From Rhodocyclaceae bacterium (GTDB taxonomy: Bacteria > Pseudomonadota > Gammaproteobacteria > Burkholderiales > Rhodocyclaceae): a stretch of DNA of 64,000 bases. The position numbers were made by a program, and so were the translations under genes. This document shows, piece after piece, positions 1-64,000 of this stretch. The stretch is from positions 124,001 to 188,000 of the forward strand of contig VBWA01000001.1 in assembly GCA_006218025.1 (NCBI GenBank). The letters run 5' to 3'. Each line of letters starts with the position of its first letter. Within the stretch, counting starts at the first letter, position 1. The notes beneath the pieces were generated by a model. That model did not search any database. It worked only from the letters and a program-made list of their open reading frames with translations, and was not told the DNA's origin.

Positions 1-21
1 GATTTCCATGACAGCCTGGAT

Positions 22-46
22 CGCCGTCTCGCCAGCGCCGACTCTT
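22..46 (+). repeat. 24-nt dispersed element, copy 1
   Basis: Matches GCCGTnYCGCCA followed directly by GCGCCGACTYTT, a short element recurring about 13 times in this window. It faces copy 2 (85-108) head to head, with an ATTCCCGC palindrome between them. Confidence 0.7.
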
Positions 47-50
47 TGCC

Positions 51-76
51 GTCATTCCCGCGTAGGCGGGAATGAC
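51..76. repeat. ATTCCCGC-type palindrome, copy 1
   Basis: Palindrome of the form GTCATTCCCGC-n4-GCGGGAATGAC. It resembles the ATTCCC-N-GGGAAT short repeats (dRS3-like) found in many beta- and gammaproteobacteria. A second copy lies at 131-154 in the same gene-free stretch. Confidence 0.75.
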
Positions 77-84
77 GGAATCAC

Positions 85-222
85 AAAAGTCGGCGTTGGC
101 GGTACGGCGCCATCTTCAAGCCAACCTCTGGATTCCCGCCTGCGCGGGAATGACGGAGCGTGAGGAGTCGGCGCTGCTTCGCTTCGCCGATCAGTCCCCA
201 CAGTGCCGCCAGCGCCGACTTT
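85..222. repeat. Candidate miniature element bounded by inverted 24-nt repeats
   Basis: The left end (85-108) is the 24-nt element in minus orientation (AAAAGTCGGCG...GTACGGC). The right end (about 202-222) is the same element in plus orientation (GTGCCGCCAGCGCCGACTTT). The arrangement is that of terminal inverted repeats enclosing about 90 bases, with an ATTCCCGC palindrome and a partial extra copy near 164-175. There is no coding capacity and no clear target-site duplication. Calling it mobile is inference. Confidence 0.45.
131..154. repeat. ATTCCCGC-type palindrome, copy 2
   Basis: Second palindrome, GATTCCCGCC-TGC-GCGGGAATGAC, about 80 bases after the first. Both sit among copies of the 24-nt dispersed element. 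Apart from these repeats I see no gene in the first 317 bases. Confidence 0.75.
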
Positions 223-317
223 CCCCAAATGACGATGCCGCCCAATCCATTCCGAAGCCGGCCGCTTATCGAGTATTGTTGTCTCCTGATTCGTCAGCCC
301 CGTCTGGAGAAACCACC

Positions 318-596
318 ATGTCCAAGAACATCGTCGTATCCACTGTCGTTGCACTGATTGTCGTTGCCCTGGCGTTCGCGCTGAATCCTTCGCCCGAGAA
401 ACACCGGGAGGAGATCAGGAAGGCAATGGGAGAGCGCAGCCCCCTCGCCGCTTTGCTCGGCCTGGGCTCCTTGACCGCGTTCGCTTCCACCTACCATCCG
501 CTGGGTGTCGCTTCCTACACCACCGTGAATGATCGCGTTGTTTCGGTCGGGGCCTTCGGCGTGGTCGTCTTCATCGAGCCGTCGAAGGAGAAGTGA
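318..596 (+). CDS. Small membrane-anchored protein (DUF4359-like)
   Basis: A 92-residue protein with one hydrophobic segment at about residues 5-22 (IVVSTVVALIVVALAFALNP). After an amphipathic stretch (NPSPEKHREEIRKAMGE) come two weakly hydrophobic beta-like segments ending FGVVVFIEPSKEK. The layout (N-terminal anchor, NPS motif, C-terminal FGVVVF) resembles small DUF4359-type proteins, but I make that assignment from memory of the pattern only. The start at 318 is the first Met before the hydrophobic segment; reading further upstream would translate the repeat region. No partner gene is evident and the function is unknown. Confidence 0.6.
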   Translation: MSKNIVVSTVVALIVVALAFALNPSPEKHREEIRKAMGERSPLAALLGLGSLTAFASTYHPLGVASYTTVNDRVVSVGAFGVVVFIEPSKEK

Positions 597-717
597 GGCG
601 CGGGCCAAAGATCGCCGACTTGGCGAACTCGAGTCGCTGACAAGGAATCCGGCGCGGCACGGCCCGATGCGCGCTGAGGCTTTCACTCAAGGACACACGG
701 ACCTGCTGGAGACCGTC

Positions 718-1116
718 ATGGAACCACGCATCAGCCTGATTACCCTCGGCGTCGCCGATCTTGAACGAGCGACGCGCTTTTACGCGGACTGCCTCGGCCT
801 GCCGCGCATCGAGACACCGCCTTCCATCACCTTCTTCGAGCTGGGAAAAACCTGGCTCGCGCTCTGGTCGCGGGAGAGCCTGGCCGACGATGCGGGCCTG
901 CCCGCGGAGGGCTCGGGCTTCCGCGGCTTCGCGCTGGCGCACAACGTGCGCTCGCCCGCCGAGGTGGACGCATTGCTCGCACGCGTCGCGAGCTTCGGCG
1001 CCAAGATCACCAAGCCGGGGCACGCAACCGACTGGGGCGGCTACTCGGGATACTTCACCGACCTCGACGGCTTCCTCTGGGAAGTGGCGCACAACCCGAG
1101 CTTTCCACACGTCTGA
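718..1116 (+). CDS. VOC family protein (glyoxalase/bleomycin-resistance fold)
   Basis: A 132-residue single-domain vicinal-oxygen-chelate protein. It opens with SLITLGVADLERATRFYADC, the usual first beta-alpha unit of this fold. It ends with GGYSGYFTDLDGFLWEVAHN, whose GYF-D-DG-WEV pattern carries the usual C-terminal metal-ligand Glu. The length is normal for a one-domain VOC protein that pairs with itself as a dimer. The substrate cannot be read from the sequence; relatives include lactoylglutathione lyase-like and antibiotic-binding proteins. The start at 718 was chosen because the fold begins right there. It is a single gene with no operon partner. Confidence 0.85.
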   Translation: MEPRISLITLGVADLERATRFYADCLGLPRIETPPSITFFELGKTWLALWSRESLADDAGLPAEGSGFRGFALAHNVRSPAEVDALLARVASFGAKITKPGHATDWGGYSGYFTDLDGFLWEVAHNPSFPHV

Positions 1117-1137
1117 GGGTACACCCGACGCGCCGGA

Positions 1138-1881
1138 CTAGCCGCGCTTGACCGGAATCAGCATCTCCGCCACCTCTGCGCGGCCCGGATTGAAGGTATT
1201 GACCACGTGGTCGCTGGGCCAGCCCAGCGCGAGGCCGCACAGCAGCTTGTAGGCGGGCGGCACCTCGAAGGCCTCGCGCACGGGCCCGGCCCAGGTGGCG
1301 AGCGCACCCTCGGCGCAGGTGCCGAGGCCGCGCGCCTGGGCCGACAGCATCAGCGATTGCAGGAAAATGCCGCCGTCGAGGATGGAGTAGGCGCCCAGTT
1401 CCTGCCGCACGAAAACGAAGAGCACCACGGGTGCGCCGAAGAACTCCCAGTTGCGGCGCATCTGGCGGTGGCGCGCCGCGGCGTCTTCGCGGGCGATGCC
1501 GAGCGTGGCGTAGAGGCCGAAGCCGGTCGCGCGACGGCGCGGCGTCAGTTCTGCCGGATATTCGAAGCGCGTATCGAAATCGCCGTCGGGCAAGCCTTTG
1601 CGCGTCAGCAGCGCTTGCAGCTTGCCGAACAGGCCGCCGCGCTGTATCTGCACCGACGCGTCGAAGCAGGCCAGCAATTCCGTCTTGAGCTTGTCCTTCA
1701 ATTCGCCGCTGGCGATGGCGATCCTGTAGGGCTGCGTGTTCGACCAGCTCGGCGCCCAGCGCGCGTCGTCGAGGATGGCGGCTATCAGTTCCTGCGGCAC
1801 TTCGCGCGCCGAAAAATCCCGGATGCTGCGCCGCTCGCGCAGCATCCGGGCGAGCGTCCGTGCATCCTCCGTATCAACCAT
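1138..1881 (-). CDS. Nitroreductase family protein (FMN-dependent)
   Basis: A 247-residue flavoprotein of the nitroreductase fold. The N terminus has the FMN-binding RRSIRDFSAREVP block and the WAPSWSNTQPYRI motif (residues about 18-50), both typical of the NfsA/BluB-like superfamily. A later GxxLQSLMLSAQARGLGTC block (about residue 170) matches the second conserved flavin/dimer region, and the C terminus has a GLALGWP motif. It is expected to be a cytoplasmic NAD(P)H-dependent reductase of nitro compounds, quinones or enones; the exact substrate is unknown. The start at 1881 is supported by an AGGAG upstream. It is convergent with the VOC gene and transcribed alone. Confidence 0.88.
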   Translation of the reverse strand: MVDTEDARTLARMLRERRSIRDFSAREVPQELIAAILDDARWAPSWSNTQPYRIAIASGELKDKLKTELLACFDASVQIQRGGLFGKLQALLTRKGLPDGDFDTRFEYPAELTPRRRATGFGLYATLGIAREDAAARHRQMRRNWEFFGAPVVLFVFVRQELGAYSILDGGIFLQSLMLSAQARGLGTCAEGALATWAGPVREAFEVPPAYKLLCGLALGWPSDHVVNTFNPGRAEVAEMLIPVKRG

Positions 1882-2005
1882 GACCGCATTTCTCCTTTGG
1901 CATCGCGAGCAGTCTACTGCGCGTCCCGAAAGTTTTGCGTTACCGGCATCGAATGCCTGGTGCTTCCGCCGGATACAATCGGATTTCCAGGGACGCCGAA
2001 ACGCC

Positions 2006-2902
2006 ATGCCGGACTTTTCTTCTCAAATCGCCAACTTCATCAGCGAACTCGATGCCGCGGTCGAGGCGCACATGGATTGGTCGCGCCGCGTACTGCGCTG
2101 CGCGGTACTGCGCACCTCGCCCGGCGAGGATGTGGTTGATCCCCTGGCGCACAGCCTTTGCGGCTTCGGCCGCTGGTTTGCCTCGAACAGGAAGCACTTT
2201 CAGAAACACGACGCGCCGGGCACGCGCAGGCTCGATGCCGTGCATCAGACCATGCACGACGCCGTTCGATCCATTTGCCTCGATGGGATGGCAGGACGAC
2301 CGGGGCAGGGCACCGACCTGGAAGCCTTCGAAAGGACGCAATCCGAACTGATCAGCCTGCTGGCCGAGTTCAAGACGCATTTCTTCGCCAGTGCCGTGCG
2401 ACACGACCCCCTCACCGGGCTCCCCCTGCGCTACGGAATCAAGGATGAATTTACCCAGGTGCAGAAGAGTTGCCGCCGCTACAAGACCCAGCTCTATGTC
2501 GGGATCATCGACGCGGATCACTTCAAGCGCATCAACGACTCCTACGGTCATTCGGTGGGCGATGTCGCCTTGTGTCATCTGGCGGACACGCTGCGCCGCA
2601 TCGTGCGCCCCAACGAACCGCTGTTCCGCTTCGGCGGCGAAGAGTTCCTCCTGCTGATGCAATGCCGAACGCGCGAGGCCGCCGCCATCGCCGCGCAGCG
2701 CATCGTGCGAACGGTACGCAGCGCGCCCCTGCCGATGGGTCAAGGTGATGCGCTGAGCTTGACCATCACCATGGGGCTGGCCCGGGCGGGCAATGACGAA
2801 GCAATGGCCGACGCTGTCGAGCGCGCCGACAAGGCGCTCTATGCAGGCAAGGAGGCCGGGCGCGATCGTTATGTGATCGCCGACGAAGTGGCGACGGCTT
2901 GA
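2006..2902 (+). CDS. Diguanylate cyclase with N-terminal CZB zinc-sensing domain (DgcZ-like)
   Basis: A 298-residue protein that should make cyclic di-GMP from GTP. The N-terminal helical region has the four positions of a chemoreceptor zinc-binding (CZB) domain: H22, C52 in LCGFGRWF, H80 and H84. These positions nearly coincide with those known for E. coli DgcZ. The GGDEF domain starts at about residue 135 (HDPLTGLPLR) and has GIIDADHFKRIND and an active GGEEF at 210-214. The product-inhibition site is degenerate: RPNE at 201-204 instead of RxxD. There is no membrane segment. Known family members are repressed by zinc. The gene is convergent with the liu array, with 3 bases between stops. 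Confidence 0.9.
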   Translation: MPDFSSQIANFISELDAAVEAHMDWSRRVLRCAVLRTSPGEDVVDPLAHSLCGFGRWFASNRKHFQKHDAPGTRRLDAVHQTMHDAVRSICLDGMAGRPGQGTDLEAFERTQSELISLLAEFKTHFFASAVRHDPLTGLPLRYGIKDEFTQVQKSCRRYKTQLYVGIIDADHFKRINDSYGHSVGDVALCHLADTLRRIVRPNEPLFRFGGEEFLLLMQCRTREAAAIAAQRIVRTVRSAPLPMGQGDALSLTITMGLARAGNDEAMADAVERADKALYAGKEAGRDRYVIADEVATA

Positions 2903-2905
2903 CGC

Positions 2906-3835
2906 CTACGGCGCCATGGTCGGCAGTATCCAGCCGTCGCGGATTTCGATCGAGCGCGAGCGGAGCAGTTCGCCGAGCAGCCAGGAGGCGAAATCCTCGT
3001 CGGTGAAACCCAGCATGCGCTGGTTGACGCTGTCGAAGAAGGGCACGCTCTTGAGGTAGGCCGGCAAGTCGTCCTCGCGCAGACGCTGCAGGTCGAGCAG
3101 GTTGAAGGTGAAGCAGGCGCGCACGGCATTGCGCCCGACGCGCGTGGAGTCGGCCTCGAAGGATTCCAGGCGCTTGAAGGCGCGGGCCAGGGCGGCATCG
3201 AAATCGTCGAAGGGCGCGCCGTGACCGGGAATGACGATGTCGACGCCGAGCCGGCCGATCATTTCGAGCGTGGCGCGGGTCGCCGGCAGGGCGTCCTTGC
3301 GGCCCATCAGCTCGCCGAAGATGATGCCGAAACCGTCCTGCCACAGCGCGTCGCCGGAGATCAGGATGCGTTTCTCGGCGCAGTGGTAGACCAGCGCTTC
3401 CATGTCGTGGCCAGGCGCCGGCAGCGCCTGCCAGGTCATGCCGCCCATTTCGAACTCGCTGTTGGCTTCGATCACGGCGTCGTGCGCGAAGCGGTGGCCG
3501 CGCTGCTTCGCGGCATCGAGCAGCAGGGCGTTGGTGTCCCATTCGGCGACCATGCGTTCGATGCCGGCCGGGATCACGATCTTGCAGCCGAAAGCCGCCT
3601 GCAGCGCGGCGTTGCCGCCGATGTGGTCGGAATGCGAATGGGTGTTGATCAGGCGGCCGAGCCCGGCGCCGCCGCGCCGTGCCGCCAGCGCCGACTTTAC
3701 GAGCTCGACCGTCTGCGGCGCATGGCCGACATAGCCGGCATCGACCAGCGTGGCCGACTCGCCCTCGAAGAACAGCACGTTGTTCGACGACAGCCAGCCG
3801 CGCTCGATGACCCGGATGCAGTCGGGCAGCTTCAT
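2906..3835 (-). CDS. MBL-fold metallohydrolase, last gene of the liu array
   Basis: A 309-residue metallo-beta-lactamase-fold hydrolase with the metal-binding HSHSDH motif at residues 66-71, a later LPAPGHD histidine, a SGDALW aspartate and a VIPGHG histidine. This set of ligands matches the glyoxalase II-like branch. A C-terminal helical region of about 100 residues resembles MBL proteins associated with acyl-CoA metabolism. The start ATG overlaps the stop of the DUF1289 gene (ATGA), so the two are translationally coupled. Residues about 47-53 (VKSALAA) are encoded by a copy of the 24-nt dispersed element. A thioester- or lactone-hydrolysing role in leucine breakdown is inference from context. 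Confidence 0.85.
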   Translation of the reverse strand: MKLPDCIRVIERGWLSSNNVLFFEGESATLVDAGYVGHAPQTVELVKSALAARRGGAGLGRLINTHSHSDHIGGNAALQAAFGCKIVIPAGIERMVAEWDTNALLLDAAKQRGHRFAHDAVIEANSEFEMGGMTWQALPAPGHDMEALVYHCAEKRILISGDALWQDGFGIIFGELMGRKDALPATRATLEMIGRLGVDIVIPGHGAPFDDFDAALARAFKRLESFEADSTRVGRNAVRACFTFNLLDLQRLREDDLPAYLKSVPFFDSVNQRMLGFTDEDFASWLLGELLRSRSIEIRDGWILPTMAP

Positions 3836-4014
3836 GCCGCGGCCGGATCGGCGCGGCTGCGCCGCTGCGCCACGGCGGCGAGTATCCGCCGCTTGTCGTC
3901 ATCGCCGGCCATGGCCCAGCCCGCGATCTCGTCGAGAGTGCGCAGGCAGCCGACGCAAAGACCCTCTTCCATCCTGCAGATGTTGATGCAGGGAGAAACC
4001 ACGGCCTCAGGCAT
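3832..4014 (-). CDS. DUF1289 family small Cys-rich protein
   Basis: A 60-residue protein with the typical DUF1289 pattern: SPCINICRM near the N terminus, then [16 protein letters not shown], giving four cysteines that probably bind a metal. The family is widespread in proteobacteria and has no assigned function. Its ATG lies inside the last codons of liuE (the AATGCCTGA region) and its TGA overlaps the start of the MBL gene. It is therefore sandwiched by overlap on both sides and must be co-expressed with the liu genes. Confidence 0.85.
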
Positions 4015-4933
4015 TGGCGGCGGAGGCTCTCGCGCGACGCGCAAGAATGGCTCGCGCCACGCGCGAGGCCGGCTCGCGCTTGAGCTTCTTCGAGATCCAG
4101 ACGCCGGTATCCACCAGCGCATCAAGGTCGATACCGGTGTCGATGCCGAGACCGGTAAGGAGCCAGACCACGTCCTCGGTCGCGACATTGCCCGACGCGC
4201 CCGCAGCGTAGGGGCAACCACCGAGCCCGGCGACGGAGCTGTCGAAAATGCCGATGCCCATTTGCAGCGAGGCATAGATGTTGGCCGCGGCCATGCCATA
4301 GGTATCGTGATAGTGACCGGCGATCTTCTTCAGCGGAATGCGCCGCGCGACGGCCTCGATCATGTCCTTGGTGCGCTCCGGCGTGCCGGTGCCGATGGTG
4401 TCGCCCAGGCTGATTTCATAGCAGCCCATTTCGAGCAGCGCCTTCGCCACGTCGGCCACGGCCAGCGGCGTCACTTCGCCCTCGTAGGGGCAGCCGAGGA
4501 CGCAGGAAACGTAGCCGCGGACCTTGACGTCCGCCGCTTTGCCGGCTTCGACGATGGGACGGAAGCGATCGAGCGATTCGGCGATGGAACAGTTGATGTT
4601 CTTCTGCGAAAAGGACTCGGAGGCCGCGCCGAAGACCGCGACTTCCTTCGCGCCGGCGGCCATCGCCGCCTCGAAGCCCTTCATGTTGGGCGTCAGCACC
4701 GGATAGGCGACGTCGGGCAGTTTCTCGATGGCGGCGAAGACGTCGGCGGCGTCGGCCATCTGCGGCACCCACTTGGGCGAGACGAAGGCCGTGGCCTCGA
4801 TGCTCTTGAGCCCGGCCTTGCCCAGGCGGTGGATCAATTCGACCTTGATCGCCGTGGAGACGGGGTTCTTCTCGTTTTGCAGGCCGTCGCGCGGGCCGAC
4901 TTCAACGATGCGTACTTTGCTGGGAATGGTCAT
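4007..4933 (-). CDS. liuE: Hydroxymethylglutaryl-CoA lyase
   Basis: A 308-residue enzyme that cleaves 3-hydroxy-3-methylglutaryl-CoA to acetoacetate and acetyl-CoA, the last step of leucine degradation. It shows the HMGL-like TIM-barrel signature: [11 protein letters not shown] at residues 11-21 with the catalytic Arg/Asp, [11 protein letters not shown], the HYHDT histidines and the cysteine-bearing loop [14 protein letters not shown]. The second residue after Y in that loop is Ala where relatives usually have Pro. It lies 12 bases after liuD and overlaps the DUF1289 gene, consistent with one operon. The length is normal. Confidence 0.96.
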
Positions 4934-4945
4934 TCGGAGTCACTG

Positions 4946-6949
4946 CTATTTTGAATCAGGCACGAATTCTACTAGCTCCGCACCATCGCTGACCTGCTCG
5001 CCGACGTTGAAATGAAAGGCCTTGACCAGCCCGGCGGCCGGTGCGGCTATCGTGTGTTCCATTTTCATGGCTTCGAGGATCAGCAGCGCCGCGCCCTTCT
5101 CCACCCTGGCGCCCACTGCGGCGATCAGCGCGATGACCTTGCCCGGCATCGGCGCGGTCAGGCCGCCCTCGGCGCCGCCGCCGCTGCCGGCGTGGAACAG
5201 CGGATCGATCGCGGAAAAGATGAAGGAGACGCCGTCGATGAAAACGTGGCGCCTTTCGTTGGCCGAGACCACGGTGACGTTGATGCGGCGGCCGCCGAGG
5301 TCGACGCGCAACTCGGTGCTGCCGGTGAAGCGCCCGGCCGCCGTGGTGGTCTGGCCTTCGAATTCCAGCGTGAAGCCGTCTGCGCCATAGCCGGCATTGA
5401 CGATCTTTTCGGTCTCGCCGGCGCGCAGCCTGATCTCGCGCCGGGCGGTGCCGTTCAGGCGCCAGCCGTCGCGCGCATGCCAGGGCGAATGCGGGTCGGG
5501 ACTTTCGACGGCTTCCGCCGCGGCGTAGGCCTGGTCGTGGATCAGCTCGGCCAGCGCGGCGACCAGCCAGGCTTCGGCCGGCGGCTCGACGCTTTCGGGA
5601 AAGAGGAAGGCGCGCTCGCGCTCGATCAGCCCGGTGTCGAGATCGGCCTGGGCGAAGGCCGGGCAGGCCACCAGCCGCGAGAGGAAGCCGATGTTGTTCG
5701 AGACGCCGACCACGCGGTAATCGGCCAATGCCTGCAGCATGCGTGCGAGGGCCCGTTCCCGCGTCTCGTCCCAGACGATCAGCTTGGCGATCATCGGGTC
5801 GTAGTGCGGCGAGATTTCGTCGTCCTGCTCGACGCCGGTATCGACGCGCACGTGCAGCGTCTCGGCCGGCGGCGCGAGGTGGATCAATTTGCCGATCGAC
5901 GGCAGGAAACCCTTGTCCGGGTCTTCGGCATAGATGCGCGCTTCCAGCGCGTGGCCGCGGATCGTGAGCTGTTCCTGCTGCAGCGGCAGCGTCTCGCCAG
6001 CGCCGACTTTCAGCTGCCACTCGACGAGGTCGAGGCCGGTGATCATTTCGGTGACCGGGTGTTCGACCTGCAGCCGCGTGTTCATCTCCATGAAGTAGAA
6101 GCTACCGTCCTGATTGACGATGAACTCAACCGTGCCGGCGCCGACGTAGCCGACCGCCTTGGCGGCATCGACTGCGGCCTTGCCCATCGCTGCGCGGCGC
6201 TCGGGCGGCATGTTGGGCGCCGGCGCCTCTTCGACGACTTTCTGGTGGCGGCGCTGCACCGAGCAGTCGCGCTCGAACAGATAGACGCAGTTTCCGTGGC
6301 GGTCGCCGAAGACCTGGATTTCGATGTGGCGCGGGCGCTGCAGGTATTTTTCGATCAGCACGTGCTGGTCGCCGAAGCTGGAGAGCGCCTCGCGCTTGCA
6401 GGAGGCCAGCGCATCGAGGAAGTCCTCGCTCCTGTCGACGGCGCGCATGCCCTTGCCGCCGCCGCCGGCCGCCGCCTTGATCAGTACCGGATAGCCGATC
6501 TTGTCCGCCTGCTGCCTCAGAAACTCGGGCTCCTGCTTGTCGCCGTGATAGCCGGGAGTCAGCGGCACGCCGGCCTTCTCCATCAGCTTCTTGGCTTCGG
6601 ACTTGGAGCCCATGGCGCGAATCGCGAACACCGGCGGGCCGATGAAGACAATGCCGTTCCGCTCGCAGGCCTCGGCGAACTCTTCGTTCTCGGAGAGGAA
6701 GCCGTAGCCCGGATGCACGGCCTGGGCGCCGGTGGCCAGCGCCGCAGCGATGATCCTGTCCGCCACCAGATAGGATTCCTTGGGCGGCGGCGCGCCGATG
6801 CAGACGGCTTCGTCGGCCAGCCGCACATGGCGCGCGCCGGCATCGGCTTCCGAATACACCGCGACGGTGCGGATGCCCATGCGCCGCGCGGTCTTGATCA
6901 CGCGGCAGGCTATCTCACCTCTATTGGCGATCAGTATTTTGGTAAACAT
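4946..6949 (-). CDS. liuD: Methylcrotonoyl-CoA carboxylase, biotin-carrying alpha subunit
   Basis: A 667-residue subunit combining biotin carboxylase (about 1-446; ANRGEIACRV start, AAGGGGKGMR ATP loop, EMNTRLQVEHPVTE) and, after a linker, a biotinyl domain with LEAMKMEHT whose lysine is residue 629. With LiuB it carboxylates 3-methylcrotonyl-CoA using ATP and bicarbonate. It lies 4 bases after liuC and before liuE, so this is the methylcrotonyl rather than the acetyl or geranyl type by context; geranyl-CoA carboxylase is the nearest alternative. A sequence matching the 24-nt element (about 5991-6013) encodes KVGAGETLP, but relatives have a similar peptide there, so this match may be coincidental. 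Confidence 0.95.
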   Translation of the reverse strand: MFTKILIANRGEIACRVIKTARRMGIRTVAVYSEADAGARHVRLADEAVCIGAPPPKESYLVADRIIAAALATGAQAVHPGYGFLSENEEFAEACERNGIVFIGPPVFAIRAMGSKSEAKKLMEKAGVPLTPGYHGDKQEPEFLRQQADKIGYPVLIKAAAGGGGKGMRAVDRSEDFLDALASCKREALSSFGDQHVLIEKYLQRPRHIEIQVFGDRHGNCVYLFERDCSVQRRHQKVVEEAPAPNMPPERRAAMGKAAVDAAKAVGYVGAGTVEFIVNQDGSFYFMEMNTRLQVEHPVTEMITGLDLVEWQLKVGAGETLPLQQEQLTIRGHALEARIYAEDPDKGFLPSIGKLIHLAPPAETLHVRVDTGVEQDDEISPHYDPMIAKLIVWDETRERALARMLQALADYRVVGVSNNIGFLSRLVACPAFAQADLDTGLIERERAFLFPESVEPPAEAWLVAALAELIHDQAYAAAEAVESPDPHSPWHARDGWRLNGTARREIRLRAGETEKIVNAGYGADGFTLEFEGQTTTAAGRFTGSTELRVDLGGRRINVTVVSANERRHVFIDGVSFIFSAIDPLFHAGSGGGAEGGLTAPMPGKVIALIAAVGARVEKGAALLILEAMKMEHTIAAPAAGLVKAFHFNVGEQVSDGAELVEFVPDSK

Positions 6950-6953
6950 CGTG

Positions 6954-7745
6954 TCAGTCCCGGGCGATCCAGTTGGGTTTGCGCTTCTCGAGAAACGCCG
7001 TCATGCCTTCGCGGCCTTCTTCGCTGGCGCGCAGGCGCGTGATGCGCTGCACGGTGTCTTCGATCACGGCGGGCGTGATCGGCTTCCAAGCCACGGCCGA
7101 GATCAGCGACTTGCACTCGGCCATGGCGCCCGGTGCGTTGTTCAGCAAGGCATCGACGATCTCGCCGACGGCCTCGTCGAGCGCTTCAGCGTCGGTCACC
7201 AGTTCGTGCAGCAGGCCGATGCGGTAGGCCTCGGCGGCCGAGAAGCGTTCCGCCGTCAGCATGTAGCGCCGCGCATAGCGTTCGCCGATGGCGGCGATGA
7301 CGTGCGGGCTGATCACGGCGGGGATCAGGCCGAGCTTGACCTCGGTCAGCGAGAACTCGGCGTCGATGGTGCCGATCGCCACGTCGCAGCAGGCCACCAG
7401 GCCGACGCCGCCGCCATAGGCCGCGCCCTGGATGCGGGCGACGGTCGGCTTCGGGCAATGCGACAGGCGGCGCAGCATCTCGGCCAGCGCGTGCGCGTCG
7501 CGCAGGTTCTCCGGGTGCGTGTAGCCCGCTGCGCGCTTCATCCAGTTGAGGTCGGCACCGGCGCAGAAGCTCTTGCCGGTACTCGAAAGCACCAGCACCC
7601 GCACGGCGGGATCCTTCGACATCTGGTCGATGGCGGTAGACAGTTCGGCGATCAGCGCGTCGTCGAAGGCGTTGTGCCGCTCGGGACGGTTGAGGGTGAT
7701 GATGCCGACGCCGATGTCGGTTTCGGTAATGATGTTGTTGTACAT
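6954..7745 (-). CDS. liuC: Methylglutaconyl-CoA hydratase (enoyl-CoA hydratase family)
   Basis: A 263-residue crotonase-fold enzyme. The oxyanion-hole segments are present: SFCAGADLNWMK (about 59-70) and IQGAAYGGGVGLVACCDVA (about 105-123). The ADLNWM form and the position between liuB and liuD point to hydration of 3-methylglutaconyl-CoA to HMG-CoA. The length is normal and there is an AGAGGA ribosome site upstream. A recognisable inverted-repeat element (7762-7825) separates it from liuB. The substrate assignment rests on gene order as well as motif. Confidence 0.92.
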   Translation of the reverse strand: MYNNIITETDIGVGIITLNRPERHNAFDDALIAELSTAIDQMSKDPAVRVLVLSSTGKSFCAGADLNWMKRAAGYTHPENLRDAHALAEMLRRLSHCPKPTVARIQGAAYGGGVGLVACCDVAIGTIDAEFSLTEVKLGLIPAVISPHVIAAIGERYARRYMLTAERFSAAEAYRIGLLHELVTDAEALDEAVGEIVDALLNNAPGAMAECKSLISAVAWKPITPAVIEDTVQRITRLRASEEGREGMTAFLEKRKPNWIARD

Positions 7746-7761
7746 GGGATCCTCTTGATTG

Positions 7762-7825
7762 ATCCACAGATTACGCAGATTTCGCAGATTGTCTTTTCAT
7801 CTGCGTCCATCTGCGAAATCTGCGG
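7762..7825. repeat. CAGATT-type inverted repeat between liuB and liuC
   Basis: Imperfect inverted repeat with arms of about 28 bases (left 7762-7789, right 7798-7825) built of GCAGATTTCGCAGAT units around an 8-base loop. It fills the 87-base liuB-liuC gap. This sequence type is familiar from intergenic regions of many bacteria. It could form a strong hairpin in the mRNA, but it has no T-run and is not a standard terminator. Confidence 0.7.
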
Positions 7826-7832
7826 ACTGCTT

Positions 7833-9452
7833 TTACATTCTGAAAACGCCGAACTTGGTCGGCAGGATGGGGGCATTGAGCGACGCCGAAATTCCCAGAC
7901 TCAGGGTACGCCGCGTCTGCGCCGGGTCAAGCACGCCGTCGTCCCAGATGCGCGCCGTGGCGTAGTAGGGATGGCCCTGGGTTTCGTACTGGGCGCGAAT
8001 CGGGGCGCGGAAGGCTTCCTCGTCCTCCTTGCTCCACTCCTTGCCGGCGGATTCCATGCCGTCGCGCTTGATGGTGGACAAGACGGAGGCGGCCTGTTCG
8101 CCGCCCATCACGCTGATCCGCGCGTTGGGCCACATCCACAGCATGCGCGGGCTGTAGGCGCGGCCGCACATGCCGTAGTTGCCGGCGCCGAAGCTGCCGC
8201 CGATGATCATGGTGAACTTCGGAACCTGCGCCGTCGCCACGGCGGTGACCATCTTCGCGCCGTCCTTGGCGATGCCGCTGTTCTCGTATTTGCGGCCGAC
8301 CATGAAGCCGGTGATGTTCTGCAGGAACAGCAGCGGAATGCCGCGCTGGGCGCAGAGCTCGATGAAATGCGCGCCCTTCTGCGCCGATTCGCCGAACAGG
8401 ATGCCGTTGTTGGCGACGATGCCAAGCGGATAGCCGTGCAGCCGCGCAAAGCCGGTGACCAGCGTGGTGCCGTAGCGCGACTTGAACTCGTCGAAGCGCG
8501 AACCATCGACCAGGCGCGCGATGACTTCGCGCACGTCGTAGGGCTTACGGGTATCGAAGGGAATCACGCCCCCGAGTTCGGACGGGTCGTAGAGCGGTTC
8601 TTCCGGCGTGGCGATGTCAAGCGACACGGGCTTCTGCCAGTTGAGGTTGCCGACGATGCGCCGCGCGATGGACAGCGCGTGATGGTCGTTCTCGGCCAGG
8701 TGGTCGCAGACGCCCGAGATGCGCGTATGCACGTCGCCGCCGCCGAGGTCCTCGGCGCTCACGACTTCGCCGGTGGCGGCCTTCACCAGCGGCGGGCCGC
8801 CGAGAAATATGGTGCCCTGGTTCTTGACGATGATCGACTCGTCGGACATGGCCGGCATGTAGGCGCCGCCCGCCGTGCAGGAACCCATGACAACGCCGAT
8901 CTGCGGGATGCCGAGGGCCGACATGTTGGCCTGGTTGTAGAAGATGCGGCCGAAGTGGTCGCGGTCGGGGAAGACTTCGTCCTGCGTCGGCAGGTTGGCG
9001 CCGCCCGAGTCGACCAGGTAGATGCAGGGCAGGCGATTCTGCAGCGCGATTTCCTGCGCACGCAAATGCTTCTTCACCGTCAGCGGAAAGTAGGAGCCGC
9101 CCTTCACCGTCGCGTCATTGGCGACGATCATGCATTCGACGCCCTTGACCCGGCCGATGCCGGTGACCACGCCGGCCGACGCCACCTCAGTTGGGCTTTT
9201 GGCGCTGTACATGCCGTAAGCCGCCAGTGCCGAAAACTCGAGGAAGGCCGCGCCCGGATCGAGCAGGGCGTTGATGCGCTCGCGCGGCAGCAGCTTGCCG
9301 CGCGCCTTGTGCTTGGCCGCGGTTTCCGGCGAGCCGCCGCCCGAGACCGCGATGGTCTTCTCGCGCAGGTCGAGGACCAGCGCGCTCATCGCCGCCGCGT
9401 TGGCCTTGAATTCATCGCTGCGGGTGTTGAGTTTCGATTTGATGACGCTCAT
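7833..9452 (-). CDS. liuB: Methylcrotonoyl-CoA carboxylase, carboxyltransferase (beta) subunit
   Basis: A 539-residue carboxyltransferase subunit that transfers CO2 from biotin on LiuD to 3-methylcrotonyl-CoA. It has the two crotonase-like halves of this family: [20 protein letters not shown] and [11 protein letters not shown] in the first, then [32 protein letters not shown] and [19 protein letters not shown] in the second. The start at 9452 (MSVIKSKLN) is preceded by GGAGG supplied by the end of a repeat element; the in-frame codons further upstream are repeat sequence. The length matches the family. Confidence 0.96.
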
Positions 9453-9568
9453 GCTGCCTCCGCCGGGCCGCCCCAAGGGGGCAGCAAGTGTTCAACCGGA
9501 AGCCGCCTCGGCGGCTGAACCGGGGTCACCCCCTTTCCTGGAAAGGGGGGTGGGGGGAATGTAGTCAT
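9453..9568 (-). repeat. GC-rich composite repeat upstream of liuB
   Basis: About 115 bases filling the gap before liuB. Read on the gene strand, it begins just after the previous stop with a hairpin (CCCCCTTTCCAGGAAAGGGGG) and ends with CGGCCCGGCGGAGGCAGC directly before the liuB ATG. It therefore supplies liuB's ribosome-binding GGAGG. A close relative fills the gap at 12101-12227. The hairpin may also slow or terminate transcription. Confidence 0.7.
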
Positions 9569-9570
9569 AT

Positions 9571-10182
9571 TCAGAAGCCTCCCGTGGCAAGCCACTTGTC
9601 GATTTGCGGCAGGCGGTCGACGCCCCAGAAGGGCTCGCCGTCCACCACGATGTAGGGTGCGCCGAACATGCCTTTGGCAATCGCGGCGTCGGTTTCCTGT
9701 CTGACGCGATCCTTGATTTCCGGCGTGGCGATGGCCGCCGCAAAGGCGTCGCGGTCGATGCCCAGTTGACCGACGATTTCCAGCACCACCGGCAGCTCGC
9801 TGATGTCGCGGCCATCGACCCAGTAGGCGCGAAATACGGCATGGGCGAACTCGCGCGCCTTGGCGCAGTCCTGGCCATGCAGCCAGTAGTAGCCGCGCGC
9901 GGCGGCCAGCGTGGCGAGCGGAAACTTCGGCGGGAACGTGTAGGGTATGCCGAGGAAGCGCGCCGAGCGGTCGAAGTCGCGCTTGCTGTATTCGCCCTTG
10001 AGCGGGATGGTGATCAGCAGCGGCATGTTCGAGGCCTTGAATGCGGCGCCGAGCATCATCGGCCGCCACTTGACCTTGCGCCCGTGCTTCGCCGCGAGAT
10101 CGTCGATCAGTTCGCTGGCGAGATAGGAATAGGGCGAGGAAAAATCGAACCAGAACTCGATGGGCTCTTTCGCGTCTGTCAT
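9571..10182 (-). CDS. 2-hydroxychromene-2-carboxylate isomerase family (DsbA-like fold)
   Basis: A 203-residue protein of the HCCA isomerase/kappa-GST-like DsbA family. It starts PIEFWFDFSSPYSYLAS, the typical first strand with a Ser in place of the DsbA cysteine, and carries GMFGAPYIVVDGEPFWGVDRL near the C terminus (cis-Pro region). In the known pathway such enzymes use glutathione; here it lies next to a GST gene in the liu array. Three consecutive ATGs (10188, 10185, 10182) follow AGGAGG; the third has the best spacing and is used. The substrate in this setting is unknown. Confidence 0.88.
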   Translation of the reverse strand: MTDAKEPIEFWFDFSSPYSYLASELIDDLAAKHGRKVKWRPMMLGAAFKASNMPLLITIPLKGEYSKRDFDRSARFLGIPYTFPPKFPLATLAAARGYYWLHGQDCAKAREFAHAVFRAYWVDGRDISELPVVLEIVGQLGIDRDAFAAAIATPEIKDRVRQETDAAIAKGMFGAPYIVVDGEPFWGVDRLPQIDKWLATGGF

Positions 10183-10189
10183 CATCATG

Positions 10190-10260
10190 CCTCCTGAAGG
10201 GCCGCCCCGAGGGAGGCATGCGCCCCCTCGGGGGGCAGCGAGCAATTGCGAGCGTGGGGG
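10190..10260 (-). repeat. GC-rich palindromic repeat between GST and isomerase genes
   Basis: The 79-base gap holds palindromic GGGCCGCCCCGAGGGAGGC / CGCCCCCTCGGGGGGCAGCG sequence, a common kind of betaproteobacterial intercistronic repeat. It is related to the ones at 9453 and 12101 and ends with the AGGAGG of the isomerase gene. Confidence 0.6.
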
Positions 10261-10261
10261 C

Positions 10262-10909
10262 TCATAGTTGTCCTGTGCCCCAGCCGGCCAGCGGATGGCC
10301 GGGCATCAGTTGGTAGGGGTGCTGCCAGCCGGGCAGGCCGGCGATGCGTTGCGACCAGTCGCGGATGTTCGGGTAGTCGTTCCAGTCCACGCCGATTTCC
10401 TCGGGCCAGAAGACATAGCCTGCCAGAGAAAAGTCGGCGATGGTGGGACAGTGGCCGACAACCCACTGGCGCCCGGCGAGATGCGCATCGAGCACCTTCC
10501 ACGCCGCCTCGGCGCGAGTACGGAACATGGCGATGATGGCCGGGTCGGTGGCCGGCACGAAATTGCGCAAGTAGCGCAAAGTGGCCGTGTAGCTGGTGAA
10601 CTTGTGGTTGTCGAACAGCGTCCAGCGCAGGATTTCGCGCCGCTCCTCGTTGTCCTGCGGGCCGAACTTGCCCAGCACTTCGGCGAGATAGTCGAGGATC
10701 ACGCCGGACTGCGAATACGTCCGACCGCGATGTTCGAGCAGCGGCACTTCGCCCATGACGTTGAGCGCCCGGTATTCCGGCGTCTTGGTCGCGCCGTGGA
10801 AGAAATCGACGAAGCGCGGCTCCCAGTCGGCGCCGCTAACGGCCAGCATCAGCGCCGGCTTGTAGGCGTTGCCGGACTGGGCGAAGCAATGCAGCGTGTA
10901 CTCGGCCAT
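10262..10909 (-). CDS. Glutathione S-transferase family protein
   Basis: A 215-residue cytosolic GST. The N-terminal thioredoxin-like half has LHCFAQSGNAYKPALMLA (catalytic Ser/Cys region) and GEVPLLEHRGRTYSQSGVILDYL, the cis-Pro and Ser glutathione-binding motif. The C-terminal helical half contains CPTIADFSLAGYVFW, the conserved N-capping ADFSLAGY box. It may detoxify reactive enoyl-CoA-derived electrophiles during branched-chain catabolism, but this is inference from its place in the liu array. A good ribosome site (GGGAGGAACC) precedes the start. Confidence 0.9.
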   Translation of the reverse strand: MAEYTLHCFAQSGNAYKPALMLAVSGADWEPRFVDFFHGATKTPEYRALNVMGEVPLLEHRGRTYSQSGVILDYLAEVLGKFGPQDNEERREILRWTLFDNHKFTSYTATLRYLRNFVPATDPAIIAMFRTRAEAAWKVLDAHLAGRQWVVGHCPTIADFSLAGYVFWPEEIGVDWNDYPNIRDWSQRIAGLPGWQHPYQLMPGHPLAGWGTGQL

Positions 10910-10940
10910 GGTTCCTCCCGCGTATCGTGGCTTAAAGCTT

Positions 10941-10994
10941 GTGAAGAAATCGTAGCGAGCGGGCCGCAGCGGGGTGCGGCCGGAGCGCAGCTAC
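10941..10994 (-). repeat. 54-nt repeat, copy 1 (at the 3' end of an acyl-CoA dehydrogenase gene)
   Basis: Starts GTGAAGAAATCGTAGCGAGC and ends GCGGCCGGAGCGCAGCTAC. It is identical to the copy at 15477-15530 except for one base. The stop codon of the acyl-CoA dehydrogenase gene (10991-10993) is inside this copy. Confidence 0.85.
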
Positions 10995-12100
10995 AGGCGC
11001 TGGATGTCTGAGGCGCCTTCATATATCTGGCAGACACGCACGTCGCGGTAGATGCGCTCGACCGGGAAATCGCTGACGTAGCCGTAGCCGCCGTGAATCT
11101 GGATGGCGTCGGAGCAGACCTTCTCGGCCATCTCCGAGGCGAACAGCTTGGCCATCGAGGCTTCCTTCAAACAGGGCCGACCGGCGTCGCGCAAGGCTGC
11201 CGCGTGATGCACCATTTGCCGCGCGACCTCGATCTGCGTCGCCATGTCAGCGAGGCGGAAGTTCACCGCCTGGTGTTCGAAGAGCGGCTTGCCGAAACTC
11301 TCCCGCTCATGCGAGTAGTGCAGCGCCGCCTCGAACGCAGCACGGGCCATGCCCACCGCCTGCGCCGAGATGCCGATGCGGCCGCCTTCGAGATTCGACA
11401 GCGCGATGCGGTAGCCCTGCCCTTCGGCGCCCAGCAGATTCCCGGCAGGGATGCGGCAGTCCTCGAACAGGATCTGCGCCGTGTCCGAGGCATGCTGGCC
11501 GAGCTTTTCCTCGACGCGCGCGACGATGTAGCCCTTGGTTTCGGCGGGCACGATGAAGGCCGAAATGCCCTTCTTGCCGGCGCCCGGATCGGTGACGGCG
11601 AAGACCACCGCGACCTGCGCGTTCTTGCCCGTGGTGATGAACTGCTTGACGCCGTTCAACACCCAATGATCGCCGTCAAGCACTGCCTTGGTGCGGATCG
11701 CCGCGGCGTCGGAGCCGACATGCGGCTCGGTCAGGCAGAAGCAGCCGAGCCACTCGCCGCTGGCCAGCTTCTTGAGATATTTTTCTTTTTGCGCGTCCGT
11801 ACCGAAGGCGTTGATCGGACCGCAGACCACGGAATTCTGCACGCTGATGATGGTCGATGTCGCGCCGTCGCCGGCAGCGATTTCCTCCAGCGCGAGCGCC
11901 AGCGAAACGTAATCGAGACCCGCACCACCCCATTGCTCGGGCACCACCATGCCGCAGACGCCGAGCTCGCCCAGAGCGCGCAGTTCTTCGCGTGGAAAGT
12001 GCGAAGTCCTGTCCCATTCGGCGGCTTTCGGTGCGAGTTGTTCGCGCGCGAAATCGCGCAGCATGTCGCGGATCTGTTCCTGTTCTTCGGTGAGGATCAC
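10991..12100 (-). CDS. Acyl-CoA dehydrogenase, C-terminally shortened by a repeat
   Basis: A 369-residue FAD acyl-CoA dehydrogenase, with [16 protein letters not shown] (flavin/substrate loop), [19 protein letters not shown] and [12 protein letters not shown]. In relatives the chain continues about 10-12 residues past IQRL (typically V-I-A-R-x-L-L). Here TAG follows at once, and this stop lies inside a 54-nt repeat that also occurs at 15477. The catalytic Glu region (YEGASD) is retained, so activity is possible. The start is a GTG at 12100 giving [14 protein letters not shown]; upstream codons are repeat sequence. It probably oxidises a short or branched acyl-CoA; its substrate is not evident. 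Confidence 0.88.
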
Positions 12101-12227
12101 TTGGCTGTCTCCGCCGGGCCGTCCCAAGGAGACAGCCGGCCAACAAACCGGAAGGCAAGGGGCCGGAGGGCCCTTGCCTGAACCGTGGTCACCCCCTCTC
12201 GTGGAGAGGGGGCTGGGGGGCGTGCCG
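12101..12227 (-). repeat. GC-rich composite repeat between enoyl-CoA hydratase and acyl-CoA dehydrogenase genes
   Basis: Relative of the 9453-9568 repeat. After the hydratase stop comes a hairpin (CCCCCTCTCCACGAGAGGGGG) followed by TGACC, then other GC-rich sequence, ending GGACGGCCCGGCGGAGACAGCC just before the GTG start. It again provides the ribosome site of the following gene. Confidence 0.7.
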
Positions 12228-13088
12228 TCATTCGTAGTCCTTGTAGCTCTTGCTGCCTGGAATCGGCTCGCCCGAGTCGCGCATGCGCACGGCCTCCTTG
12301 TAACCTTTCTCCTCGGCATAATGCTTGAACCACTGACCTTCGGGCGAGTGGCGCGTGATGCCGTCGAACAGCGTGGCGATCATCTGGGTATTGGCGAGGC
12401 CCATGTTGTCGTAGGCCTGGTTGATCATGAGTTTCTGCATCATGAGCTGGTTCTTCGGCACGCCGGCCATGCGCTTCGCCAGCTTCAGCACCGCGTCTTC
12501 GAGTTCGGCTTCGGGCACGGCATCGATGACCAGGCCCCATTCCTTCGCCGTCCTGCCGTCGATGGTGTCGCCGGTCAGCAGCATGCGCTTGGCCTTCTCG
12601 GCGCCGAGGCGATAGACCCACATCGCGGTGGTCGGGCAACCCCAGACGCGCGCCGGCATGTAGCCGATCTTCGCGTCCTCGGCCATCACGACGAGGTCGC
12701 AGCACAGCGCGATGTCGCTGCCGCCGGCGACGGCGAAGCCCTGCACCTTGCAGATGGTCGGCTTGTAGCTGCGCCAGAGGCTGAAGAAGTTGTCGGTGAA
12801 ACCCTTCATGGCGCGGTAGTCGACCATCGGGTCCCAGGGCATGGATTGCGTGCAGGGCGTATCGACGTCGGCCTCGGCGAAATCCTTGAGGTCGTAGCCG
12901 GAACAGAAAGCGCGGCCGGCGCCCTGCAGGATGATGACGTGAATCTCGTCATCGGCATTCGCGCGCTCGACCGCGATGCGGATCTCGCGCGGCATGGCCG
13001 GCACGATGGCGTTGAGCCGTTCGGGCCGGTTCAGCGTGATGCGCGCGATGCGCCCCTCGCTGGCGTAGGTGAGGGTCTGGTACTCCAT
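12228..13088 (-). CDS. Enoyl-CoA hydratase/isomerase family protein
   Basis: A 286-residue crotonase-fold protein with [14 protein letters not shown] (first oxyanion-hole segment) and [19 protein letters not shown] (second). It is longer than LiuC, with an insertion around [20 protein letters not shown]. The usual catalytic acidic residue region reads [18 protein letters not shown], differing from canonical hydratases, so it may be a hydratase with another substrate or an isomerase/hydrolase. It lies between a thiolase gene (5-base gap) and an acyl-CoA dehydrogenase gene, as expected for a beta-oxidation set. The substrate is unknown. Confidence 0.88.
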
Positions 13089-13093
13089 GACCG

Positions 13094-14275
13094 TTAGATC
13101 AGTTCAATGCCGACCGCAGTGGCCTCGCCGCCGCCGATGCAGAGGCTGGCGACGCCGCGCTTCTTGCCGTATTTGCGCAGCGCGCCGATCAGGGTGACGA
13201 TCACGCGGGCGCCGGAGGCGCCGATCGGATGCCCAAGGGCGCAGGCGCCGCCATGTACATTGACCTTGTCGTGCGGCAGCTTGAGATCGTGCATCGCGGC
13301 CATGGTGACCACGGCGAAGGCTTCGTTGATTTCCCAGAGGTCGACGCTGTCGACGCTCCAGCCGTTCTTCGCCAGCAGCTTCTTCATGGCGCCGACCGGG
13401 GCCGTGGTGAACAGGCCGGGTTCCTGGGCGAAGGTGCTGTGGCCGACGACGGTGGCGATAGGCTTGAGGTCGAGCTTCGCGGCAGTCGACGCGCGCATCA
13501 TGACCAGCGCGGCGGCGCCGTCGGAAATCGACGACGAGTTCGCGGCAGTGACGGTGCCGTCCTTGCGGAAGGCCGGCTTTAGCGTCGGGATCTTTTCGAG
13601 CTGGGCCTTGAAGGGTTGCTCATCCTTGTCGACAACGACATCGCCCTTGCGCCCGGACACCGTAACCGGGGCGATTTCCCAAGCGAAGCTGCCGTCCGTG
13701 TTGGCCTGCTTGGCGCGCGTGGTCGAGGCGACGGCGAAGGCATCCTGCGCTTCGCGGGTGAACTTGTAGGTCCCGGCGCAGTCCTCGGCGAAGGTGCCCA
13801 TCAGCCGCCCCTTGTCATAGGCGTCTTCGAGGCCGTCGAGGAACATGTGGTCCTTCACCTCGCCGTGGCCGAGGCGATAGCCACCGCGTGCCTTGGGCAG
13901 CAGGTAGGGCGCGTTGCTCATCGATTCCATGCCGCCGGCGACCATGACGTCGACGCTGCCGGCCAGCAGCATGTCGTGGGCGTACATTGCCGCGCGCATG
14001 CCCGAGCCGCACATCTTGTTCACCGTGGTGCAGCCGGCCGCCAGCGGCAGCCCGGCGCCGAGGCTGGCCTGCCGTGCCGGAGCCTGGCCCTGGCCGGCGG
14101 GCAGAACGCAGCCCATGATGACTTCATCGACCTGCGCGGGCGCCAGGCCGGCGCGCTCGACGGCGGCCTTGATCGCGGCGCTGCCCAGCTGTGAGCATGT
14201 CAGTGAATTGAAATCGCCCTGAAACCCGCCCATGGGGGTGCGGGCGGCGGAGACGATGACGATGGGATCGGACAT
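13094..14275 (-). CDS. Acetyl-CoA C-acetyltransferase (thiolase)
   Basis: A 393-residue thiolase of the biosynthetic/acetoacetyl-CoA type. The nucleophilic cysteine lies in VNKMCGSGMRA (about residue 90), the His in NVHGGACALGHPIGASGAR, and the second catalytic Cys in ASLCIGGGEATA. In the liu setting it would cleave acetoacetyl-CoA from the leucine pathway. It could equally feed acetoacetyl-CoA to polyhydroxybutyrate synthesis, since a PHA synthase lies nearby. The start at 14275 has AAAGGAACC upstream. The length is normal. Confidence 0.94.
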   Translation of the reverse strand: MSDPIVIVSAARTPMGGFQGDFNSLTCSQLGSAAIKAAVERAGLAPAQVDEVIMGCVLPAGQGQAPARQASLGAGLPLAAGCTTVNKMCGSGMRAAMYAHDMLLAGSVDVMVAGGMESMSNAPYLLPKARGGYRLGHGEVKDHMFLDGLEDAYDKGRLMGTFAEDCAGTYKFTREAQDAFAVASTTRAKQANTDGSFAWEIAPVTVSGRKGDVVVDKDEQPFKAQLEKIPTLKPAFRKDGTVTAANSSSISDGAAALVMMRASTAAKLDLKPIATVVGHSTFAQEPGLFTTAPVGAMKKLLAKNGWSVDSVDLWEINEAFAVVTMAAMHDLKLPHDKVNVHGGACALGHPIGASGARVIVTLIGALRKYGKKRGVASLCIGGGEATAVGIELI

Positions 14276-14298
14276 GATGGTTCCTTTCGATTCGGCTT

Positions 14299-15465
14299 TC
14301 AATTGAGTGTGGCTAGCGCCATTTCATAGCGCTCGGAAATATGTTCGGGGCTGCTGACCGTGAGGCCGAGGTCGCGCACCAGGCCGTCCTTGAGGCCGTA
14401 GATCCAGCCGTGGATGGTCAGGTTCTGCCCGCGCTGCCAGGCATCCTGGACGACGATGGTGCGCGAGACGTTGATCACCTGCTCCAGCACGTTGAGTTCG
14501 CAAAGCCGGTCGTGGCGCCTGTCCTCGGGCAGCTCATCGACGCGCGCCAGATGCTTGACGTGGACGTCCTGCACGTGGCGCAGCCAGAGGTCGGCAAGGC
14601 CGACGCGCTGGTGCTGGAGCGCCGCCTGAACGCCGCCGCAACCGTAATGGCCGACGACCATGATGTGCTTCACCTTGAGCACGTCGATGGCGAACTGGAT
14701 CACCGACAGGCAGTTGAGGTCGGTATGCACCACGATGTTGGCGACGTTGCGATGGACGAAGACCTCGCCCGGCAGCAGGCCGACGATCTGGTTGGCCGGC
14801 ACGCGCGAATCGGAACAGCCGATCCAGAGATATTCGGGCGCCTGGAGATGCGACAGCCGCTCGAAATAGTCCGGATCGACCTCGCGCATCTGCCGCGCCC
14901 AGGCGCGGTTGAAATCGAACAGGTGGTGTAGGGTCTGGTTGTTGAGCTGCTTCTCGGACCAGTTTTCCAGGTCGAGCGCGAGGAACTGCGTGCCTTCGAG
15001 CGAGGTCTGGTAGTAGGCCGGCGCCTCCTGGAAGCCCAGTTCGCGGTAGAGCTTCACCGCGATGCGCATGGCCGGCAAGGTGTCGAGCATGATGGTGCAG
15101 TAGCCGATCTGCCGCGCGGCGCGTATCGCGGCCAGGGCCAGGTCGCGGCCGACTCCCAGGCCGCGAAAGCCGGGCTCGACATAAAGCCGCTTGAACTCGC
15201 AGACCCCTTCGGCCAGCGGCCGGATGCCGACGCAGCCGGCGCCCCTGCCATTGACCTCGGCGTAAAACAATCGTCCCTCGGGTGCCGCATAACGCCCCGG
15301 CAGGCTGGCCATTTCCTCGTCGAAATTCTGAAAACACAGGTCGACGCCGAGCCAGCCTGCGTAATTGCGGATGAACTGGCGCACCTGTTCCAGTTCGGCA
15401 ACATTCTCGGCACCCAGCACCCGAATCGCCGTACCGCCAGCGCCAACTTTCACCAGGTCGCTCAT
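14299..15465 (-). CDS. GNAT acetyltransferase - beta-carbonic anhydrase fusion
   Basis: A 388-residue two-domain protein. Residues about 13-165 form a GNAT domain with the acetyl-CoA loop VEPGFRGLGVGRDL (R101-x-x-G-x-G). Residues about 170-388 form a beta-carbonic anhydrase with CSDSR (C217, D219, R221) and GHYGCGG (H273, C276), i.e. the full zinc site of the E. coli Can type. It should hydrate CO2 to bicarbonate; the acetyltransferase target is unknown. The position among liu genes suggests bicarbonate supply to methylcrotonyl-CoA carboxylase (inference). Residues 5-12 (VKVGAGGT) are encoded by a 24-nt dispersed element, just after the start ATG at 15465. Confidence 0.92.
   Translation of the reverse strand: MSDLVKVGAGGTAIRVLGAENVAELEQVRQFIRNYAGWLGVDLCFQNFDEEMASLPGRYAAPEGRLFYAEVNGRGAGCVGIRPLAEGVCEFKRLYVEPGFRGLGVGRDLALAAIRAARQIGYCTIMLDTLPAMRIAVKLYRELGFQEAPAYYQTSLEGTQFLALDLENWSEKQLNNQTLHHLFDFNRAWARQMREVDPDYFERLSHLQAPEYLWIGCSDSRVPANQIVGLLPGEVFVHRNVANIVVHTDLNCLSVIQFAIDVLKVKHIMVVGHYGCGGVQAALQHQRVGLADLWLRHVQDVHVKHLARVDELPEDRRHDRLCELNVLEQVINVSRTIVVQDAWQRGQNLTIHGWIYGLKDGLVRDLGLTVSSPEHISERYEMALATLN
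15428..15451 (+). repeat. 24-nt dispersed element inside the GNAT-carbonic anhydrase gene
   Basis: Copy GCCGTACCGCCAGCGCCAACTTT in plus orientation, antisense to the gene. It encodes KVGAGGTA near the N terminus of the fusion protein and leaves the reading frame open. Confidence 0.75.
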
Positions 15466-15476
15466 GGCGCAACCCT

Positions 15477-15530
15477 GTGAAGAAATCGTAGCGAGCGTGC
15501 CGCAGCGGGGTGCGGCCGGAGCGCAGCTAC
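15477..15530 (-). repeat. 54-nt repeat, copy 2
   Basis: The same 54 bases as at 10941-10994 with a single substitution. It lies in the 149-base gap upstream of the GNAT-carbonic anhydrase start. The rest of this gap shows nothing recognisable. Confidence 0.85.
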
Positions 15531-15614
15531 CGGAATGCACGTGGTTGTGCATGAGGATAGCGAGCACCGCCCAAGCCCCGATCCGGAACGCGCAGTAGAT
15601 TTATTCATAGGGTT

Positions 15615-16148
15615 TCAGACATTGAAGATCAGGCAGGTGGTGGTGGCGTGGGCGTAGAGCTTGCCGTCGGCATCGACCAGCTTGCCTTCCGCCGTGCCGA
15701 TCTGCTTGCCGGCATGGATCACGCGGCCTTCGGCGCGCACCGGGCCGACGCGGTCGGTCAGTGCGCGAATGTAATTCACCTTGAGTTCGATCGTGGTGTA
15801 GCCCTGCCCGGCGTCGAGCGTGGTCTGGATCGCGCAGGCGACGCAGGAATCGAGCAACGTGGCGTGATAGCCGCCATGTACCGAGCCGATCGGGTTGTAG
15901 TGGCGGTGCTGCGGCGTGCCCTGGAAAACGACGCGGCCCTTTTCCGCCTCGATCAGGGTGAAGCCCAGTGTCTCGCTGATCGGCGGCCGCGGCAGTTCGC
16001 CCGCGATCATCTTCTGGAACAGTTCCAGCCCCGTGTACTCACGCAGATTCTCCATCGTCAGCATGCCGGGAGTCGTCGCGCGGGCGATCACCTCGTCGTA
16101 ACGTTTCTGCCATTCCTCGCGGCGCTGCTGGGGGGTTTGATGGCTCAT
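15615..16148 (-). CDS. PaaI-type hotdog thioesterase
   Basis: A 177-residue hotdog-fold acyl-CoA thioesterase. The core signature is HYNPIGSVHGGYHATLLDSCVACA (about residues 85-107), where HGG and the following Asp form the active site. TIELKVNYIRAL and the Gly-rich C terminus complete the fold. An N-terminal extension of about 45 residues with charged helices precedes the core. The ATG at 16148 overlaps the TGA of liuA (TGATG), so it is translationally coupled to it. It probably recycles CoA from acyl-CoA intermediates; the substrate is unknown. Confidence 0.9.
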   Translation of the reverse strand: MSHQTPQQRREEWQKRYDEVIARATTPGMLTMENLREYTGLELFQKMIAGELPRPPISETLGFTLIEAEKGRVVFQGTPQHRHYNPIGSVHGGYHATLLDSCVACAIQTTLDAGQGYTTIELKVNYIRALTDRVGPVRAEGRVIHAGKQIGTAEGKLVDADGKLYAHATTTCLIFNV

Positions 16149-17314
16149 CACATGGTCTCGTTATAGAGTTCGCGGCCGATCAGCATGCGGCGGATCTCGC
16201 TGGTACCGGCGCCGATTTCGTAGAGCTTGGCGTCGCGCCACAGCCGCCCGGCGGGGTAGTCGTTGGTGTAGCCGACGCCGCCCAGGGCCTGGATCGCCTC
16301 GCCGGCCATCCAGGTGGCCTTTTCCGCCGAATAGAGAATCGCGCCGGCCGCATCCTTGCGCAGCGTCCTCGCGTGGTCGCCGCGATCGCAGGCCTTGCCC
16401 AGCGCATAAACATAGGCGCGCGTGGCCTGCCAGGTCGAGTACATGTCGGCCAGCTTGCCCTGCATCAACTGGAATTCGCCGATGCTCTGGCCGAACTGCT
16501 TGCGCTCGTGGATGAAGGGCAGCACCACGTCCATGCAGGCGGCCATGATGCCCAGCGGCCCGCCGGAGAGCACCGCGCGTTCGTAATCGAGGCCCGACAT
16601 CAGCACGCGCGTGCCGTTGCCCTCGCCGCCCATGACGTTCTCCACCGGCACTTCGCAATCGTCGAAGAACAGCGGGTAGGTGTTCGAACCGCGCATGCCG
16701 AGCTTGTCGAGATGCTGGCCCTTGCTGAAGCCCGCAAAGCCCTTTTCGACGATGAAGGCGGTCATGCCCCTGGCGCCGGCGTCGGGGTTGGTTTTGGCAT
16801 AGACCACCAGCGTGTCGGCGTCGCCGCCGTTGGTGATCCACATCTTGGAGCCGTTCAAAACATATCGGTCGCCTTTGAGGTCGGCGCGCAGCTTCATCGA
16901 CACCACATCGGAACCGGCACCCGGTTCGGACATCGCCAGGGCGCCGACGTGATCGCCCGAAATCAGCTTGGGCAGGTACTTCTTCCGCTGCGCCTCGTTG
17001 CCGTTGCAGCGGATCTGGTTCACGCAGAGGTTGGAATGAGCGCCGTAGGACAAGCCGACCGAGGCCGAAGCACGCGAGATTTCCTCCATCGCGACGATGT
17101 GGGCCAGGTAGCCCATCTTGGTGCCGCCGTATTCCTCGTCGGCGGTCATGCCGAGCAGGCCCATGTCGCCGAACTTCTTCCACAGGTCGGCGGGGAACAT
17201 GTTGTCGCGATCGATCGCGGCGGCGCGCGGCAGGATTTCCTTCTGCGCGAATTGCCAGACTGCATCGCGCAGCATGTCGACGTCTTCGCCGAGGTCAAAG
17301 TTGATTCCTAACAT
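16148..17314 (-). CDS. liuA: Isovaleryl-CoA dehydrogenase
   Basis: A 388-residue FAD flavoprotein that oxidises isovaleryl-CoA to 3-methylcrotonyl-CoA. It has [31 protein letters not shown], the [14 protein letters not shown] segment carrying the catalytic Glu typical of isovaleryl-CoA dehydrogenases, [19 protein letters not shown] and a C-terminal [17 protein letters not shown]. The last segment is complete, unlike in the acyl-CoA dehydrogenase at 10991. It follows a thioesterase gene directly (1-base spacing between stop and start regions) and lies at the head of the liu array. Confidence 0.96.
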
Positions 17315-17785
17315 TCAGTTCTCCTTGCCGTGCATGGTCATCAGGGTTTGCTGCATCGTCGCGCAGTGGGTGGCCTTGCCATTTTTTATGGCGTACACCT
17401 CGCCGCGAGTGATGACGAGGTTGCGGCCGGACTTCAGCACCTGGCCTTCGGCGACCAGATACTCGCCGTCGGCGGGGGCCAGCAGGTTGAGCTTGAACTC
17501 GACGGTCAGCACGTCGGCGCCATTCGGCATCACGGTAAGCCCGGCGTAGCCGCCGGCGCTATCGACAATGGTGCTGGTGATGCCGGCATGGAAAAAGCCG
17601 TTCTGCTGCGTCAGGTCCTCGCGGAAGGGCAGGCGGATCTCGCAATGGCCGGGGGCGAGGGCGCCCATTTCGGCACCGAGCAGGGTCATCACCTTCTGCC
17701 GTGCGAAGCTGCCGCGCACCGTGGGCTCCCAGTCGGGATTGCGCGGCTCGAAGACGTTTCTGGCTGGACGTGCGGTGTGCGGCAT
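17315..17785 (-). CDS. PaaI-type thioesterase, first gene of the liu array
   Basis: A 156-residue hotdog-fold thioesterase with LTQQNGFFHAGITSTIVDSAGGYAG, the usual NG-x-x-HAG-x-x-x-x-x-x-D active-site pattern, and VLTVEFKLNLLAPADG. The start at 17785 was chosen because AGGAGG lies 5 bases upstream; a TTG five codons earlier would bury that site. It is the first gene behind the LiuR-controlled promoter (17812-17840). It probably hydrolyses a short or branched acyl-CoA; the specific role is unknown. Confidence 0.9.
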   Translation of the reverse strand: MPHTARPARNVFEPRNPDWEPTVRGSFARQKVMTLLGAEMGALAPGHCEIRLPFREDLTQQNGFFHAGITSTIVDSAGGYAGLTVMPNGADVLTVEFKLNLLAPADGEYLVAEGQVLKSGRNLVITRGEVYAIKNGKATHCATMQQTLMTMHGKEN

Positions 17786-17811
17786 TCGAACCTCCTGCAA
17801 ACAGTTTGTGC

Positions 17812-17840
17812 ATGCTAGTTGACGTTAACGTCAACGTCAA
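17812..17840 (-). promoter_or_regulatory. liu promoter with LiuR operator in the spacer
   Basis: On the minus strand, TTGACG (-35, 17835-17840) and TAGCAT (-10, 17812-17817) are 17 bases apart. The spacer contains the perfect 16-base palindrome TTGACGTTAACGTCAA (17819-17834), which sits between the two boxes as expected for a MerR-family site. It lies between the liuR stop and the first liu gene. It resembles known proteobacterial LiuR sites (TTGACGTT/AACGTCAA-like). Confidence 0.8.
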
Positions 17841-18260
17841 CTATCGGGACTGCGCTTTGCGCCGTGTTTTGCCGGCGGCCGCGCCTTCGTCGGCCTGCAG
17901 CATCTCGCGGCACTGCCGCTCGAAGCGGACGATTTCCTTGAGCACGGCCTCGATGTCGTCGCGCTGCTGCTCAAGCGCGGCGCGGCGCTGCGCCAGGGCG
18001 CCGAGAAAGGACAGCAGCTGGGAGGACTCGTCCTCCGCCGTGTCGTACATGTCGATCAGGTCCTTGATTTCGGCCAGGCTGAGCCCGAGCCGCTTGCCGC
18101 GTAGGGCCAGCTTGATGCGGGTCCGGTCGCGCTTGCTGTAGACCCGGTTGCCGCCCTCGCGTGCCGGGGAAACCAGGCCGTGGGACTCCCAAAACCGTAT
18201 GGCACGGGTGGTGACGCCGAATTCGCGCGCCAGTTCGGTGATGGTTTGAGTTTCGTTCAT
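17841..18260 (-). CDS. liuR: MerR family regulator of leucine/isovalerate degradation
   Basis: A 139-residue MerR-family regulator. The N-terminal winged helix reads TITELAREFGVTTRAIRFWESHGLVSP, then the wing REGGNRVYSKRDRTRIKLAL, followed by a dimerisation helix with AQRRAALEQQRDDIEAVLKEI. The C terminus is short and basic with no metal-binding cysteines, as in LiuR. It lies directly upstream of the liu array on the same strand and its stop touches the operator region. Known LiuR proteins repress liu genes until a pathway CoA intermediate is present; here this is inferred from position and operator. Confidence 0.92.
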   Translation of the reverse strand: MNETQTITELAREFGVTTRAIRFWESHGLVSPAREGGNRVYSKRDRTRIKLALRGKRLGLSLAEIKDLIDMYDTAEDESSQLLSFLGALAQRRAALEQQRDDIEAVLKEIVRFERQCREMLQADEGAAAGKTRRKAQSR

Positions 18261-18383
18261 GATTGTGAGGCTGATATGTGCCGAATGTTGCACCGCACAT
18301 AAAGCCCCGAAAATTGGATAAGATGGCAGACCGACGTTTGACAAGTTAAGCAGATTTTCCCCGCCGATGCAAAGAGACCCCGC

Positions 18384-19493
18384 TTGAACGCACCCCTGAA
18401 CGCTCCGATCGCCTACCTGCACGAGACCGCCCCGGATCCCGGCGTGGCCGTGCCCGTCGCCCCCGGCATCGAATGGCTGTGCATGCCCCTGCCTTTCGCG
18501 CTGAACCACATCAACCTCTGGCTGCTGGCCGACGGCGAGGGTTATGCGGCCGTCGATACCGGCTTCGCGCTGGATCCGATCAAGCAGGCCTGGGAGTCGG
18601 TGCTGGCGGGACGGGGCCGGGAATTCGCGGAGCACGGCTCCGCGCCGGCGCCGGTCGACGACAGTGCAATGTCGCCGAGGGCCTCCGCAGGAGGCCGAAG
18701 ATTGACGCGCTGCATCGTCACCCATTGCCACCCCGACCATCTCGGCCTCGCCGCCTGGCTGGAAGAGGAAACCGGCGCCGGACTGTGGATCGCGCAGGGC
18801 GAATACCTCGCCGCGCACATGATCGTGGAGCAGGTCGCCGGCTACTCGATCAGCTTCATGGTCGAGTTCTTTCGCCAGCACGGACTCGACCAGGCGCGCA
18901 TCGACGGCCTGATCGCGCGCGGCAACGGCTACAAGAAGGGTGTCCCGGCGATTCCGACCACCTACCGCCGCCTGTTCCCCGACCAGTTGCTGAAGATCGG
19001 CGACCACGAATGGCGCACCATCGTCGGCCACGGCCACGCACCGGAACACATGAGTTTGTATTGCGCGGAACTGGGCGTGCTGATTTCCGGCGACATGCTG
19101 CTGCCGCGCATCTCAACCAATATTTCGGTGACGGCCAGCACGCCGCATGCGGACCCGCTTGGCCTGTTCCTCGACTCCATCGACAAGTTTCGCGTACTGC
19201 CCGAAGACACGCTGGTGCTGCCCTCGCATGGCCGTCCCTTCCGCGGCCTGCATGCCCGCATCGAGCAGCTTCACGCCCACCATGCCGAGCGCTGCGAGGT
19301 GCTGGTCGAGGCCTGCCGCGGCGAGGCAAAGAGCGCCGCCGACCTGCTCGGCGTGCTGTTCGGCCGCGAACTGCCCGACCCGCACCAGACCATGTTTGCC
19401 ATGGGCGAAGCCATCGCCCATCTGAATTACCTTGAACACGCAGGAAAATTGCAGCGCATCGAAGAGAACGGTCTTGTCCGTTACCAAAGTTAA
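18384..19493 (+). CDS. MBL-fold metallohydrolase, divergent from liuR
   Basis: A 369-residue metallo-beta-lactamase-fold hydrolase with the HCHPDHLG metal motif, VGHGHAPEH, ISGDMLLP and LPSHGRPF as further ligand-bearing segments, plus a C-terminal helical region. A Gly/Ala/Pro/Ser-rich stretch of about 28 residues (around residues 80-107) separates the first strands from TRCIVTHCHPDH; relatives are usually short here. The likely start is TTG at 18384; the nearest upstream ATG (18367) hits a stop. It is transcribed away from liuR with a 123-base shared upstream region. A thioester-hydrolase role linked to fatty or branched acyl-CoA metabolism is possible. Confidence 0.85.
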   Translation: MNAPLNAPIAYLHETAPDPGVAVPVAPGIEWLCMPLPFALNHINLWLLADGEGYAAVDTGFALDPIKQAWESVLAGRGREFAEHGSAPAPVDDSAMSPRASAGGRRLTRCIVTHCHPDHLGLAAWLEEETGAGLWIAQGEYLAAHMIVEQVAGYSISFMVEFFRQHGLDQARIDGLIARGNGYKKGVPAIPTTYRRLFPDQLLKIGDHEWRTIVGHGHAPEHMSLYCAELGVLISGDMLLPRISTNISVTASTPHADPLGLFLDSIDKFRVLPEDTLVLPSHGRPFRGLHARIEQLHAHHAERCEVLVEACRGEAKSAADLLGVLFGRELPDPHQTMFAMGEAIAHLNYLEHAGKLQRIEENGLVRYQS

Positions 19494-19517
19494 ACCCGGC
19501 TAACCGAAGGAGCCACA

Positions 19518-21329
19518 ATGTCTGCGCATGAACCCAAAGCCTTGCCCGATCCCAAGGAAATCGCCAAGACCTATGCCGAGGTTGCCGAGCGCGCCTCGAA
19601 CCTGATCACGGAACACATGAAGCGCCAGATGAAGAAGGGCGTTTCGGCGCCCAACGACGATCTCGGCATCGCGCAGGCCTTCATGGACATGATGGCCAAG
19701 ATGCTGGCCAACCCCTACAAGATGGCCCAGGCGCAGATGAACCTGATGTGGGACTACTTTTCGCTGTGGCAGCATTCATCCATGCGCATGATGGGCATGG
19801 AGGGCGCGCCGGTGGCGCAGCCGAAGAAGGGCGACAAGCGCTTCGCCGACGCCCAATGGGAAGAGCATTTCCTGTTCGACTTCATCAAGCAGTCCTATCT
19901 GATCACGGCGCGCCACGTGCATGACAATGTCTGCTGCATCGAGGGCCTCGACGAGATCTCGCAGAAGAAGGTGAACTTCTTCACCCGCCAGTTCATCGAC
20001 GCGCTGGCGCCGTCCAACTTCGCTGCAACCAACCCCGAAGTGCTGCGCGAGACGGTCAAGAGCCACGGCCAGAACCTGCTCAACGGATTCAACAACCTGC
20101 TGCGCGACATCGAGGAAGGCGACGGCCAGTTGCGCGTCAAGATGACCGATCCGTCGGCCTTCGAGATGGGCAAGAACGTCGCCTCGTCGCCGGGCAAGGT
20201 CATCTTCCAGAACGAGATGATCCAGTTGATCCAGTTCACTCCGACCACCAAGGAACAGTACAAGCGCCCGCTGCTGATCATCCCGCCCTGGATCAACAAG
20301 TACTACATCCTCGACCTGCGCGAGAGCAATTCCTACATCAAGTGGGCGACCGACCAGGGCCACAGCGTGTTCGTCATCTCCTGGGTGAACCCGGATGCGA
20401 AGCTGGCGAAGAAGGGCTTCGACGATTACATGACCGAAGGCGCGCTGACCGCCATCGACGTGGTCTGCCAGCAGACCGGCGAGAAGGAAATCAACATGAT
20501 CGGCTACTGCCTCGGCGGTACGCTGCTCGGTTCCACCATGGGCTACATGGCCGCCAAGAAGGACAAGCGCATCGCCTCGGCGACCTTCTTCGTCGCCCTG
20601 CTCGACTTCTCGATCCCGGGCGAACTTGGCGTCTTCATCGACGAAGGCCAGGTCGCCAGCCTCGAAAAGAAAATGGAAGAGCGCGGTTACCTGGAAGGCT
20701 CCGAGATGGGCACGACCTTCAACATGCTGCGTTCCAACGACCTGATCTGGACCTTCGTGGTCAACAACTACCTGATGGGCAAGGAACCCTTCCCCTTCGA
20801 CCTGCTCTACTGGAACTCCGATTCCACGCGCATGCCCTACAAGATGCACAGCTACTACCTGCGCAACATGTACCTCAACAACCTGCTGCGCGAGCCGGGC
20901 GGCATCACCCTGCTCGACACGCCGATCGACCTGTCCAAGGTCAAGACGCCGTCCTACTTCATCTCCACCATTGAAGACCACATCGCGCCGTGGCGCAGCG
21001 TGTATCTCGGCTCCACCGCACTGGGCGGCCCGGTGCGCTTCGCGCTGGGCGGCTCCGGCCACATCGCCGGCATCGTCAATCCGCCGTCGGCCAACAAGTA
21101 TGGCTTCTGGACCAACGATGCCCGCCCGGCGACGCCGGACGAATGGTTCGAGGGCGCCAAGCAGCACGAAGGTTCCTGGTGGACCGACTGGCAGAAATGG
21201 ATCACCAAGCTGAACAACGACAAGGTGCCGGCACGCGATCCGGCCAAGGGCAAGTTCAAGGCGCTGGAAGATGCGCCCGGGTCCTTCGTCAAGTTCCGCC
21301 TCGACACGCAGAAGAAGACGAAGAAGTGA
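19518..21329 (+). CDS. phaC: Class I polyhydroxyalkanoate synthase
   Basis: A 603-residue PHA synthase that polymerises (R)-3-hydroxyacyl-CoA into storage granules. It shows the lipase-like box GYCLGG with catalytic C331, the Asp at 487 (STIEDHIAP) and His at 515 (GGSGHIAG). The N-terminal 200 residues are the granule/dimerisation region. The length fits class I (one subunit). It has a GAAGGAG ribosome site and follows the MBL gene by 24 bases. A strong terminator stands 35 bases after the stop. Together with the thiolase at 13094 it suggests polyhydroxybutyrate metabolism; phaB is not in the window. Confidence 0.96.
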   Translation: MSAHEPKALPDPKEIAKTYAEVAERASNLITEHMKRQMKKGVSAPNDDLGIAQAFMDMMAKMLANPYKMAQAQMNLMWDYFSLWQHSSMRMMGMEGAPVAQPKKGDKRFADAQWEEHFLFDFIKQSYLITARHVHDNVCCIEGLDEISQKKVNFFTRQFIDALAPSNFAATNPEVLRETVKSHGQNLLNGFNNLLRDIEEGDGQLRVKMTDPSAFEMGKNVASSPGKVIFQNEMIQLIQFTPTTKEQYKRPLLIIPPWINKYYILDLRESNSYIKWATDQGHSVFVISWVNPDAKLAKKGFDDYMTEGALTAIDVVCQQTGEKEINMIGYCLGGTLLGSTMGYMAAKKDKRIASATFFVALLDFSIPGELGVFIDEGQVASLEKKMEERGYLEGSEMGTTFNMLRSNDLIWTFVVNNYLMGKEPFPFDLLYWNSDSTRMPYKMHSYYLRNMYLNNLLREPGGITLLDTPIDLSKVKTPSYFISTIEDHIAPWRSVYLGSTALGGPVRFALGGSGHIAGIVNPPSANKYGFWTNDARPATPDEWFEGAKQHEGSWWTDWQKWITKLNNDKVPARDPAKGKFKALEDAPGSFVKFRLDTQKKTKK

Positions 21330-21336
21330 GGGACGC

Positions 21337-21840
21337 ATGAGCGGCGTTCCTCCGGGACGCGAAGCGGGCGCCGGGTCGCAAGACCCGGCGCCCGTTTTTT
21401 TGACGATCAAGCCGCGGCGGGTCGTGCTCGACACCAACGTGCTGGTCTCGCTCTACGTGTTCGACGACAGCCGTTTCGCGCCGCTGCGGGCCAGGATCGA
21501 AAGCGGCGAGTGGCGGGCGATCAGCAACGAAGCCTGTTTCGAGGAGTTCCGCCGCGTGCTGGCCTACGCCATGTTCGCCCTGACGGAAGACCGGCAACAA
21601 GCCGCGCTGGCCGCCTACGGCGCCGTCGTCACGCAGTTTGCGGGGCCGCCATCCGGCCCCATCGCAGCCCTGCCGCGCTGCGCCGACCGCGACGACCAGA
21701 AGTTCCTCGAACTCGCCCGCGACGCCGCCGCCGACTGGCTGGTGACGGCGGACAAGGCCCTGCTGAAACTGGCGCGCCGCGACCGCTTGCGCGGCCTGTT
21801 TCGCATTCTCACACCGGAGATGGCGCTGACGGCGAGTTGA
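21337..21840 (+). CDS. PIN-domain protein (putative toxin-type ribonuclease)
   Basis: PIN-fold protein with the acidic residues VVLDTNVLVS (first Asp), an internal Glu (NEACFEEFRRVL), CADRDDQKFLELARD and WLVTADKALLKLARR, which together make the metal site of a putative endoribonuclease. The ATG at 21337 has GAGG upstream and is 7 bases after the phaC stop, giving 167 residues. However, the phaC terminator (21365-21401) then falls within codons 10-22. A start after it (TTG at 21400, 146 residues) would fit the fold equally well. No antitoxin gene is adjacent, so the toxin role is only a family-based guess. Confidence 0.75.
   Translation: MSGVPPGREAGAGSQDPAPVFLTIKPRRVVLDTNVLVSLYVFDDSRFAPLRARIESGEWRAISNEACFEEFRRVLAYAMFALTEDRQQAALAAYGAVVTQFAGPPSGPIAALPRCADRDDQKFLELARDAAADWLVTADKALLKLARRDRLRGLFRILTPEMALTAS
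21365..21401 (+). terminator. Rho-independent terminator after phaC
   Basis: A 13-base-pair perfect stem (CGGGCGCCGGGTC / GACCCGGCGCCCG) with a GCAA tetraloop, followed by seven T. It is the strongest terminator in the window and lies inside the longest reading of the PIN-domain gene. Confidence 0.92.
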
Positions 21841-21908
21841 AGGGTTCAGCAGGCTACTGCTATCCGGCAAAGCGCTTGGCGCGAGTTGGCCAGCTAACCG
21901 CCAAAACG

Positions 21909-22406
21909 CTAGTCGTACGTGGTTTCTATCAGGAATTGACCGGGACTTGTCGACCGAACCGTGTAGGAGTTGGTTTTTCCATTCAGCACGGCGGCACTTC
22001 CCGAAGCGTGCTTTATGACGCCCTTGCCGGCCCCCGCAGCCCCAATCACTTTGCCGTCAGCCATGAGCAATGCCATTGTCCCTTCCATCACGTGAAAGGA
22101 TGCCATCGCCCCCGGTTTGCGCCCGACGCCAGCGCCCGACAACACCACCGCCTTCCCGGCATCCCACTCATAAATGGTGGTGCCGGTCATCACGCCCCCA
22201 TCCATCGGGCCGCCTTCGGTACGGCAGCTGTAGGTGGAAACCTGCAATGCGTGACCGGCGCGGTCGCCAATTGGCTCCAAGGGGCTCATGCCGACGATGA
22301 CACAAAACGCTTTCTGCGTCACCGCTGTTTGCGCCAGCGCGCTGACGGTGGTTGCTGCCAATGCCACTGCAACCACGCTACAGATGACTCTTATCGAATG
22401 ACACAT
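21909..22406 (-). CDS. Exported protein of unknown function
   Basis: A 165-residue protein with a clear Sec signal peptide (IRVICSVVAVALAATTVSALA, cleavage after ALA about residue 25). The mature part is rich in Gly, Ala, Thr and Val, with three cysteines, and looks all-beta (YEWDAGKAVVLSGAG, MALLMADGKVIGAAGAG, TVRSTSPGQFLIETTYD). I do not recognise a family. AGGAGA precedes the start at 22406. It is a single gene, probably periplasmic, between the PIN gene and a peroxiredoxin-like gene on the other strand. Confidence 0.7.
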   Translation of the reverse strand: MCHSIRVICSVVAVALAATTVSALAQTAVTQKAFCVIVGMSPLEPIGDRAGHALQVSTYSCRTEGGPMDGGVMTGTTIYEWDAGKAVVLSGAGVGRKPGAMASFHVMEGTMALLMADGKVIGAAGAGKGVIKHASGSAAVLNGKTNSYTVRSTSPGQFLIETTYD

Positions 22407-22748
22407 GGCAATTCTCCTGATTGAGAGGCGGTTGACGGTTGTAACCGGCGTTGAAATCGGCCTATCCTCCTCCTTGTCCCGTGGGCAACAATTTATGGGC
22501 TCGAAGCGCTACAGAATCGAAGGCCGGTGACAAAGCCCTTATTTGCGTTAATGGTATTTTCGTCAATATAGGTGATGCTGACTATTTGGCAAGGCCATTG
22601 CGGATAGCTTCGCTGCCACCGTGTCCGAGAGCTTTCAGGGTCGGCATGGGATTGATTTCCATGGCCACAGGAATTGCCTGCTGCACCGGCACAGAATGGG
22701 CGCCCGCATCGGGTTCCCGCCAATCAACCAAGCTCATCGGAGCCCGCC
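22407..22748. other. Gene-free stretch
   Basis: About 340 bases between divergent genes. The middle (about 22530-22590) is AT-richer than its surroundings and may hold promoters for one or both flanking genes, but I can assign no boxes with confidence. No reading frame here looks like a gene, and I see no repeat. Confidence 0.5.
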
Positions 22749-23300
22749 ATGCCGTCACCCCGTGTCCTGATTCCCCGCCAAACCGTTCCCGCGCTCGACG
22801 TGCCGCTGCTCGGCGGCGGACGCTTCAATGTCGCCGCATCGCCAGCGCCGACTTTCAGCATGATCGTGTTCTATCGCGGCCTGCATTGCCCGCTTTGCGC
22901 GAAATACCTGATGGAACTGGAGCGGCTGCACGCCGACTTCGTCGCGCGCGGCGTCCAGCCGGTTGCGATCAGTTCCGACAGCGAAGAACGCGCGCAGGCC
23001 ATGGCCGACAAGGTCAGCGCGAAGGCGCTGCGTTTCGGCTACGAGCTCCCGCTCGCCGTCGCACGCCAATGGGGCCTGACCATTTCCACCTCGCGCGGCA
23101 AGACCTCGATCGGCATCGAGGAGCCGGCGCTCTTCTCCGAGCCGGGCCTGTTTCTGGTGCGGCCGGACGGCACGCTCTACTGGGGCTCGACCCAAACCAT
23201 GCCCTTCGCCCGGCCGCACTTCGACGAAATCATCGGCGCCATCGATTTCGTCATCAAGAACGACTACCCCGGACGCGGGGAGTACACCGGCGAGTTGTGA
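22749..23300 (+). CDS. Peroxiredoxin-like thioredoxin-fold protein
   Basis: A 183-residue protein of the AhpC/TSA superfamily with FYRGLHCPLCAKYLMELERL, a CxxC motif in the peroxidatic position, followed by PVAISSDSEERA, typical of the peroxiredoxin-like (AhpC-like, two-cysteine) branch. It probably reduces peroxides or acts as a thiol oxidoreductase. Residues about 29-35 (ASPAPTF) just before the first core strand are encoded by a copy of the 24-nt dispersed element (22832-22855), an apparent in-frame insertion or replacement. The start at 22749 begins MPSPRVLIPRQ. A single gene. Confidence 0.85.
   Translation: MPSPRVLIPRQTVPALDVPLLGGGRFNVAASPAPTFSMIVFYRGLHCPLCAKYLMELERLHADFVARGVQPVAISSDSEERAQAMADKVSAKALRFGYELPLAVARQWGLTISTSRGKTSIGIEEPALFSEPGLFLVRPDGTLYWGSTQTMPFARPHFDEIIGAIDFVIKNDYPGRGEYTGEL
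22832..22855 (+). repeat. 24-nt dispersed element inside the peroxiredoxin-like gene
   Basis: Copy GCCGCATCGCCAGCGCCGACTTTC in sense orientation, read as ASPAPTF without breaking the frame. Confidence 0.75.
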
Positions 23301-23371
23301 CGGATCCTTGCCGGCCTGAAGGGCGGAGACATACCCCACCGGGGGGTACCGTCCTCGCGTCCCGCTCGGAC

Positions 23372-23400
23372 AAAAAAAACGGGCGCCACGAGGGCGCCCG
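23372..23400 (-). terminator. Rho-independent terminator after amtB
   Basis: On the minus strand CGGGCGCC-TCGT-GGCGCCCG followed by eight T, about 70 bases downstream of the amtB stop. It closes the TorF-glnK-amtB unit. Between stop and terminator lies another GC-rich hairpin (about 23433-23463) of the CCCCCTT-n-AAGGGGG type also seen in the liu gaps. Confidence 0.88.
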
Positions 23401-23468
23401 AATGAAAACCGCAGTGGAGGGAGGCCGCCGCGGTCGCCCCCTTCGTTGCGAAGGGGGCTGGGAGTGAA

Positions 23469-24968
23469 TCAGTTGTGGTAGGCCGACTCGCCGTGCGAGG
23501 TGATGTCGAGACCCTCGCGCTCTTCGTCTTCCGGCACGCGCAGACCGATGACGATATCCACGATCTTGTAGCAGACGAAGGCCACGACGCCGGACCAGAC
23601 CAGGGTCACGCCAACGCCGGTGGCCTGGATGACGACCTGACCCATGATGTCGTAGTTGTCCGCCACCTTGTTCGCCACATAGTCGTAGATGCCCGTGCCG
23701 CCCAGGCTCGGCGCTGCGAACACGCCGGTGAGAATGGCGCCGAGGGTGCCGCCGACGCCATGCACGCCGAACACGTCGAGCGAGTCATCTGCGCCGAGCA
23801 GCTTCTTCAGGCCATTGACGCCCCACAGGCAGATCACGCCGGCCGCCAGGCCAATCACGAGCGCACCAACCACGCCGACGAAACCGGCCGCCGGAGTGAT
23901 CGCCACCAGACCGGCTACCGCACCGGAGGCTGCACCCAGCATCGAAGGCTTGCCCTTGATCAACCATTCCGCCACCATCCATGAGGTGGCCGCCATCGCG
24001 GTTGCCAGCCAGGTATTGATGAAGGCCAGAGCGGCCGTGCCGTTGGCTTCGAGCGCGGAACCGGCGTTGAAGCCGAACCAGCCGAACCACAGCAGCGAGG
24101 CGCCCATCATGGTCATGGTCAACGAGTGCGGCGCCATCGAATCCTTGCCGTAGCCAACCCGCTTGCCCAGCAGGTAGGCACCGACCAGGCCGGCGATGGC
24201 GGCATTGATATGCACCACGGTGCCGCCGGCGAAGTCGAGCGCGCCCTTCTGGAACATGTAGCCCGCCGTCGCCGTGAGCTTGTCCGCCGCTTCGGCGCTG
24301 ACATAGCCGTCCGGACCCGCCCAGTACCAGACCATGTGCGTGATCGGCAGGTAGCTGAAGGTGAACCACAGCACCATGAACAGCAGCACCGCGGAGAACT
24401 TGATGCGTTCGGCGAAGGCGCCGACGATCAGGCCGCAGGTGATGGCCGCGAAGGCGCCCTGGAAGGCGACGAAGATGAACTCGGAGACGACGATACCCTT
24501 GCTGAAGGTGGCGGCGACCGAATCCGGCGTGATGCCTTTCAGGAACAGCTTGTCGAGGCTGCCGAAAAAGGCATTCCCTTCGCTGAAGGCCACGCTGTAG
24601 CCATAGACCGCCCACAGTATGCTGATCACCGAGAAGGTGACGAACACCTGCATCAGCACCGACAGCATGTTCTTGCTGCGCACCAGGCCGCCGTAGAACA
24701 GCGCGAGGCCGGGAATGCTCATCAGGATCACGAGCGCGGTGCACACCATCAGCCAGGCATTGTCGCCCTTGTTCGGCACCGGGGTTGGCGCAGCAGCAGG
24801 GGCGGCAGCTGCAGGAGCAGCAGTTGCAGCCGCAGCAGCGGCCGGTGCGGCTGCGGCCGCGGGAGCTGCGGCCTCAGCCGCAGGCTTGTCGTCGGCCCAG
24901 GCGCTGGATGCGCCGCCGGCGATGCCGACGGTCAATGCCGTCAGCAGGATGGCTAGATACTTTCTCAT
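23469..24968 (-). CDS. amtB: Ammonium transporter
   Basis: A 499-residue Amt/Rh-type ammonium channel. A signal peptide (residues 1-25) is followed by an Ala/Pro-rich low-complexity stretch (about 28-64), then eleven membrane segments starting at AWLMVCTALVILMSIPGLAL. The pore-lining histidines are in GTVVHINAAIAGL and FGVHGVGGTLGAI, and the FYGGLVRSKN and WFGWFGFNAGS motifs are intact. It sits 18 bases after glnK and is presumably shut by GlnK binding at high nitrogen. The long Ala-rich linker is unusual compared with E. coli AmtB. Confidence 0.96.
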   Translation of the reverse strand: MRKYLAILLTALTVGIAGGASSAWADDKPAAEAAAPAAAAAPAAAAAATAAPAAAAPAAAPTPVPNKGDNAWLMVCTALVILMSIPGLALFYGGLVRSKNMLSVLMQVFVTFSVISILWAVYGYSVAFSEGNAFFGSLDKLFLKGITPDSVAATFSKGIVVSEFIFVAFQGAFAAITCGLIVGAFAERIKFSAVLLFMVLWFTFSYLPITHMVWYWAGPDGYVSAEAADKLTATAGYMFQKGALDFAGGTVVHINAAIAGLVGAYLLGKRVGYGKDSMAPHSLTMTMMGASLLWFGWFGFNAGSALEANGTAALAFINTWLATAMAATSWMVAEWLIKGKPSMLGAASGAVAGLVAITPAAGFVGVVGALVIGLAAGVICLWGVNGLKKLLGADDSLDVFGVHGVGGTLGAILTGVFAAPSLGGTGIYDYVANKVADNYDIMGQVVIQATGVGVTLVWSGVVAFVCYKIVDIVIGLRVPEDEEREGLDITSHGESAYHN

Positions 24969-24986
24969 GTCAGATCTCCCGTAAGC

Positions 24987-25400
<414 letters not shown>

Positions 25401-25403
25401 TCA

Positions 25404-25440
25404 AAATAATCCCGCCGACTCCGGCCGGAGCGCCGGCGGG
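25404..25440 (-). terminator. Hairpin terminator after the TorF porin gene
   Basis: On the minus strand CCCGCCG ... CGGCGGG enclosing a second GC-rich hairpin (CTCCGGCCGGAG), followed by ATTATTTT. It lies 16 bases after the porin stop and before glnK, so it probably lowers glnK-amtB transcription relative to the porin. Confidence 0.75.
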
Positions 25441-25455
25441 ACTTTCAATCACGTA

Positions 25456-26307
25456 TCAGAACGACTTGGAGAAGCTCAGCACCGCCGCGGACTTGCCTGC
25501 GTCATAGGCCGATTTGCCCGAGCCTGCCACCGAACCCCAGCAGTAGACGTCGTTGGCGGTAGTCATCGCATTCGCCGTGCAACTGCCGTTGGCGTTGGTC
25601 GAGGTCAGTGCCAGGCCGACGACGCCGAAGCCCACATCCTTGGTGACGCCGAGCTTGTAGTCGGTGTAGGAGGCCGGGCCGTTGCCCTTGATCTTCTGGT
25701 CGCCGACGTGGGCGCTCACGCCCCAGCCGTCGCCCAGATCGAAGGCGCCGTTGATTTCGAGGTAGCCGCTGCCGTCGGTCTTGTCATTCACCGTTTTGGC
25801 GAACTGATTCCAGCCGAACAGCGAGGTGGTCGAATGCGAGTACTTGACGGTCAGCCACTTCCAGGTCACCGCGCCGTAAACTTCGGTGCTGTCGGGCTTG
25901 ATGAAGGTGCCGCCGACGGAGGTGTTGCTGCCCGGATAGTTGTAGGTCAGCAGGCCGACGTCGAAGCCGACATCGCCGGTGATCGTGCCCTTGTAACCGC
26001 CGTAGACGTCGATCTCGACGCTGTTCGAGGCAGCACTGGCAGCCGACCAGTTGTTGTCCGCAACCCAGCTCACGTTCGACGCCCAAGCGCCGGCATAGAA
26101 GCCGCTGGCGTGGGCGTAGTCGAAGCCGCCCTGAATCGCCGGCTTGGCGGCAGACTGGCTGATGCCGCGATATACATAGTTGGAGACAACGCCGACGTTG
26201 CCGGTGAAGGTATGCGGGCTGGCCGGCGCGGCGGCGGCCTGGGCCATGACAACGGACGGAAGGGAAACGAGGCCAGCGACAGCGGCAGCGATCAGTGATT
26301 TACGCAT
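25456..26307 (-). CDS. TorF family putative outer-membrane porin
   Basis: A 283-residue outer-membrane protein of the betaproteobacterial TorF/gcw_chp family. It has a signal peptide (1-22, ending VMA) and a start of the mature part (FTGNVGVVSNYVYRGISQS) that is the hallmark of the family. Alternating beta strands follow and the chain ends in Phe (LSFSKSF), as porins do. It precedes glnK-amtB behind a sigma-54 promoter, so it is probably an outer-membrane channel induced under nitrogen limitation. The substrate is unproven. AAGGAG precedes the start at 26307. Confidence 0.92.
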   Translation of the reverse strand: MRKSLIAAAVAGLVSLPSVVMAQAAAAPASPHTFTGNVGVVSNYVYRGISQSAAKPAIQGGFDYAHASGFYAGAWASNVSWVADNNWSAASAASNSVEIDVYGGYKGTITGDVGFDVGLLTYNYPGSNTSVGGTFIKPDSTEVYGAVTWKWLTVKYSHSTTSLFGWNQFAKTVNDKTDGSGYLEINGAFDLGDGWGVSAHVGDQKIKGNGPASYTDYKLGVTKDVGFGVVGLALTSTNANGSCTANAMTTANDVYCWGSVAGSGKSAYDAGKSAAVLSFSKSF

Positions 26308-26349
26308 GGTATTGCTCCTTGAAAGAATTAAAAAATTACAGGTTCCCTT

Positions 26350-26366
26350 ATGCAGAGACCGTGCCA
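26350..26366 (-). promoter_or_regulatory. Sigma-54 promoter of the TorF-glnK-amtB unit
   Basis: The minus strand reads TGGCACGGTCTCTGCAT. The -24 GG and -12 GC are exactly 10 bases apart and match the consensus TGGCACG-N4-TTGCA except for one base. It lies 43 bases upstream of the porin start. Control by RpoN and NtrC would fit the ammonium genes that follow; no clear NtrC site was identified. Confidence 0.85.
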
Positions 26367-26551
26367 TCCAGTTTAGTCATTTACAATCAATAGGATAGGA
26401 CGCGCGATTGGTAGCAGGCCGACCGCGACGCACCAAGCCGGACCCAAAACCCGAGCGTTCCGCACCGGTCTGGTGCAATGTCAGGGCGCAGAGGCGGGGC
26501 GCTCCGGCGCTGTGCTAGACTTTCTTCATTCCGCAGGAAAATCCATCCACC

Positions 26552-26812
26552 ATGCTCAATCCAAAATTGCTCGATGAAATGTCCGCTCGCGTGTCCTCCC
26601 TGCTGGCGGCCACGCCGGCTGGCGACGTCGAGAAGAACATGCGCGCCGCGCTCGCCGGCCTGTTCGCCAAGCTCGATCTGGTGACCCGCGAGGAGTTCGA
26701 CGTGCAGCGCGAGGTTCTGCTGCGCACGCGCGAGAAACTCGCGGCGCTCGAAGCGCGCGTCAGCGAACTGGAAGCGCGCAAGCAGCCAATCCCGCCGACC
26801 TCCGGGCAGTAA
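26552..26812 (+). CDS. ubiK: Ubiquinone biosynthesis accessory factor UbiK
   Basis: An 86-residue member of the BMFP/YqiC family. An N-terminal amphipathic helix (MLNPKLLDEMSARVSSLL) is followed by a coiled coil with the diagnostic VTREEFDVQREVLLRTREKL segment and a leucine-rich heptad region (LAALEARVSELEA). In E. coli UbiK forms trimers that assist the UbiJ-containing ubiquinone assembly. It lies 8 bases before comM. Confidence 0.93.
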   Translation: MLNPKLLDEMSARVSSLLAATPAGDVEKNMRAALAGLFAKLDLVTREEFDVQREVLLRTREKLAALEARVSELEARKQPIPPTSGQ

Positions 26813-26820
26813 AACCACCC

Positions 26821-28371
26821 ATGGCGCTCGCAGTTCTCCGCTCGCGGGCGCTGGCGGGTCTCGCTGCCCCGGAAGTGACGGTCGAGGTCCACCTCGCCTC
26901 CGGCCTGCCGTCATTCACCCTGGTCGGCCTGCCTGACACCGAAGTCAAGGAAGCGCGCGACCGCGTCCGCGCCGCGATCCAGAATTGCGGCTTCGAATTT
27001 CCGCAGCGGCGCATCACGGTCAACCTCGCGCCGGCCGATTTGCCCAAGGAGTCGGGCCGTTTCGACCTGCCGATCGCGCTGGGCATCCTGATCGCCTCCG
27101 GCCAGGTCAAGGCCCCCGATCTCGACACCCACGAATTCGTCGGCGAACTCGCGCTCTCGGGCGAGTTGCGCGCCGTGCGCGGCACGCTCGCGATGTGCGC
27201 CGCCATCCGCCACGAGGCCGGGCCACGGTACGACGCTGAGCACGACACTGAGCACGGCACTGCGCACAAGGCCGCGCGCGCCTTCGTCCTGCCGCTGGCA
27301 AGCGCGCCGGAAGCCGCGCTGATCGAAGGCATGAGCATCCTGCCGGCGAAGAACCTGCTGCAGGTCTGCGCCCACCTCGCCGGCCGCGAACCGCTCGCCC
27401 CCTTCGCCGTGCCGCCAGCGCCGACTCTTGCGCACTACCCCGATCTGGCCGAAGTCAAAGGCCAGGCGCAGGCCAAACGCGCGCTGGAAGTTGCCGCCGC
27501 CGGCGGGCATTCAATCCTGATGAGCGGCCCGCCGGGCGCCGGCAAGTCGATGCTGGCGCAGCGCCTGCCGGGGCTGCTGCCGCCGATGACCTCGGCCGAG
27601 GCGCTGGAAAGCGCTGCCGTGCATTCGCTGGCGGGCAGCTTCAAACTGGCGCACTGGAACCAGCGCCCGTTCAGGGCGCCTCACCACTCTGCCTCCAGTG
27701 CCGCGCTGGTCGGCGGCGGCGGCACGCCGCGTCCGGGCGAGATTTCGCTGGCGCACAACGGCACGCTGTTCCTCGACGAACTGCCCGAGTTTCAGCGCGG
27801 GGTGCTGGAGGCCCTGCGCGAGCCGCTCGAAACCGGACAGATCAACATCGCCCGCGCCGCGCGCCGCGCGGAATTCCCGGCGCGCTTTCAACTCGTGGCG
27901 GCGATGAACCCCTGCCCCTGCGGCTGGCTCGGCCATCCCGCCGGCAAGTGCCGCTGCACGCCGGACCAGGTCGCGCGCTACCGCGGCAAATTGTCCGGCC
28001 CGCTGCTCGACCGCATCGACCTGATGCTCGATGTGCCGGCCGTCGCCGAAGCCGAGCTTTCCGCGCGCGGCGATGGCGAATCGTCGGCGACGGTACGCAA
28101 TCGCGTCACGGCGGCGCGTGCGGTACAGATCGAACGCCAGGGCAAGCCCAATGCACGGCTCAGCCCGGACGAAGTCGACCGCCACGCGCGCCCCGACGAA
28201 GCCGGCGCGCAACTGCTGAAGCAGGCCATGGCGCGCCTCGCCCTCACCGCGCGGGCTTATCATCGCATCCTCAAGGTGGCACGCAGCATTGCCGATCTGG
28301 CCGGCATCGAACAGATCAGCTCGGCGCACGTGGCCGAAGCCATCCACTATCGGCGCGGACTCGCCGATTGA
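26821..28371 (+). CDS. comM: YifB/ComM family AAA+ ATPase
   Basis: A 516-residue Mg-chelatase-like ATPase of the ComM type, a helicase that in other bacteria promotes branch migration during natural transformation. The N-terminal Lon-like domain (about 1-165; SGLPSFTLVGLPDTEVKEARDRV) is followed by the ATPase with Walker A GPPGAGKS and Walker B LFLDELPEF, and the C-terminal Mg-chelatase helical domain. Two oddities: a 4-residue repeat (DAEH-DTEH-GTAH) near residue 138-149, and AVPPAPTL at the domain junction, encoded by a 24-nt dispersed element (27406-27429). Confidence 0.94.
   Translation: MALAVLRSRALAGLAAPEVTVEVHLASGLPSFTLVGLPDTEVKEARDRVRAAIQNCGFEFPQRRITVNLAPADLPKESGRFDLPIALGILIASGQVKAPDLDTHEFVGELALSGELRAVRGTLAMCAAIRHEAGPRYDAEHDTEHGTAHKAARAFVLPLASAPEAALIEGMSILPAKNLLQVCAHLAGREPLAPFAVPPAPTLAHYPDLAEVKGQAQAKRALEVAAAGGHSILMSGPPGAGKSMLAQRLPGLLPPMTSAEALESAAVHSLAGSFKLAHWNQRPFRAPHHSASSAALVGGGGTPRPGEISLAHNGTLFLDELPEFQRGVLEALREPLETGQINIARAARRAEFPARFQLVAAMNPCPCGWLGHPAGKCRCTPDQVARYRGKLSGPLLDRIDLMLDVPAVAEAELSARGDGESSATVRNRVTAARAVQIERQGKPNARLSPDEVDRHARPDEAGAQLLKQAMARLALTARAYHRILKVARSIADLAGIEQISSAHVAEAIHYRRGLAD
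27232..27267 (+). repeat. 12-nt tandem repeat (x3) inside comM
   Basis: Three consecutive 12-base units (GACGCTGAGCAC, GACACTGAGCAC, GGCACTGCGCAC) encode the peptide repeat DAEH-DTEH-GTAH in the N-terminal domain of ComM. It is a likely slippage-prone, in-frame microsatellite. Confidence 0.8.
27406..27429 (+). repeat. 24-nt dispersed element inside comM
   Basis: Copy GCCGTGCCGCCAGCGCCGACTCTT in sense orientation, read AVPPAPTL at the linker between the N-terminal domain and the ATPase domain. Confidence 0.78.
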
Positions 28372-28390
28372 TGAAGCAAAGCGCTACAGG

Positions 28391-28456
28391 GCGGTCGAGC
28401 AAAAGACGCTCTGATGAACCAACTGCGCAGCAAGGCGGTCGAGCAAAGTACGCTCT
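28391..28456 (+). repeat. Tandem 22-nt direct repeat upstream of the YcbL-like gene
   Basis: GCGGTCGAGCAAAAGACGCTCT (28391-28412, given here only as its description: GCGGTCGAGCA then AAAGACGCTCT) recurs at 28435-28456 with two changes, a 44-base period. Each copy contains GAGC...GCTC dyads. It lies in the comM to 28499 gap; function unknown. Confidence 0.6.
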
Positions 28457-28498
28457 TCTCGCCGCTGCGGATCCTCGCCGTAGCGGATAGGAGCTTTC

Positions 28499-29137
28499 AT
28501 GAAGTACCGCATCATTCCCGTCACTCCCTTCGAACAGAACTGCACCCTGCTCTGGTGCCCCGAAACCATGAAGGGCGCCTTCGTCGATCCGGGCGGTGAC
28601 ATCCAGAAACTGCTGGCCGCCGCGGGCACGCTGGGCGTGACCATCGAGAAGATCCTGCTCACCCATGGCCACATCGACCATGCCGGCGGCGCCGGCGAAC
28701 TGGCGTCGATGCTGGGCGTACCGATCGAGGGCCCGCAACGCGAAGAAAGTTTCTGGATCGACCAGCTCGTCGCGCAAAGCCGCAGCTTCGGCTTCCCGCC
28801 GGCGCAGCCCTTCACGCCGGATCGCTGGCTCGAAGACGGCGACACGGTCGCGGTCGGCAAGGAAACCCTGCAGGTGCTCTACACGCCGGGCCACACGCCG
28901 GGGCATGTGGTGTTCTTCCACGCTCCCACCAAACTCGCCATCGTCGGCGATGTCCTGTTCGCAGGCAGCATCGGCCGCACCGATTTTCCGCGCGGCAATC
29001 ACCAGGCGCTGATCGACTCGATCCAGCAAAAGCTCTGGCCGCTGGGCGATGATGTCGAATTCATTTCCGGCCACGGGCCGATGTCCACCTTCGGCAGGGA
29101 GCGACGTACCAACCCGTTCGTAGGAGACGATGCATGA
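28499..29137 (+). CDS. YcbL-like MBL-fold hydrolase (glyoxalase II branch)
   Basis: A 212-residue metallo-beta-lactamase-fold protein starting KYRIIPVTPFEQNC, the usual YcbL/type II glyoxalase-like N terminus. Ligand motifs are THGHIDHAGG, YTPGHTPGHV, GDVLFAGSIGRTD and ISGHGP, giving a full two-metal site. The length fits the short glyoxalase II-like family lacking the helical substrate domain. It should hydrolyse a glutathione or other thioester. Its stop overlaps the start of the next gene (ATGA), so the two are coupled. Confidence 0.92.
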   Translation: MKYRIIPVTPFEQNCTLLWCPETMKGAFVDPGGDIQKLLAAAGTLGVTIEKILLTHGHIDHAGGAGELASMLGVPIEGPQREESFWIDQLVAQSRSFGFPPAQPFTPDRWLEDGDTVAVGKETLQVLYTPGHTPGHVVFFHAPTKLAIVGDVLFAGSIGRTDFPRGNHQALIDSIQQKLWPLGDDVEFISGHGPMSTFGRERRTNPFVGDDA

Positions 29138-31011
29138 GCCATGCCTTCAGGTTCTTCCGCGCCGGCGGCTTCGACCAGGTGCGCATCGATACGGCCGCCG
29201 ACCTGCTGGCCCTGAAGGAACTCGACCAGAAACTGTGGGTCGCGCTGTCCTGCCCGGTGAAAGGCATCGAGTTCGACACGCGCACGCTGGCGCTGATCGA
29301 TACCGACAAGGACGGGCATGTCCGCGCCCCGGAACTTCTGGCGGCCATCGACTGGGCCGCGGCGCGGCTGAACGATCCCGCCCTGTTGGCGCAGCAACTC
29401 GCCGGCGTGCCGCTCGCCGCGATCAAGGACGAGGCCATCCTCGCCGCCGCGCAGGGACTGCTGCCCGCGGGCGGTGAGCTGGTCACGGTCGACGCCGCCA
29501 GCGCCGCCGAGGCGGAATACTCGGCGCGTGCACTGGCCGCCTGGGAAGCGGCCGGCGGCGCAGTGAAGCCCCTGGGCGAGGCGACCGAAGCCGCCTGCGC
29601 CGCGGTCGCCGCCGTCAGGGAAAAGCTCGACGATTTCTTCGTCCGTTGCCGCTTGGCAGCTTTCGACACGCGCGCCGGCGACGCGATGAATGCGTCCGAC
29701 GATGCCCTGAAGTCATTGGGCGCCGCGGCGCTTTCCGCCGCGCACGCCGATATCGCCGCCCTGCCGCTGGCAAAAGTTCCCACAGGGACGCAGAGCGCTG
29801 GCGCTGGCGCTACGGTGCCTTTGGGTGCCGGCAGCGATTCGGGCATCAATCCGGCCTGGGGCCAGCGCATTGCCGCCTTGCGCGAGGCCGCCGTGGTGCC
29901 GCTGCTCGGCGCCCGCGACGCCGTCTCGGAATCCGACTGGCTGGCGATACAGGACCAGCTTGCCGGCTATGTCGCCTGGCAGGCCGCGCGGCCCGCCGGT
30001 CTGCCGCCCGAAGCCGAGGCGGTGCGCGACCTCGAGCGCCTGGCCCGCTATGTGCGCGATCTGCTGCCGCTGGCCAACAACTTCGTCGCCTTCCGCGATT
30101 TCTACACGCGGCAGCCGGGTGCGCCAATGCGAGCGACATTCCAAATCGGCACCCTGTATCTCGACGGCCGCTCGGCCGAACTCTGCGTGGCGGTTACCGA
30201 CGCCGCCAAGCATGCGGCGCTGGCCGGGCTGTCGCGCATCTGTCTGGTGTATTGCGACTGCTTCCGCAACGAGGAGAAGCTGTCGATCGCCGCCGCGTTC
30301 ACCGCCGGCGATTCGGATCAGCTGATGGTCGGCCGCAACGGCGTGTTCTACGATCGCCAGGGACGCGACTGGAATGCCACCATCACCAAACTCGTGGAGC
30401 ATCCGATCAGCCTGCGCCAGGCTTTCTGGTCGCCCTACAAGCGCCTGATGCGCATGGTCGGCGAACAACTGCAGAAGATCGCCGCGAGCAAGGCCGCCGC
30501 CGCCGAAGGCAAACTCGCCGAAGCCGCCCTCGGCGTCGGCAGGAAGGTCGACGGGCCGCCCGCCGCCGCTCCAGCCAAACCCGCGGCGGCACAACAGGCC
30601 TTCGATGTCGGCAAGTTCGCCGGCATCTTCGCCGCGATCGGCCTTGCCGTCGGCGCCATCGGCACCGCCCTCGCGGCCATGCTCGGCGGCCTGCTCGCGC
30701 TCAAGTGGTGGCAGATGCCGATCGCCATCGCCGGCCTGATGCTGCTGATTTCCGCCCCGGCCATGGTGCTCGCCTGGTTCAAGCTCAGAAGCCGCAACCT
30801 CGGCCCGATCCTCGACGCCAACGGCTGGGCCGTGAATGCGCGCGCGCGCATCAACATCCCCTTCGGCACCTCGCTGACGCAGTTGGCGCAACTGCCGGAA
30901 GGCGCCGAACGCGCGCTGACCGATCCGTATGCGGAGAAGGAAAGGCCGTGGAAGGTTTACATCGCCATCGCCGTCGTGATCTTCGTCGCGCTGGCGTGGT
31001 GGACGCGCTGA
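29134..31011 (+). CDS. EF-hand-like membrane protein of unknown function
   Basis: A 625-residue protein I do not recognise. Residues 56-67 (DTDKDGHVRAPE) are a canonical 12-residue EF-hand calcium loop (D1, D3, D5, G6, E12). The central 400 residues are Ala-rich and soluble. The C terminus has two adjacent hydrophobic segments (about 496-520 and 527-548) and a last one at about 605-623 (YIAIAVVIFVALAWW), so the bulk is anchored to the inner membrane. It overlaps the YcbL-like gene (ATGA). A segment near residues 210-235 (TGTQSAGAGATVP) is low-complexity and may contain a decayed copy of the 24-nt element. Calcium binding is a prediction only. Confidence 0.75.
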   Translation: MSHAFRFFRAGGFDQVRIDTAADLLALKELDQKLWVALSCPVKGIEFDTRTLALIDTDKDGHVRAPELLAAIDWAAARLNDPALLAQQLAGVPLAAIKDEAILAAAQGLLPAGGELVTVDAASAAEAEYSARALAAWEAAGGAVKPLGEATEAACAAVAAVREKLDDFFVRCRLAAFDTRAGDAMNASDDALKSLGAAALSAAHADIAALPLAKVPTGTQSAGAGATVPLGAGSDSGINPAWGQRIAALREAAVVPLLGARDAVSESDWLAIQDQLAGYVAWQAARPAGLPPEAEAVRDLERLARYVRDLLPLANNFVAFRDFYTRQPGAPMRATFQIGTLYLDGRSAELCVAVTDAAKHAALAGLSRICLVYCDCFRNEEKLSIAAAFTAGDSDQLMVGRNGVFYDRQGRDWNATITKLVEHPISLRQAFWSPYKRLMRMVGEQLQKIAASKAAAAEGKLAEAALGVGRKVDGPPAAAPAKPAAAQQAFDVGKFAGIFAAIGLAVGAIGTALAAMLGGLLALKWWQMPIAIAGLMLLISAPAMVLAWFKLRSRNLGPILDANGWAVNARARINIPFGTSLTQLAQLPEGAERALTDPYAEKERPWKVYIAIAVVIFVALAWWTR

Positions 31012-31015
31012 GCGT

Positions 31016-31198
31016 CTAAGGCAAGTCCGCGCCGTCCGGCCTGGAAGATGACGGCGCGAGCGGCAAAGGTTCCATCAGTTGCCGGACGCGCGGTTCGGCA
31101 CGCGCCAGCAGGGCCGGGTTCTGGCTCAGGATGGTCAGCAGGAATTCCCGATTGGCTTCGATCTGGCGAACCAGGCCCAGGTTCTGCTCTCCAGTCAT
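31016..31198 (-). CDS. Small protein coupled to a nucleotidyltransferase gene
   Basis: A 60-residue, mostly helical protein (LVRQIEANREFLLTILSQNP ...) with a Pro/Ser-rich tail. Its ATG overlaps the stop of the nucleotidyltransferase gene upstream (TGA at 31195-31197), so the pair is translationally coupled. I recognise no family. The pairing of a nucleotidyltransferase with a small protein recalls MNT/HEPN or AbiE-type toxin-antitoxin pairs, but this protein shows no known motif of either. Confidence 0.55.
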   Translation of the reverse strand: MTGEQNLGLVRQIEANREFLLTILSQNPALLARAEPRVRQLMEPLPLAPSSSRPDGADLP

Positions 31199-31689
31199 GG
31201 CGCATGCCCCGGCATCAGCTTCTGCAGTTCATCGATGTCGATCATGTCCTTGCCGCGCCCCGTGCCTGTCTTCATTGCAATCAGGTGCGGGATCGACGCA
31301 ACGGCCACCCGCGTAGTCCCCATCTCGACCATCGCCGCATCCCGGCGCAGGTCGGCGTAGGGCACGACCGGCTTGACCAGCACATCCAGCACGGTCGCTT
31401 GCACCTCGGGTCCGCGCAGGCTGAATGCCAACATGCCTTTCTCGCGATGCCATTGTTCGATAAGTTCGGGACGGGCGAGCGATTCGATCGGCACGGGTAT
31501 CGTCGGCCGCAGGCCCGCGCCCTTGGCGGCGGAAATGAAGCGATCCAGATTGTCGGCATCCATCGCAAGAACGACATCAACGTCCATCGTGACGCGTTGG
31601 TATCCCTGCAATGCAACCGCCAGACCGCCGACCAACACAAAGTCGATTTCCTTTTCGGTCAGCAGCTTGATGAGATCGAACATGCCCAT
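31195..31689 (-). CDS. Nucleotidyltransferase (AbiEii/DUF6036-like)
   Basis: A 164-residue nucleotidyltransferase-fold protein. The motif FVLVGGLAVALQGYQRVTMD-VDVVL (about residues 17-41) is the Gly-Gly and Asp-x-Asp signature of the polymerase-beta superfamily as found in AbiEii/DUF6036 proteins. A later PHLIAMKTGTGRGKDMIDIDEL segment matches the family's conserved Lys and Asp block near the C terminus. Such proteins are often toxin or phage-defence nucleotidyltransferases; nothing here proves that role. It is followed by an overlapping 60-residue gene. Confidence 0.82.
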   Translation of the reverse strand: MGMFDLIKLLTEKEIDFVLVGGLAVALQGYQRVTMDVDVVLAMDADNLDRFISAAKGAGLRPTIPVPIESLARPELIEQWHREKGMLAFSLRGPEVQATVLDVLVKPVVPYADLRRDAAMVEMGTTRVAVASIPHLIAMKTGTGRGKDMIDIDELQKLMPGHAP

Positions 31690-31811
31690 GACGCAAGCCT
31701 ACCTCATCCAAAGCCGTCGTCCAAGCGGCGAGCTCGGCGGAGGGCTTCGAGCGCGGCGAGGATGTCGGGGAGGCGGGATTTCCAGCGGCCCTTGCTTGGA
31801 GCGCCGCCGTC

Positions 31812-31835
31812 GCCGTACCGCCAGCGCCGACTCTT
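31812..31835 (+). repeat. 24-nt dispersed element, intergenic copy
   Basis: Copy GCCGTACCGCCAGCGCCGACTCTT, essentially the consensus, in the 268-base gap between the nucleotidyltransferase gene and the PatZ-like gene. The rest of that gap shows no gene; a promoter for the 31958 gene is expected but not clear. Confidence 0.8.
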
Positions 31836-31957
31836 GAATTTCCAGCGAACTGCACACTACCGGTGTGGCACAATTGTCCGCGTTCTGCGTTGCAGCAACG
31901 CGAACAGAATCAAGATCGCTGTGATACCGTCCCCCGCCCCGCGGGGAAACAAAAACA

Positions 31958-34624
31958 ATGACTGTCCGCAATCTCGAATTCCTCTTCCATCCGAAATCGG
32001 TCGCGGTGGTTGCTACCCTCGACGCACGGGACCGCTACGCCGAGGTGGTGCAGCGCAATCTCGCCGCCGGCGGATTTCCGGGACGGGTCATTCCCGTCAC
32101 GGCAAAGAAGCGTTCCCTGCTCGGCATCGCCGCCCACGTGCATATCGACAAACTCGAGGCGGCACCCGATCTGGCGGTCGTTTGCGCGGCACTGGGCGAT
32201 GTGCCGCAGATAATTTCCCAGCTCGGCGCCCGCGGCACCCGCGCCGTGATCGTCGGGCCGTCGCTGCGCACCCGGATGAACGCCGGCCAGGTGCTGGAAG
32301 TGCGCAAGGCCATCCTCGAAGCGGCGCGGCCGTACATGATGCGCGTTCTCGGGCCGGGCAGCGGCGGCCTGGTCGTTCCCGCCAGCGGCCTCAACGCCAG
32401 CGTCGCCACCGGCACCGCAGCGCCGGGCAAGATCGCCGTGGTCGCCCAGTCGGCGGCCGTCGCCGCCGCAGTGCTCGAGCGTGCCTGCAGCAAGGGAATC
32501 GGCCTCTCGGCGGTGCTGCATCTGGGCGCCAGCGTCGATGTCGATCTGGCCGACGTGCTCGACTGGCTTGCGGCTGATCCCAGCACCGAAGCCATCCTGG
32601 TGCAGTTCGACACCATATCGGCCGGACGCAAGTTCATGTCGGCGGCGCGCGCAGCGGCGCGCAACAAGCCGGTCGTCGCCATCCGCGGCGGACGCGTCGA
32701 CCCCATTCCCCGGCCGGATCTCCCGTTCGCCGCCGACGAGGTCTACCAGGCGGCCTTGCGCCGTGCCGGCTGGGTCCGCATCGACACGCTGGAGGACCTG
32801 TTCGACGCCGCCGAGGCGATGGCGCGGGTACGTCCGATGAGGGGCGAGCAGCTCAGCATCCTGGCCAACGGCCACGGTCTCGGCCGCATGGCCGCCGACG
32901 CGCTGCTGCGCTCGGGCGGCCGGCTGGCGACGCTGTCCGCGGACACCTTGAAGCATCTCGACGAACTGCTGCGGACCGGCTCGCCGCTAAGCAATCCGCT
33001 CGCGCTGCCGGCCGACATCACGCCGGCGAACTGGGCCGCCACGCTCGCGGCCGTCCTCGCCGACCGCGCCACGGACGCCGTGCTGACGGTCTATTCGCCC
33101 TCGCCTTTCGCGCCGAGCGCCGAGGTCGCCACGGCAATCTGCGAGGTAGCCCGGCAACACACGGAACGCAACGTGTTCACTTGCTGGGTCGGCGGCAACG
33201 CGATGCTGGAGGCGCAACAGATTGCCGCGGCGCACGGTGTGCTGAGCCTTGACTCGCCGGAAAAGGCCATCGCGATTTTTATCGGCATCGTCGATTACGA
33301 ACGCAATCGCGAACTGCTGGCGCAGATGCCGCCTTCGGTCGCCGAGGATTTCACCCCGAATCTCGCAGCCGCGCGCAGCATCATCGCCGAGGCGATCGAT
33401 AGCGGCGCCGACACGCTCTCGCCGCACCAGGCACGCCAACTGCTGCGGGCCTACGGCATTGCCGCTCCCGGCTCCCACCTGGACGCCAGCATCAAGGCCG
33501 CAACATGGACGGCCGACGAAATCGGCTATCCGGTGGATCTGACGCTGGTGCTTGCCAGTGCAGCGGGCCCCGATCCCGTTGCGACTGGACTGCGCTCGGC
33601 GGGCGAGATCCATTTTGCCGCGCGCCAGCTTCGCGGCGAGGCGCGCCTGAAAAGCCCGCAGGCCCGCGTCAGCGGCTATCGGCTGCGCCCCAGCGCAGCG
33701 CGCAGCGGTACGCCGGCGTGTCGCCTCGGTGTCGCCGACGATGCCGTGTTCGGCCCGGTAATTTTCCTCGGTCCGGCCTCGGTCGAAGGCAGCGCGGCTG
33801 GAAGCTTCGTGGTAGCCCTGCCGCCGCTCAACCTGACCTTGGCCAGGGATATGCTTGCCCGCTGCCGGTATTTCGAGAAGGGCTCGGCAAGATCTCGCAG
33901 CCTGCTCGAATCCCGCGCCGCCACGGCGCTGGTGCGTTTGTCGCAACTGCTGACGGATATCGACGAGGTGGCCGCGGTGGAGCTCGATCCGGTGCACGTC
34001 GAGACCACGGGCGTGCTGGTCCTGGATGCCCGCATCCGCGTCGAGAAGAGGGGGCGTCGGCTCGGCTTCCGGCGCTTTGCGATCCGCCCCTATCCGAAGG
34101 AACTGGAGCAACGAGTGGATTGGCATGGCCACCCGTTGTTGATCCGGCCCATTCGCCCGGAGGACGAGACCACGCTCAACGACCTCCTCTGCTCGCTTGA
34201 AGCGGAGGATTCGCGCATGCGCTTTTTCGGCACCATGCGCAATCTGCCGCGCTCCCAGCTGGCGCGCTTCACGCAGATCGACTACGACCGCGAGATGGCG
34301 CTGGTGGCGATCGAGCGCGGCAGCGACGGCGTCGAGCGCTCGATCGGCGAGGTGCGCGCCGTGGCCGATCCGGACAACATCGTGGCCGACTTCGCGATCG
34401 TCGTGCGCTCCGAACTCAAGGGCAAGGGACTCGGGCGACTGCTGATGGACAGCATGATCGACTATTTGCGCGGCCGGGGCACCGCAGAGTTGCGCGGCGA
34501 AACCATGTCCGGCAACCTGCGCATGCTGCATCTGGCCCAAGACCTGCACTTCGAGGTCAAGACGGGGGCCGACATCGGCACCGTCGATCTGCGACTGCCG
34601 CTGCGCGAGCGCCCGCCGCAATAG
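31958..34624 (+). CDS. PatZ-like protein acetyltransferase (inactive NDP-forming acyl-CoA synthetase + GNAT)
   Basis: An 888-residue protein with the layout of Pat/PatZ lysine acetyltransferases. An NDP-forming acyl-CoA synthetase-like region (about 1-700; FLFHPKSVAVVATLDA start, GKIAVVAQSAAVAAAVLE, ATP-grasp-like second half) is followed by a GNAT domain (about 715-880; IRPIRPEDETTLNDLL, acetyl-CoA loop VRSELKGKGLGRLLMDSM). Where active synthetases have the phosphorylated His in SHTG, this protein reads RVDPIPRPDLPF, so the synthetase half is presumably inactive and regulatory, as in E. coli PatZ. It likely acetylates acyl-CoA synthetases. Confidence 0.88.
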   Translation: MTVRNLEFLFHPKSVAVVATLDARDRYAEVVQRNLAAGGFPGRVIPVTAKKRSLLGIAAHVHIDKLEAAPDLAVVCAALGDVPQIISQLGARGTRAVIVGPSLRTRMNAGQVLEVRKAILEAARPYMMRVLGPGSGGLVVPASGLNASVATGTAAPGKIAVVAQSAAVAAAVLERACSKGIGLSAVLHLGASVDVDLADVLDWLAADPSTEAILVQFDTISAGRKFMSAARAAARNKPVVAIRGGRVDPIPRPDLPFAADEVYQAALRRAGWVRIDTLEDLFDAAEAMARVRPMRGEQLSILANGHGLGRMAADALLRSGGRLATLSADTLKHLDELLRTGSPLSNPLALPADITPANWAATLAAVLADRATDAVLTVYSPSPFAPSAEVATAICEVARQHTERNVFTCWVGGNAMLEAQQIAAAHGVLSLDSPEKAIAIFIGIVDYERNRELLAQMPPSVAEDFTPNLAAARSIIAEAIDSGADTLSPHQARQLLRAYGIAAPGSHLDASIKAATWTADEIGYPVDLTLVLASAAGPDPVATGLRSAGEIHFAARQLRGEARLKSPQARVSGYRLRPSAARSGTPACRLGVADDAVFGPVIFLGPASVEGSAAGSFVVALPPLNLTLARDMLARCRYFEKGSARSRSLLESRAATALVRLSQLLTDIDEVAAVELDPVHVETTGVLVLDARIRVEKRGRRLGFRRFAIRPYPKELEQRVDWHGHPLLIRPIRPEDETTLNDLLCSLEAEDSRMRFFGTMRNLPRSQLARFTQIDYDREMALVAIERGSDGVERSIGEVRAVADPDNIVADFAIVVRSELKGKGLGRLLMDSMIDYLRGRGTAELRGETMSGNLRMLHLAQDLHFEVKTGADIGTVDLRLPLRERPPQ

Positions 34625-34632
34625 CTCCGGCG

Positions 34633-35889
34633 TCAGGCTTTGCGGCCAGGCGGCATTCCGGTATGCATGTCGATCTGCCCGACGAATGCCATGGCCGCCA
34701 GCGTGGCACCAATCGCCATCCAGCCGACCATGCCGTAGCCGACGATATGGCCGGACGCATCGGCCGTAATCATGACGCCCCCGATATAGGACGCCGTCCC
34801 TGCGGCGAGTTGCTGCACCGCGCCGTTCATCGAGAGGAAGGTTCCGCGCAGGCGCGGTTGCACGGCGGAAGTGACGATGGCCATCACCGGCACCATCCGT
34901 CCCGGCACGAGAATGAAGAACAGCGTCGACCAGATGATCATCAGCCACAGCGGCACCGGCCCCAGATGCGTCTGGGCAAACAGCGGCACCATCGAGCACA
35001 GCGCCATCCAGCGGTAGACCCGGATCTTGCCGTGGGCATCGGCGAGGCGGCCGATCAGGCGCGAGGTGAAGAAAGTGGCGCAGCCGCCGGCCAGATAGAT
35101 CAGCGGGATGTCCTCCTGCCGGATGCCGATATTCGCCGTGACATAGATGGTGATGTAGGGAATCACGCTGAAACCGGAGAACATGATCAGGGCCATGAAC
35201 AACAGCGCCCGCAGATGGTTGGCATCGCGCAGCACGTCGCGCATCGCCGCCAGCGGATGGGCGCGCTCGGCCTCGCTGACGATGGCCGTCGGCAGATGGC
35301 CGCGCAGCGCCGGCAGCATCTTCCAGCCGAGCAGCAGCAAGCCGCAGGACAGCACCGCGATGAAAATGAAGGGAAAGCGCCAGCCGAAATGATTGGCGAG
35401 GTAGAGCGACAGCGGCACCCCCGCCACGGTCGAGAGGGAAAATGCCGACATGATGGTGCCGCTGGCGCGGCCGCGCCGCTCGAAGGGAATCAGGTCGCCG
35501 ACCATGGTCTGCACCATCGAGCCCAGCACGCCGCCGAACGCACCCGCCGTGCCGCGCGCCACCAGCAGGGTCAGGTAGCCGGGCGCGAGGCCGCAAGCCA
35601 GGGTGGCCAGTGCGAACAGGGCGAACATGGTCAGCAGCATGCGCTTGCGCTCGAAGCGATCGACGAAAGCCGCCGCCAGCACGCCCGTAAACGCGGCGGT
35701 GAAGGTGTAGGCCGACACCAGCAGGCCGAACTCGTGGGTGCCGACGGCCAGCTCCCGCATCAGGATCGGGCCGAGCGGCATCATGACCATGAAGTCGAGG
35801 ATGTGCGCGAACTGGATGCCGGCCAGCGTGATCAGCAGCATTCGCTCGCGCGTGGGATCGAGGGGTTCGGGCGGTGGCGAGTGATTCAT
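34633..35889 (-). CDS. MFS transporter
   Basis: A 418-residue major facilitator protein with twelve predicted membrane segments. The loop between segments 2 and 3 has DRFERKRMLL (motif A-like), and segment 5 has STVAGVPLSLYLANHFGWRFPF, typical of the DHA1 arabinose-efflux/Bcr-like drug-proton antiporters. The N terminus (NHSPPPEPLDPTRERMLLITLAGIQF) is cytosolic. The start at 35889 avoids reading through upstream sequence that includes a 24-nt element. It is convergent with the PatZ-like gene (8-base gap). The substrate is unknown. Confidence 0.9.
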   Translation of the reverse strand: MNHSPPPEPLDPTRERMLLITLAGIQFAHILDFMVMMPLGPILMRELAVGTHEFGLLVSAYTFTAAFTGVLAAAFVDRFERKRMLLTMFALFALATLACGLAPGYLTLLVARGTAGAFGGVLGSMVQTMVGDLIPFERRGRASGTIMSAFSLSTVAGVPLSLYLANHFGWRFPFIFIAVLSCGLLLLGWKMLPALRGHLPTAIVSEAERAHPLAAMRDVLRDANHLRALLFMALIMFSGFSVIPYITIYVTANIGIRQEDIPLIYLAGGCATFFTSRLIGRLADAHGKIRVYRWMALCSMVPLFAQTHLGPVPLWLMIIWSTLFFILVPGRMVPVMAIVTSAVQPRLRGTFLSMNGAVQQLAAGTASYIGGVMITADASGHIVGYGMVGWMAIGATLAAMAFVGQIDMHTGMPPGRKA

Positions 35890-35924
35890 GGGTGACGGCT
35901 TGGGTCGAAGCTCCGAGGGTAGCA

Positions 35925-35948
35925 GGAGTCGGCGCTGGGGAGACGGCG
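35925..35948 (-). repeat. 24-nt dispersed element, intergenic copy (diverged)
   Basis: Minus orientation copy AGGAGTCGGCGCTGGGGAGACGGCG between the MFS gene and the ArsR-rhodanese gene; a few bases differ from the consensus. Confidence 0.6.
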
Positions 35949-35965
35949 AAAAGCGCTTCCCGGTG

Positions 35966-36619
35966 TTAGCGCACCGGCGCAATACCCCACTCGGCCACGC
36001 CTTCCGGCAGTCGCAGCGCGTCATAGCCTTTCTTGCGCAGCAGCTCGACCGCGTCGCGCGCCATCAGGCAGTAGGGTCCGCGACAATAGGCGACGACCGT
36101 CTTGCCTTTAGGCAGTTCGGAGAGCCGCAGTTTCAGTTCATCGATCGGAATCGAACGCGCGAAGGGCAGGTGCGCCGCGAGAAATTCATCCGCCGGCCGG
36201 ACGTCGAGCACCACCACGTCGCCCTTGCGCGCCATTTTGACCAGACTTTCGCGATCCTGCGGCGCGAGTTCCTTCGGGTGGCTCACCATCTGTTCAATCA
36301 CCATGCGCAACTCGACCAGCCGATCCTCGGCGAGGGAGCGGATCGACACCCAGAAATCAGCCACCGCCCGGTTGGCGATCCGGTAGATCACGTATTTGCC
36401 CTGCTTCTCGGTTTCCACCAGCCGCGCCGCGCGCAGTTCGCGCAGATGCGCGCTGGCGAGCTTCATGCTGATCGACGCTTCGCGGGCCAGCGTATCGACC
36501 GTCTTCTCGCCCTGGCAGAGCAACTCGATCAGTTCGAGTCGCTTCGGACTGGATGCCGCCTTGCCGATGCGGGCCACCTGCTCATAGAGCAGATCCTTGA
36601 TGTGTCGCGGACTATTCAT
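35966..36619 (-). CDS. ArsR-type HTH regulator with rhodanese domain
   Basis: A 217-residue two-domain protein. Residues about 10-95 form an ArsR-family winged helix (SPKRLELIELLCQGEKTVD, ISMKLASAHLRELRAARLVE). Residues about 120-215 form a rhodanese domain with the active-site loop AYCRGPYCLMARDAV, so C in CRGPYC can carry a persulfide. Such fusions act as sulfur- or redox-responsive repressors. It is divergent from a DsrE-like gene, with an inverted repeat between them that is a plausible operator. The start at 36619 gives the normal N terminus. Confidence 0.92.
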   Translation of the reverse strand: MNSPRHIKDLLYEQVARIGKAASSPKRLELIELLCQGEKTVDTLAREASISMKLASAHLRELRAARLVETEKQGKYVIYRIANRAVADFWVSIRSLAEDRLVELRMVIEQMVSHPKELAPQDRESLVKMARKGDVVVLDVRPADEFLAAHLPFARSIPIDELKLRLSELPKGKTVVAYCRGPYCLMARDAVELLRKKGYDALRLPEGVAEWGIAPVR

Positions 36620-36672
36620 GCCGCTTAATCTAAGGTTTCACCGATCAACTGTCAAATGCCGTGACATTTTCC

Positions 36673-36720
36673 TTGACAAGCACTCCGCACATCGACTAGA
36701 TTAGTCTAACGTTTGTTAGA
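36673..36720 (+). promoter_or_regulatory. Promoter with inverted-repeat operator between the ArsR-rhodanese and DsrE genes
   Basis: TTGACA (36673-36678) and TAGATT (36697-36702) are spaced 18 bases and face the DsrE gene. The -10 box is embedded in CTAGATTAGTCTAAC, followed by TTTGTTAGATT. This near-palindromic TTAG-rich AT run is of the kind bound by ArsR-type regulators. Binding by the adjacent regulator is inference. Confidence 0.65.
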
Positions 36721-36750
36721 TTGTTATTCATCAAGACCGGAGGCAAGGAA

Positions 36751-37101
36751 GTGGCAAAACATCTGTTCATACTCAACGATCCGCCCTACGGCACCGAGCG
36801 CAGCTACAACGCCGTGCGTCTCGCGCGGACGCTGCTGAACGCCCAGGAAGAAGTTCGCATGTTTCTCATGGGCGACGCCGCCGCCTGCGCCGCCGCAGGG
36901 CAGAAGGTGCCGCAGGGCTACTACAATCTCGGCGACATGCTCGGCGCCGTGGCTCGCCGCAATGGAGAAATCTCCGTTTGCGGCACCTGCATGGATGCAC
37001 GCGGCATGACCGAAGAGCGCCTGATCGAAGGCGCCCGGCGCGGTACCATGGACATCCTGACCGAATGGACGCAGTGGGCGGACAAGCTGCTGGTGTTCTG
37101 A
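36751..37101 (+). CDS. DsrE family sulfur-relay-type protein
   Basis: A 116-residue DsrE/DsrF-fold protein (KHLFILNDPPYGTERSYNAVRLA, RMFLMGDAAACAAAG) with EISVCGTCMDARGM, whose cysteines are in the position that carries a persulfide in relatives. The ending TEWTQWADKLLVF is also typical. The start is GTG at 36751, placed by GGAGG seven bases upstream. It is divergent from the ArsR-rhodanese regulator, which probably controls it in response to sulfur species. Confidence 0.88.
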   Translation: MAKHLFILNDPPYGTERSYNAVRLARTLLNAQEEVRMFLMGDAAACAAAGQKVPQGYYNLGDMLGAVARRNGEISVCGTCMDARGMTEERLIEGARRGTMDILTEWTQWADKLLVF

Positions 37102-37185
37102 AAGCCGGATGAGGTCACCCATTCGACGTTCCGGCCATCGCCAGGCCACTCGGGAACACTCAAGCAAGGGAGCACATGATCGATC

Positions 37186-37596
37186 ATGGCGAATGAATAC
37201 ATTTTTTTCGACGCGGCGCTGCGCGACCGCTTCGTGAGCTTCGTCGCCGGTCACGGCATCCCCAGCCAGACGCGGCCCGATGCGATGGAGGGTTTCGTCG
37301 TGGCACTGGCCGACGATCTGGCGGACGAACTCGAGGAGGCCATCGAAGCCGAGTACGCGACGCTGATGGAAGAGCAGCGCGACATGGTCGAAGCCGCGGA
37401 AGGCGAAAACGCGCGCGCGCTGATGGCCGTCGCCATTGTGCTGCCCGATGGCCAGCCCGGCGTGGCACGGATTCCCGCCCGCTACGTGCGCCGCCTCTTC
37501 GCGCACTTTTCGACCGAGGAAGTTCATGAGCTGGTCGCCGCCATCGCGCAAAGCGTGGCGAATCCGGTTGCGGGGCCGCTATGCCGCAAGTCCTAG
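37186..37596 (+). CDS. Acidic protein of unknown function
   Basis: A 136-residue cytosolic protein with a strongly acidic helical centre (DLADELEEAIEAEYATLMEEQRD, split here by description) and a basic stretch PARYVRRLFAHFSTEEVHELVAAIAQSV. No family is recognised. It follows the DsrE gene by 84 bases on the same strand and may be co-transcribed with it, and precedes an amidotransferase gene. No membrane segment and no cysteine motif. Confidence 0.7.
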   Translation: MANEYIFFDAALRDRFVSFVAGHGIPSQTRPDAMEGFVVALADDLADELEEAIEAEYATLMEEQRDMVEAAEGENARALMAVAIVLPDGQPGVARIPARYVRRLFAHFSTEEVHELVAAIAQSVANPVAGPLCRKS

Positions 37597-37641
37597 CGTG
37601 GGCCGGCCGATCCTGGCGACGAACTCGGGAAGGAAACCGCA

Positions 37642-38382
37642 ATGTGCGAATTGTTCGGCTATAGCGGCGACCGCGAGCAGAGCCTGAGCCGCTGGCTGGA
37701 GCCGTTTCGCGAGCGCGGCGGCGGCAGCGCCGACAACCCGGACGGATGGGGCGTCGCCTCCTGGCATGATGGCGTCGCCCGCCTGACCAAATCTTCCGAA
37801 CCGGGCTTCAGCAGCGCGGGTTTCGCTCGCGTGGCCAGCGAACTGCGGACCCGCCTCGCCATCGCGCATGTGCGCAAGGCGCGCCATCCTCCCGTGCCGG
37901 GCATGCTCAACACCCATCCCTTCATCCATGCCTGCTGCAACCGCGACTGGGTCTTCGCACACAACGGAATGGTGCCGGACGTCATCGAATGGCAAAGCAC
38001 GGGGCCGCTGTGCCTGCCTGAAGGCGAGACGGATTCCGAATATGCCTTCTGCCATTTGCTGACCGACATCGCCGAGGCCTACGAGAATCCGCTGCGACCG
38101 GTATGGCTCGACCGCCTGGCGAAGCTGTCGGAGAAAATCGCGACGCTGGGCAAGTTCAATTTCCTGCTCTCCGACGGCCGCGAACTGATTGCCTACGGCC
38201 ATGACCGGCTGCATCAACTCGAACTCGACGACGCGTCCGGATGCAAAATCATCGTCGCCACCGAGCCCCTTACCGACGGGGCCTGGCTGCCCTTCGCAGC
38301 GGGTGAATTGCGCGTGTATCGCGACGGCAAGCCGATCGCTCGGCTGGGCGGCAAAGGGCTGGTTTCACCCTCGCCCCACTGA
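37642..38382 (+). CDS. Class II glutamine amidotransferase (YafJ-like)
   Basis: A 246-residue class II (Ntn-type) amidotransferase domain protein. The catalytic Cys is residue 2 (MCELFGYS), exposed after Met removal. NPDGWGVASW, IAHVRKARHPP, NTHPFIH and VFAHNGMV are the conserved glutamine-site segments. It has no synthetase partner domain, as in YafJ-type stand-alone proteins, whose acceptor is unknown. The length is normal. Confidence 0.92.
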   Translation: MCELFGYSGDREQSLSRWLEPFRERGGGSADNPDGWGVASWHDGVARLTKSSEPGFSSAGFARVASELRTRLAIAHVRKARHPPVPGMLNTHPFIHACCNRDWVFAHNGMVPDVIEWQSTGPLCLPEGETDSEYAFCHLLTDIAEAYENPLRPVWLDRLAKLSEKIATLGKFNFLLSDGRELIAYGHDRLHQLELDDASGCKIIVATEPLTDGAWLPFAAGELRVYRDGKPIARLGGKGLVSPSPH

Positions 38383-38393
38383 CGGAAGCCCCC

Positions 38394-39185
38394 TCAGCTC
38401 AATTGCCGTCGCAGCTCGGCCAGATAGCGCAAACCGGCAATCGCGCGACTGCCATACCAGGAAACCATTTCGCCATCGATCCGGGTCACCGGCCGCTGCG
38501 CCAGCGCGCCGACCTCTGCCAGATGTCGATCGGTGAAGGCATAAGGTTCCGAGGGCAGCAGCACGCGCGATATGCCGGCCAGCCACGGTGCATCCCAGGT
38601 GAATTCCGGAAAACGTGTCGTCGCTTCCGCAGGAAGCGTGTCCCAACCGGCGGCGCTGAGCATGGCGGCAATGTAGGTGTCGCGCCTGACGGTCATCCAG
38701 GGTTCGCGCCAGATGGGATAGAGCACGGCTTCGCGCGGCAGCGTCGCGGCCAGCGCGACCAGTTCCTGGCGTGCCGCCGCGAATTCCGCGGTGAGGCGTG
38801 CCGCTTCGGCGTCGCGACGAAAGATTCCGCCGAGCAGCGCATACAGGGCGAGATTGTCATCGACGGTTTGCGGATGCACGACGACGACCTGCGGCACGAA
38901 CTCCGCCATGGCCTCGACGGCGTCGCGCCGGTTTTCGTCGATGTCGGCGATCAGGTGGGTCGGCGCCAGCGTGCGCACCGCGTCGAGCTTGACGTCCTTG
39001 GTGCCGCCGACCTTGGGCACATGGCGCAGCGCTTCACGGGGATGGACGCAGAAGCCGGTGCGGCCGACCAGGCAATCCGCCAGGCCGAGATCGCAGATGA
39101 GTTCAGTCAGGCTCGGCACCAGGCTGACGATGCGCGGCACGCCGTCATACGGCCGATGCATGCGGCCCAGCGCGTCGACCCGCAT
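38394..39185 (-). CDS. BtuF-like helical-backbone metal receptor
   Basis: A 263-residue protein of the class III substrate-binding fold (cobalamin/ferric-siderophore type). It has PRIVSLVPSLTELICDLGLAD, GRTGFCVHP, VGGTKDVKLDAVRTLAPTHLIAD and the C-terminal FTDRHLAEVGAL region. There is no signal peptide or lipobox, so it would stay in the cytoplasm, unlike BtuF. It overlaps the SDR gene by one base and closes the argS-SPOR-dsbA-SDR run. A binding or regulatory role is guessed only from the fold. Confidence 0.85.
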   Translation of the reverse strand: MRVDALGRMHRPYDGVPRIVSLVPSLTELICDLGLADCLVGRTGFCVHPREALRHVPKVGGTKDVKLDAVRTLAPTHLIADIDENRRDAVEAMAEFVPQVVVVHPQTVDDNLALYALLGGIFRRDAEAARLTAEFAAARQELVALAATLPREAVLYPIWREPWMTVRRDTYIAAMLSAAGWDTLPAEATTRFPEFTWDAPWLAGISRVLLPSEPYAFTDRHLAEVGALAQRPVTRIDGEMVSWYGSRAIAGLRYLAELRRQLS

Positions 39186-39946
39186 TACAGATCGAGGCCG
39201 CGCGGCTTTCGTCCGGCGCGGGCGAAGATGGCGTCGAACAATGGATTGGGCAGCAGGCGCAGCAGTTTGGCCACCACGCCCATCTGCCAGGGAATCACGG
39301 TGTAGCGGGTGCCGCGTTCGATGGCGCGGGCGAAGCGGCGGGCCGCGACGTCGGCCGCAAGAAGAAAGGGCATCGGGTAGCGGTTCACCGCGGTCATCGG
39401 CGTCGCGATATAGCCCGGCACGATGGTGACCACCTCGACCCCGCTGCCGCGCAGTTCGCCACGCAGGGCCTCCAAATAGGTGATGGTCGCCGCCTTCGAG
39501 GCGCAGTAGGCGCCCGCTCCCGGCAGGCCGCGAATGCCGGCCACCGAGGCGATGCCCACCAGGCGGCCGCTGCCGCGTGCCTTCATCGCCGCAATGAAGG
39601 GCTGCAGGGTCTGCGCCATGCCCAGCACATTGGTTTCGAGCACGCGACGGAATGCGTGCAGGTCGTCCGCATCGTCAGCCAGGGTGCCGACCGAGATGCC
39701 GGCGTTGGCAATGACGATGTCCGGACAGCCGTAGCGAGCGATGAAATCCCCGGCAGCGGCCTGCAACGCCGCCGCATCCGCGACATCCAGCGCATAGCAG
39801 GCGTGTTCCCCGGGCAGTTCGGCAATCAGTTCGGCAAGCCGGTCCTGGCGTCGCGCCGCCAGCCCGAGCGTGACGCCCGCCGCCGCGTAATGACAGGCCA
39901 GCGCTGCGCCAATGCCGCTGGATGCGCCGGTCAGGAATACCCGCAC
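39185..39946 (-). CDS. SDR family oxidoreductase
   Basis: A 253-residue short-chain dehydrogenase. The NAD(P) site reads FLTGASSGIGAALA (residues about 4-17), NAG at about 84, and the catalytic Ser-Tyr-Lys triad sits in GIASVAGI ... GAYCASKAA. The C-terminal 40 residues (MGVVAKLLRLLPNPLFDAIFARAGRKP) form an amphipathic or membrane-touching tail. The substrate is unknown; relatives act on lipids, sterols or sugars. It follows dsbA by 6 bases and overlaps the BtuF-like gene. Confidence 0.92.
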   Translation of the reverse strand: MRVFLTGASSGIGAALACHYAAAGVTLGLAARRQDRLAELIAELPGEHACYALDVADAAALQAAAGDFIARYGCPDIVIANAGISVGTLADDADDLHAFRRVLETNVLGMAQTLQPFIAAMKARGSGRLVGIASVAGIRGLPGAGAYCASKAATITYLEALRGELRGSGVEVVTIVPGYIATPMTAVNRYPMPFLLAADVAARRFARAIERGTRYTVIPWQMGVVAKLLRLLPNPLFDAIFARAGRKPRGLDL

Positions 39947-39952
39947 GCTAGT

Positions 39953-40597
39953 TCACTGGTTCTTGCCAGCCTCGGCGCGAGCGCGGTCGATCAGCTGCTC
40001 GATGATCTCCAGCAGGTCCTCGTAGTTGCCCGGCGTCAGCGCCAGATACCTGCCCTGCACCATCACCGACGGCACGCCGGTAATGCGTGACGCCAAGGTC
40101 AGTTCGCGCGCCTGCTGGACGCGGCTCTGGACGCCGAAAGAGGCCCAGGCCTCGCCGAATTTCTGCGCGTCGACACCCTTTTTCGCCACCCAGTCGAACA
40201 GTATCTTTTCGTCATCGAGACGCTGGCGATCGAGGTGAATCGCGTTGAACACGTCACGGTGCAGCCTGTCCACCAGATCCATGGCTTCCAGTGTGTAGTA
40301 GAGCCTCGCGGGCGGCGCCCACTTGTTGTTGGGGAATAGCGCCGGCACGCGGCGAAAGACCACATCGGCGGGCAGTTTCTTCGCCCACGGCGCCAGCAGC
40401 GGCTCGAAATCGAAGCAATGCGGACAACCGTACCAGAAAAATTCGGTGACTTCGATCCTCGTCTTGTCTGCCGCCAGCGGCGGATTGATCAGCCGGAAAT
40501 CGCGGCCTTCCTTGAGTTCGAGGGCGCTGGCGCCAAGCGCGAGACACAAGCCGAAGCTTGCCAGCACAGTTGCCAGGATTCCACGCCATGTTCTCAT
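39953..40597 (-). CDS. dsbA: Thiol:disulfide interchange protein DsbA
   Basis: A 214-residue periplasmic thioredoxin-fold oxidase that introduces disulfides. It has a signal peptide (1-25, ending SALA), the active site YGCPHCFDFEP and the cis-Pro loop TGVPSVMVQGRY. The length and motifs fit proteobacterial DsbA/DsbL-type proteins; CPHC is the classical DsbA dipeptide. It lies 8 bases after the SPOR-domain gene, an arrangement seen in many betaproteobacteria. Confidence 0.95.
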   Translation of the reverse strand: MRTWRGILATVLASFGLCLALGASALELKEGRDFRLINPPLAADKTRIEVTEFFWYGCPHCFDFEPLLAPWAKKLPADVVFRRVPALFPNNKWAPPARLYYTLEAMDLVDRLHRDVFNAIHLDRQRLDDEKILFDWVAKKGVDAQKFGEAWASFGVQSRVQQARELTLASRITGVPSVMVQGRYLALTPGNYEDLLEIIEQLIDRARAEAGKNQ

Positions 40598-40605
40598 CGC
40601 CGCCC

Positions 40606-41250
40606 CTACTCCTTCTGCTTGATGACGGTGCCCTGCACTCCATTCTGGGAAAGCAGGTTGCGCGCGCGGTTCATTTCCTCTGGGTCGCGGAAGGGCCCGA
40701 CGCGGACGCGATGCATGGTGCCCTTCTCGGGAATGCTGACTTCCTGCACGCTGGCTTCGAGGCCGGTGAGCGCGAGCTTGGCCTTGAGGTTGTCGGCATC
40801 GGCCGCTTTCTGGAATGCACCCACCTGGAGGAAGAAAACTTCACTCGGCGCCGGCCTGGCTTCGACAGCAGGCGCCACGGACACCGCCGGAGCCGGCGCG
40901 GCGGCGCCGGGTACGGCCGGCTGCTTGCCTTCGAGAATGTTGTAGAACTCGAAACGCTGCTTGTCAGCCGCCTTGTCGCCGGGTTTGCCCGGCAGCGGGG
41001 TCGGCGTCTGGACTCCGCTCGCGCCGTTGGCGGCCTTGTCCTTCTCGGCCTTGGGTGCGCCTTCGTACTTGTTCTGGAAGGGCAACGGAGACTTGTTGAG
41101 ATACCAGACCACGCCGAAGGCGATTGAAACGCCGATGACGAGGCCGATGAAAATGCCGAGCAGCGTGCCGCCGCTGCTCTTCTTCTGCGGCGTCCGGGTG
41201 TTTGTCGCCGTGCGCGCGCCCTCGCCACCTGTCCTGTCGAATTTGCTCAT
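40606..41250 (-). CDS. SPOR-domain membrane protein
   Basis: A 214-residue FtsN-like protein. A short basic cytoplasmic N terminus is followed by one membrane helix (TLLGIFIGLVIGVSIAFGVV, about 31-50), a Pro/Ala/Lys-rich linker and a C-terminal SPOR domain (about 140-214; FLQVGAFQKAADADNLKAKL, RVRVGPFRDPEEMNRARNLL). SPOR domains bind denuded peptidoglycan at the division septum. It follows argS and precedes dsbA. The start at 41250 has the common MSKFDRTGGE-like beginning. Confidence 0.92.
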   Translation of the reverse strand: MSKFDRTGGEGARTATNTRTPQKKSSGGTLLGIFIGLVIGVSIAFGVVWYLNKSPLPFQNKYEGAPKAEKDKAANGASGVQTPTPLPGKPGDKAADKQRFEFYNILEGKQPAVPGAAAPAPAVSVAPAVEARPAPSEVFFLQVGAFQKAADADNLKAKLALTGLEASVQEVSIPEKGTMHRVRVGPFRDPEEMNRARNLLSQNGVQGTVIKQKE

Positions 41251-41355
41251 ACCGTTCCTAGTCGATTTCATTTGAGACGCGAAGACAAGCCGAAGACAGT
41301 GCTGTAGCACGGCAAGGCGCCGTCGACAATGTATCGACTTGAAAGCGGCTTGGAA

Positions 41356-43122
41356 TCACATGCTCACCGGTTGCGAAACCCCTAGCAGGGAAAGACCGTT
41401 CTGCAACACCTGCCGCGTTGCCAGGGCCAGCGCCAGGCGCGCCTCGCGGGTCGCCTGATCGTCGACCAGCACGCGTTCGGCGTTGTACCAGCCGTGAAAA
41501 TCGCCGGCCAGATCCTTGAGGTAAAAGGCCAGCGCATGCGGCGCATAGTCGCGCGCCGCCACCTGAATCAGTTCGGGGAACTCGGCCAGCCGCGCGCACA
41601 GGGCGTATTCGCGCTCATGCTGCAGCGGCGCCAGATCGGTCGCGCCGAGCGCTGCCGCATCGCCGTCCCACTGTGCCAGCACCGAACAGATCCGGGCGTG
41701 GGCGTACTGCACGTAGTACACCGGATTGTCGTTGCTCTCCGACTTGGCCAGGTCGAGATCGAAATCCAGCGCCTGATCGCATTTGCGCAGCATGTAGAAA
41801 AAGCGGCAGGCGTCGTTGCCGACTTCCTCGCGCAACTGGCGCAGCGTCACATACTCGCCGGAGCGGGTGGACATCGACGCCTTCTGGCCGTCGCGGAACA
41901 GGCTGACGAACTGCACCAGCGTCACGTCGAGCCGGTCGGCATTCGCCCCGGAAGCGGCGAGAGCGCCCTTCACACGCGGGATGTAGCCGTGATGGTCGGC
42001 GCCCCAGACGTCGATGACCTTGTCGAAGCCGCGCTCGAACTTGTTCAGGTGATAGGCGATGTCCGATGCGAAATAAGTGTAGATGCCGTTGTCGCGCTGG
42101 ACGACGCGGTCCTTCTCGTCGCCGAAGGCCGTCGAGCTGAACCACTTGGCGCCATCCTGCAGGTAGATGTGGCCGGATTTTTCCAGCGTCGCCACGGCCC
42201 GCTCCACCATACCCGTTTCGTAGAGGCTGCGCTCGGAGAACCAGACGTCGAAATGCACGCCGAATTCTTCGAGGTCGGCGCGGCAATCGGTCAGCTGCTC
42301 GTTCAGCACGTGGCCGTGAATGTAGGCCCAGTCTTCGCCGAGCAGGTCCTTGCCGGCGAGAATCAGGCCGTCGAGTTTGGCCTCGATGTCTTCGGTCTCG
42401 GGCAGACAGGCGAGCACGGCTTCGGCCGGATGCACATAGCGATCGCCATGGGCGGCCCTCACCTGCTCCGCCATCTCGCGCACGTAGCCGCCCTGGTAAC
42501 CGTTGGCCGGAAAGGGCACGGGTTCGTCGAACAGTTCCAGATAGCGCAACCACGCGGACACGGCAAGGATGTCCATCTGCCGCCCGGCGTCATTGACGTA
42601 GTATTCGCGCGTCACATCAAAGCCGGCGAAAGCCAGCAGCGAGGCCAGGCTCGCACCGTAGGCCGCACCCCGCCCATGGCCGACATGCAGCGGGCCGGTG
42701 GGATTGGCGGACACAAACTCGACCTGCAGGCGCTGCGCCGCCTTGCCGTTCCGCGGCGCGCCGCGGCCGAAGCCATGCCCGGCCGCCAGCACGGCCGCCA
42801 CCACGGCGGTCCTGGCCGCGGGTGTCAGGGTGAAGTTGATGAAGCCGGCGCCGGCAATTTCCACTTTCGCCACGGCCGCCGATGCCGGCAGTTCGCGCAC
42901 CAGGCGCTCGGCGATCTGGCGCGGATTGGTCTTCAGCTCGCGCGCCAGCTGCATCGCAAGATTGCTGGCGAAATCGCCGTGGCTGGCCTGCTTGGGACGC
43001 TCGAGGATGATTTCGACCAGACCCTGTCCGGGGGCCACGCTGGCCAGCGCAGTGCGCAGCAGGCTGGCGAGATGCTGACGGGCGTCGAAGGAAATGCGGG
43101 CAGATGAGCTGGATGCAGCCAT
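41356..43122 (-). CDS. argS: Arginyl-tRNA synthetase
   Basis: A 588-residue class I synthetase charging tRNA-Arg. The HIGH motif appears as [18 protein letters not shown]; the KMSKS-equivalent region is [17 protein letters not shown]. The N-terminal Add-1 domain (about 1-110) and the C-terminal DALR anticodon domain ([19 protein letters not shown]...) are complete. It is the first gene of the minus-strand run argS-SPOR-dsbA-SDR and is divergent from ubiB with 72 bases between starts. Confidence 0.97.
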
Positions 43123-43194
43123 ATCAAGAGTATGCAGGGTGTTTCCGTAGGCCGTGAATTATACTTCCCGTTTCTTGTCGGCCCCACCCTTCCC

Positions 43195-44733
43195 GTGCGC
43201 ATCTTCCGCCTCATCCGTATCGCCCGCGTTGCCTACCTCTACGGGCTCGACGATCTGATCCTCGACCACGAGCTCGAGCCCGGCTTCTGGGCGCGTACTC
43301 TCAAGGCGGTGCAGCGCCTTATGTTCTGGCGCGATCTCTCGGCGCCGCGGGCCGTGCGCCTGCGCCAGGCGCTGGAAGCCCTCGGGCCCATTTTCGTCAA
43401 GTTCGGCCAGCTGCTGTCGACGCGGCGCGACCTGCTGCCGCTGGACATCGCCGACGAACTGGCGAAGCTGCAGGACCGGGTGCCGCCATTTTCCTCGGAG
43501 CTGGCCATCGCCGAACTGGAAAAGGCCTACGGCCGGACGGTGGACCAGGTCTTCGCCAAATTCGACCGCGAACCGGTGGCCTCGGCCTCGGTGGCGCAGG
43601 TGCATTTCGCGGTGCTCCCGGACGGCCGCGAAGTCGCCGTCAAGATCCTGCGCCCCGGCATCCAGCCCGTGATCGAACACGACATCGCCCTGCTGCAGGT
43701 CGCCGCCAGCCTGCTGGAAACGCTCTGGGCCGACGGCCGGCGGCTCAAGCCGCGCGAAGTGGTGGGCGAGTTCGACAAGTACCTGCACTACGAGCTGGAC
43801 CTGATGCGCGAGGCGGCCAACTGTTCGCAACTGCGGCGCAACTTCGAGGGTTCCGACCTGCTGATCCTGCCTGAGGTGCATTGGGACTGGTGCACGCAAA
43901 GCGTGATGGTGATGGAGCGCATGCACGGCACGACGATTTCGCAGATCGACGTGCTGCGCGAGAAAGGCGTCGACATTCCGCGCCTGGCACGTGCCGGCGT
44001 CGAAATCTTCTTCACCCAGGTATTCCGCGACGGCTTCTTCCACGCCGACATGCATCCCGGCAACATCTTCGTCGCCACCGAGGGGCCGCGCAAGGGCAGC
44101 TACATCGCGCTCGATTTCGGCATCGTCGGCACCTTGTCGGATAGCGACAAGAATTACCTGGCGCAGAATTTCCTCGCCTTCTTCAAGCGCGACTACAAGC
44201 GCGTCGCCGAGGTGCACATCGAATCCGGCTGGGCGCCCAAGGAAACGCGCGTCGATGAGTTCGAGGCCGCGATCCGTTCCGTCTGCGAACCCTTCTTCGA
44301 CCGGCCGCTCAAGGACATTTCCCTCGGCCGCGTTCTGCTGCGCCTGTTCCAGACCTCGCGCCAGTTCAACGTGGAAATCCAGCCGCAACTGGTGCTGCTG
44401 CAAAAAACCCTGCTCAACGTCGAGGGCCTCGGCCGCGAACTCGATCCCGAACTCGATCTGTGGAAGACGGCCCTGCCCTATCTGGAACGCTGGATGAGCG
44501 AACAGCTGGGCTGGCTGGCGCTGGAGAACAACATCAAGCGCGAGGCCGCGAACTGGGCCAAGCTGCTGCCGACCTTGCCGCGGCTGGTGCATCAGGCGCT
44601 GGTAGCCACCGCGACGCCCGCGCCCAACCTCGAACTGGAGAGCCTTGCCGCGGAAATACGCAGCATGAGGCAGTTGCTTTGGGTGGCGTTTGCGGTCGCT
44701 GCCTTTGCGCTGGGCTTCGCGATTCTGCAATAA
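43195..44733 (+). CDS. ubiB: Ubiquinone biosynthesis kinase-like protein UbiB
   Basis: A 512-residue atypical kinase/ATPase of the UbiB/ADCK family needed for ubiquinone synthesis. The diagnostic KxGQ motif is in [19 protein letters not shown]; the Ala-rich nucleotide loop [10 protein letters not shown], the [10 protein letters not shown] catalytic block and ALDFGIVG follow. Two C-terminal membrane segments end the protein ([18 protein letters not shown]). The start is GTG at 43195, which gives the usual beginning [18 protein letters not shown]; codons further upstream overlap the argS promoter region. Confidence 0.95.
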
Positions 44734-44744
44734 GGAGGATTCGA

Positions 44745-46241
44745 ATGCTGGTCTGGTTCGTCGTGCTCTATCTGATGGTGTCGGTCGGCATCGGATTGTT
44801 TGCAGCAACGCGCGTCCATAACGCCAGGGATTTCGCCGTTGCCGGCCGCAGCCTGCCGCTGCCGGTCGTCACCGCCACGGTGTTCGCCACCTGGTTCGGC
44901 GCCGAAGCCGTGTTCGGCGTCTCGGCCACCTTCGTCAAGGACGGCCTCACCGGCGTCGTCGCCGACCCCTTCGGTTCATCGATGTGCCTGATCATCGCCG
45001 GCGTCGTCTTCTCGCGCTATCTCTACAAGCTCAACATCATCACCCTGGGCGACTTCTACCGCATGCGCTACAACCGCACCGTGGAGGTGGTCACCACGGT
45101 CTGCATCGTGCTCTCCTACCTGGGCTGGGTGGCGGCGCAGATCAAGGCGCTGGGGCTGATTTTCTTCGTCGTCACCGACGGCGCCGTCTCGCAGAACGCC
45201 GGCATGATCCTCGGCGCGGCCATCGTGCTGACGTACACGGTGTTCGGCGGCATGTTCTCGGTGGCGATCCTCGATTTCGTGCAGATGGCCGTGTCGATGG
45301 GCGGCCTGCTGTTCATCGCCTGGACCGTCAGCGGCAAAGTCGGCGGTGGCGCCACGGCGATCATCGACCACGCGCGTGCCGCGGGCAAGCTGGATTTCTT
45401 TCCGGCTCCCGACCCCTGGCTGTGGCTCACCTTCCTCGGCACCTGGATGACCATGATGCTCGGCTCGATTCCGCAACAGGACGTGTTCCAGCGCATCACC
45501 TCGGCGAAGACCGCCAACATCGCGCTGTGGGGCTCGATCCTCGGCGCCTCGATCTATTTCTGCTTCACCTTCGTGCCGATGTTCATCGCCTACTCGGCGA
45601 CCCTGATCGACCCGGCGCTGTTCAACGACCTGCTGGCGAAAGATACGCAACTGGTGCTGCCCACGCTGGTGCTGCAGCACACGCCGCTGTTCGCCCAGGT
45701 GCTGTTCTTCGGCGCGGTGCTGTCGGCCATCATGAGCTGCTCCTCGGCCACCTTGCTGGCGCCCTCGGTCACCTTCGCCGAGAACGTGATCCGCGGCTTC
45801 TATCCCGGCATGGGCGACCACCAGTTCCTGCGCGTCATGCGCGGCTGCCTGGTGGTATTCACCTGCATCGTGCTCGGCTTCGCGCTGAAGTCGGAGGCCT
45901 CGATTTTCAAGATGGTCGAGAACGCCTACAAGGTGACCCTGGCCGGCGCCTTCGTGCCGCTGGCCGCCGGCATCTTCTGGCGCCGCGCGACGACCCAGGG
46001 CGCGCTGGCCGCGACCTTCGGCGGACTCGTCTCCTGGGTTCTGATCGAGGTGCTGATCGGCGAGGCCAGCCCGGTGCCGCCGCAACTGATCGGGCTCGGT
46101 GTCTCGATTTTCGGCATGGTCGCCGGCTCGCTGCTGCCGCAATGGGTCGGCCACCGGCTGCCCGGACATGACCCGCACGCGATACTGCACCACCATGCCG
46201 CCGCGCAGACCCACCATGCCGAGCCGGAACACAAGCATTGA
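44745..46241 (+). CDS. Sodium:solute symporter family protein
   Basis: A 498-residue SSS-family transporter with about thirteen membrane segments. FAVAGRSLPLPVVTATVFATW is the usual segment 1-2 region, TYTVFGGMFSVAILDFVQM matches segment 6, and GAVLSAIMSCSSATLLAPSV is the conserved segment 9 block with the sodium-site Ser residues. The cytosolic tail is His-rich (DPHAILHHHAAAQTHHAEPEHKH, listed by its ends only), which could bind metal. AAGGAGG precedes the start, 11 bases after ubiB. The solute is unknown. Confidence 0.92.
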   Translation: MLVWFVVLYLMVSVGIGLFAATRVHNARDFAVAGRSLPLPVVTATVFATWFGAEAVFGVSATFVKDGLTGVVADPFGSSMCLIIAGVVFSRYLYKLNIITLGDFYRMRYNRTVEVVTTVCIVLSYLGWVAAQIKALGLIFFVVTDGAVSQNAGMILGAAIVLTYTVFGGMFSVAILDFVQMAVSMGGLLFIAWTVSGKVGGGATAIIDHARAAGKLDFFPAPDPWLWLTFLGTWMTMMLGSIPQQDVFQRITSAKTANIALWGSILGASIYFCFTFVPMFIAYSATLIDPALFNDLLAKDTQLVLPTLVLQHTPLFAQVLFFGAVLSAIMSCSSATLLAPSVTFAENVIRGFYPGMGDHQFLRVMRGCLVVFTCIVLGFALKSEASIFKMVENAYKVTLAGAFVPLAAGIFWRRATTQGALAATFGGLVSWVLIEVLIGEASPVPPQLIGLGVSIFGMVAGSLLPQWVGHRLPGHDPHAILHHHAAAQTHHAEPEHKH

Positions 46242-46265
46242 TGAACAGCCTGGGCTGAGTCCGCC

Positions 46266-47381
46266 ATGGCAGAAAAGCAATCTCTCTACGAACTTCTCGG
46301 GCTGACCAGCAAGGCTTCGCCCGAAGATATTCAGGAGGCTTTCCAAAGCTACCGGCAGGCGCTGGAGCAGGAACCTCACGGCGAGGACCGCCGCAACCGG
46401 CTCGCAGTCCTGCAGCATGCCCGCGACGTACTGAGCGATCGGCGGCAGCGAGCGGGTTATGACCGCCGCACCCGCGACCGGCGGCACGCGGCGGTGCAGA
46501 CGCCCCCGCCGGCGCGCTCGCTGCGCCCGCTGCTCGCGCTGCTGCTGATTGCCGCGGCGTATCCGGCCTGGCTCTACCTCGCCGCGGAAAAGCCCGTACC
46601 GCGCGTACAGGCGCGACCGGCCAGTGCGCCGCCGGCGACGCCGCAAGCCGAGCCGCTGCCACGACTCGAGGATATCGACGCCTTGCTGGCAGCGGCGGCC
46701 GCGCACGCCACGCCGCCCGCGGCGCCGGCGAAGGCCCCGACCTCCACACAACCGGAACCGCAGAAGCAGCTCTTCGGCGGGCCCGATGCCGCCATCCTGG
46801 CAAAGTTCTCCGATTCGACCTATCTGATCATCGGCGCCGAGGGTCTCGGTACCGGCGTGGTGATCGAACGCGACAAGCTGCTGACCAACTGCCACGTCAT
46901 CGCCCCCAATGTGCTCAAGGGGCCGCTCCTGGCGATCAATCCGGCAACCCGGGAAAGGACGCGCATCACCGCCGCCGCATTCCTGGTCCGCGAAGACGCC
47001 TGCATGGTGCATGCCCCCGGTCTCAACGGCAAGCCGATCGCGATCGGCGATGCGAGGCAACTGGCGCGCGGGGCGCGCATCTTCAACATCGGTTTCGCCG
47101 ACGGCCGCCTGATGGCCTCGGCGGGAAACCTGCTGGGCGTCATCAACCGCGGCGGGCAGGACTATCTGGCGTCTTCCAATTACTGCGATCACGGCGTTTC
47201 GGGCGGCCCGCTGGTGGATGAAGAAGGCCGCCTGGTAGGCCTGACCTCAGGCGGTCCGGTGGATCGCAGCTTCTGTCTTTCCCTGACGGCGGAGACGGCG
47301 CGCACCGTGCTGACACAGACGCCGATCGCGATCGATGCCTTTCCGCCCAACTACCTGAGCAATCTGGCGCGGCGCTGGTAG
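46266..47381 (+). CDS. J-like domain - membrane segment - trypsin-like protease fusion
   Basis: A 371-residue protein with an unusual layout. Residues 1-68 resemble a J-domain (SLYELLGLTSKASPEDIQEAF ... LSDRRQRAGYDRR) but lack the HPD motif. A membrane helix (about 86-106) and a Pro/Ala linker follow. Residues about 170-371 form a trypsin-like serine protease domain with H210 (LTNCHVIA), D245 (REDACMVHA) and S312 (HGVSGGPLVDEEG). The protease half should lie in the periplasm and the J-like half in the cytosol. Substrates are unknown. The gene follows the symporter by 24 bases. Confidence 0.82.
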   Translation: MAEKQSLYELLGLTSKASPEDIQEAFQSYRQALEQEPHGEDRRNRLAVLQHARDVLSDRRQRAGYDRRTRDRRHAAVQTPPPARSLRPLLALLLIAAAYPAWLYLAAEKPVPRVQARPASAPPATPQAEPLPRLEDIDALLAAAAAHATPPAAPAKAPTSTQPEPQKQLFGGPDAAILAKFSDSTYLIIGAEGLGTGVVIERDKLLTNCHVIAPNVLKGPLLAINPATRERTRITAAAFLVREDACMVHAPGLNGKPIAIGDARQLARGARIFNIGFADGRLMASAGNLLGVINRGGQDYLASSNYCDHGVSGGPLVDEEGRLVGLTSGGPVDRSFCLSLTAETARTVLTQTPIAIDAFPPNYLSNLARRW

Positions 47382-47436
47382 TCCCGTCCGGCGCAGCCCT
47401 TGTCCCGCCGCGGCGAAGGCGGCAGAATCGCAGGCT

Positions 47437-48507
47437 GTGGCAAACGGCACACGCACCCATCTGACCCTCTACCTGACCAGCGGCTATCTGCTGCTGATCA
47501 TCTATGCGAGCCTGTATCCGATGGCGGGCTGGCGCGACAGCGGCAGCGCCCCGCTGGCCTTTCTCGGCGCGGCATGGCCGCGCTACTACACCGGCTTCGA
47601 TCTGGCGGCCAACATCGTCGCCTACCTGCCCTTCGGCTTCTTTTGCACGGCCGCATTGCGCCGCCGCCTCGCCCCGCTCAACGCATGGCTGGTCGCAGCC
47701 CTGCTCGGTGGCGGACTGAGCCTCGCCATGGAACTGCTGCAGAACTACCTGCCCAGCCGCGTGCCCTCCAATCTGGACCTGGCCTGCAATGCCGCAGGCG
47801 CCCTGCTGGGTGGCCTGATCGGTGTGCGTTGGGGTTCGCGCGCACTGGATGAAGGACGCCTCGCGCGCTGGCGCCGGCGAATCATGAGGCATGCGCATGG
47901 GACCGACATGGGCGTACTGTTGATCGCGGCCTGGTTGATAACCCAGTTGTCGCCCGAAACCCTGCTCTTCGGCAGCGGCAACCTGCGCCAGTTGCTCGAC
48001 CTGCCGCCGGTCCAGCCCTTCCTGGCGGAACGCTTTGTCAGTCTCGAAACCGCCATCGCCGCTTCCGGCCTGCTCGCCGCCGGCCTGATTGCCACGCTGC
48101 TGCTGCGCCGCCAGGCCCGCGTGCTCACCGGCGGCCTGTTGCTCGCCGCGGTACTGATCAAGACCCTGACCCATGCACTGCTGATCGGACCCGCATCGGC
48201 TCTGGCATGGGTCACGCCGGGCAATGGCGCCGGCATGGCCATCGGGCTGGTCTTGTGGTGGGCGGCCTCCTTCCTGGTCTTTCCGCTGCAACGCGCCGTG
48301 GCGGCGCTCGCGCTGCTGTTCGCCACTGTCATGGTGAATGTCGCACCGGAAAATCCCTATCTGCTCAACATGCTGCACATCTGGAATCCGGGCCAGTTCC
48401 TGAATTTCAACGGCCTCACGCGACTGATCTGTTCGCTGTGGCCCTTCCTCGCCCTGCCCTGGCTGATGATCTACCGTCCGGAAAGACACGATGCACTCCA
48501 TTACTGA
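47437..48507 (+). CDS. VanZ family membrane protein
   Basis: A 356-residue polytopic membrane protein. The N-terminal half is a VanZ-like domain: YLLLIIYASLYPMAGW, FDLAANIVAYLPFGFF, MELLQNYLPSRVPSNLDLACNAAG, the last being the family hallmark. The C-terminal half adds five or six further membrane segments. VanZ confers low-level teicoplanin resistance in enterococci, but most bacterial VanZ-like proteins have no known role. GTG start at 47437. The 3' end overlaps the MazG-like gene by 17 bases. Confidence 0.88.
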   Translation: MANGTRTHLTLYLTSGYLLLIIYASLYPMAGWRDSGSAPLAFLGAAWPRYYTGFDLAANIVAYLPFGFFCTAALRRRLAPLNAWLVAALLGGGLSLAMELLQNYLPSRVPSNLDLACNAAGALLGGLIGVRWGSRALDEGRLARWRRRIMRHAHGTDMGVLLIAAWLITQLSPETLLFGSGNLRQLLDLPPVQPFLAERFVSLETAIAASGLLAAGLIATLLLRRQARVLTGGLLLAAVLIKTLTHALLIGPASALAWVTPGNGAGMAIGLVLWWAASFLVFPLQRAVAALALLFATVMVNVAPENPYLLNMLHIWNPGQFLNFNGLTRLICSLWPFLALPWLMIYRPERHDALHY

Positions 48508-48826
48508 CCTTGCCACCCTGCGCGATGCGCTGCGGTCCTTCTGCGCCGCACGCGACTGGCATCGCTTCCATACGCCGAAGAATCTCGTCATGGCGCTCAG
48601 CGTCGAAGCGGCCGAACTGGTCGAGCATTTCCAGTGGGCGACGCCCGAGGAAAGCCTCAGTCTCGCGCCGGAGAAACGCGCCGAGGTCGCCGATGAAATC
48701 GCCGATGTGCTGATCTATCTGACCGAACTCGCCGACGTGCTCGGCATCGACCCGATCGCCGCGGCGCGCGAGAAAATCGTCAAGAACGCGGTCAAATATC
48801 CCGCACCTCAATCACGCGGCAAGTGA
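48491..48826 (+). CDS. MazG-like nucleotide pyrophosphohydrolase
   Basis: A 111-residue single-domain all-alpha NTP pyrophosphatase of the MazG/RS21-C6 type. It has ALSVEAAELVEHFQW with the metal-binding Glu pair, and AEVADEIADVLIYLTELADVLG with the E-x-x-D pair. K and R residues of the C terminus (REKIVKNAVKYP) complete the family pattern. It probably removes aberrant or modified dNTPs. The start lies inside the last codons of the VanZ gene. Confidence 0.92.
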   Translation: MHSITDLATLRDALRSFCAARDWHRFHTPKNLVMALSVEAAELVEHFQWATPEESLSLAPEKRAEVADEIADVLIYLTELADVLGIDPIAAAREKIVKNAVKYPAPQSRGK

Positions 48827-48840
48827 AAGGAAGATAGAGG

Positions 48841-49641
48841 ATGCGCGGTCACGCCAAGATCAGCAAACTGAACGTGCGTGGATGGGTGTCGGATTGCGAC
48901 GAGCCGGGCCGCCGCCTGACGGTCACCTGTAGCGTGGATGATCAATGGCGAGGCACCGTCGACGCGAACGAACTCCGACCGGACGTCCAATCGGCGGGCT
49001 TCGGTGACGGGTTCTGCGGTTTTTCGTTCGCCATCCCGACGATATTCGGTGATGGTCGCGTTCACACCGTCGGCCTGGAATTGGCCGGCCACCGATCTTT
49101 CCAGTTCCCCGGATTTCCGCTGGCGACCGTGTTTCAAGTTCCAGATGCAAGGATCGCCGTCGGCGCGACCAGCGATGCTCCGGCTTTCGCCGCCTTCTGG
49201 CAGGCTCACTTGCGCCACGATGCCACCTCGCTGCCCGCCGATGAAAGAAAAACCCTGGTAGCGCAATACGTGGCCGCCCTTTCTCCCGCGACTGGTCATC
49301 TTGTCCTTCTGGCCTGGGTTCACGCGCAGGTTGTCGGCTATTGCCTGTTGGAGAGAAAGGCATATGGTGCGTACCGGCATGCCGCCGTGTTGCGCATGGC
49401 TATCCTCAAGCCCTTTCGCCGGCACCAACTTGGATCGCGACTTGTCAAGGCGGCGATAGAGCATGCGCGCCAGTCGGGAATACGCCGGCTAGAGCTAACC
49501 GTAATCGCCCAGAATCTTCCGGCGAGACAGTTGTATGACAAACATGGATTCCAGCTCGAAGGCACGCTTCGGGAAAACCATTTCAACGGGGCGGGATTCT
49601 CCGACGAACTGATGATGTCCCGATTGGAAACCGCGCAATAG
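48841..49641 (+). CDS. GNAT acetyltransferase with N-terminal beta domain
   Basis: A 266-residue protein in two parts. Residues about 1-95 resemble a beta-rich accessory domain (VRGWVSDCDEPGRRLTVTC, VDANELRPDVQSAGFGDG-FCGFSFAIP) that I know from surface-polysaccharide enzymes, where it is appended to transferase domains. Residues about 105-265 form a GNAT domain (LVAQYVAALS, acetyl-CoA loop ILKPFRRHQLGSRLVKAAIE, LPARQLYDKHGFQLEG). The combination suggests N- or O-acetylation of a sugar or surface component; this is inference. It follows the MazG-like gene by 14 bases. Confidence 0.8.
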   Translation: MRGHAKISKLNVRGWVSDCDEPGRRLTVTCSVDDQWRGTVDANELRPDVQSAGFGDGFCGFSFAIPTIFGDGRVHTVGLELAGHRSFQFPGFPLATVFQVPDARIAVGATSDAPAFAAFWQAHLRHDATSLPADERKTLVAQYVAALSPATGHLVLLAWVHAQVVGYCLLERKAYGAYRHAAVLRMAILKPFRRHQLGSRLVKAAIEHARQSGIRRLELTVIAQNLPARQLYDKHGFQLEGTLRENHFNGAGFSDELMMSRLETAQ

Positions 49642-49693
49642 ATCCAGAATGGCTTGGTATCACCGGCAGACGACCGGGAGTGCGGGCCAATTA

Positions 49694-49720
49694 GTATTGC
49701 CACGACCAACATGGCAATAC
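49694..49720. repeat. 9-bp inverted repeat in the 49642-49824 gap
   Basis: Perfect 9-base arms GTATTGCCA / TGGCAATAC with a 9-base loop. There is no T-run, so it is not a simple terminator; it could be an operator for the ferredoxin-like gene at 49825. The remainder of the gap shows nothing clear. Confidence 0.5.
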
Positions 49721-49824
49721 GCGCGATGCGGATCGGTACGAGAAGCCAATATCAAGACGGACGACCAAGGGCAGTAACATATCGGACTCTGCCCCGAACA
49801 TTTTCTTATCCCTGATCCTCGACC

Positions 49825-50136
49825 ATGAGCCATTTCAAGCACCACGTCTTCTTCTGCACCAACCAGCGCGCCACGGGCGAAGCCTGCTGCAACAACCACG
49901 GCGCCGGCGACATGCGCGCCTACGCCAAGGACAAGGTCAAGGCGCTCGGAAAGAAAGTGCCGGGCAATGTGCGCATCAATGCCGCCGGATGCCTCGATCG
50001 CTGCGAAGAGGGGCCGGTGATGGTGATCTACCCCGAGGCGGTCTGGTACACCTATGTGGACCAGGAAGACATCGACGAGATCATCGACCAGCACCTGGTT
50101 CATGGCCGGGTCGTCGAGCGCCTGAAGGTGGACTGA
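49825..50136 (+). CDS. Thioredoxin-like [2Fe-2S] ferredoxin
   Basis: A 103-residue thioredoxin-fold [2Fe-2S] protein. The four cluster ligands are C11 (HHVFFCTNQR), C21 or C22 (GEACCNN), C56 and C60 (AAGCLDRCEEGP), the usual pattern of the stand-alone NuoE-like ferredoxins. The ending GVWYTYVDQEDIDEI-like segment (VWYTYVDQEDIDEIIDQHL) is also typical. The role is electron transfer with an unknown partner. It is followed 3 bases later by an alpha/beta hydrolase gene. Confidence 0.93.
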   Translation: MSHFKHHVFFCTNQRATGEACCNNHGAGDMRAYAKDKVKALGKKVPGNVRINAAGCLDRCEEGPVMVIYPEAVWYTYVDQEDIDEIIDQHLVHGRVVERLKVD

Positions 50137-50139
50137 GTC

Positions 50140-50796
50140 GTGTCGCGTCATGAGCGCATCCTGGTCGACGGGCCGGACGGCAGGATCGAGGTCTTCGTCG
50201 AGGGGCACGAGAATCCGCAAGGCATCGCGCTGATCGCCCATCCGCATCCGCTGTTCGGCGGCACCGCCGACAACAAGGTGGTGACCACGCTGGCGCGGGC
50301 CTTTCGCGAACGCGGCTGCATCACGCTGCGGCCGAGCTTTCGCGGCGTCGGCGGCAGCGAGGGCGAGCACGACCACGGCGATGCCGAAACTGACGACGTG
50401 CTGGCGGTACACGGCTGGGCGCGCACCCGCTATGCCGATGTATTGACGGACTCTGGCGCGCAATTGCCGCTCTATCTGGCCGGCTTTTCCTTCGGCGCCT
50501 ACGTCACCACGCGCTTGGCCAGACGCCTCGCCGCGGACGGCGACCCGGCGCGCTGGCTGGTGCTGGTCGGTACCGCCGCCGGCCATGTCGAAGGCACGCG
50601 CAGCTACGATACCGAGGCCGTGCCGGCCGACACGCTGGTGATCCACGGTTCGGAAGACGAAACGGTGCGCCTCGCCAACGTGCTGGCCTGGGCCCGGCCG
50701 CTGGACCTGCCGGTGGTGGTGATTCCTGGCGCCGACCACTTCTTCCACCGCCGCCTGCACCTGATCCGCGACCTCATCCATCGCGCCTGGCATTAA
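50140..50796 (+). CDS. Alpha/beta hydrolase (dienelactone hydrolase-like)
   Basis: A 218-residue single-domain alpha/beta hydrolase. ALIAHPHPLFGGTADNKVV is the oxyanion region, LRPSFRGVGGSEG the next strand-loop, GFSFGAYV the nucleophile elbow with catalytic Ser, and VIPGADHFFHRRL holds the His. This set identifies the small YtrA/CocE-like bacterial hydrolases often next to ferredoxin-type genes in betaproteobacteria. The substrate is unknown. GTG start at 50140, 3 bases after the ferredoxin stop. Confidence 0.9.
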   Translation: MSRHERILVDGPDGRIEVFVEGHENPQGIALIAHPHPLFGGTADNKVVTTLARAFRERGCITLRPSFRGVGGSEGEHDHGDAETDDVLAVHGWARTRYADVLTDSGAQLPLYLAGFSFGAYVTTRLARRLAADGDPARWLVLVGTAAGHVEGTRSYDTEAVPADTLVIHGSEDETVRLANVLAWARPLDLPVVVIPGADHFFHRRLHLIRDLIHRAWH

Positions 50797-50855
50797 CGCT
50801 CACCGCAGCAAGCTCCACCCGCAGAAGATGAAACACGCGAAAGGCGAATTGAAGG

Positions 50856-50950
50856 CCCGCCCCTCCCATCCTCCCCTCGCGGGGAGGCTTCTGGTCAGCT
50901 CGCTTCGCTCGACTATGACCAGTCGCTCCGAACAAGTTATTTCACGATAA
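50856..50950 (+). repeat. About 95-nt leader repeat, copy 1 (before the ABC ATPase gene)
   Basis: Begins with a CCTCCCCTCGCGGGGAGG hairpin, continues with CTGGTCA...TGACCAG (second hairpin) and ends TTATTTCACGATAA directly before the start codon at 50951. A homologous sequence lies at 53607-53707 before thiS. Neither copy has a purine-rich ribosome site next to the start. Confidence 0.7.
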
Positions 50951-51862
<912 letters not shown>

Positions 51863-51888
51863 TCCTGCCCCGCCGGCGCGGCGCAACA

Positions 51889-51912
51889 GAAGTCGGCGTT
51901 AGCGATACGGCG
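51889..51912 (-). repeat. 24-nt element, left flank of the lipoprotein gene
   Basis: AGAAGTCGGCG-TTAGCGATACGGC: minus orientation, outward end to the left. With 52596-52619 it forms an inverted pair enclosing about 730 bases. Confidence 0.75.
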
Positions 51913-52003
51913 GGCGGAAGATATCTGTAGTGCATTTGCTTGCATTGAGGGATATTCCCTTGTATTGTCGGGGTCCAAATTCCAATGTCTTAGGGAGCAG
52001 TTG

Positions 52004-52519
52004 ATGAACATCAGGGTAAGCATCCTTCTCGCGGCTCTTGCCGGCCTCTCGGGTTGCGCAACAATCACCGGCAACGAGGGTCAGTCACTATCGGTCAGCG
52101 CCTTGACGGCGGACGGAAAGCCGGTGGACAAGGCTGAATGCGCTTTGGAGAATGACAAAGGCCGCTGGGCAACGGCTACTCCAAACTTTGTGATGGTACG
52201 GCGCAGTGCCGAAGACCTCACCGTAATCTGCAAGAAACCGGGAATGGTAGATGGAATTCTCAAGGCAGTATCCCGCGCTGCTGGAAGCATGTATGGGAAC
52301 ATCATTTTCGGGGGCGGAATCGGCGCATTGATAGACCATAACAAGGGGACCGGCCACAACTACCCGGATCAACTGCCGGTGAAGATGGGCAACAGCGTTG
52401 TTGTCGATCGACAGGAACAGGACAACGCGCAACGAGTGGCGGCGGGTGGACAGGGCAACGCGCCACAAGTGGCGCCGGGCGGGTTATGTCCATCGGAATC
52501 CAGAGGAACTACCTGCTAG
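52004..52519 (+). CDS. Lipoprotein of unknown function inserted in the ABC operon
   Basis: A 171-residue lipoprotein: signal MNIRVSILLAALAGLSGC with lipobox LSGC, then mature CATITGNEGQSLSVSALTADG. The central part (GRWATATPNFVMVRRSAEDL-TVICKKPGM) resembles the translated PEGA-like/immunoglobulin-type beta segments of exported proteins; a Gly-rich stretch (SMYGNIIFGGGIGALIDHNKG) follows. The tail is Gln/Gly-rich. Base composition is less GC-rich than in the neighbours. It separates the NodI-like and NodJ-like genes and is bracketed by inverted copies of the 24-nt element, which suggests insertion. Function unknown. Confidence 0.78.
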   Translation: MNIRVSILLAALAGLSGCATITGNEGQSLSVSALTADGKPVDKAECALENDKGRWATATPNFVMVRRSAEDLTVICKKPGMVDGILKAVSRAAGSMYGNIIFGGGIGALIDHNKGTGHNYPDQLPVKMGNSVVVDRQEQDNAQRVAAGGQGNAPQVAPGGLCPSESRGTTC

Positions 52520-52595
52520 CGCTCGAAGCCGACACATTGCAGCGATGGCGGCAAGCAGCATCGACCTGATATTCATTTCACTGCCGGCATGAATC

Positions 52596-52619
52596 GCCGT
52601 CCTGCCGGGGCCGACTCTT
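52596..52619 (+). repeat. 24-nt element, right flank of the lipoprotein gene
   Basis: GCCGTCCTGCCG-GGGCCGACTCTT: plus orientation, the outward end to the right. Partner of 51889-51912. Confidence 0.7.
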
Positions 52620-52650
52620 GTGCGGCGACCGACGGTTAGCTGCTGAAGAC

Positions 52651-52677
52651 AGAAGGGCCGCAATCGCGGCCCTTCTT
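52651..52677 (+). terminator. Terminator-like hairpin before the ABC permease gene
   Basis: GAAGGGCCGC-AATC-GCGGCCCTTC followed by TTCGTGTT. The stem is a perfect 10 base pairs and the T-run is weak. It lies after the inserted lipoprotein gene and could reduce read-through into the NodJ-like gene. Confidence 0.65.
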
Positions 52678-52794
52678 CGTGTTACCTGCCTCCAGTTGGC
52701 CATCCGTCCGGCAGCGCACCGCCCGACAAGCTTGGCCCAGTCCTGGGCGAAACTTCGACCAAAGGCAACGGAGGTTCGCTATGATTGTCTGCTG

Positions 52795-53586
52795 ATGTCC
52801 GCGAGCATCCATCTCCCTCCCCTGCCGCAACTCTCCAGCCGCGCCTTCGCCGTCTGGCGACGCAATTTCCTGGTCTGGAAGAAGCTGGCGATCCCCTCGC
52901 TGCTGGGCAACCTGGCCGACCCGATGATCTACCTGTTCGGCCTCGGCTACGGCCTGGGCGGGCTGCTGCCGCAGATCAACGGCGTGTCCTACATCGCCTT
53001 TCTGGCTGCCGGCACGGTGTGTTCCTCGACCATGAACGCCGCCTCCTTCGAGGCGTTGTATTCGGCCTTCTCGCGCATGCATGTGCAGCGCACCTGGGAA
53101 GCGATCATGAACGCGCCGGTCACGCTGGAGGACGTGATGGCGGGCGAACTGCTTTGGGCGGCAGCCAAGGCGACGCTCTCCGGCACCGCGATCCTGGTGG
53201 TGATTTCGCTGCTGGGCTTCGTCGCCTCGCCACTGGCGCTGTGGGCACTGCCGGTGATTTTCATCACCGGGCTGGCCTTCGCCGCGCTCGGCCTGATCGT
53301 CACCGCGCTGGCGCCTTCCTACGATTTCTTCATGTACTACTTCACGCTGTTCATCACGCCGATGGTGCTGCTGTGCGGCGTGTTCTTCCCGGCCGACCAG
53401 TTGCCGCCTCTGGTGCAGGCGGTGGCGGCCTGGCTACCGCTGACGCACGCGGTGGCGCTGGTGCGGCCGCTGCTGTTCGGCGAGATTCCCGCGGGCATTC
53501 TCGGTCACGTCGCGGCGCTTCTGGCGGTGGCGGCGATCGCCTTCTGGATCGCGCTGACGCTGATCCGGCGCCGCCTGCTGAAGTAA
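52795..53586 (+). CDS. ABC exporter permease (NodJ-like)
   Basis: A 263-residue ABC-2 type permease with six membrane segments (GNLADPMIYLFGLGYGLGGLL, TLSGTAILVVISLLGFVASPL, YFTLFITPMVLLCGVFFPADQLPP). The FFPADQLPP loop is typical of the NodJ/DRA family. It should pair with the ATPase encoded at 50951. The start at 52795 overlaps the stop of a 4-codon frame (ATG at 52781, reading M-I-V-C) that carries the only good ribosome site (GGAGG), so the permease may be translated by coupling to this mini-frame. Confidence 0.92.
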   Translation: MSASIHLPPLPQLSSRAFAVWRRNFLVWKKLAIPSLLGNLADPMIYLFGLGYGLGGLLPQINGVSYIAFLAAGTVCSSTMNAASFEALYSAFSRMHVQRTWEAIMNAPVTLEDVMAGELLWAAAKATLSGTAILVVISLLGFVASPLALWALPVIFITGLAFAALGLIVTALAPSYDFFMYYFTLFITPMVLLCGVFFPADQLPPLVQAVAAWLPLTHAVALVRPLLFGEIPAGILGHVAALLAVAAIAFWIALTLIRRRLLK

Positions 53587-53606
53587 AATGAAAAAATGCA
53601 ATGACA

Positions 53607-53707
53607 CCCACCCCCTCCCGTCCTCCCCCTCGCGGGGGAGGCTATTGATTGGGTCGCTGCGCTCGAATATCACCGGGTGCTCTTATTTTTGTATTTCACG
53701 TTAAGCA
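53607..53707 (+). repeat. About 95-nt leader repeat, copy 2 (before thiS)
   Basis: Homologue of 50856-50950: CCTCCCCCTCGCGGGGGAGG hairpin, GGTCGCTGCGCTCGAATATCAC middle and GTATTTCACGTTAA end just before the thiS start. No TPP-riboswitch features are visible. Confidence 0.7.
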
Positions 53708-53908
53708 ATGGACATCATCATCAACGGCGAGGCGCAGAGCCTGCCGGCACCCCTGACCGTGGCTGAACTGCTCGCGGCGCGCGGCCTCGAGGGCAGGCGC
53801 GTCGCGGTGGAGAGAAACGGCGAGATCGTGGCCAGGAGCCGCCATGCCGAAACCCTGCTCGCCGCGGGGGATCGCATCGAAATTGTCGTCGCCGTCGGCG
53901 GCGGCTGA
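53708..53908 (+). CDS. thiS: Sulfur carrier protein ThiS
   Basis: A 66-residue ubiquitin-fold sulfur carrier for the thiazole half of thiamine. It ends with the required Gly-Gly (VVAVGGG), which is adenylated and then thiocarboxylated. [21 protein letters not shown] is the typical start. It is followed 21 bases later by thiG. The -GGG end has one extra Gly, which is still normal for the family. Confidence 0.95.
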
Positions 53909-53929
53909 GTCATTTCAGGAAGCAAAGCC

Positions 53930-54739
53930 ATGAACCCAGATTCTCTCGTCATCGCCGGCAAGGCCTACCACTCGCGCCTGCTGGTCGGCACCGGCAAGTA
54001 CAAGGACTTCGCGCAGACGCGCGCCGCCATCGACGCCTCGGGCGCCGAGGTCATCACGGTGGCCATCCGCCGCACCAACATCGGCCAGGAACCGGGCCAG
54101 CCCTCGCTGCTGGAAGTGCTGCCGCCCTCGCAATTCACCATCCTGCCCAACACGGCCGGCTGCTACACGGCCGACGACGCCGTGCGCACCCTGCGCCTCG
54201 CGCGCGAGCTGCTCGACGGCCACGCGCTGGTCAAGCTCGAAGTGCTGGGCGATCCGCAGACGCTGTTCCCCAACATGCCGGAAACCCTCAAGGCCGCCGC
54301 GACGCTGGTCAAGGACGGTTTTCAGGTGATGGTGTATTGCGCGGACGATCCGATCCAGGCGCGCATGCTGGAAGACATCGGCTGCGTCGCCATCATGCCG
54401 CTGGCGTCCCTGATCGGCTCCGGCATGGGCATCCTGAATCCGTGGAACCTGAAGCTGATCATCGAGCAGTCGAAAGTTCCGGTGCTGGTCGATGCCGGCG
54501 TCGGCACGGCGTCGGATGCGGCGATTGCGATGGAGCTCGGCTGCGACGGCGTGCTGATGAATACCGCGATTGCCGGCGCGCAGGATCCGGTGCTGATGGC
54601 CGGCGCCATGAAGAAGGCGGTCGAGGCCGGCCGCGAAGCCTTCCGCGCCGGCCGCATGCCGAAGAAGTATTACGCGGCGACACCCAGCTCGCCCGGCGGC
54701 GGACTCATTGGCCAAAACGGCGGCCACGGCAGCAAGTGA
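53930..54739 (+). CDS. thiG: Thiazole synthase ThiG
   Basis: A 269-residue TIM-barrel enzyme that joins deoxyxylulose phosphate, dehydroglycine and ThiS-carried sulfur into the thiazole phosphate. The active-site lysine lies in [10 protein letters not shown]; other conserved blocks are [26 protein letters not shown] and [30 protein letters not shown]. The length is normal. It follows thiS, and the next gene starts inside its stop (GTGA). Confidence 0.96.
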
Positions 54740-55296
54740 AACGCGTTCTTGCCTGCGTGCTGCTGGGCGCGCTGCTGGCTTCGGCACGCGCCGACGACGC
54801 GGCGCCGCCGGTCAGCCCTGCCGCAACCGCGGCGATGACTCCGGCCACACTGGAGGTCATGCCCCGGCGCATGGGCTATGCGCTCGACCAGCCGGAAATA
54901 CTGATTCGCCAGCGCCTGTTCGGCCTGGCGCACGGCGTGTCGATGCTCGCGGCGGCCTGTCTCGATCTGCCCGAGCATTCGGCACCGGTCCAGGATGCCT
55001 ACGCGGCCTGGCATGCGACGCAGGCGAGGACCATCGAAGCCATGGCGCAGGATCTCGCCCGCTACTACTTCGGCCCGCGTGCGGATGAAGCCCGCTGGCA
55101 GGATCTGGCGCGGGCGCTGAACCTCAACGACAGCATCCAGCCTTCGCTGGGCGGCGTCAGCCTGCAGGATGCCTGTGCCACCCTGCCCGCCGCGCTCGCC
55201 CGGCCGCGTTACGAGTTCGGCAGGCTGCTGACGGAATCCGCGACGCCTGCAGTCGCCGTATCACCAGCGCCGACTTCTGCGACACCCGCCCAATGA
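54736..55296 (+). CDS. Exported protein of unknown function
   Basis: A 186-residue protein with a signal peptide ([18 protein letters not shown]). The mature part is helical and Ala-rich ([38 protein letters not shown]) with two conserved-looking cysteines. I recognise no family. GTG start at 54736 overlaps the thiG stop, and its own stop overlaps trmB, so it is translationally coupled on both sides. The last residues ([14 protein letters not shown]) are encoded by a copy of the 24-nt dispersed element, so the natural C terminus may have been replaced. Confidence 0.72.
55255..55278 (+). repeat. 24-nt dispersed element at the 3' end of an exported-protein gene
   Basis: Copy GCCGTATCACCAGCGCCGACTTCT in sense orientation, encoding AVSPAPTS just before the stop codon. 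Confidence 0.72.
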
Positions 55297-55997
55297 GCGA
55301 TAGCGACGACGAGGCAGCCGCACAGCGCCGCGCCAGCCACATCCGCAGCTTCGTCCTGCGCCAGGGGCGCGTCTCGGATGCGCAGCGGCGCTTCCACGAG
55401 GAAGGCATGCCGCGCTGGGGTATTCCCTATCAAGCCGCACCGCTCGATCTCGATGCCGTCTTCGGCCGCCATGCCTCACGCATCCTGGAAATCGGCTGCG
55501 GCATGGGCGAAACCACGGCTACCATCGCCGCCGAACATCCGCAAAACGACTACCTCGGCATCGAGGTGCACACGCCCGGCGTCGGCAGCCTGCTGAAGGA
55601 AATCGCCACGCGCGAACTTTCCAACCTGCGCGTGATCCAGCATGACGCGGTCGAGGTGGTGCGCGACATGATCGCGCCGGGATCGCTTGCCGGCATCCAC
55701 GTATTCTTTCCCGACCCCTGGCCGAAGAAGCGCCAGCAGAAGCGCCGCCTGATCCAGCCCGACTTCGTCGGGCTGCTGGCGACCCGGCTCATGCCCACCG
55801 GCTACCTGCATTGCGCAACCGACTGGGAAGACTATGCCAATCAGATGCTCGAGGTGCTTTCCAATGAGGCGCTGCTGGTGAACATGGCAAACGGCTTCAC
55901 GCCGCGCCCGCCCTACCGGCCGCAGACCAAGTTCGAGAACCGCGGCCTGAAGCTGGGCCACGGCGTATGGGATGTCGTCTTCCGCCGCAAGCCATGA
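55293..55997 (+). CDS. trmB: tRNA (guanine46-N7)-methyltransferase
   Basis: A 234-residue Rossmann-type methyltransferase that makes m7G46 in tRNA with S-adenosylmethionine. The SAM site is [16 protein letters not shown]; the diagnostic [20 protein letters not shown] block carries the catalytic Asp; [11 protein letters not shown] and [11 protein letters not shown] finish the fold. Its ATG overlaps the previous stop and its own stop overlaps the start of a diguanylate cyclase gene (ATGA). Confidence 0.96.
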
Positions 55998-57139
55998 TCA
56001 TGCTGAGTCTCGACCCGCGCACCATCTATTTGCTGACCGGGCTGATGGGGGCGCTGATGTCGGTGGTGCTGTTCTTCCTGCGCCGCAGCTTCCCGCCGAC
56101 GATCAAGGGCCTGACCGAATGGGCGGCCGCGCCGGCCATCATCTTTGTTTCGATCCTGCTGCTCGGCGCACGCGGTGCGATCCCGGATTTTTTCTCCATG
56201 GTGATCGCCAACCTGGTCCTGCTCGCCGGCTTGGCGCTGTTCTACTTCGGCAGCCAGCGCTTCTTCGGCGTGCCGCGGTCGATACGGCTCTGGAGCGGCC
56301 TGATCCTTGCTGCCGCTCCGGTGCTGTTCTGGTATACCCATGTCGAGCCGCAATACGGAATTCGCCTGCTGGTGGTTTCCGGTCTCCTGACCGCGCTTTC
56401 GGCCAGCCATGCGCGAGTGCTGTTGCGCCATGGTCCCGCTGGTGTCGCCACTTACCTGACCGCCTCAGCGCTGTTGATCCAGGCCGGCGCCCAGGCCTTG
56501 CGCTTCGTCTCCGCCCTCGACATGCCGGCCGACGCCACGCTGTTCAACCTCTCGCCGGTGCAGACCGCCTACATCACCACTTATACCTTCTCCATGCTGA
56601 TGGTCACCATCGGCGTGGTGCTGATGGCGACCGACAAGCTGCGCACCGAGTTCGAGCATCTGGCCAGCCATGATTCGCTGACCGGCGCCCTGACCCGTCG
56701 CGCCCTGATCGACGCCTGCGAGCGGGAACTGGAGCGCTGCCAGCGCAAGAACCACCTGATGTCGCTGCTGATGATGGACCTGGATCACTTCAAGGCGATC
56801 AACGACAGCCACGGGCATCTGGCGGGCGATCGCGTACTGGTCGATTTCGTCGCTCGCGTCACCGCCCTGCTGCGGCGCCCGGACCGTTTCGGCCGCTTCG
56901 GCGGCGAGGAATTCGTCGCCCTGCTGCCCGAGACCTCGCGCGAAGACGCGCGGATCGTGGCGGAGCGGATTCGCGCCGACATTGCGAGCGCCGGCGTGCA
57001 GCCCTGGTGCACGGTCAGCATCGGCGTCGCCACGAGTTCCGCCGACGACGCCACGGTCGACGCGCTGCTGGCGCGCGCTGACGCCGCGCTCTATCAGGCC
57101 AAGGCGGCAGGCCGCAATTGCGTCAGGACCGCTGCCTGA
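55994..57139 (+). CDS. Membrane diguanylate cyclase (GGDEF)
   Basis: A 381-residue protein with six or seven N-terminal membrane segments (about 5-205) and a C-terminal GGDEF domain ([20 protein letters not shown] start, [21 protein letters not shown] at 303-307). The inhibitory site is intact: R294-R-P-D297, five residues before GGEEF. It should synthesise cyclic di-GMP with feedback control, sensing an unknown membrane or periplasmic signal. The start ATG overlaps the trmB stop. Confidence 0.93.
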
Positions 57140-57146
57140 CACGGCG

Positions 57147-58307
57147 ATGAAGCTGTCGGCCCATCCGCTCTGGCTGGTCGGCTTCCGGCCCTTTTTTGCC
57201 CTGGCCTGCCTCACGGGACTCAGCCTGCCGCTGCTCTGGGTGCTGATTTTTCTCGGTGTCCTGCCTGCGCCGGAATCTGCCTTCACCGCCGTGCAGTGGC
57301 ACGCCCACGAGATGTTCTTCGGCTTCGGCTGGGCCGTGCTGGGCGGCTTCCTGCTGACCTCGACCAAGAACTGGGTGCAGATTCGCGGCTATCACGGAGC
57401 GCCGCTGATCTTCCTCGTCGCGGCCTGGCTGTTCGAACGAATCGGAATGTGGTTCGGCGGGCGCTGGCCGACGTTCATGTTCCAGTTCTCGAACACGCTG
57501 TTCCTCGCCGCAATCGTCGCCATGATCGTGTGGACCCTGGTTCGCTACCGCAAGGACGACAGTTATCGCGACAACTATTTCTTTCTGCTTATCCTGCCTG
57601 CCTTCCTGATCGCCAAGCAGATGATGCTGAGCGCCGAGCATTTCCAGGTCGGCATCGTCATGGCCACCGGCCTGTTCCGCGTCGCCTTTCTGGTGATGCT
57701 GGAGCGCACCCTGACCCAGTTCATGAAGGGCATCTTCCAGGTGGACATCCTGCGCAGCGCGGCGCTGGACCGGACGATCAAGCTGGTCGGCGTGGCGCTG
57801 GTCGGCGCGGGGCTGATGCCGCCGCTGCTGGCGGCCTGGCTTTCGCTGCTGCTGGCATTGTTGCTGGCCGGCCGCCTCATCTTCTGGAAACCGCAGCTGG
57901 CCATGCGGCGGCTCGATCTCGGCATCATGTATCTGGGCTACGGCGCGATCGTGCTGCAATTGCTGGTCGAGTTCCTCGACCGGGTCGCGCCACCGGCCTG
58001 GGGCGGCTCGGTCTCGGTCCATATCTTCACGCTGGGTGTCATGGGCCTGATCATTCCGGCGATGCTGATCCGGATCGCCAAGGGGCACACGGGCAGAAAA
58101 GTCGTCTTCGACAAGATCGACAAGGCGGTGCTCTGGATCATGATCGCGGCCTTCGTCCTGCGGGTGATCGCGCCGCAGCTCCATCCCGCCGGCTACGCCC
58201 TGTGGCTGGTACTCGCCGCCTGCGGCTGGCTGGCCGCCTTTGCGATCCTGGCATGGCGCCTGATTCCGCTTCTGGCGCAGCCCAGGATCGATGGCAAGGA
58301 GCACTAG
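57147..58307 (+). CDS. NnrS family membrane protein
   Basis: A 386-residue polytopic protein with twelve predicted membrane segments. It has the NnrS hallmarks: GFRPFFALACL near the start, WHAHEMFFGFGWAVLGGFLLT with the conserved His residues, and the late HIFTLGVMGLIIPAMLIRIAKGHTGR. In known cases NnrS is a haem-copper membrane protein that protects against nitric oxide stress. It follows the diguanylate cyclase gene by 7 bases and may be co-transcribed. No denitrification genes are in the window. Confidence 0.93.
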   Translation: MKLSAHPLWLVGFRPFFALACLTGLSLPLLWVLIFLGVLPAPESAFTAVQWHAHEMFFGFGWAVLGGFLLTSTKNWVQIRGYHGAPLIFLVAAWLFERIGMWFGGRWPTFMFQFSNTLFLAAIVAMIVWTLVRYRKDDSYRDNYFFLLILPAFLIAKQMMLSAEHFQVGIVMATGLFRVAFLVMLERTLTQFMKGIFQVDILRSAALDRTIKLVGVALVGAGLMPPLLAAWLSLLLALLLAGRLIFWKPQLAMRRLDLGIMYLGYGAIVLQLLVEFLDRVAPPAWGGSVSVHIFTLGVMGLIIPAMLIRIAKGHTGRKVVFDKIDKAVLWIMIAAFVLRVIAPQLHPAGYALWLVLAACGWLAAFAILAWRLIPLLAQPRIDGKEH

Positions 58308-58426
58308 GGTGTTCGTCCTGCCCGCTGTGGCCAGGCTTGTGATCGGGAATAAATCGGAGTAGCGTGCATCCGCTGTCAAAAAAAATCAGGCGTGTGGCGA
58401 CGCCAAATCCCGACGGAGGAGAAAAC

Positions 58427-58876
58427 ATGAGCAAGATTGCAGGCCACCTGGCCGCATGGATGGTAGCAAGCGCATTGATCCTGAGTGGCTGTGCGACTCA
58501 GGCCGACCTGGCCACCAATGTGCACCCCGACAAGGTCGTCTATCACATCAATGACTCGTCGAGTGCAAGCGCGGCATTGCGCAATGTCGGCAACCATCTG
58601 GACGTGAACCCGCAAGCGAAGATCGTGGTGGTGACGCACGCGCTGGGTGTCGATTTCCTGATGGAAGGCGCCCGGGACAAGAACGGGAACCCGTACAACG
58701 TGGCGGTCGAAGGCCTGAAGGAACGCGGCGTGACTTTCGATGTCTGTGAAATCACGCTCAAAAGCCGCAAGCTGGAGCGCAAGCAGTTCATTCCCGAAGC
58801 CCAGTTCGTGCCGTCCGGGGTCGCTGAAATCGCCAAGCTGCAGGCTCGCGGCGGCTTCGCCTACCTCAAGCCCTGA
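58427..58876 (+). CDS. DsrE-like lipoprotein
   Basis: A 149-residue protein. Signal with lipobox (MVASALILSGCATQAD), then a DsrE/DsrF-fold domain: VVYHINDSSSASAALRNVGN, IVVVTHALGVDFLMEGA, LKERGVTFDVCEITLKSR with a conserved-position Cys, and a C-terminal VPSGVAEIAKLQARGG. These periplasmic/outer-membrane DsrE-like proteins are common in sulfur-active betaproteobacteria, but their role is unproven. GGAGGAG precedes the start at 58427. Confidence 0.85.
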   Translation: MSKIAGHLAAWMVASALILSGCATQADLATNVHPDKVVYHINDSSSASAALRNVGNHLDVNPQAKIVVVTHALGVDFLMEGARDKNGNPYNVAVEGLKERGVTFDVCEITLKSRKLERKQFIPEAQFVPSGVAEIAKLQARGGFAYLKP

Positions 58877-58929
58877 CGCTTTTTCGCGGCTTCCCCATCA
58901 CGCGGACACGTCCGGAAAGCCGCTATTCC

Positions 58930-60252
58930 TCAAAATCCCCGGCGCAGGGTGACCGAAGCCACGCCTCGGCGATAGTCGTTGAGCTGGATGTTGGAATCGT
59001 TCCTGGTGAAGCTGAGCTGGGGCGTGAGCAGCCAATCCTTGGCAGGCGTGAAGTTTGCCCCCATCAATATGTTCAGCTGGCCATCCTTGCGCGTCTGCGG
59101 GAACAAGGGCAGATCCGGACCACCATAACGGCGATCCTCGAAGGACAAGCTGCCGAACACCGCCACGCCCTGACTCAGCGGCAACTCCCCGCCCACGCGT
59201 GCGCCCCAAAGGTCATGACCGAAAGACGGGAAACCGCGCGCCTGTTCGCGTTCGCTGCCGAGATACAGCCCGGCAAATCCGACGAGGCCGCTTTCAAAGG
59301 CGCGGGCATAGGCACCGCCAGCCACCCAGCGATCGGCATCGCGAACACGGGCTGCCGGATACTTGAGTTCGGAATACTGAAGGTAGCCCGTCAGTTGCTC
59401 CTTGTCGCTGAGGTTGCGCTGCCATTGGCCGGTGAAGCCCGTCGCCTCCCGATAGCGATCGCTCTGCAGCACCAGCATGCTGTTCTGCAAATTCAGTGAA
59501 AAAATATCGGAGCCGCTGGTCCACATCAAACCGGCATTGCCGTCGAAGCTGCCGAGATCGAAGTTGCTGTCGTGCCGATTGTGTCTTTGCGATACGGCCG
59601 CGCCTGCGACAAATGAAACGCCGCCACCCAGCGGATGGCGGTAACGCAGACCGGCGCCGAGGCTGAGGAAGTCGTCGCCGGTGCGTGTGAGGCCCGGTCC
59701 GAGGTTGATGACCGCACCGCCAAAACCGGGAACGGCCAGGCCTGTGCCACTCATGCTGCTGCTGACATTGTCGTCGATGCCAAGGGTCGCTTCCACGTAG
59801 CCCTTCAGGGTCGGACGCTTCTCACCTTCGAGGTGCTCCACCGCCGCGAGGAAGCGCTCGATCGTAGCCGCCACGGCAGGCGGCACACCCTGCCTCTTGA
59901 CGTTCTCGAACTCTTCGCGGGCTCTGTCCGTCTCGCCGATGGCGAGATAGGCACGTGCAATCTCGGCGCGCGCCCGCGCGTTGCCCGGCTCCATGGCCAG
60001 AACGCGCTCCAGGGCGAACACCGCTCGCGTCGGCTGTCCTGCATCGAGCGCGGCAATACCCAGCAGCAGGTCGAATTCCGGCTGTCCCGAACGCGCTGAC
60101 TCCTTCGCCGCCAGCAACGTGTAGGCTTCGCCGGCGCGACCGGAATCGACCAGTTGTTGGGCCTGCTGCAAAAGCTCGTCGGCTCTTGCCGGGGCCGCCG
60201 CAAATATCATCAGCGCGGTCAGAACCGCAATCGAATTGGTTTTCCTGTTCAT
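58930..60252 (-). CDS. Slam-like TPR/outer-membrane beta-barrel protein
   Basis: A 440-residue exported protein with a signal peptide (1-24, ending ARA). Residues about 25-135 are TPR-like helices (LLQQAQQLVDSGRAGEAYTLL, AVFALERVLAMEPGNARARAEIARAYLAIG). From about 145 to the end alternating beta strands form a barrel and the chain ends in Phe (VTLRRGF). This is the layout of surface lipoprotein assembly modifiers (Slam, DUF560), which export surface proteins with a TbpB-like C-terminal barrel. The gene upstream (29-base gap) encodes such a candidate substrate. The assignment is by architecture. Confidence 0.75.
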   Translation of the reverse strand: MNRKTNSIAVLTALMIFAAAPARADELLQQAQQLVDSGRAGEAYTLLAAKESARSGQPEFDLLLGIAALDAGQPTRAVFALERVLAMEPGNARARAEIARAYLAIGETDRAREEFENVKRQGVPPAVAATIERFLAAVEHLEGEKRPTLKGYVEATLGIDDNVSSSMSGTGLAVPGFGGAVINLGPGLTRTGDDFLSLGAGLRYRHPLGGGVSFVAGAAVSQRHNRHDSNFDLGSFDGNAGLMWTSGSDIFSLNLQNSMLVLQSDRYREATGFTGQWQRNLSDKEQLTGYLQYSELKYPAARVRDADRWVAGGAYARAFESGLVGFAGLYLGSEREQARGFPSFGHDLWGARVGGELPLSQGVAVFGSLSFEDRRYGGPDLPLFPQTRKDGQLNILMGANFTPAKDWLLTPQLSFTRNDSNIQLNDYRRGVASVTLRRGF

Positions 60253-60281
60253 TCAGCCCCCTGTCTTGCGGCCATCGAAGA

Positions 60282-61631
60282 TCAACGTTTGAAGACCGCA
60301 GCACCCGTTACATCGCCTAGCGTCGTGGCACCGCCAAAATTGTAGATCAGGCCCGCCCGTTCTGCAGAGGGGCCGAAGAAGCTGCCGCTGATCTTCGCCG
60401 TGCTTGCCGCACCAACGCAGGCCCCGGAACAGGCCATCGACGCACCGGGGTCGGAGAACGCCGGGAAGGTGCCCGTCATGCCGGTATTGGTGACGGTGTA
60501 ACTGCCGCCGCCGATCGGAATCACGAGCGTGGTATTGACGTTGGTGGTGGCCCCGAACTGTACGGTCAACGAACCAGTTAGCGCACCACCTACCGTTCCA
60601 TTGGCCGCAGTCGGCAAGGTCGCACTCATCAGGCCGTAGGAGGCCTTGCCCACGCCCTGCGGAAACACAGTGTTTGTCAATGACGCCACCGCAGATGCCG
60701 GCGTCGGCACACCTACGACGTAATGCACATTCGTCACTGGATTCCCGCCCACCGTGCCGCCCGCCCAACGACCCCAAGCGACTGCTCCGTCGGTCATTGC
60801 CTCGACGTGTGTGGTCGCCTTGTCTGCGTTGGTACCGTCACTGAAAGTCGACATGCCGCCTACCTGGTCGAAGGTGGCAGTGCCGCTCGCTGAATCCAGG
60901 GCAAACCCTATCCCGTCGTCGAAGCCCGAATAGACCACACTGTAGCCGGGACCGGAAGGCAGCGTAGGTATCGGGATGCCTCCCGTTGCCGTCCGCACTT
61001 CACCACCGGCAAAGAGGGTTGGATTCGACGGAGGCGGAGTCGCCGGCAGGTTCGCGCCTCCGACAATGTAGGCCGGTCTGGTGTTGGCGTCGGGGGTGAA
61101 GACCGACTCACCCGCTTTGACGGACGTACAACCACCCTGATTGCAGACCTCAACCTCACCATTGGTGGTTGTCACCTTCAGACCCGTTTCGAACTCTGCG
61201 CCATATTCGGTGCCACGGATGCCAATCGTCGCGACTGCCGTGCGCATCTGGTAACGATCCCGGTTGGCGCGACCGACCAGACCGGTAATGGTTCTCAGAG
61301 CGCCCTTTACCAGGCTGAATATGCCCTTCTCCGATCCATCGGCAACTCCGGTGAAGTTGTATTCATCGACGCGGAATTCTGTTTTTGGCTGCAGCGACAC
61401 CGACGCGCCGTCGGTGAAACTCAACTGTGCACGCCCTTCTCCGGTCATCACGGCTTCACCGCTGCGCAGCGCGCTGCCCTTGGCCAGCGCACGCCGCGTA
61501 CCATCGGCGCCAACCGCCGTAACCGCGCCGACAACAAAATCAGCACGCGCCGCGTTTTGGGTCTGCGCGGCAACTGGAAGAATAATTCCAAAGGACAGCA
61601 ATATCGCCAGCCAGCAATATGCCTTTCGCAT
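60282..61631 (-). CDS. FecR-domain protein with Slam-substrate-like C terminus
   Basis: A 449-residue exported protein with a signal peptide (1-22, ending VAA). Residues about 30-150 form a FecR-like domain (FVVGAVTAVGADGTRRALAKG, GEGRAQLSFTDGASVSLQP, TAVATIGIRGTEYGAEFE). A Gly/Ser/Thr-rich beta region follows, ending with SGSFFGPSAERAGLIYNFGG and GAAVFKR, which resembles the 8-stranded barrel at the end of TbpB/Slam substrates (GxFFGPxA...GxG...F-x-R). No lipobox is visible. It lies between the TPR-glycosyltransferase and Slam-like genes (25- and 29-base gaps). It is probably a surface or secreted protein. Confidence 0.72.
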   Translation of the reverse strand: MRKAYCWLAILLSFGIILPVAAQTQNAARADFVVGAVTAVGADGTRRALAKGSALRSGEAVMTGEGRAQLSFTDGASVSLQPKTEFRVDEYNFTGVADGSEKGIFSLVKGALRTITGLVGRANRDRYQMRTAVATIGIRGTEYGAEFETGLKVTTTNGEVEVCNQGGCTSVKAGESVFTPDANTRPAYIVGGANLPATPPPSNPTLFAGGEVRTATGGIPIPTLPSGPGYSVVYSGFDDGIGFALDSASGTATFDQVGGMSTFSDGTNADKATTHVEAMTDGAVAWGRWAGGTVGGNPVTNVHYVVGVPTPASAVASLTNTVFPQGVGKASYGLMSATLPTAANGTVGGALTGSLTVQFGATTNVNTTLVIPIGGGSYTVTNTGMTGTFPAFSDPGASMACSGACVGAASTAKISGSFFGPSAERAGLIYNFGGATTLGDVTGAAVFKR

Positions 61632-61656
61632 GGTAGGACTCCTTTCTGGAACCTCA

Positions 61657-64000
61657 TCAGTCATTGTCATTATATACGTCGCCATGAGGGCTTTCCGCGT
61701 TTCGATTGCTCCGCCACTCATTCAATTCCCTGCCTACTCGTTCAATCACCTGCCCCCACTGACCATATTCGGCTTGCCTGAAAATACGCATGGTCGGATA
61801 CCAGGGAGAATCTTCCCGCTCGGTCAGCCAGCGCCAGCAAGAATCAAACCGGGACAACAACCATACCGGCACTCCAAGGCCCGCCGCCAAGTGGGCAACC
61901 GAAGTATCCACAGCTATCACCAAGTCCAAATTGCGCACCAGCGCCGCCGTATCGGCAAAATCATTCAACTCGCCCGTCCAGTCCGTAAGCCGATAATCGA
62001 TTCCCTTCGCCGCATCGCCTTTTTGCAGGCTGACGAAACGAACACCATCCACTCCGAGGATAGGCGCCAACATGCCTGCTGGCAAGCTACGGCGCCTGTC
62101 GAGCAGATGTGCACCGGGATCGTTCAGGCGCGGATTCCCGGCCCACACCAGCCCGACTCTCGGCCGCGGATCTCCAGCCAGGCGCGCCGCCCATGATTTG
62201 ACATGCCACGGATCGGCCCAAAGATAGGGCGTACTTGCCGGTACCGTATCGAGCGTCGTTCCGAAAGCGAACGGCAGGCTCATGAAAGGACAGTGGAAGT
62301 CGGCAACCGGCAACGCCTCACCCTGGGCAAGCACCCGCTCGATGCCCGGCAGCAACTCGAACAAGCGCTTCAACTGGGAATGGCATTCGACCACCACGCG
62401 CGCGCCCCGGCGCCCCACGAGCATCGCATAGCGCACAAATTGCAGGGCATCGCCCAGCCCCTGCTCGGCATGCAGCAGGATCGAGCGGCCGATCAGCGGC
62501 TCGCCACGCCATTGCGGCATGGGAAACTGTCGCTTGTGGCGGCGTGCCTCATGGGCGCCTTCCCAGCGCCACTCATATTCGCGCCAGCCCTCCGCGAACT
62601 TGCCGGCCGCCAGCAGACCCATCGCCAGATTGAGATGCCCTTCGGCGTGATCGGGAGCTATTTCCAGACAGCGGCGATAGGCGAGCAGCGCGGCATCGAG
62701 ATCGCCGGCATCGCGCAATGCGCTGCCGAGATTGTTCCAGGCGCGGAAATTGTCCGGCTCCTTGGCCAGCGCCCGCTCCAGCAGCTCGCGTGCGGCGACC
62801 GGGTCGCCCAGCTCGCGCCGGATGTTGCCCAGATTCAGCTGGGCGCCGGCATGGTCATGGGACAGTTCGAGGACATGCAAATAGGCGGCCTCCGCGTCGT
62901 CGAAGGCACCGGTGTCTCTCAGTACGTTACCGAGATTGAGCCATGCGCTGACATAGTCGGGCCGCAGCGCCAGGGCCTGGCGATAGGCGGCGACTGCCTC
63001 GGCAGGACGGCCCAACTCGGCCAGGGCGTTGCCATAGTTGTAGGCGGCCGCCGGTTGCCTGGCATCGGCGGCAAGCGAATTACGGTAGGCGTCCGCCGCC
63101 TCGGCATGATGGCCGGCAGCGGCACAGGCAATCCCCAGATTGCCTAGATAAACCGGATCGCCGGGTCTGGCCGTCAGGGCGCGCCGAATGCTGGCCATTG
63201 CCTGGTCGTGCTCGCGGCGAGCGCCGTGGATGACGCCGATCAAATGCCATGCATCAGGATGTTCCGGATCGAGTTCCAGCACCTGGCGATAACGCGCCAT
63301 CGCCTCGTCGAGGCGGCCCGCCTGGTGCGCGGCGAATCCCTCCTGGATCAGACGGCCGATCCGCTCCGCATCGCGCGGCGGCGGTGCAGACTGCTGTGTC
63401 GTCACCTGTACGCGGTCGCTGCGCGAGCGCGATGGCAGTCCGGCCATCTGGTAGCGGTCGGCGTTCACCACTTCCACTTGCGGCGGTTGATAAGGCAAGG
63501 CATCGGGCCGGGTGTCAGGGCCGACATGCCCGCGCCACTGCGCGAGCCACTCGGGCAGTTCCTCGGCGATCGACTCCAGCACCGGGTCCCAAACACTCGG
63601 CATCTTCTGATTGAACAGGCGCAGCGTGGGGTACCACGGGCTGTCGCTGCGACCGCGCATCCAGCGCCATTCGCTGTTGAAGCGGTTCAGCAGCCATGCC
63701 GGCCGGCCCAGTGCTCCGGCAAGATGGACCACCGCCGTATCGACGGAGATGATCATGTCCAACTCGGCCAATAGCGCTGCCGTGTCCGCGAAATCCTTCA
63801 CGTCCTCCATATAGTCGATCAGCCTCGCCGTCAGTTCGGCCGGCATCGGAACATCAGGCCGCACCTTCTGCAGACTGATCCAGGCCACATCATCATGTGC
63901 CAGTAGCGGTGCAAAAGCCTGCAACGGCACGCTGCGATAACGATCGCCGCGGAAACCGCGCGAGCCGTGCCACACCAGACCGATGCGCGGCCGCTTCTCG
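61657..64000 (-). CDS. TPR protein with two glycosyltransferase-like modules (5' end beyond window)
   Basis: At least 780 codons are visible; the reading frame runs open off the right edge, so the N terminus is missing. The C-terminal half contains about nine TPR units (around residues 210-480 of the visible part) and a GT9/heptosyltransferase-like domain (RVGLVWAGNPRLND, FADTAALVRNLDLVIAVDTSVAHLAAGLG). The part nearest the window edge is a second, homologous GT module (VWHGSRGFRGDRYRSVPL, FADTAALLAELDMIISVDTAVVHLAGALG), so the protein is a tandem fusion of two TPR-glycosyltransferase units. Targets are unknown. Confidence 0.82.
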   Translation of the reverse strand, partial: EKRPRIGLVWHGSRGFRGDRYRSVPLQAFAPLLAHDDVAWISLQKVRPDVPMPAELTARLIDYMEDVKDFADTAALLAELDMIISVDTAVVHLAGALGRPAWLLNRFNSEWRWMRGRSDSPWYPTLRLFNQKMPSVWDPVLESIAEELPEWLAQWRGHVGPDTRPDALPYQPPQVEVVNADRYQMAGLPSRSRSDRVQVTTQQSAPPPRDAERIGRLIQEGFAAHQAGRLDEAMARYRQVLELDPEHPDAWHLIGVIHGARREHDQAMASIRRALTARPGDPVYLGNLGIACAAAGHHAEAADAYRNSLAADARQPAAAYNYGNALAELGRPAEAVAAYRQALALRPDYVSAWLNLGNVLRDTGAFDDAEAAYLHVLELSHDHAGAQLNLGNIRRELGDPVAARELLERALAKEPDNFRAWNNLGSALRDAGDLDAALLAYRRCLEIAPDHAEGHLNLAMGLLAAGKFAEGWREYEWRWEGAHEARRHKRQFPMPQWRGEPLIGRSILLHAEQGLGDALQFVRYAMLVGRRGARVVVECHSQLKRLFELLPGIERVLAQGEALPVADFHCPFMSLPFAFGTTLDTVPASTPYLWADPWHVKSWAARLAGDPRPRVGLVWAGNPRLNDPGAHLLDRRRSLPAGMLAPILGVDGVRFVSLQKGDAAKGIDYRLTDWTGELNDFADTAALVRNLDLVIAVDTSVAHLAAGLGVPVWLLSRFDSCWRWLTEREDSPWYPTMRIFRQAEYGQWGQVIERVGRELNEWRSNRNAESPHGDVYNDND

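Follow-up and report, generated by a model that had tools for sequence, protein, structure and literature searches.

The closest described systems are the uptake sequences of two bacterial families. According to excerpts of one source (PMC3630211), the DNA uptake sequences (DUS) of the Neisseriaceae are present in high copy number within and between genes, form dialects between relatives and are lacking from some of these, and a short DUS with a CTG core is required for transformation. The same excerpts describe the USS of the Pasteurellaceae as equally abundant, with 65% of the copies located in open reading frames in one H. species and with variants between groups. The predicted receptor of the USS is ComN/PpdA, and known uptake sequences measure 9-12 nt (both from part of PMC12616744).

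A recurring word of about 25 letters, with the consensus RT-CGCCGT-NY-CGCCAGCGCCGACT-YTY, is found in hundreds of copies in the host genome and its relatives. This motif is probably a DNA-uptake-sequence-like self-marker of a clade with competence genes, which consists of Sulfuritalea, Rugosibacter, Candidatus Desulfobacillus and allied Sterolibacteriaceae/Rhodocyclaceae genera. With rather less assurance, it can be proposed as a third, independently evolved uptake-specificity system, in a betaproteobacterial clade, beside the Neisseriaceae DUS and the Pasteurellaceae USS: a long bipartite signal, whose constant arms (CGCCGT and GACTTT) are separated by 12 nt. Switching of the part between the arms would produce the dialects of the genera, and the receptor would be no simple counterpart of the Neisseria ComP. 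None of the literature matches listed described a motif of this kind from the clade, preprints and most subscription papers lying outside the scope of that search.

Like the DUS, the motif is of high copy number, genic and intergenic, split into dialects and missing from some relatives; besides, the nearest records to the host genome are betaproteobacterial, and pilins of the Pfam ComP_DUS family are present. However, it is bipartite and 25-27 nt long, its copies number hundreds rather than thousands, close inverted pairs are rare and the ComP_DUS pilins do not follow it. The consensus of Sulfuritalea and of genus g19 is longer and without CTG, although the dialect of genome G010 has this core within ACTGACT. 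The letters GCCGT are common to the motif and the DUS GCCGTCTGAA (in the part of PMC1939737 that gives it), which may be chance. The likeness to the USS lies in the high copy number, the many copies in reading frames and the variants between groups, whereas the sequence differs, being GC-rich and without AT-rich flanks.

The window, that is, the whole stretch of 64 kb analysed, contains 16 places that match the 24-mer at 20 or more of its 24 positions, and none of 10 Markov-4 shuffles had any. With a weight matrix at 20 bits or more, 16 sites were obtained against one site in total across 20 Markov-4 shuffles, and one 12-nt half alone (up to one mismatch) gave 14 matches, compared with a mean of 1.5 and a maximum of 4 in 100 shuffles. 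The 12 places of the original prediction, and its weak one near 5991, were all recovered with an offset of at most 4 nt; three strong sites and one weak site are additional to them. An Rfam scan of the window gave 0 matches. The copies are listed below, their position within or between genes resting on our own crude gene calls.

22..46, plus strand: copy, intergenic by gene calls (41.3 bits)
85..109, minus strand: copy, intergenic by gene calls (36.8 bits)
199..223, plus strand: copy, intergenic by gene calls (29.4 bits)
3675..3699, plus strand: copy in gene 2906-3835(-), antisense, phase 1, peptide VKSALAARR (33.1 bits)
5987..6011, plus strand: copy in gene 4946-6949(-), antisense, LKVGAGETL, predicted as the weak match near 5991 (33.5 bits)
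10429..10453, minus strand: additional copy in gene 10262-10909(-), sense, phase 0 (24.8 bits)
15427..15451, plus strand: copy in gene 14299-15567(-), antisense, VKVGAGGTA; G001 has a copy at the aligned place (38.4 bits)
18592..18616, minus strand: additional copy in gene 18384-19493(+), antisense, phase 1 (25.0 bits)
22832..22856, plus strand: copy in gene 22749-23300(+), sense, VAASPAPTF; G001 has a copy at the aligned place (36.5 bits)
26821..28371, plus strand: open reading frame of 516 aa, which we take to be comM, host gene of the best-studied copy (from the reading frame and relatives)
27405..27429, plus strand: copy in comM, sense, FAVPPAPTL, common to several genera (39.3 bits)
29793..29817, minus strand: additional weak copy, probably decaying; G001, L051, L061 and L066 have a stronger one at the aligned place (17.6 bits)
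31811..31835, plus strand: copy, intergenic by gene calls (41.2 bits)
35924..35948, minus strand: copy, intergenic by gene calls, within reading frame 34633-36024 given its longest start (32.6 bits)
45335..45359, minus strand: additional copy in a plus-strand gene, antisense, GKVGGGATA; 25 nt identical in G001 (30.4 bits)
51888..51912, minus strand: copy, intergenic by gene calls, within 51040-51930 if this reading frame is a real gene (29.8 bits)
52595..52619, plus strand: copy, intergenic by gene calls (28.2 bits)
55254..55278, plus strand: copy near the 3' end of a plus-strand gene, sense, VAVSPAPTS (38.2 bits)

In the whole genome the 14-nt core (up to one mismatch) occurs 704 times against 10 for the reversed control, and the 22-mer (up to three mismatches) 789 times against 4, so that the prediction of a real and non-random sequence of about 24 nt, dispersed between and inside genes with the frames intact, holds well beyond the window. 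The motif is non-palindromic and has 27 informative positions, beyond which no clear conservation is seen, with soft edges and variable flanks. Across 464 kb mapped with crude gene calls, 63 of 90 sites are in genes; the other 27 fall in about 9% of this DNA, which represents an enrichment of about 3-fold (binomial P 2e-8). Spacing along contig C7 is more even than random (CV 0.73; 0.3% of simulations equally low), and along contig C1 it is not. On these two mapped contigs only five neighbouring pairs lie closer than 300 nt, four of them in opposite orientation and the closest at 63 nt from start to start; a terminator role as in Neisseria was rejected on the spacing and orientation of these pairs.

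The original prediction considered insertion of the element against substitution. The 509 orthologue comparisons comprise 231 ungapped and 20 gapped with the motif, and 205 ungapped and 53 gapped without it. Since the orthologues lacking the motif mostly align gap-free (205 of 258 comparisons, most of them in comM), the motif arises by base substitution; its copies are made by point substitution and not by insertion. A 24-nt mobile element landing between genes and, in frame, inside them would suit the dispersed copies and the 53 gapped comparisons, which also tell against the uptake reading. Nevertheless, relatives show partly matching versions at the same places, flanks are not conserved and edges are soft, and no empty orthologous site lacking exactly the element appeared in these comparisons; the insertion element was rejected on the ungapped orthologues, being largely contradicted already and most improbable. 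Related to this, REP/ERIC-type repeats are palindromic, largely intergenic and inserted; the motif shares with these and other short dispersed repeats the many dispersed copies, but it is non-palindromic, genic in 63 of 90 cases and made by substitution. The other early idea, an element tolerated as a peptide tag, did not survive either. The six copies first placed in coding sequence became nine of the 16 window sites by the crude gene calls, and the peptides A-V-P-P-A-P-T and K-V-G-A-G-G-T, or close versions, hold for six of these nine, the copies at 3675, 10429 and 18592 being read in other frames. Over the 63 intragenic sites there is no strand bias (31 sense, 32 antisense), and the frame bias is real but partial: codon phase 2 accounts for 48 of the 63, and five of the six reading frames are in use. 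The comM rows, selected for carrying the motif, keep rare codons: all 13 rows with Thr use ACT, which makes up 6.8% of Thr codons, and 11 of 14 rows use CCA, which makes up 4.9% of Pro codons. The free N position inside the same peptide varies (pairwise identity 0.37). In distant species the comM place is without the peptide. Frames, strands and codons thus led to rejection of the tag. That a favoured peptide AVPPAPT or KVGAGGT generates the DNA repeat through codon or peptide bias agrees with the preference for phase 2, but is contradicted by the 27 non-genic sites, the five frames, the rare codons and the restriction to a clade, and has practically no chance of being correct.

The same orthologous places carry the motif across genera, which would also be expected of an intracellular DNA-binding site kept by selection, whose protein would serve chromosome organisation, recombination (Chi-like), replication or the nucleoid. 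This explanation is unlikely, though clearly less so than the previous two. It is favoured by the somewhat regular spacing seen along C7 and not along C1, by weak and non-significant strand trends (P 0.087 between genome halves of G001, whose origin was not located; P 0.091 for GC skew in stretches of G080) and by comEC not following the loss of the motif. However, the core is balanced between strands (341 forward, 363 reverse in the whole genome), GC skew has no effect in the stretches of G000 and G001 (P 1.0 each), genic copies are as often sense as antisense, dialects differ between genera and loss is patchy. Known Chi and FtsK sites are short and strand-biased; the motif resembles these and other FtsK-orienting sequences in being over-represented and also genic, but it is strand-balanced and its 27 informative positions make it far longer. 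A Chi-like or replication signal was rejected because no orientation bias is significant, though the weak trend remains. A DNA methylation or restriction-avoidance mark is very unlikely: the bipartite CGCCGT-N12-GACTTT recalls Type I sites in its conserved arms and its fixed spacing across dialects, but the 12 middle positions are largely conserved too in the Sulfuritalea and g19 dialects, and over-representation is not expected of such marks.

The motif displays several features of DUS and USS: over-representation, presence on both strands with no significant replication-orientation bias, genic occurrence with intergenic enrichment, origin by substitution, retention at orthologous places, dialects and scarcity in foreign DNA. 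Under the uptake reading, double-stranded DNA carrying CGCCGT-N12-GACTTT and the middle of the right dialect would be bound preferentially by a receptor on the cell surface, which is most likely one of the type IV minor pilins. Kin fragments that contain a copy would then be taken up and recombined more often, and this biased uptake would spread near-consensus variants wherever protein sequence and regulation tolerate them. The outcome would be hundreds of substitution-made copies on both strands, in intergenic and permissive coding places, with recently acquired DNA devoid of copies, shifts of dialect between genera and decay once the preference is lost. The length of 25-27 nt, above that of known uptake sequences, the hundreds instead of thousands of copies and the rarity of close inverted pairs count against this reading.

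The scarcity in foreign DNA rests on one island of 60.5 kb in a congener, which has 0 sites where 15.6 would be expected from non-island stretches, or 10.8 from a whole-genome core count of 676. Such an absence is expected of any motif that accumulates slowly in a lineage. The exact 22-mer is also present in contigs filed as viral, in at least 120 stretches, which is a point against the uptake reading; 80 of these loci hold 121 sites, or 0.57 per 10 kb after subtraction of the one selected per locus, and the stretches may be viral DNA or host flank.

Regarding competence genes, comEC is present in 15 of 15 and 19 of 19 genomes tested, whether motif-rich or not, including motif-poor genera and the motif-free G543; its presence throughout agrees with the uptake reading. 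Its retention in G543 led to its rejection as a marker of lost competence and speaks against the uptake reading, as does comM, open in the host genome and split by an island in the motif-rich G001. The ComP_DUS-type pilins (PF16732) do not track the motif: all 17 genomes tested, whether rich or poor in the motif, have members, so this family is uninformative about the receptor. A candidate operon of four pilin genes, presumably MSHA-like, lies at C122:46.3-48.8 kb in the host genome and is lacking in G543. Its genes receive only generic pilin names, or none, from Pfam and NCBIfam, and among the matches listed they are 45-61% identical between G000 and G080, compared with about 25-44% for ordinary minor pilins. 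Of 24 motif-rich genomes, five lack its MshO-like gene (G515, G574, G046, G527 and G045), and 72 of the 172 others have it; G019, G080 and G547 of genus g19 also carry the gene but are not included in these counts. The operon was rejected as receptor on this distribution; neither it nor the ComP_DUS pilins follow the motif, contrary to the uptake reading.

The motif is restricted to a single Sterolibacteriaceae/Rhodocyclaceae clade, in which losses seem to have occurred and relics are seen. Related genera have dialect versions that keep CGCCGT-N12-GACTTT at fixed spacing. At least seven motif changes are needed on the comM tree, and none of 500 shuffles was as low. Genome G543 has no motif and no dialect seed, and its three congeners have the motif; G536 has one seed. 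For G023 the refinement ran away (442 matches, 24 in the control) and no dialect is claimed. A de novo 10-mer search of five motif-poor genomes (80 kb each) revealed no comparable motif; this is a weak negative, because the search, which found the known motif in G000 and G010, missed it in G080. One more lineage, showing dialects, losses, relics and differences inside a genus, would make it possible to study how the specificity of uptake originates, shifts and disappears, and what it requires of a receptor. If the uptake reading is correct, the motif would also distinguish the native DNA of these bacteria from recent acquisitions and may open them to genetic work, and dialect switches and losses inside one genus would reveal how uptake barriers lead to speciation. 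The relics of two motif-free loci of the Sulfuritalea group sit where relatives carry a copy, and genus g19 seems to hold two dialects.

The genome around the window (4.44 Mb, 141 contigs) carries a dispersed word of DNA whose 14-nt core, allowing one mismatch, is found 704 times versus 10 for a reversed control, with 341 copies on the forward and 363 on the reverse strand. Within the window, the 24-nt sequence of the original prediction is present at every place named there, and further copies are located at 10429, 18592 and 45335, with a weak one at 29793. Refinement on 464 kb (the window and 20 other stretches), seeded with 78 core matches, gave a motif of 27 positions, [AG]T-CGCCGT-N-Y-CGCCAGCGCCGACT-YTY. 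Its matrix identifies 94 sites of at least 13 bits in these 464 kb, the reversed matrix one at 12 bits, and no clear conservation was seen there in the flanks of the 27 positions.

Genes were called with a simple caller of our own (400 genes, 90.8% coding). Of 90 sites of at least 20 bits, 63 are intragenic; the other 27 compare with an expectation of about 8 for the non-coding sequence (binomial P 2e-8). This enrichment is only approximate, since small genes may go uncalled and starts may be trimmed by the caller. The intragenic sites are spread fairly evenly along the proteins, 31 in sense and 32 in antisense, and they use the following frames.

Reading frames of the 63 intragenic sites
Antisense, phase 2: 28 sites
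Antisense, phase 1: 4 sites
Sense, phase 2: 20 sites
Sense, phase 1: 6 sites
Sense, phase 0: 5 sites

Five frames are thus in use with phase 2 the commonest, so the two peptides first proposed, A-V-P-P-A-P-T in sense and K-V-G-A-G-G-T in antisense, are favoured readings and not the sole ones. As regards spacing, the 57 sites of contig C7 are more even than random (CV 0.73; 0.3% of 2000 simulations as low), and the 31 sites of contig C1 are not clearly so (CV 0.86; 29% of simulations as low).

The gene taken here as comM (26821-28371, forward strand), which hosts the copy at 27405, is 79-92% identical to comM of Sulfuritalea, Rugosibacter and allied MAGs; on this basis the organism is regarded as a member of Sulfuritalea or a very close relative of it. 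The copy at 27405 sits where motif-free relatives vary in sequence; motif-bearing relatives have it at identical alignment columns, several motif-free ones keep equal length with different letters, some of them matching in part, and gaps are also seen in more distant motif-free relatives. Beyond comM, motif-free orthologues of sites in three other genomes (G046, G019 and the motif-rich congener G001) align ungapped, and several other sites are common to different genera. The wider comparison started from the 175 sites of at least 20 bits in the stretches fetched by that point, less two duplicate loci. An orthologue could be aligned for 52 of these sites, always after masking of the motif, and the resulting 509 comparisons come mostly from comM. 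Ungapped cases comprised 231 with the motif, by the slightly loose definition of any 14-bit motif in the aligned stretch, and 205 without it; the gapped cases, which are real, numbered 53 without and 20 with.

Codon usage at the comM copy, in 14 motif-bearing sequences, indicates that the constraint is one acting on the DNA. Threonine is encoded by ACT in all 13 rows having this residue (ACT share in the own genome, 6.8%) and the second proline by CCA in 11 of 14 rows (genomic share, 4.9%), and the fourfold position of the valine codon, which the motif leaves free, varies (pairwise identity 0.37). Fourfold third positions are 0.78 identical within the motif versus 0.55 in the remaining comM, and 0.78 is reached by 11 of 415 other 9-codon windows of the gene. 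Since the rows were picked for having the motif, they show which letters are held and not how frequently it is retained.

Across relatives the motif exists in dialects in which CGCCGT, a 12-nt gap and GACTTT are constant, with a first letter T and GA[CG]TTT in genus g19 and GACTYT in Sulfuritalea. In g19, G080 (a congener of G019) has G-TGCCGT-CC-CGCCAGCGCCGA[CG]TTT (70 sites in 360 kb); G010 has CGCCGT[GC]Y..G....[GC]ACTGACTTT (46 sites in 216 kb versus 2 in the control) and G008 has CAGC[AG]CCGAC (15 sites). An exact search for the skeleton CGCCGT-N12-GACTTT across the family (199 genomes) gives 22-639 copies per genome in 24 genomes, which belong to 10 genera. The remaining 175 have no more than 9 copies each; they include the g19 genomes G019, G080 and G547, and the TG dialect of at least the first two escapes this pattern. 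Counts differ within genera, being 441, 376, 425 and 4 in g10, and 76 and 1 in g23 (the latter genome 79% complete). In G083, otherwise motif-poor, four of five skeleton copies lie within 41 kb (G083:C1:1461265-1502266), DNA that may have been acquired from a motif-bearing donor. An order-wide survey (399 genomes, 51 families) with the Sulfuritalea 22-mer at up to three mismatches found it frequent (319-789) in 4 of 13 genomes of its own family and at most 13 times in each of the 386 genomes outside; reversed-pattern controls likewise reach 13. Outside the family, the highest skeleton count is 14, in G181 (family f38), and no other genome exceeds 5; among 10 listed of these 14 copies, both Sulfuritalea and G010 dialect middles are seen.

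In a tree of 46 ComM proteins, labelled motif-bearing at one or more 18-bit sites per 10 kb of locus (G010, for its dialect, and the own row were labelled by hand), all 16 motif-bearing rows fall within one well-supported group of 28. The motif needs at least 7 changes, or 4 when starred branches only are counted, and none of 500 shuffles was as low. Two loci inside the Sulfuritalea group, L053 and L054, lack sites over 21.5 and 14.0 kb respectively, and each retains a single match of at least 8 bits, at a place where relatives hold a full copy; they are read as probable losses with relics.

Foreign DNA was also considered. Islands are known to target comM in other bacteria, and in G001 the gene is split by a 60.5-kb island (G001:460604-521132; loci L132, L431, L432 and L133), inserted at the point corresponding to window 27718-27720, of lower GC (0.594) and with inverted ends TGAGACTTCCA and TGGAAGTCTCA. 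The island has no site of at least 14 bits. The non-island G001 sequence fetched (19 sites in 73.9 kb) predicts 15.6 (Poisson P 1.7e-7), and the 676 core copies in 3.80 Mb of G001 predict 10.8 (P about 2e-5), the fairer expectation because the fetched sequence had been selected by its match to the window. One site-free island fits any slowly accumulating motif. In contigs filed as viral, the exact 22-mer occurs in at least 120 stretches, which may be phage DNA or host flank; further sites in the loci fetched from them (L311-L390) are sparse.

The motif is abundant and strand-symmetric, its intragenic sites arose by substitution, and it is enriched under weak constraint; it has dialects in related genomes, is lost with decay in some of them and is absent from new DNA. 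Together these features match the signature of the DNA uptake sequences of Neisseriaceae and the uptake signal sequences of Pasteurellaceae, as described in PMC3630211 and PMC1939737. These are the only families known to have such a system according to a 2025 paper (PMC12616744). From this combined signature, we hold that the present clade probably possesses a third DNA-uptake-sequence system.

The competence genes are compatible with the uptake reading and not telling: comEC was found in 15 of 15 and 19 of 19 genomes examined, including the motif-free G543. As regards a putative receptor, pilins of the ComP_DUS family are present in 17 of 17 genomes, irrespective of the motif. An operon of four pilins, which we take to be MSHA-like, is common to the own genome (G000), G010, G510 and G080, and G543 lacks it; the MshO-like gene of the operon is, however, absent from 5 of 24 motif-rich genomes and present in 72 of 172 others. 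On the other hand, known uptake sequences are shorter and commoner than this motif, and G001 retains hundreds of copies despite its split comM. A little room is left for a replication-linked role, towards which point weak trends of strand with genome half in G001 (P 0.087; halves cut at 1.9 Mb, not at a located origin) and with GC skew in G080 (P 0.091).

Other repeats were observed in the window. A segment of some 65-120 nt that spans the comM end and the sequence after it (28369-28488) recurs at several places, with 83-92% identity, in G001, G038, G046, G064 and G069; Rfam gave no match on the window, this segment included. Between the first motif copies (48-176) there are inverted repeats, ATTCCCGC...GCGGGAATGACGG (54-98 and 132-176), which resemble small palindromic repeats. 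A 54-nt sequence, whose arms contain a C-run and a G-run, has three copies (9515-9568, 12178-12231 and 23423-23476); relative to the first, the other two show 83% and 61% identity. A 63-nt direct repeat (10935-10997 and 15471-15533) is 94% identical between its copies.
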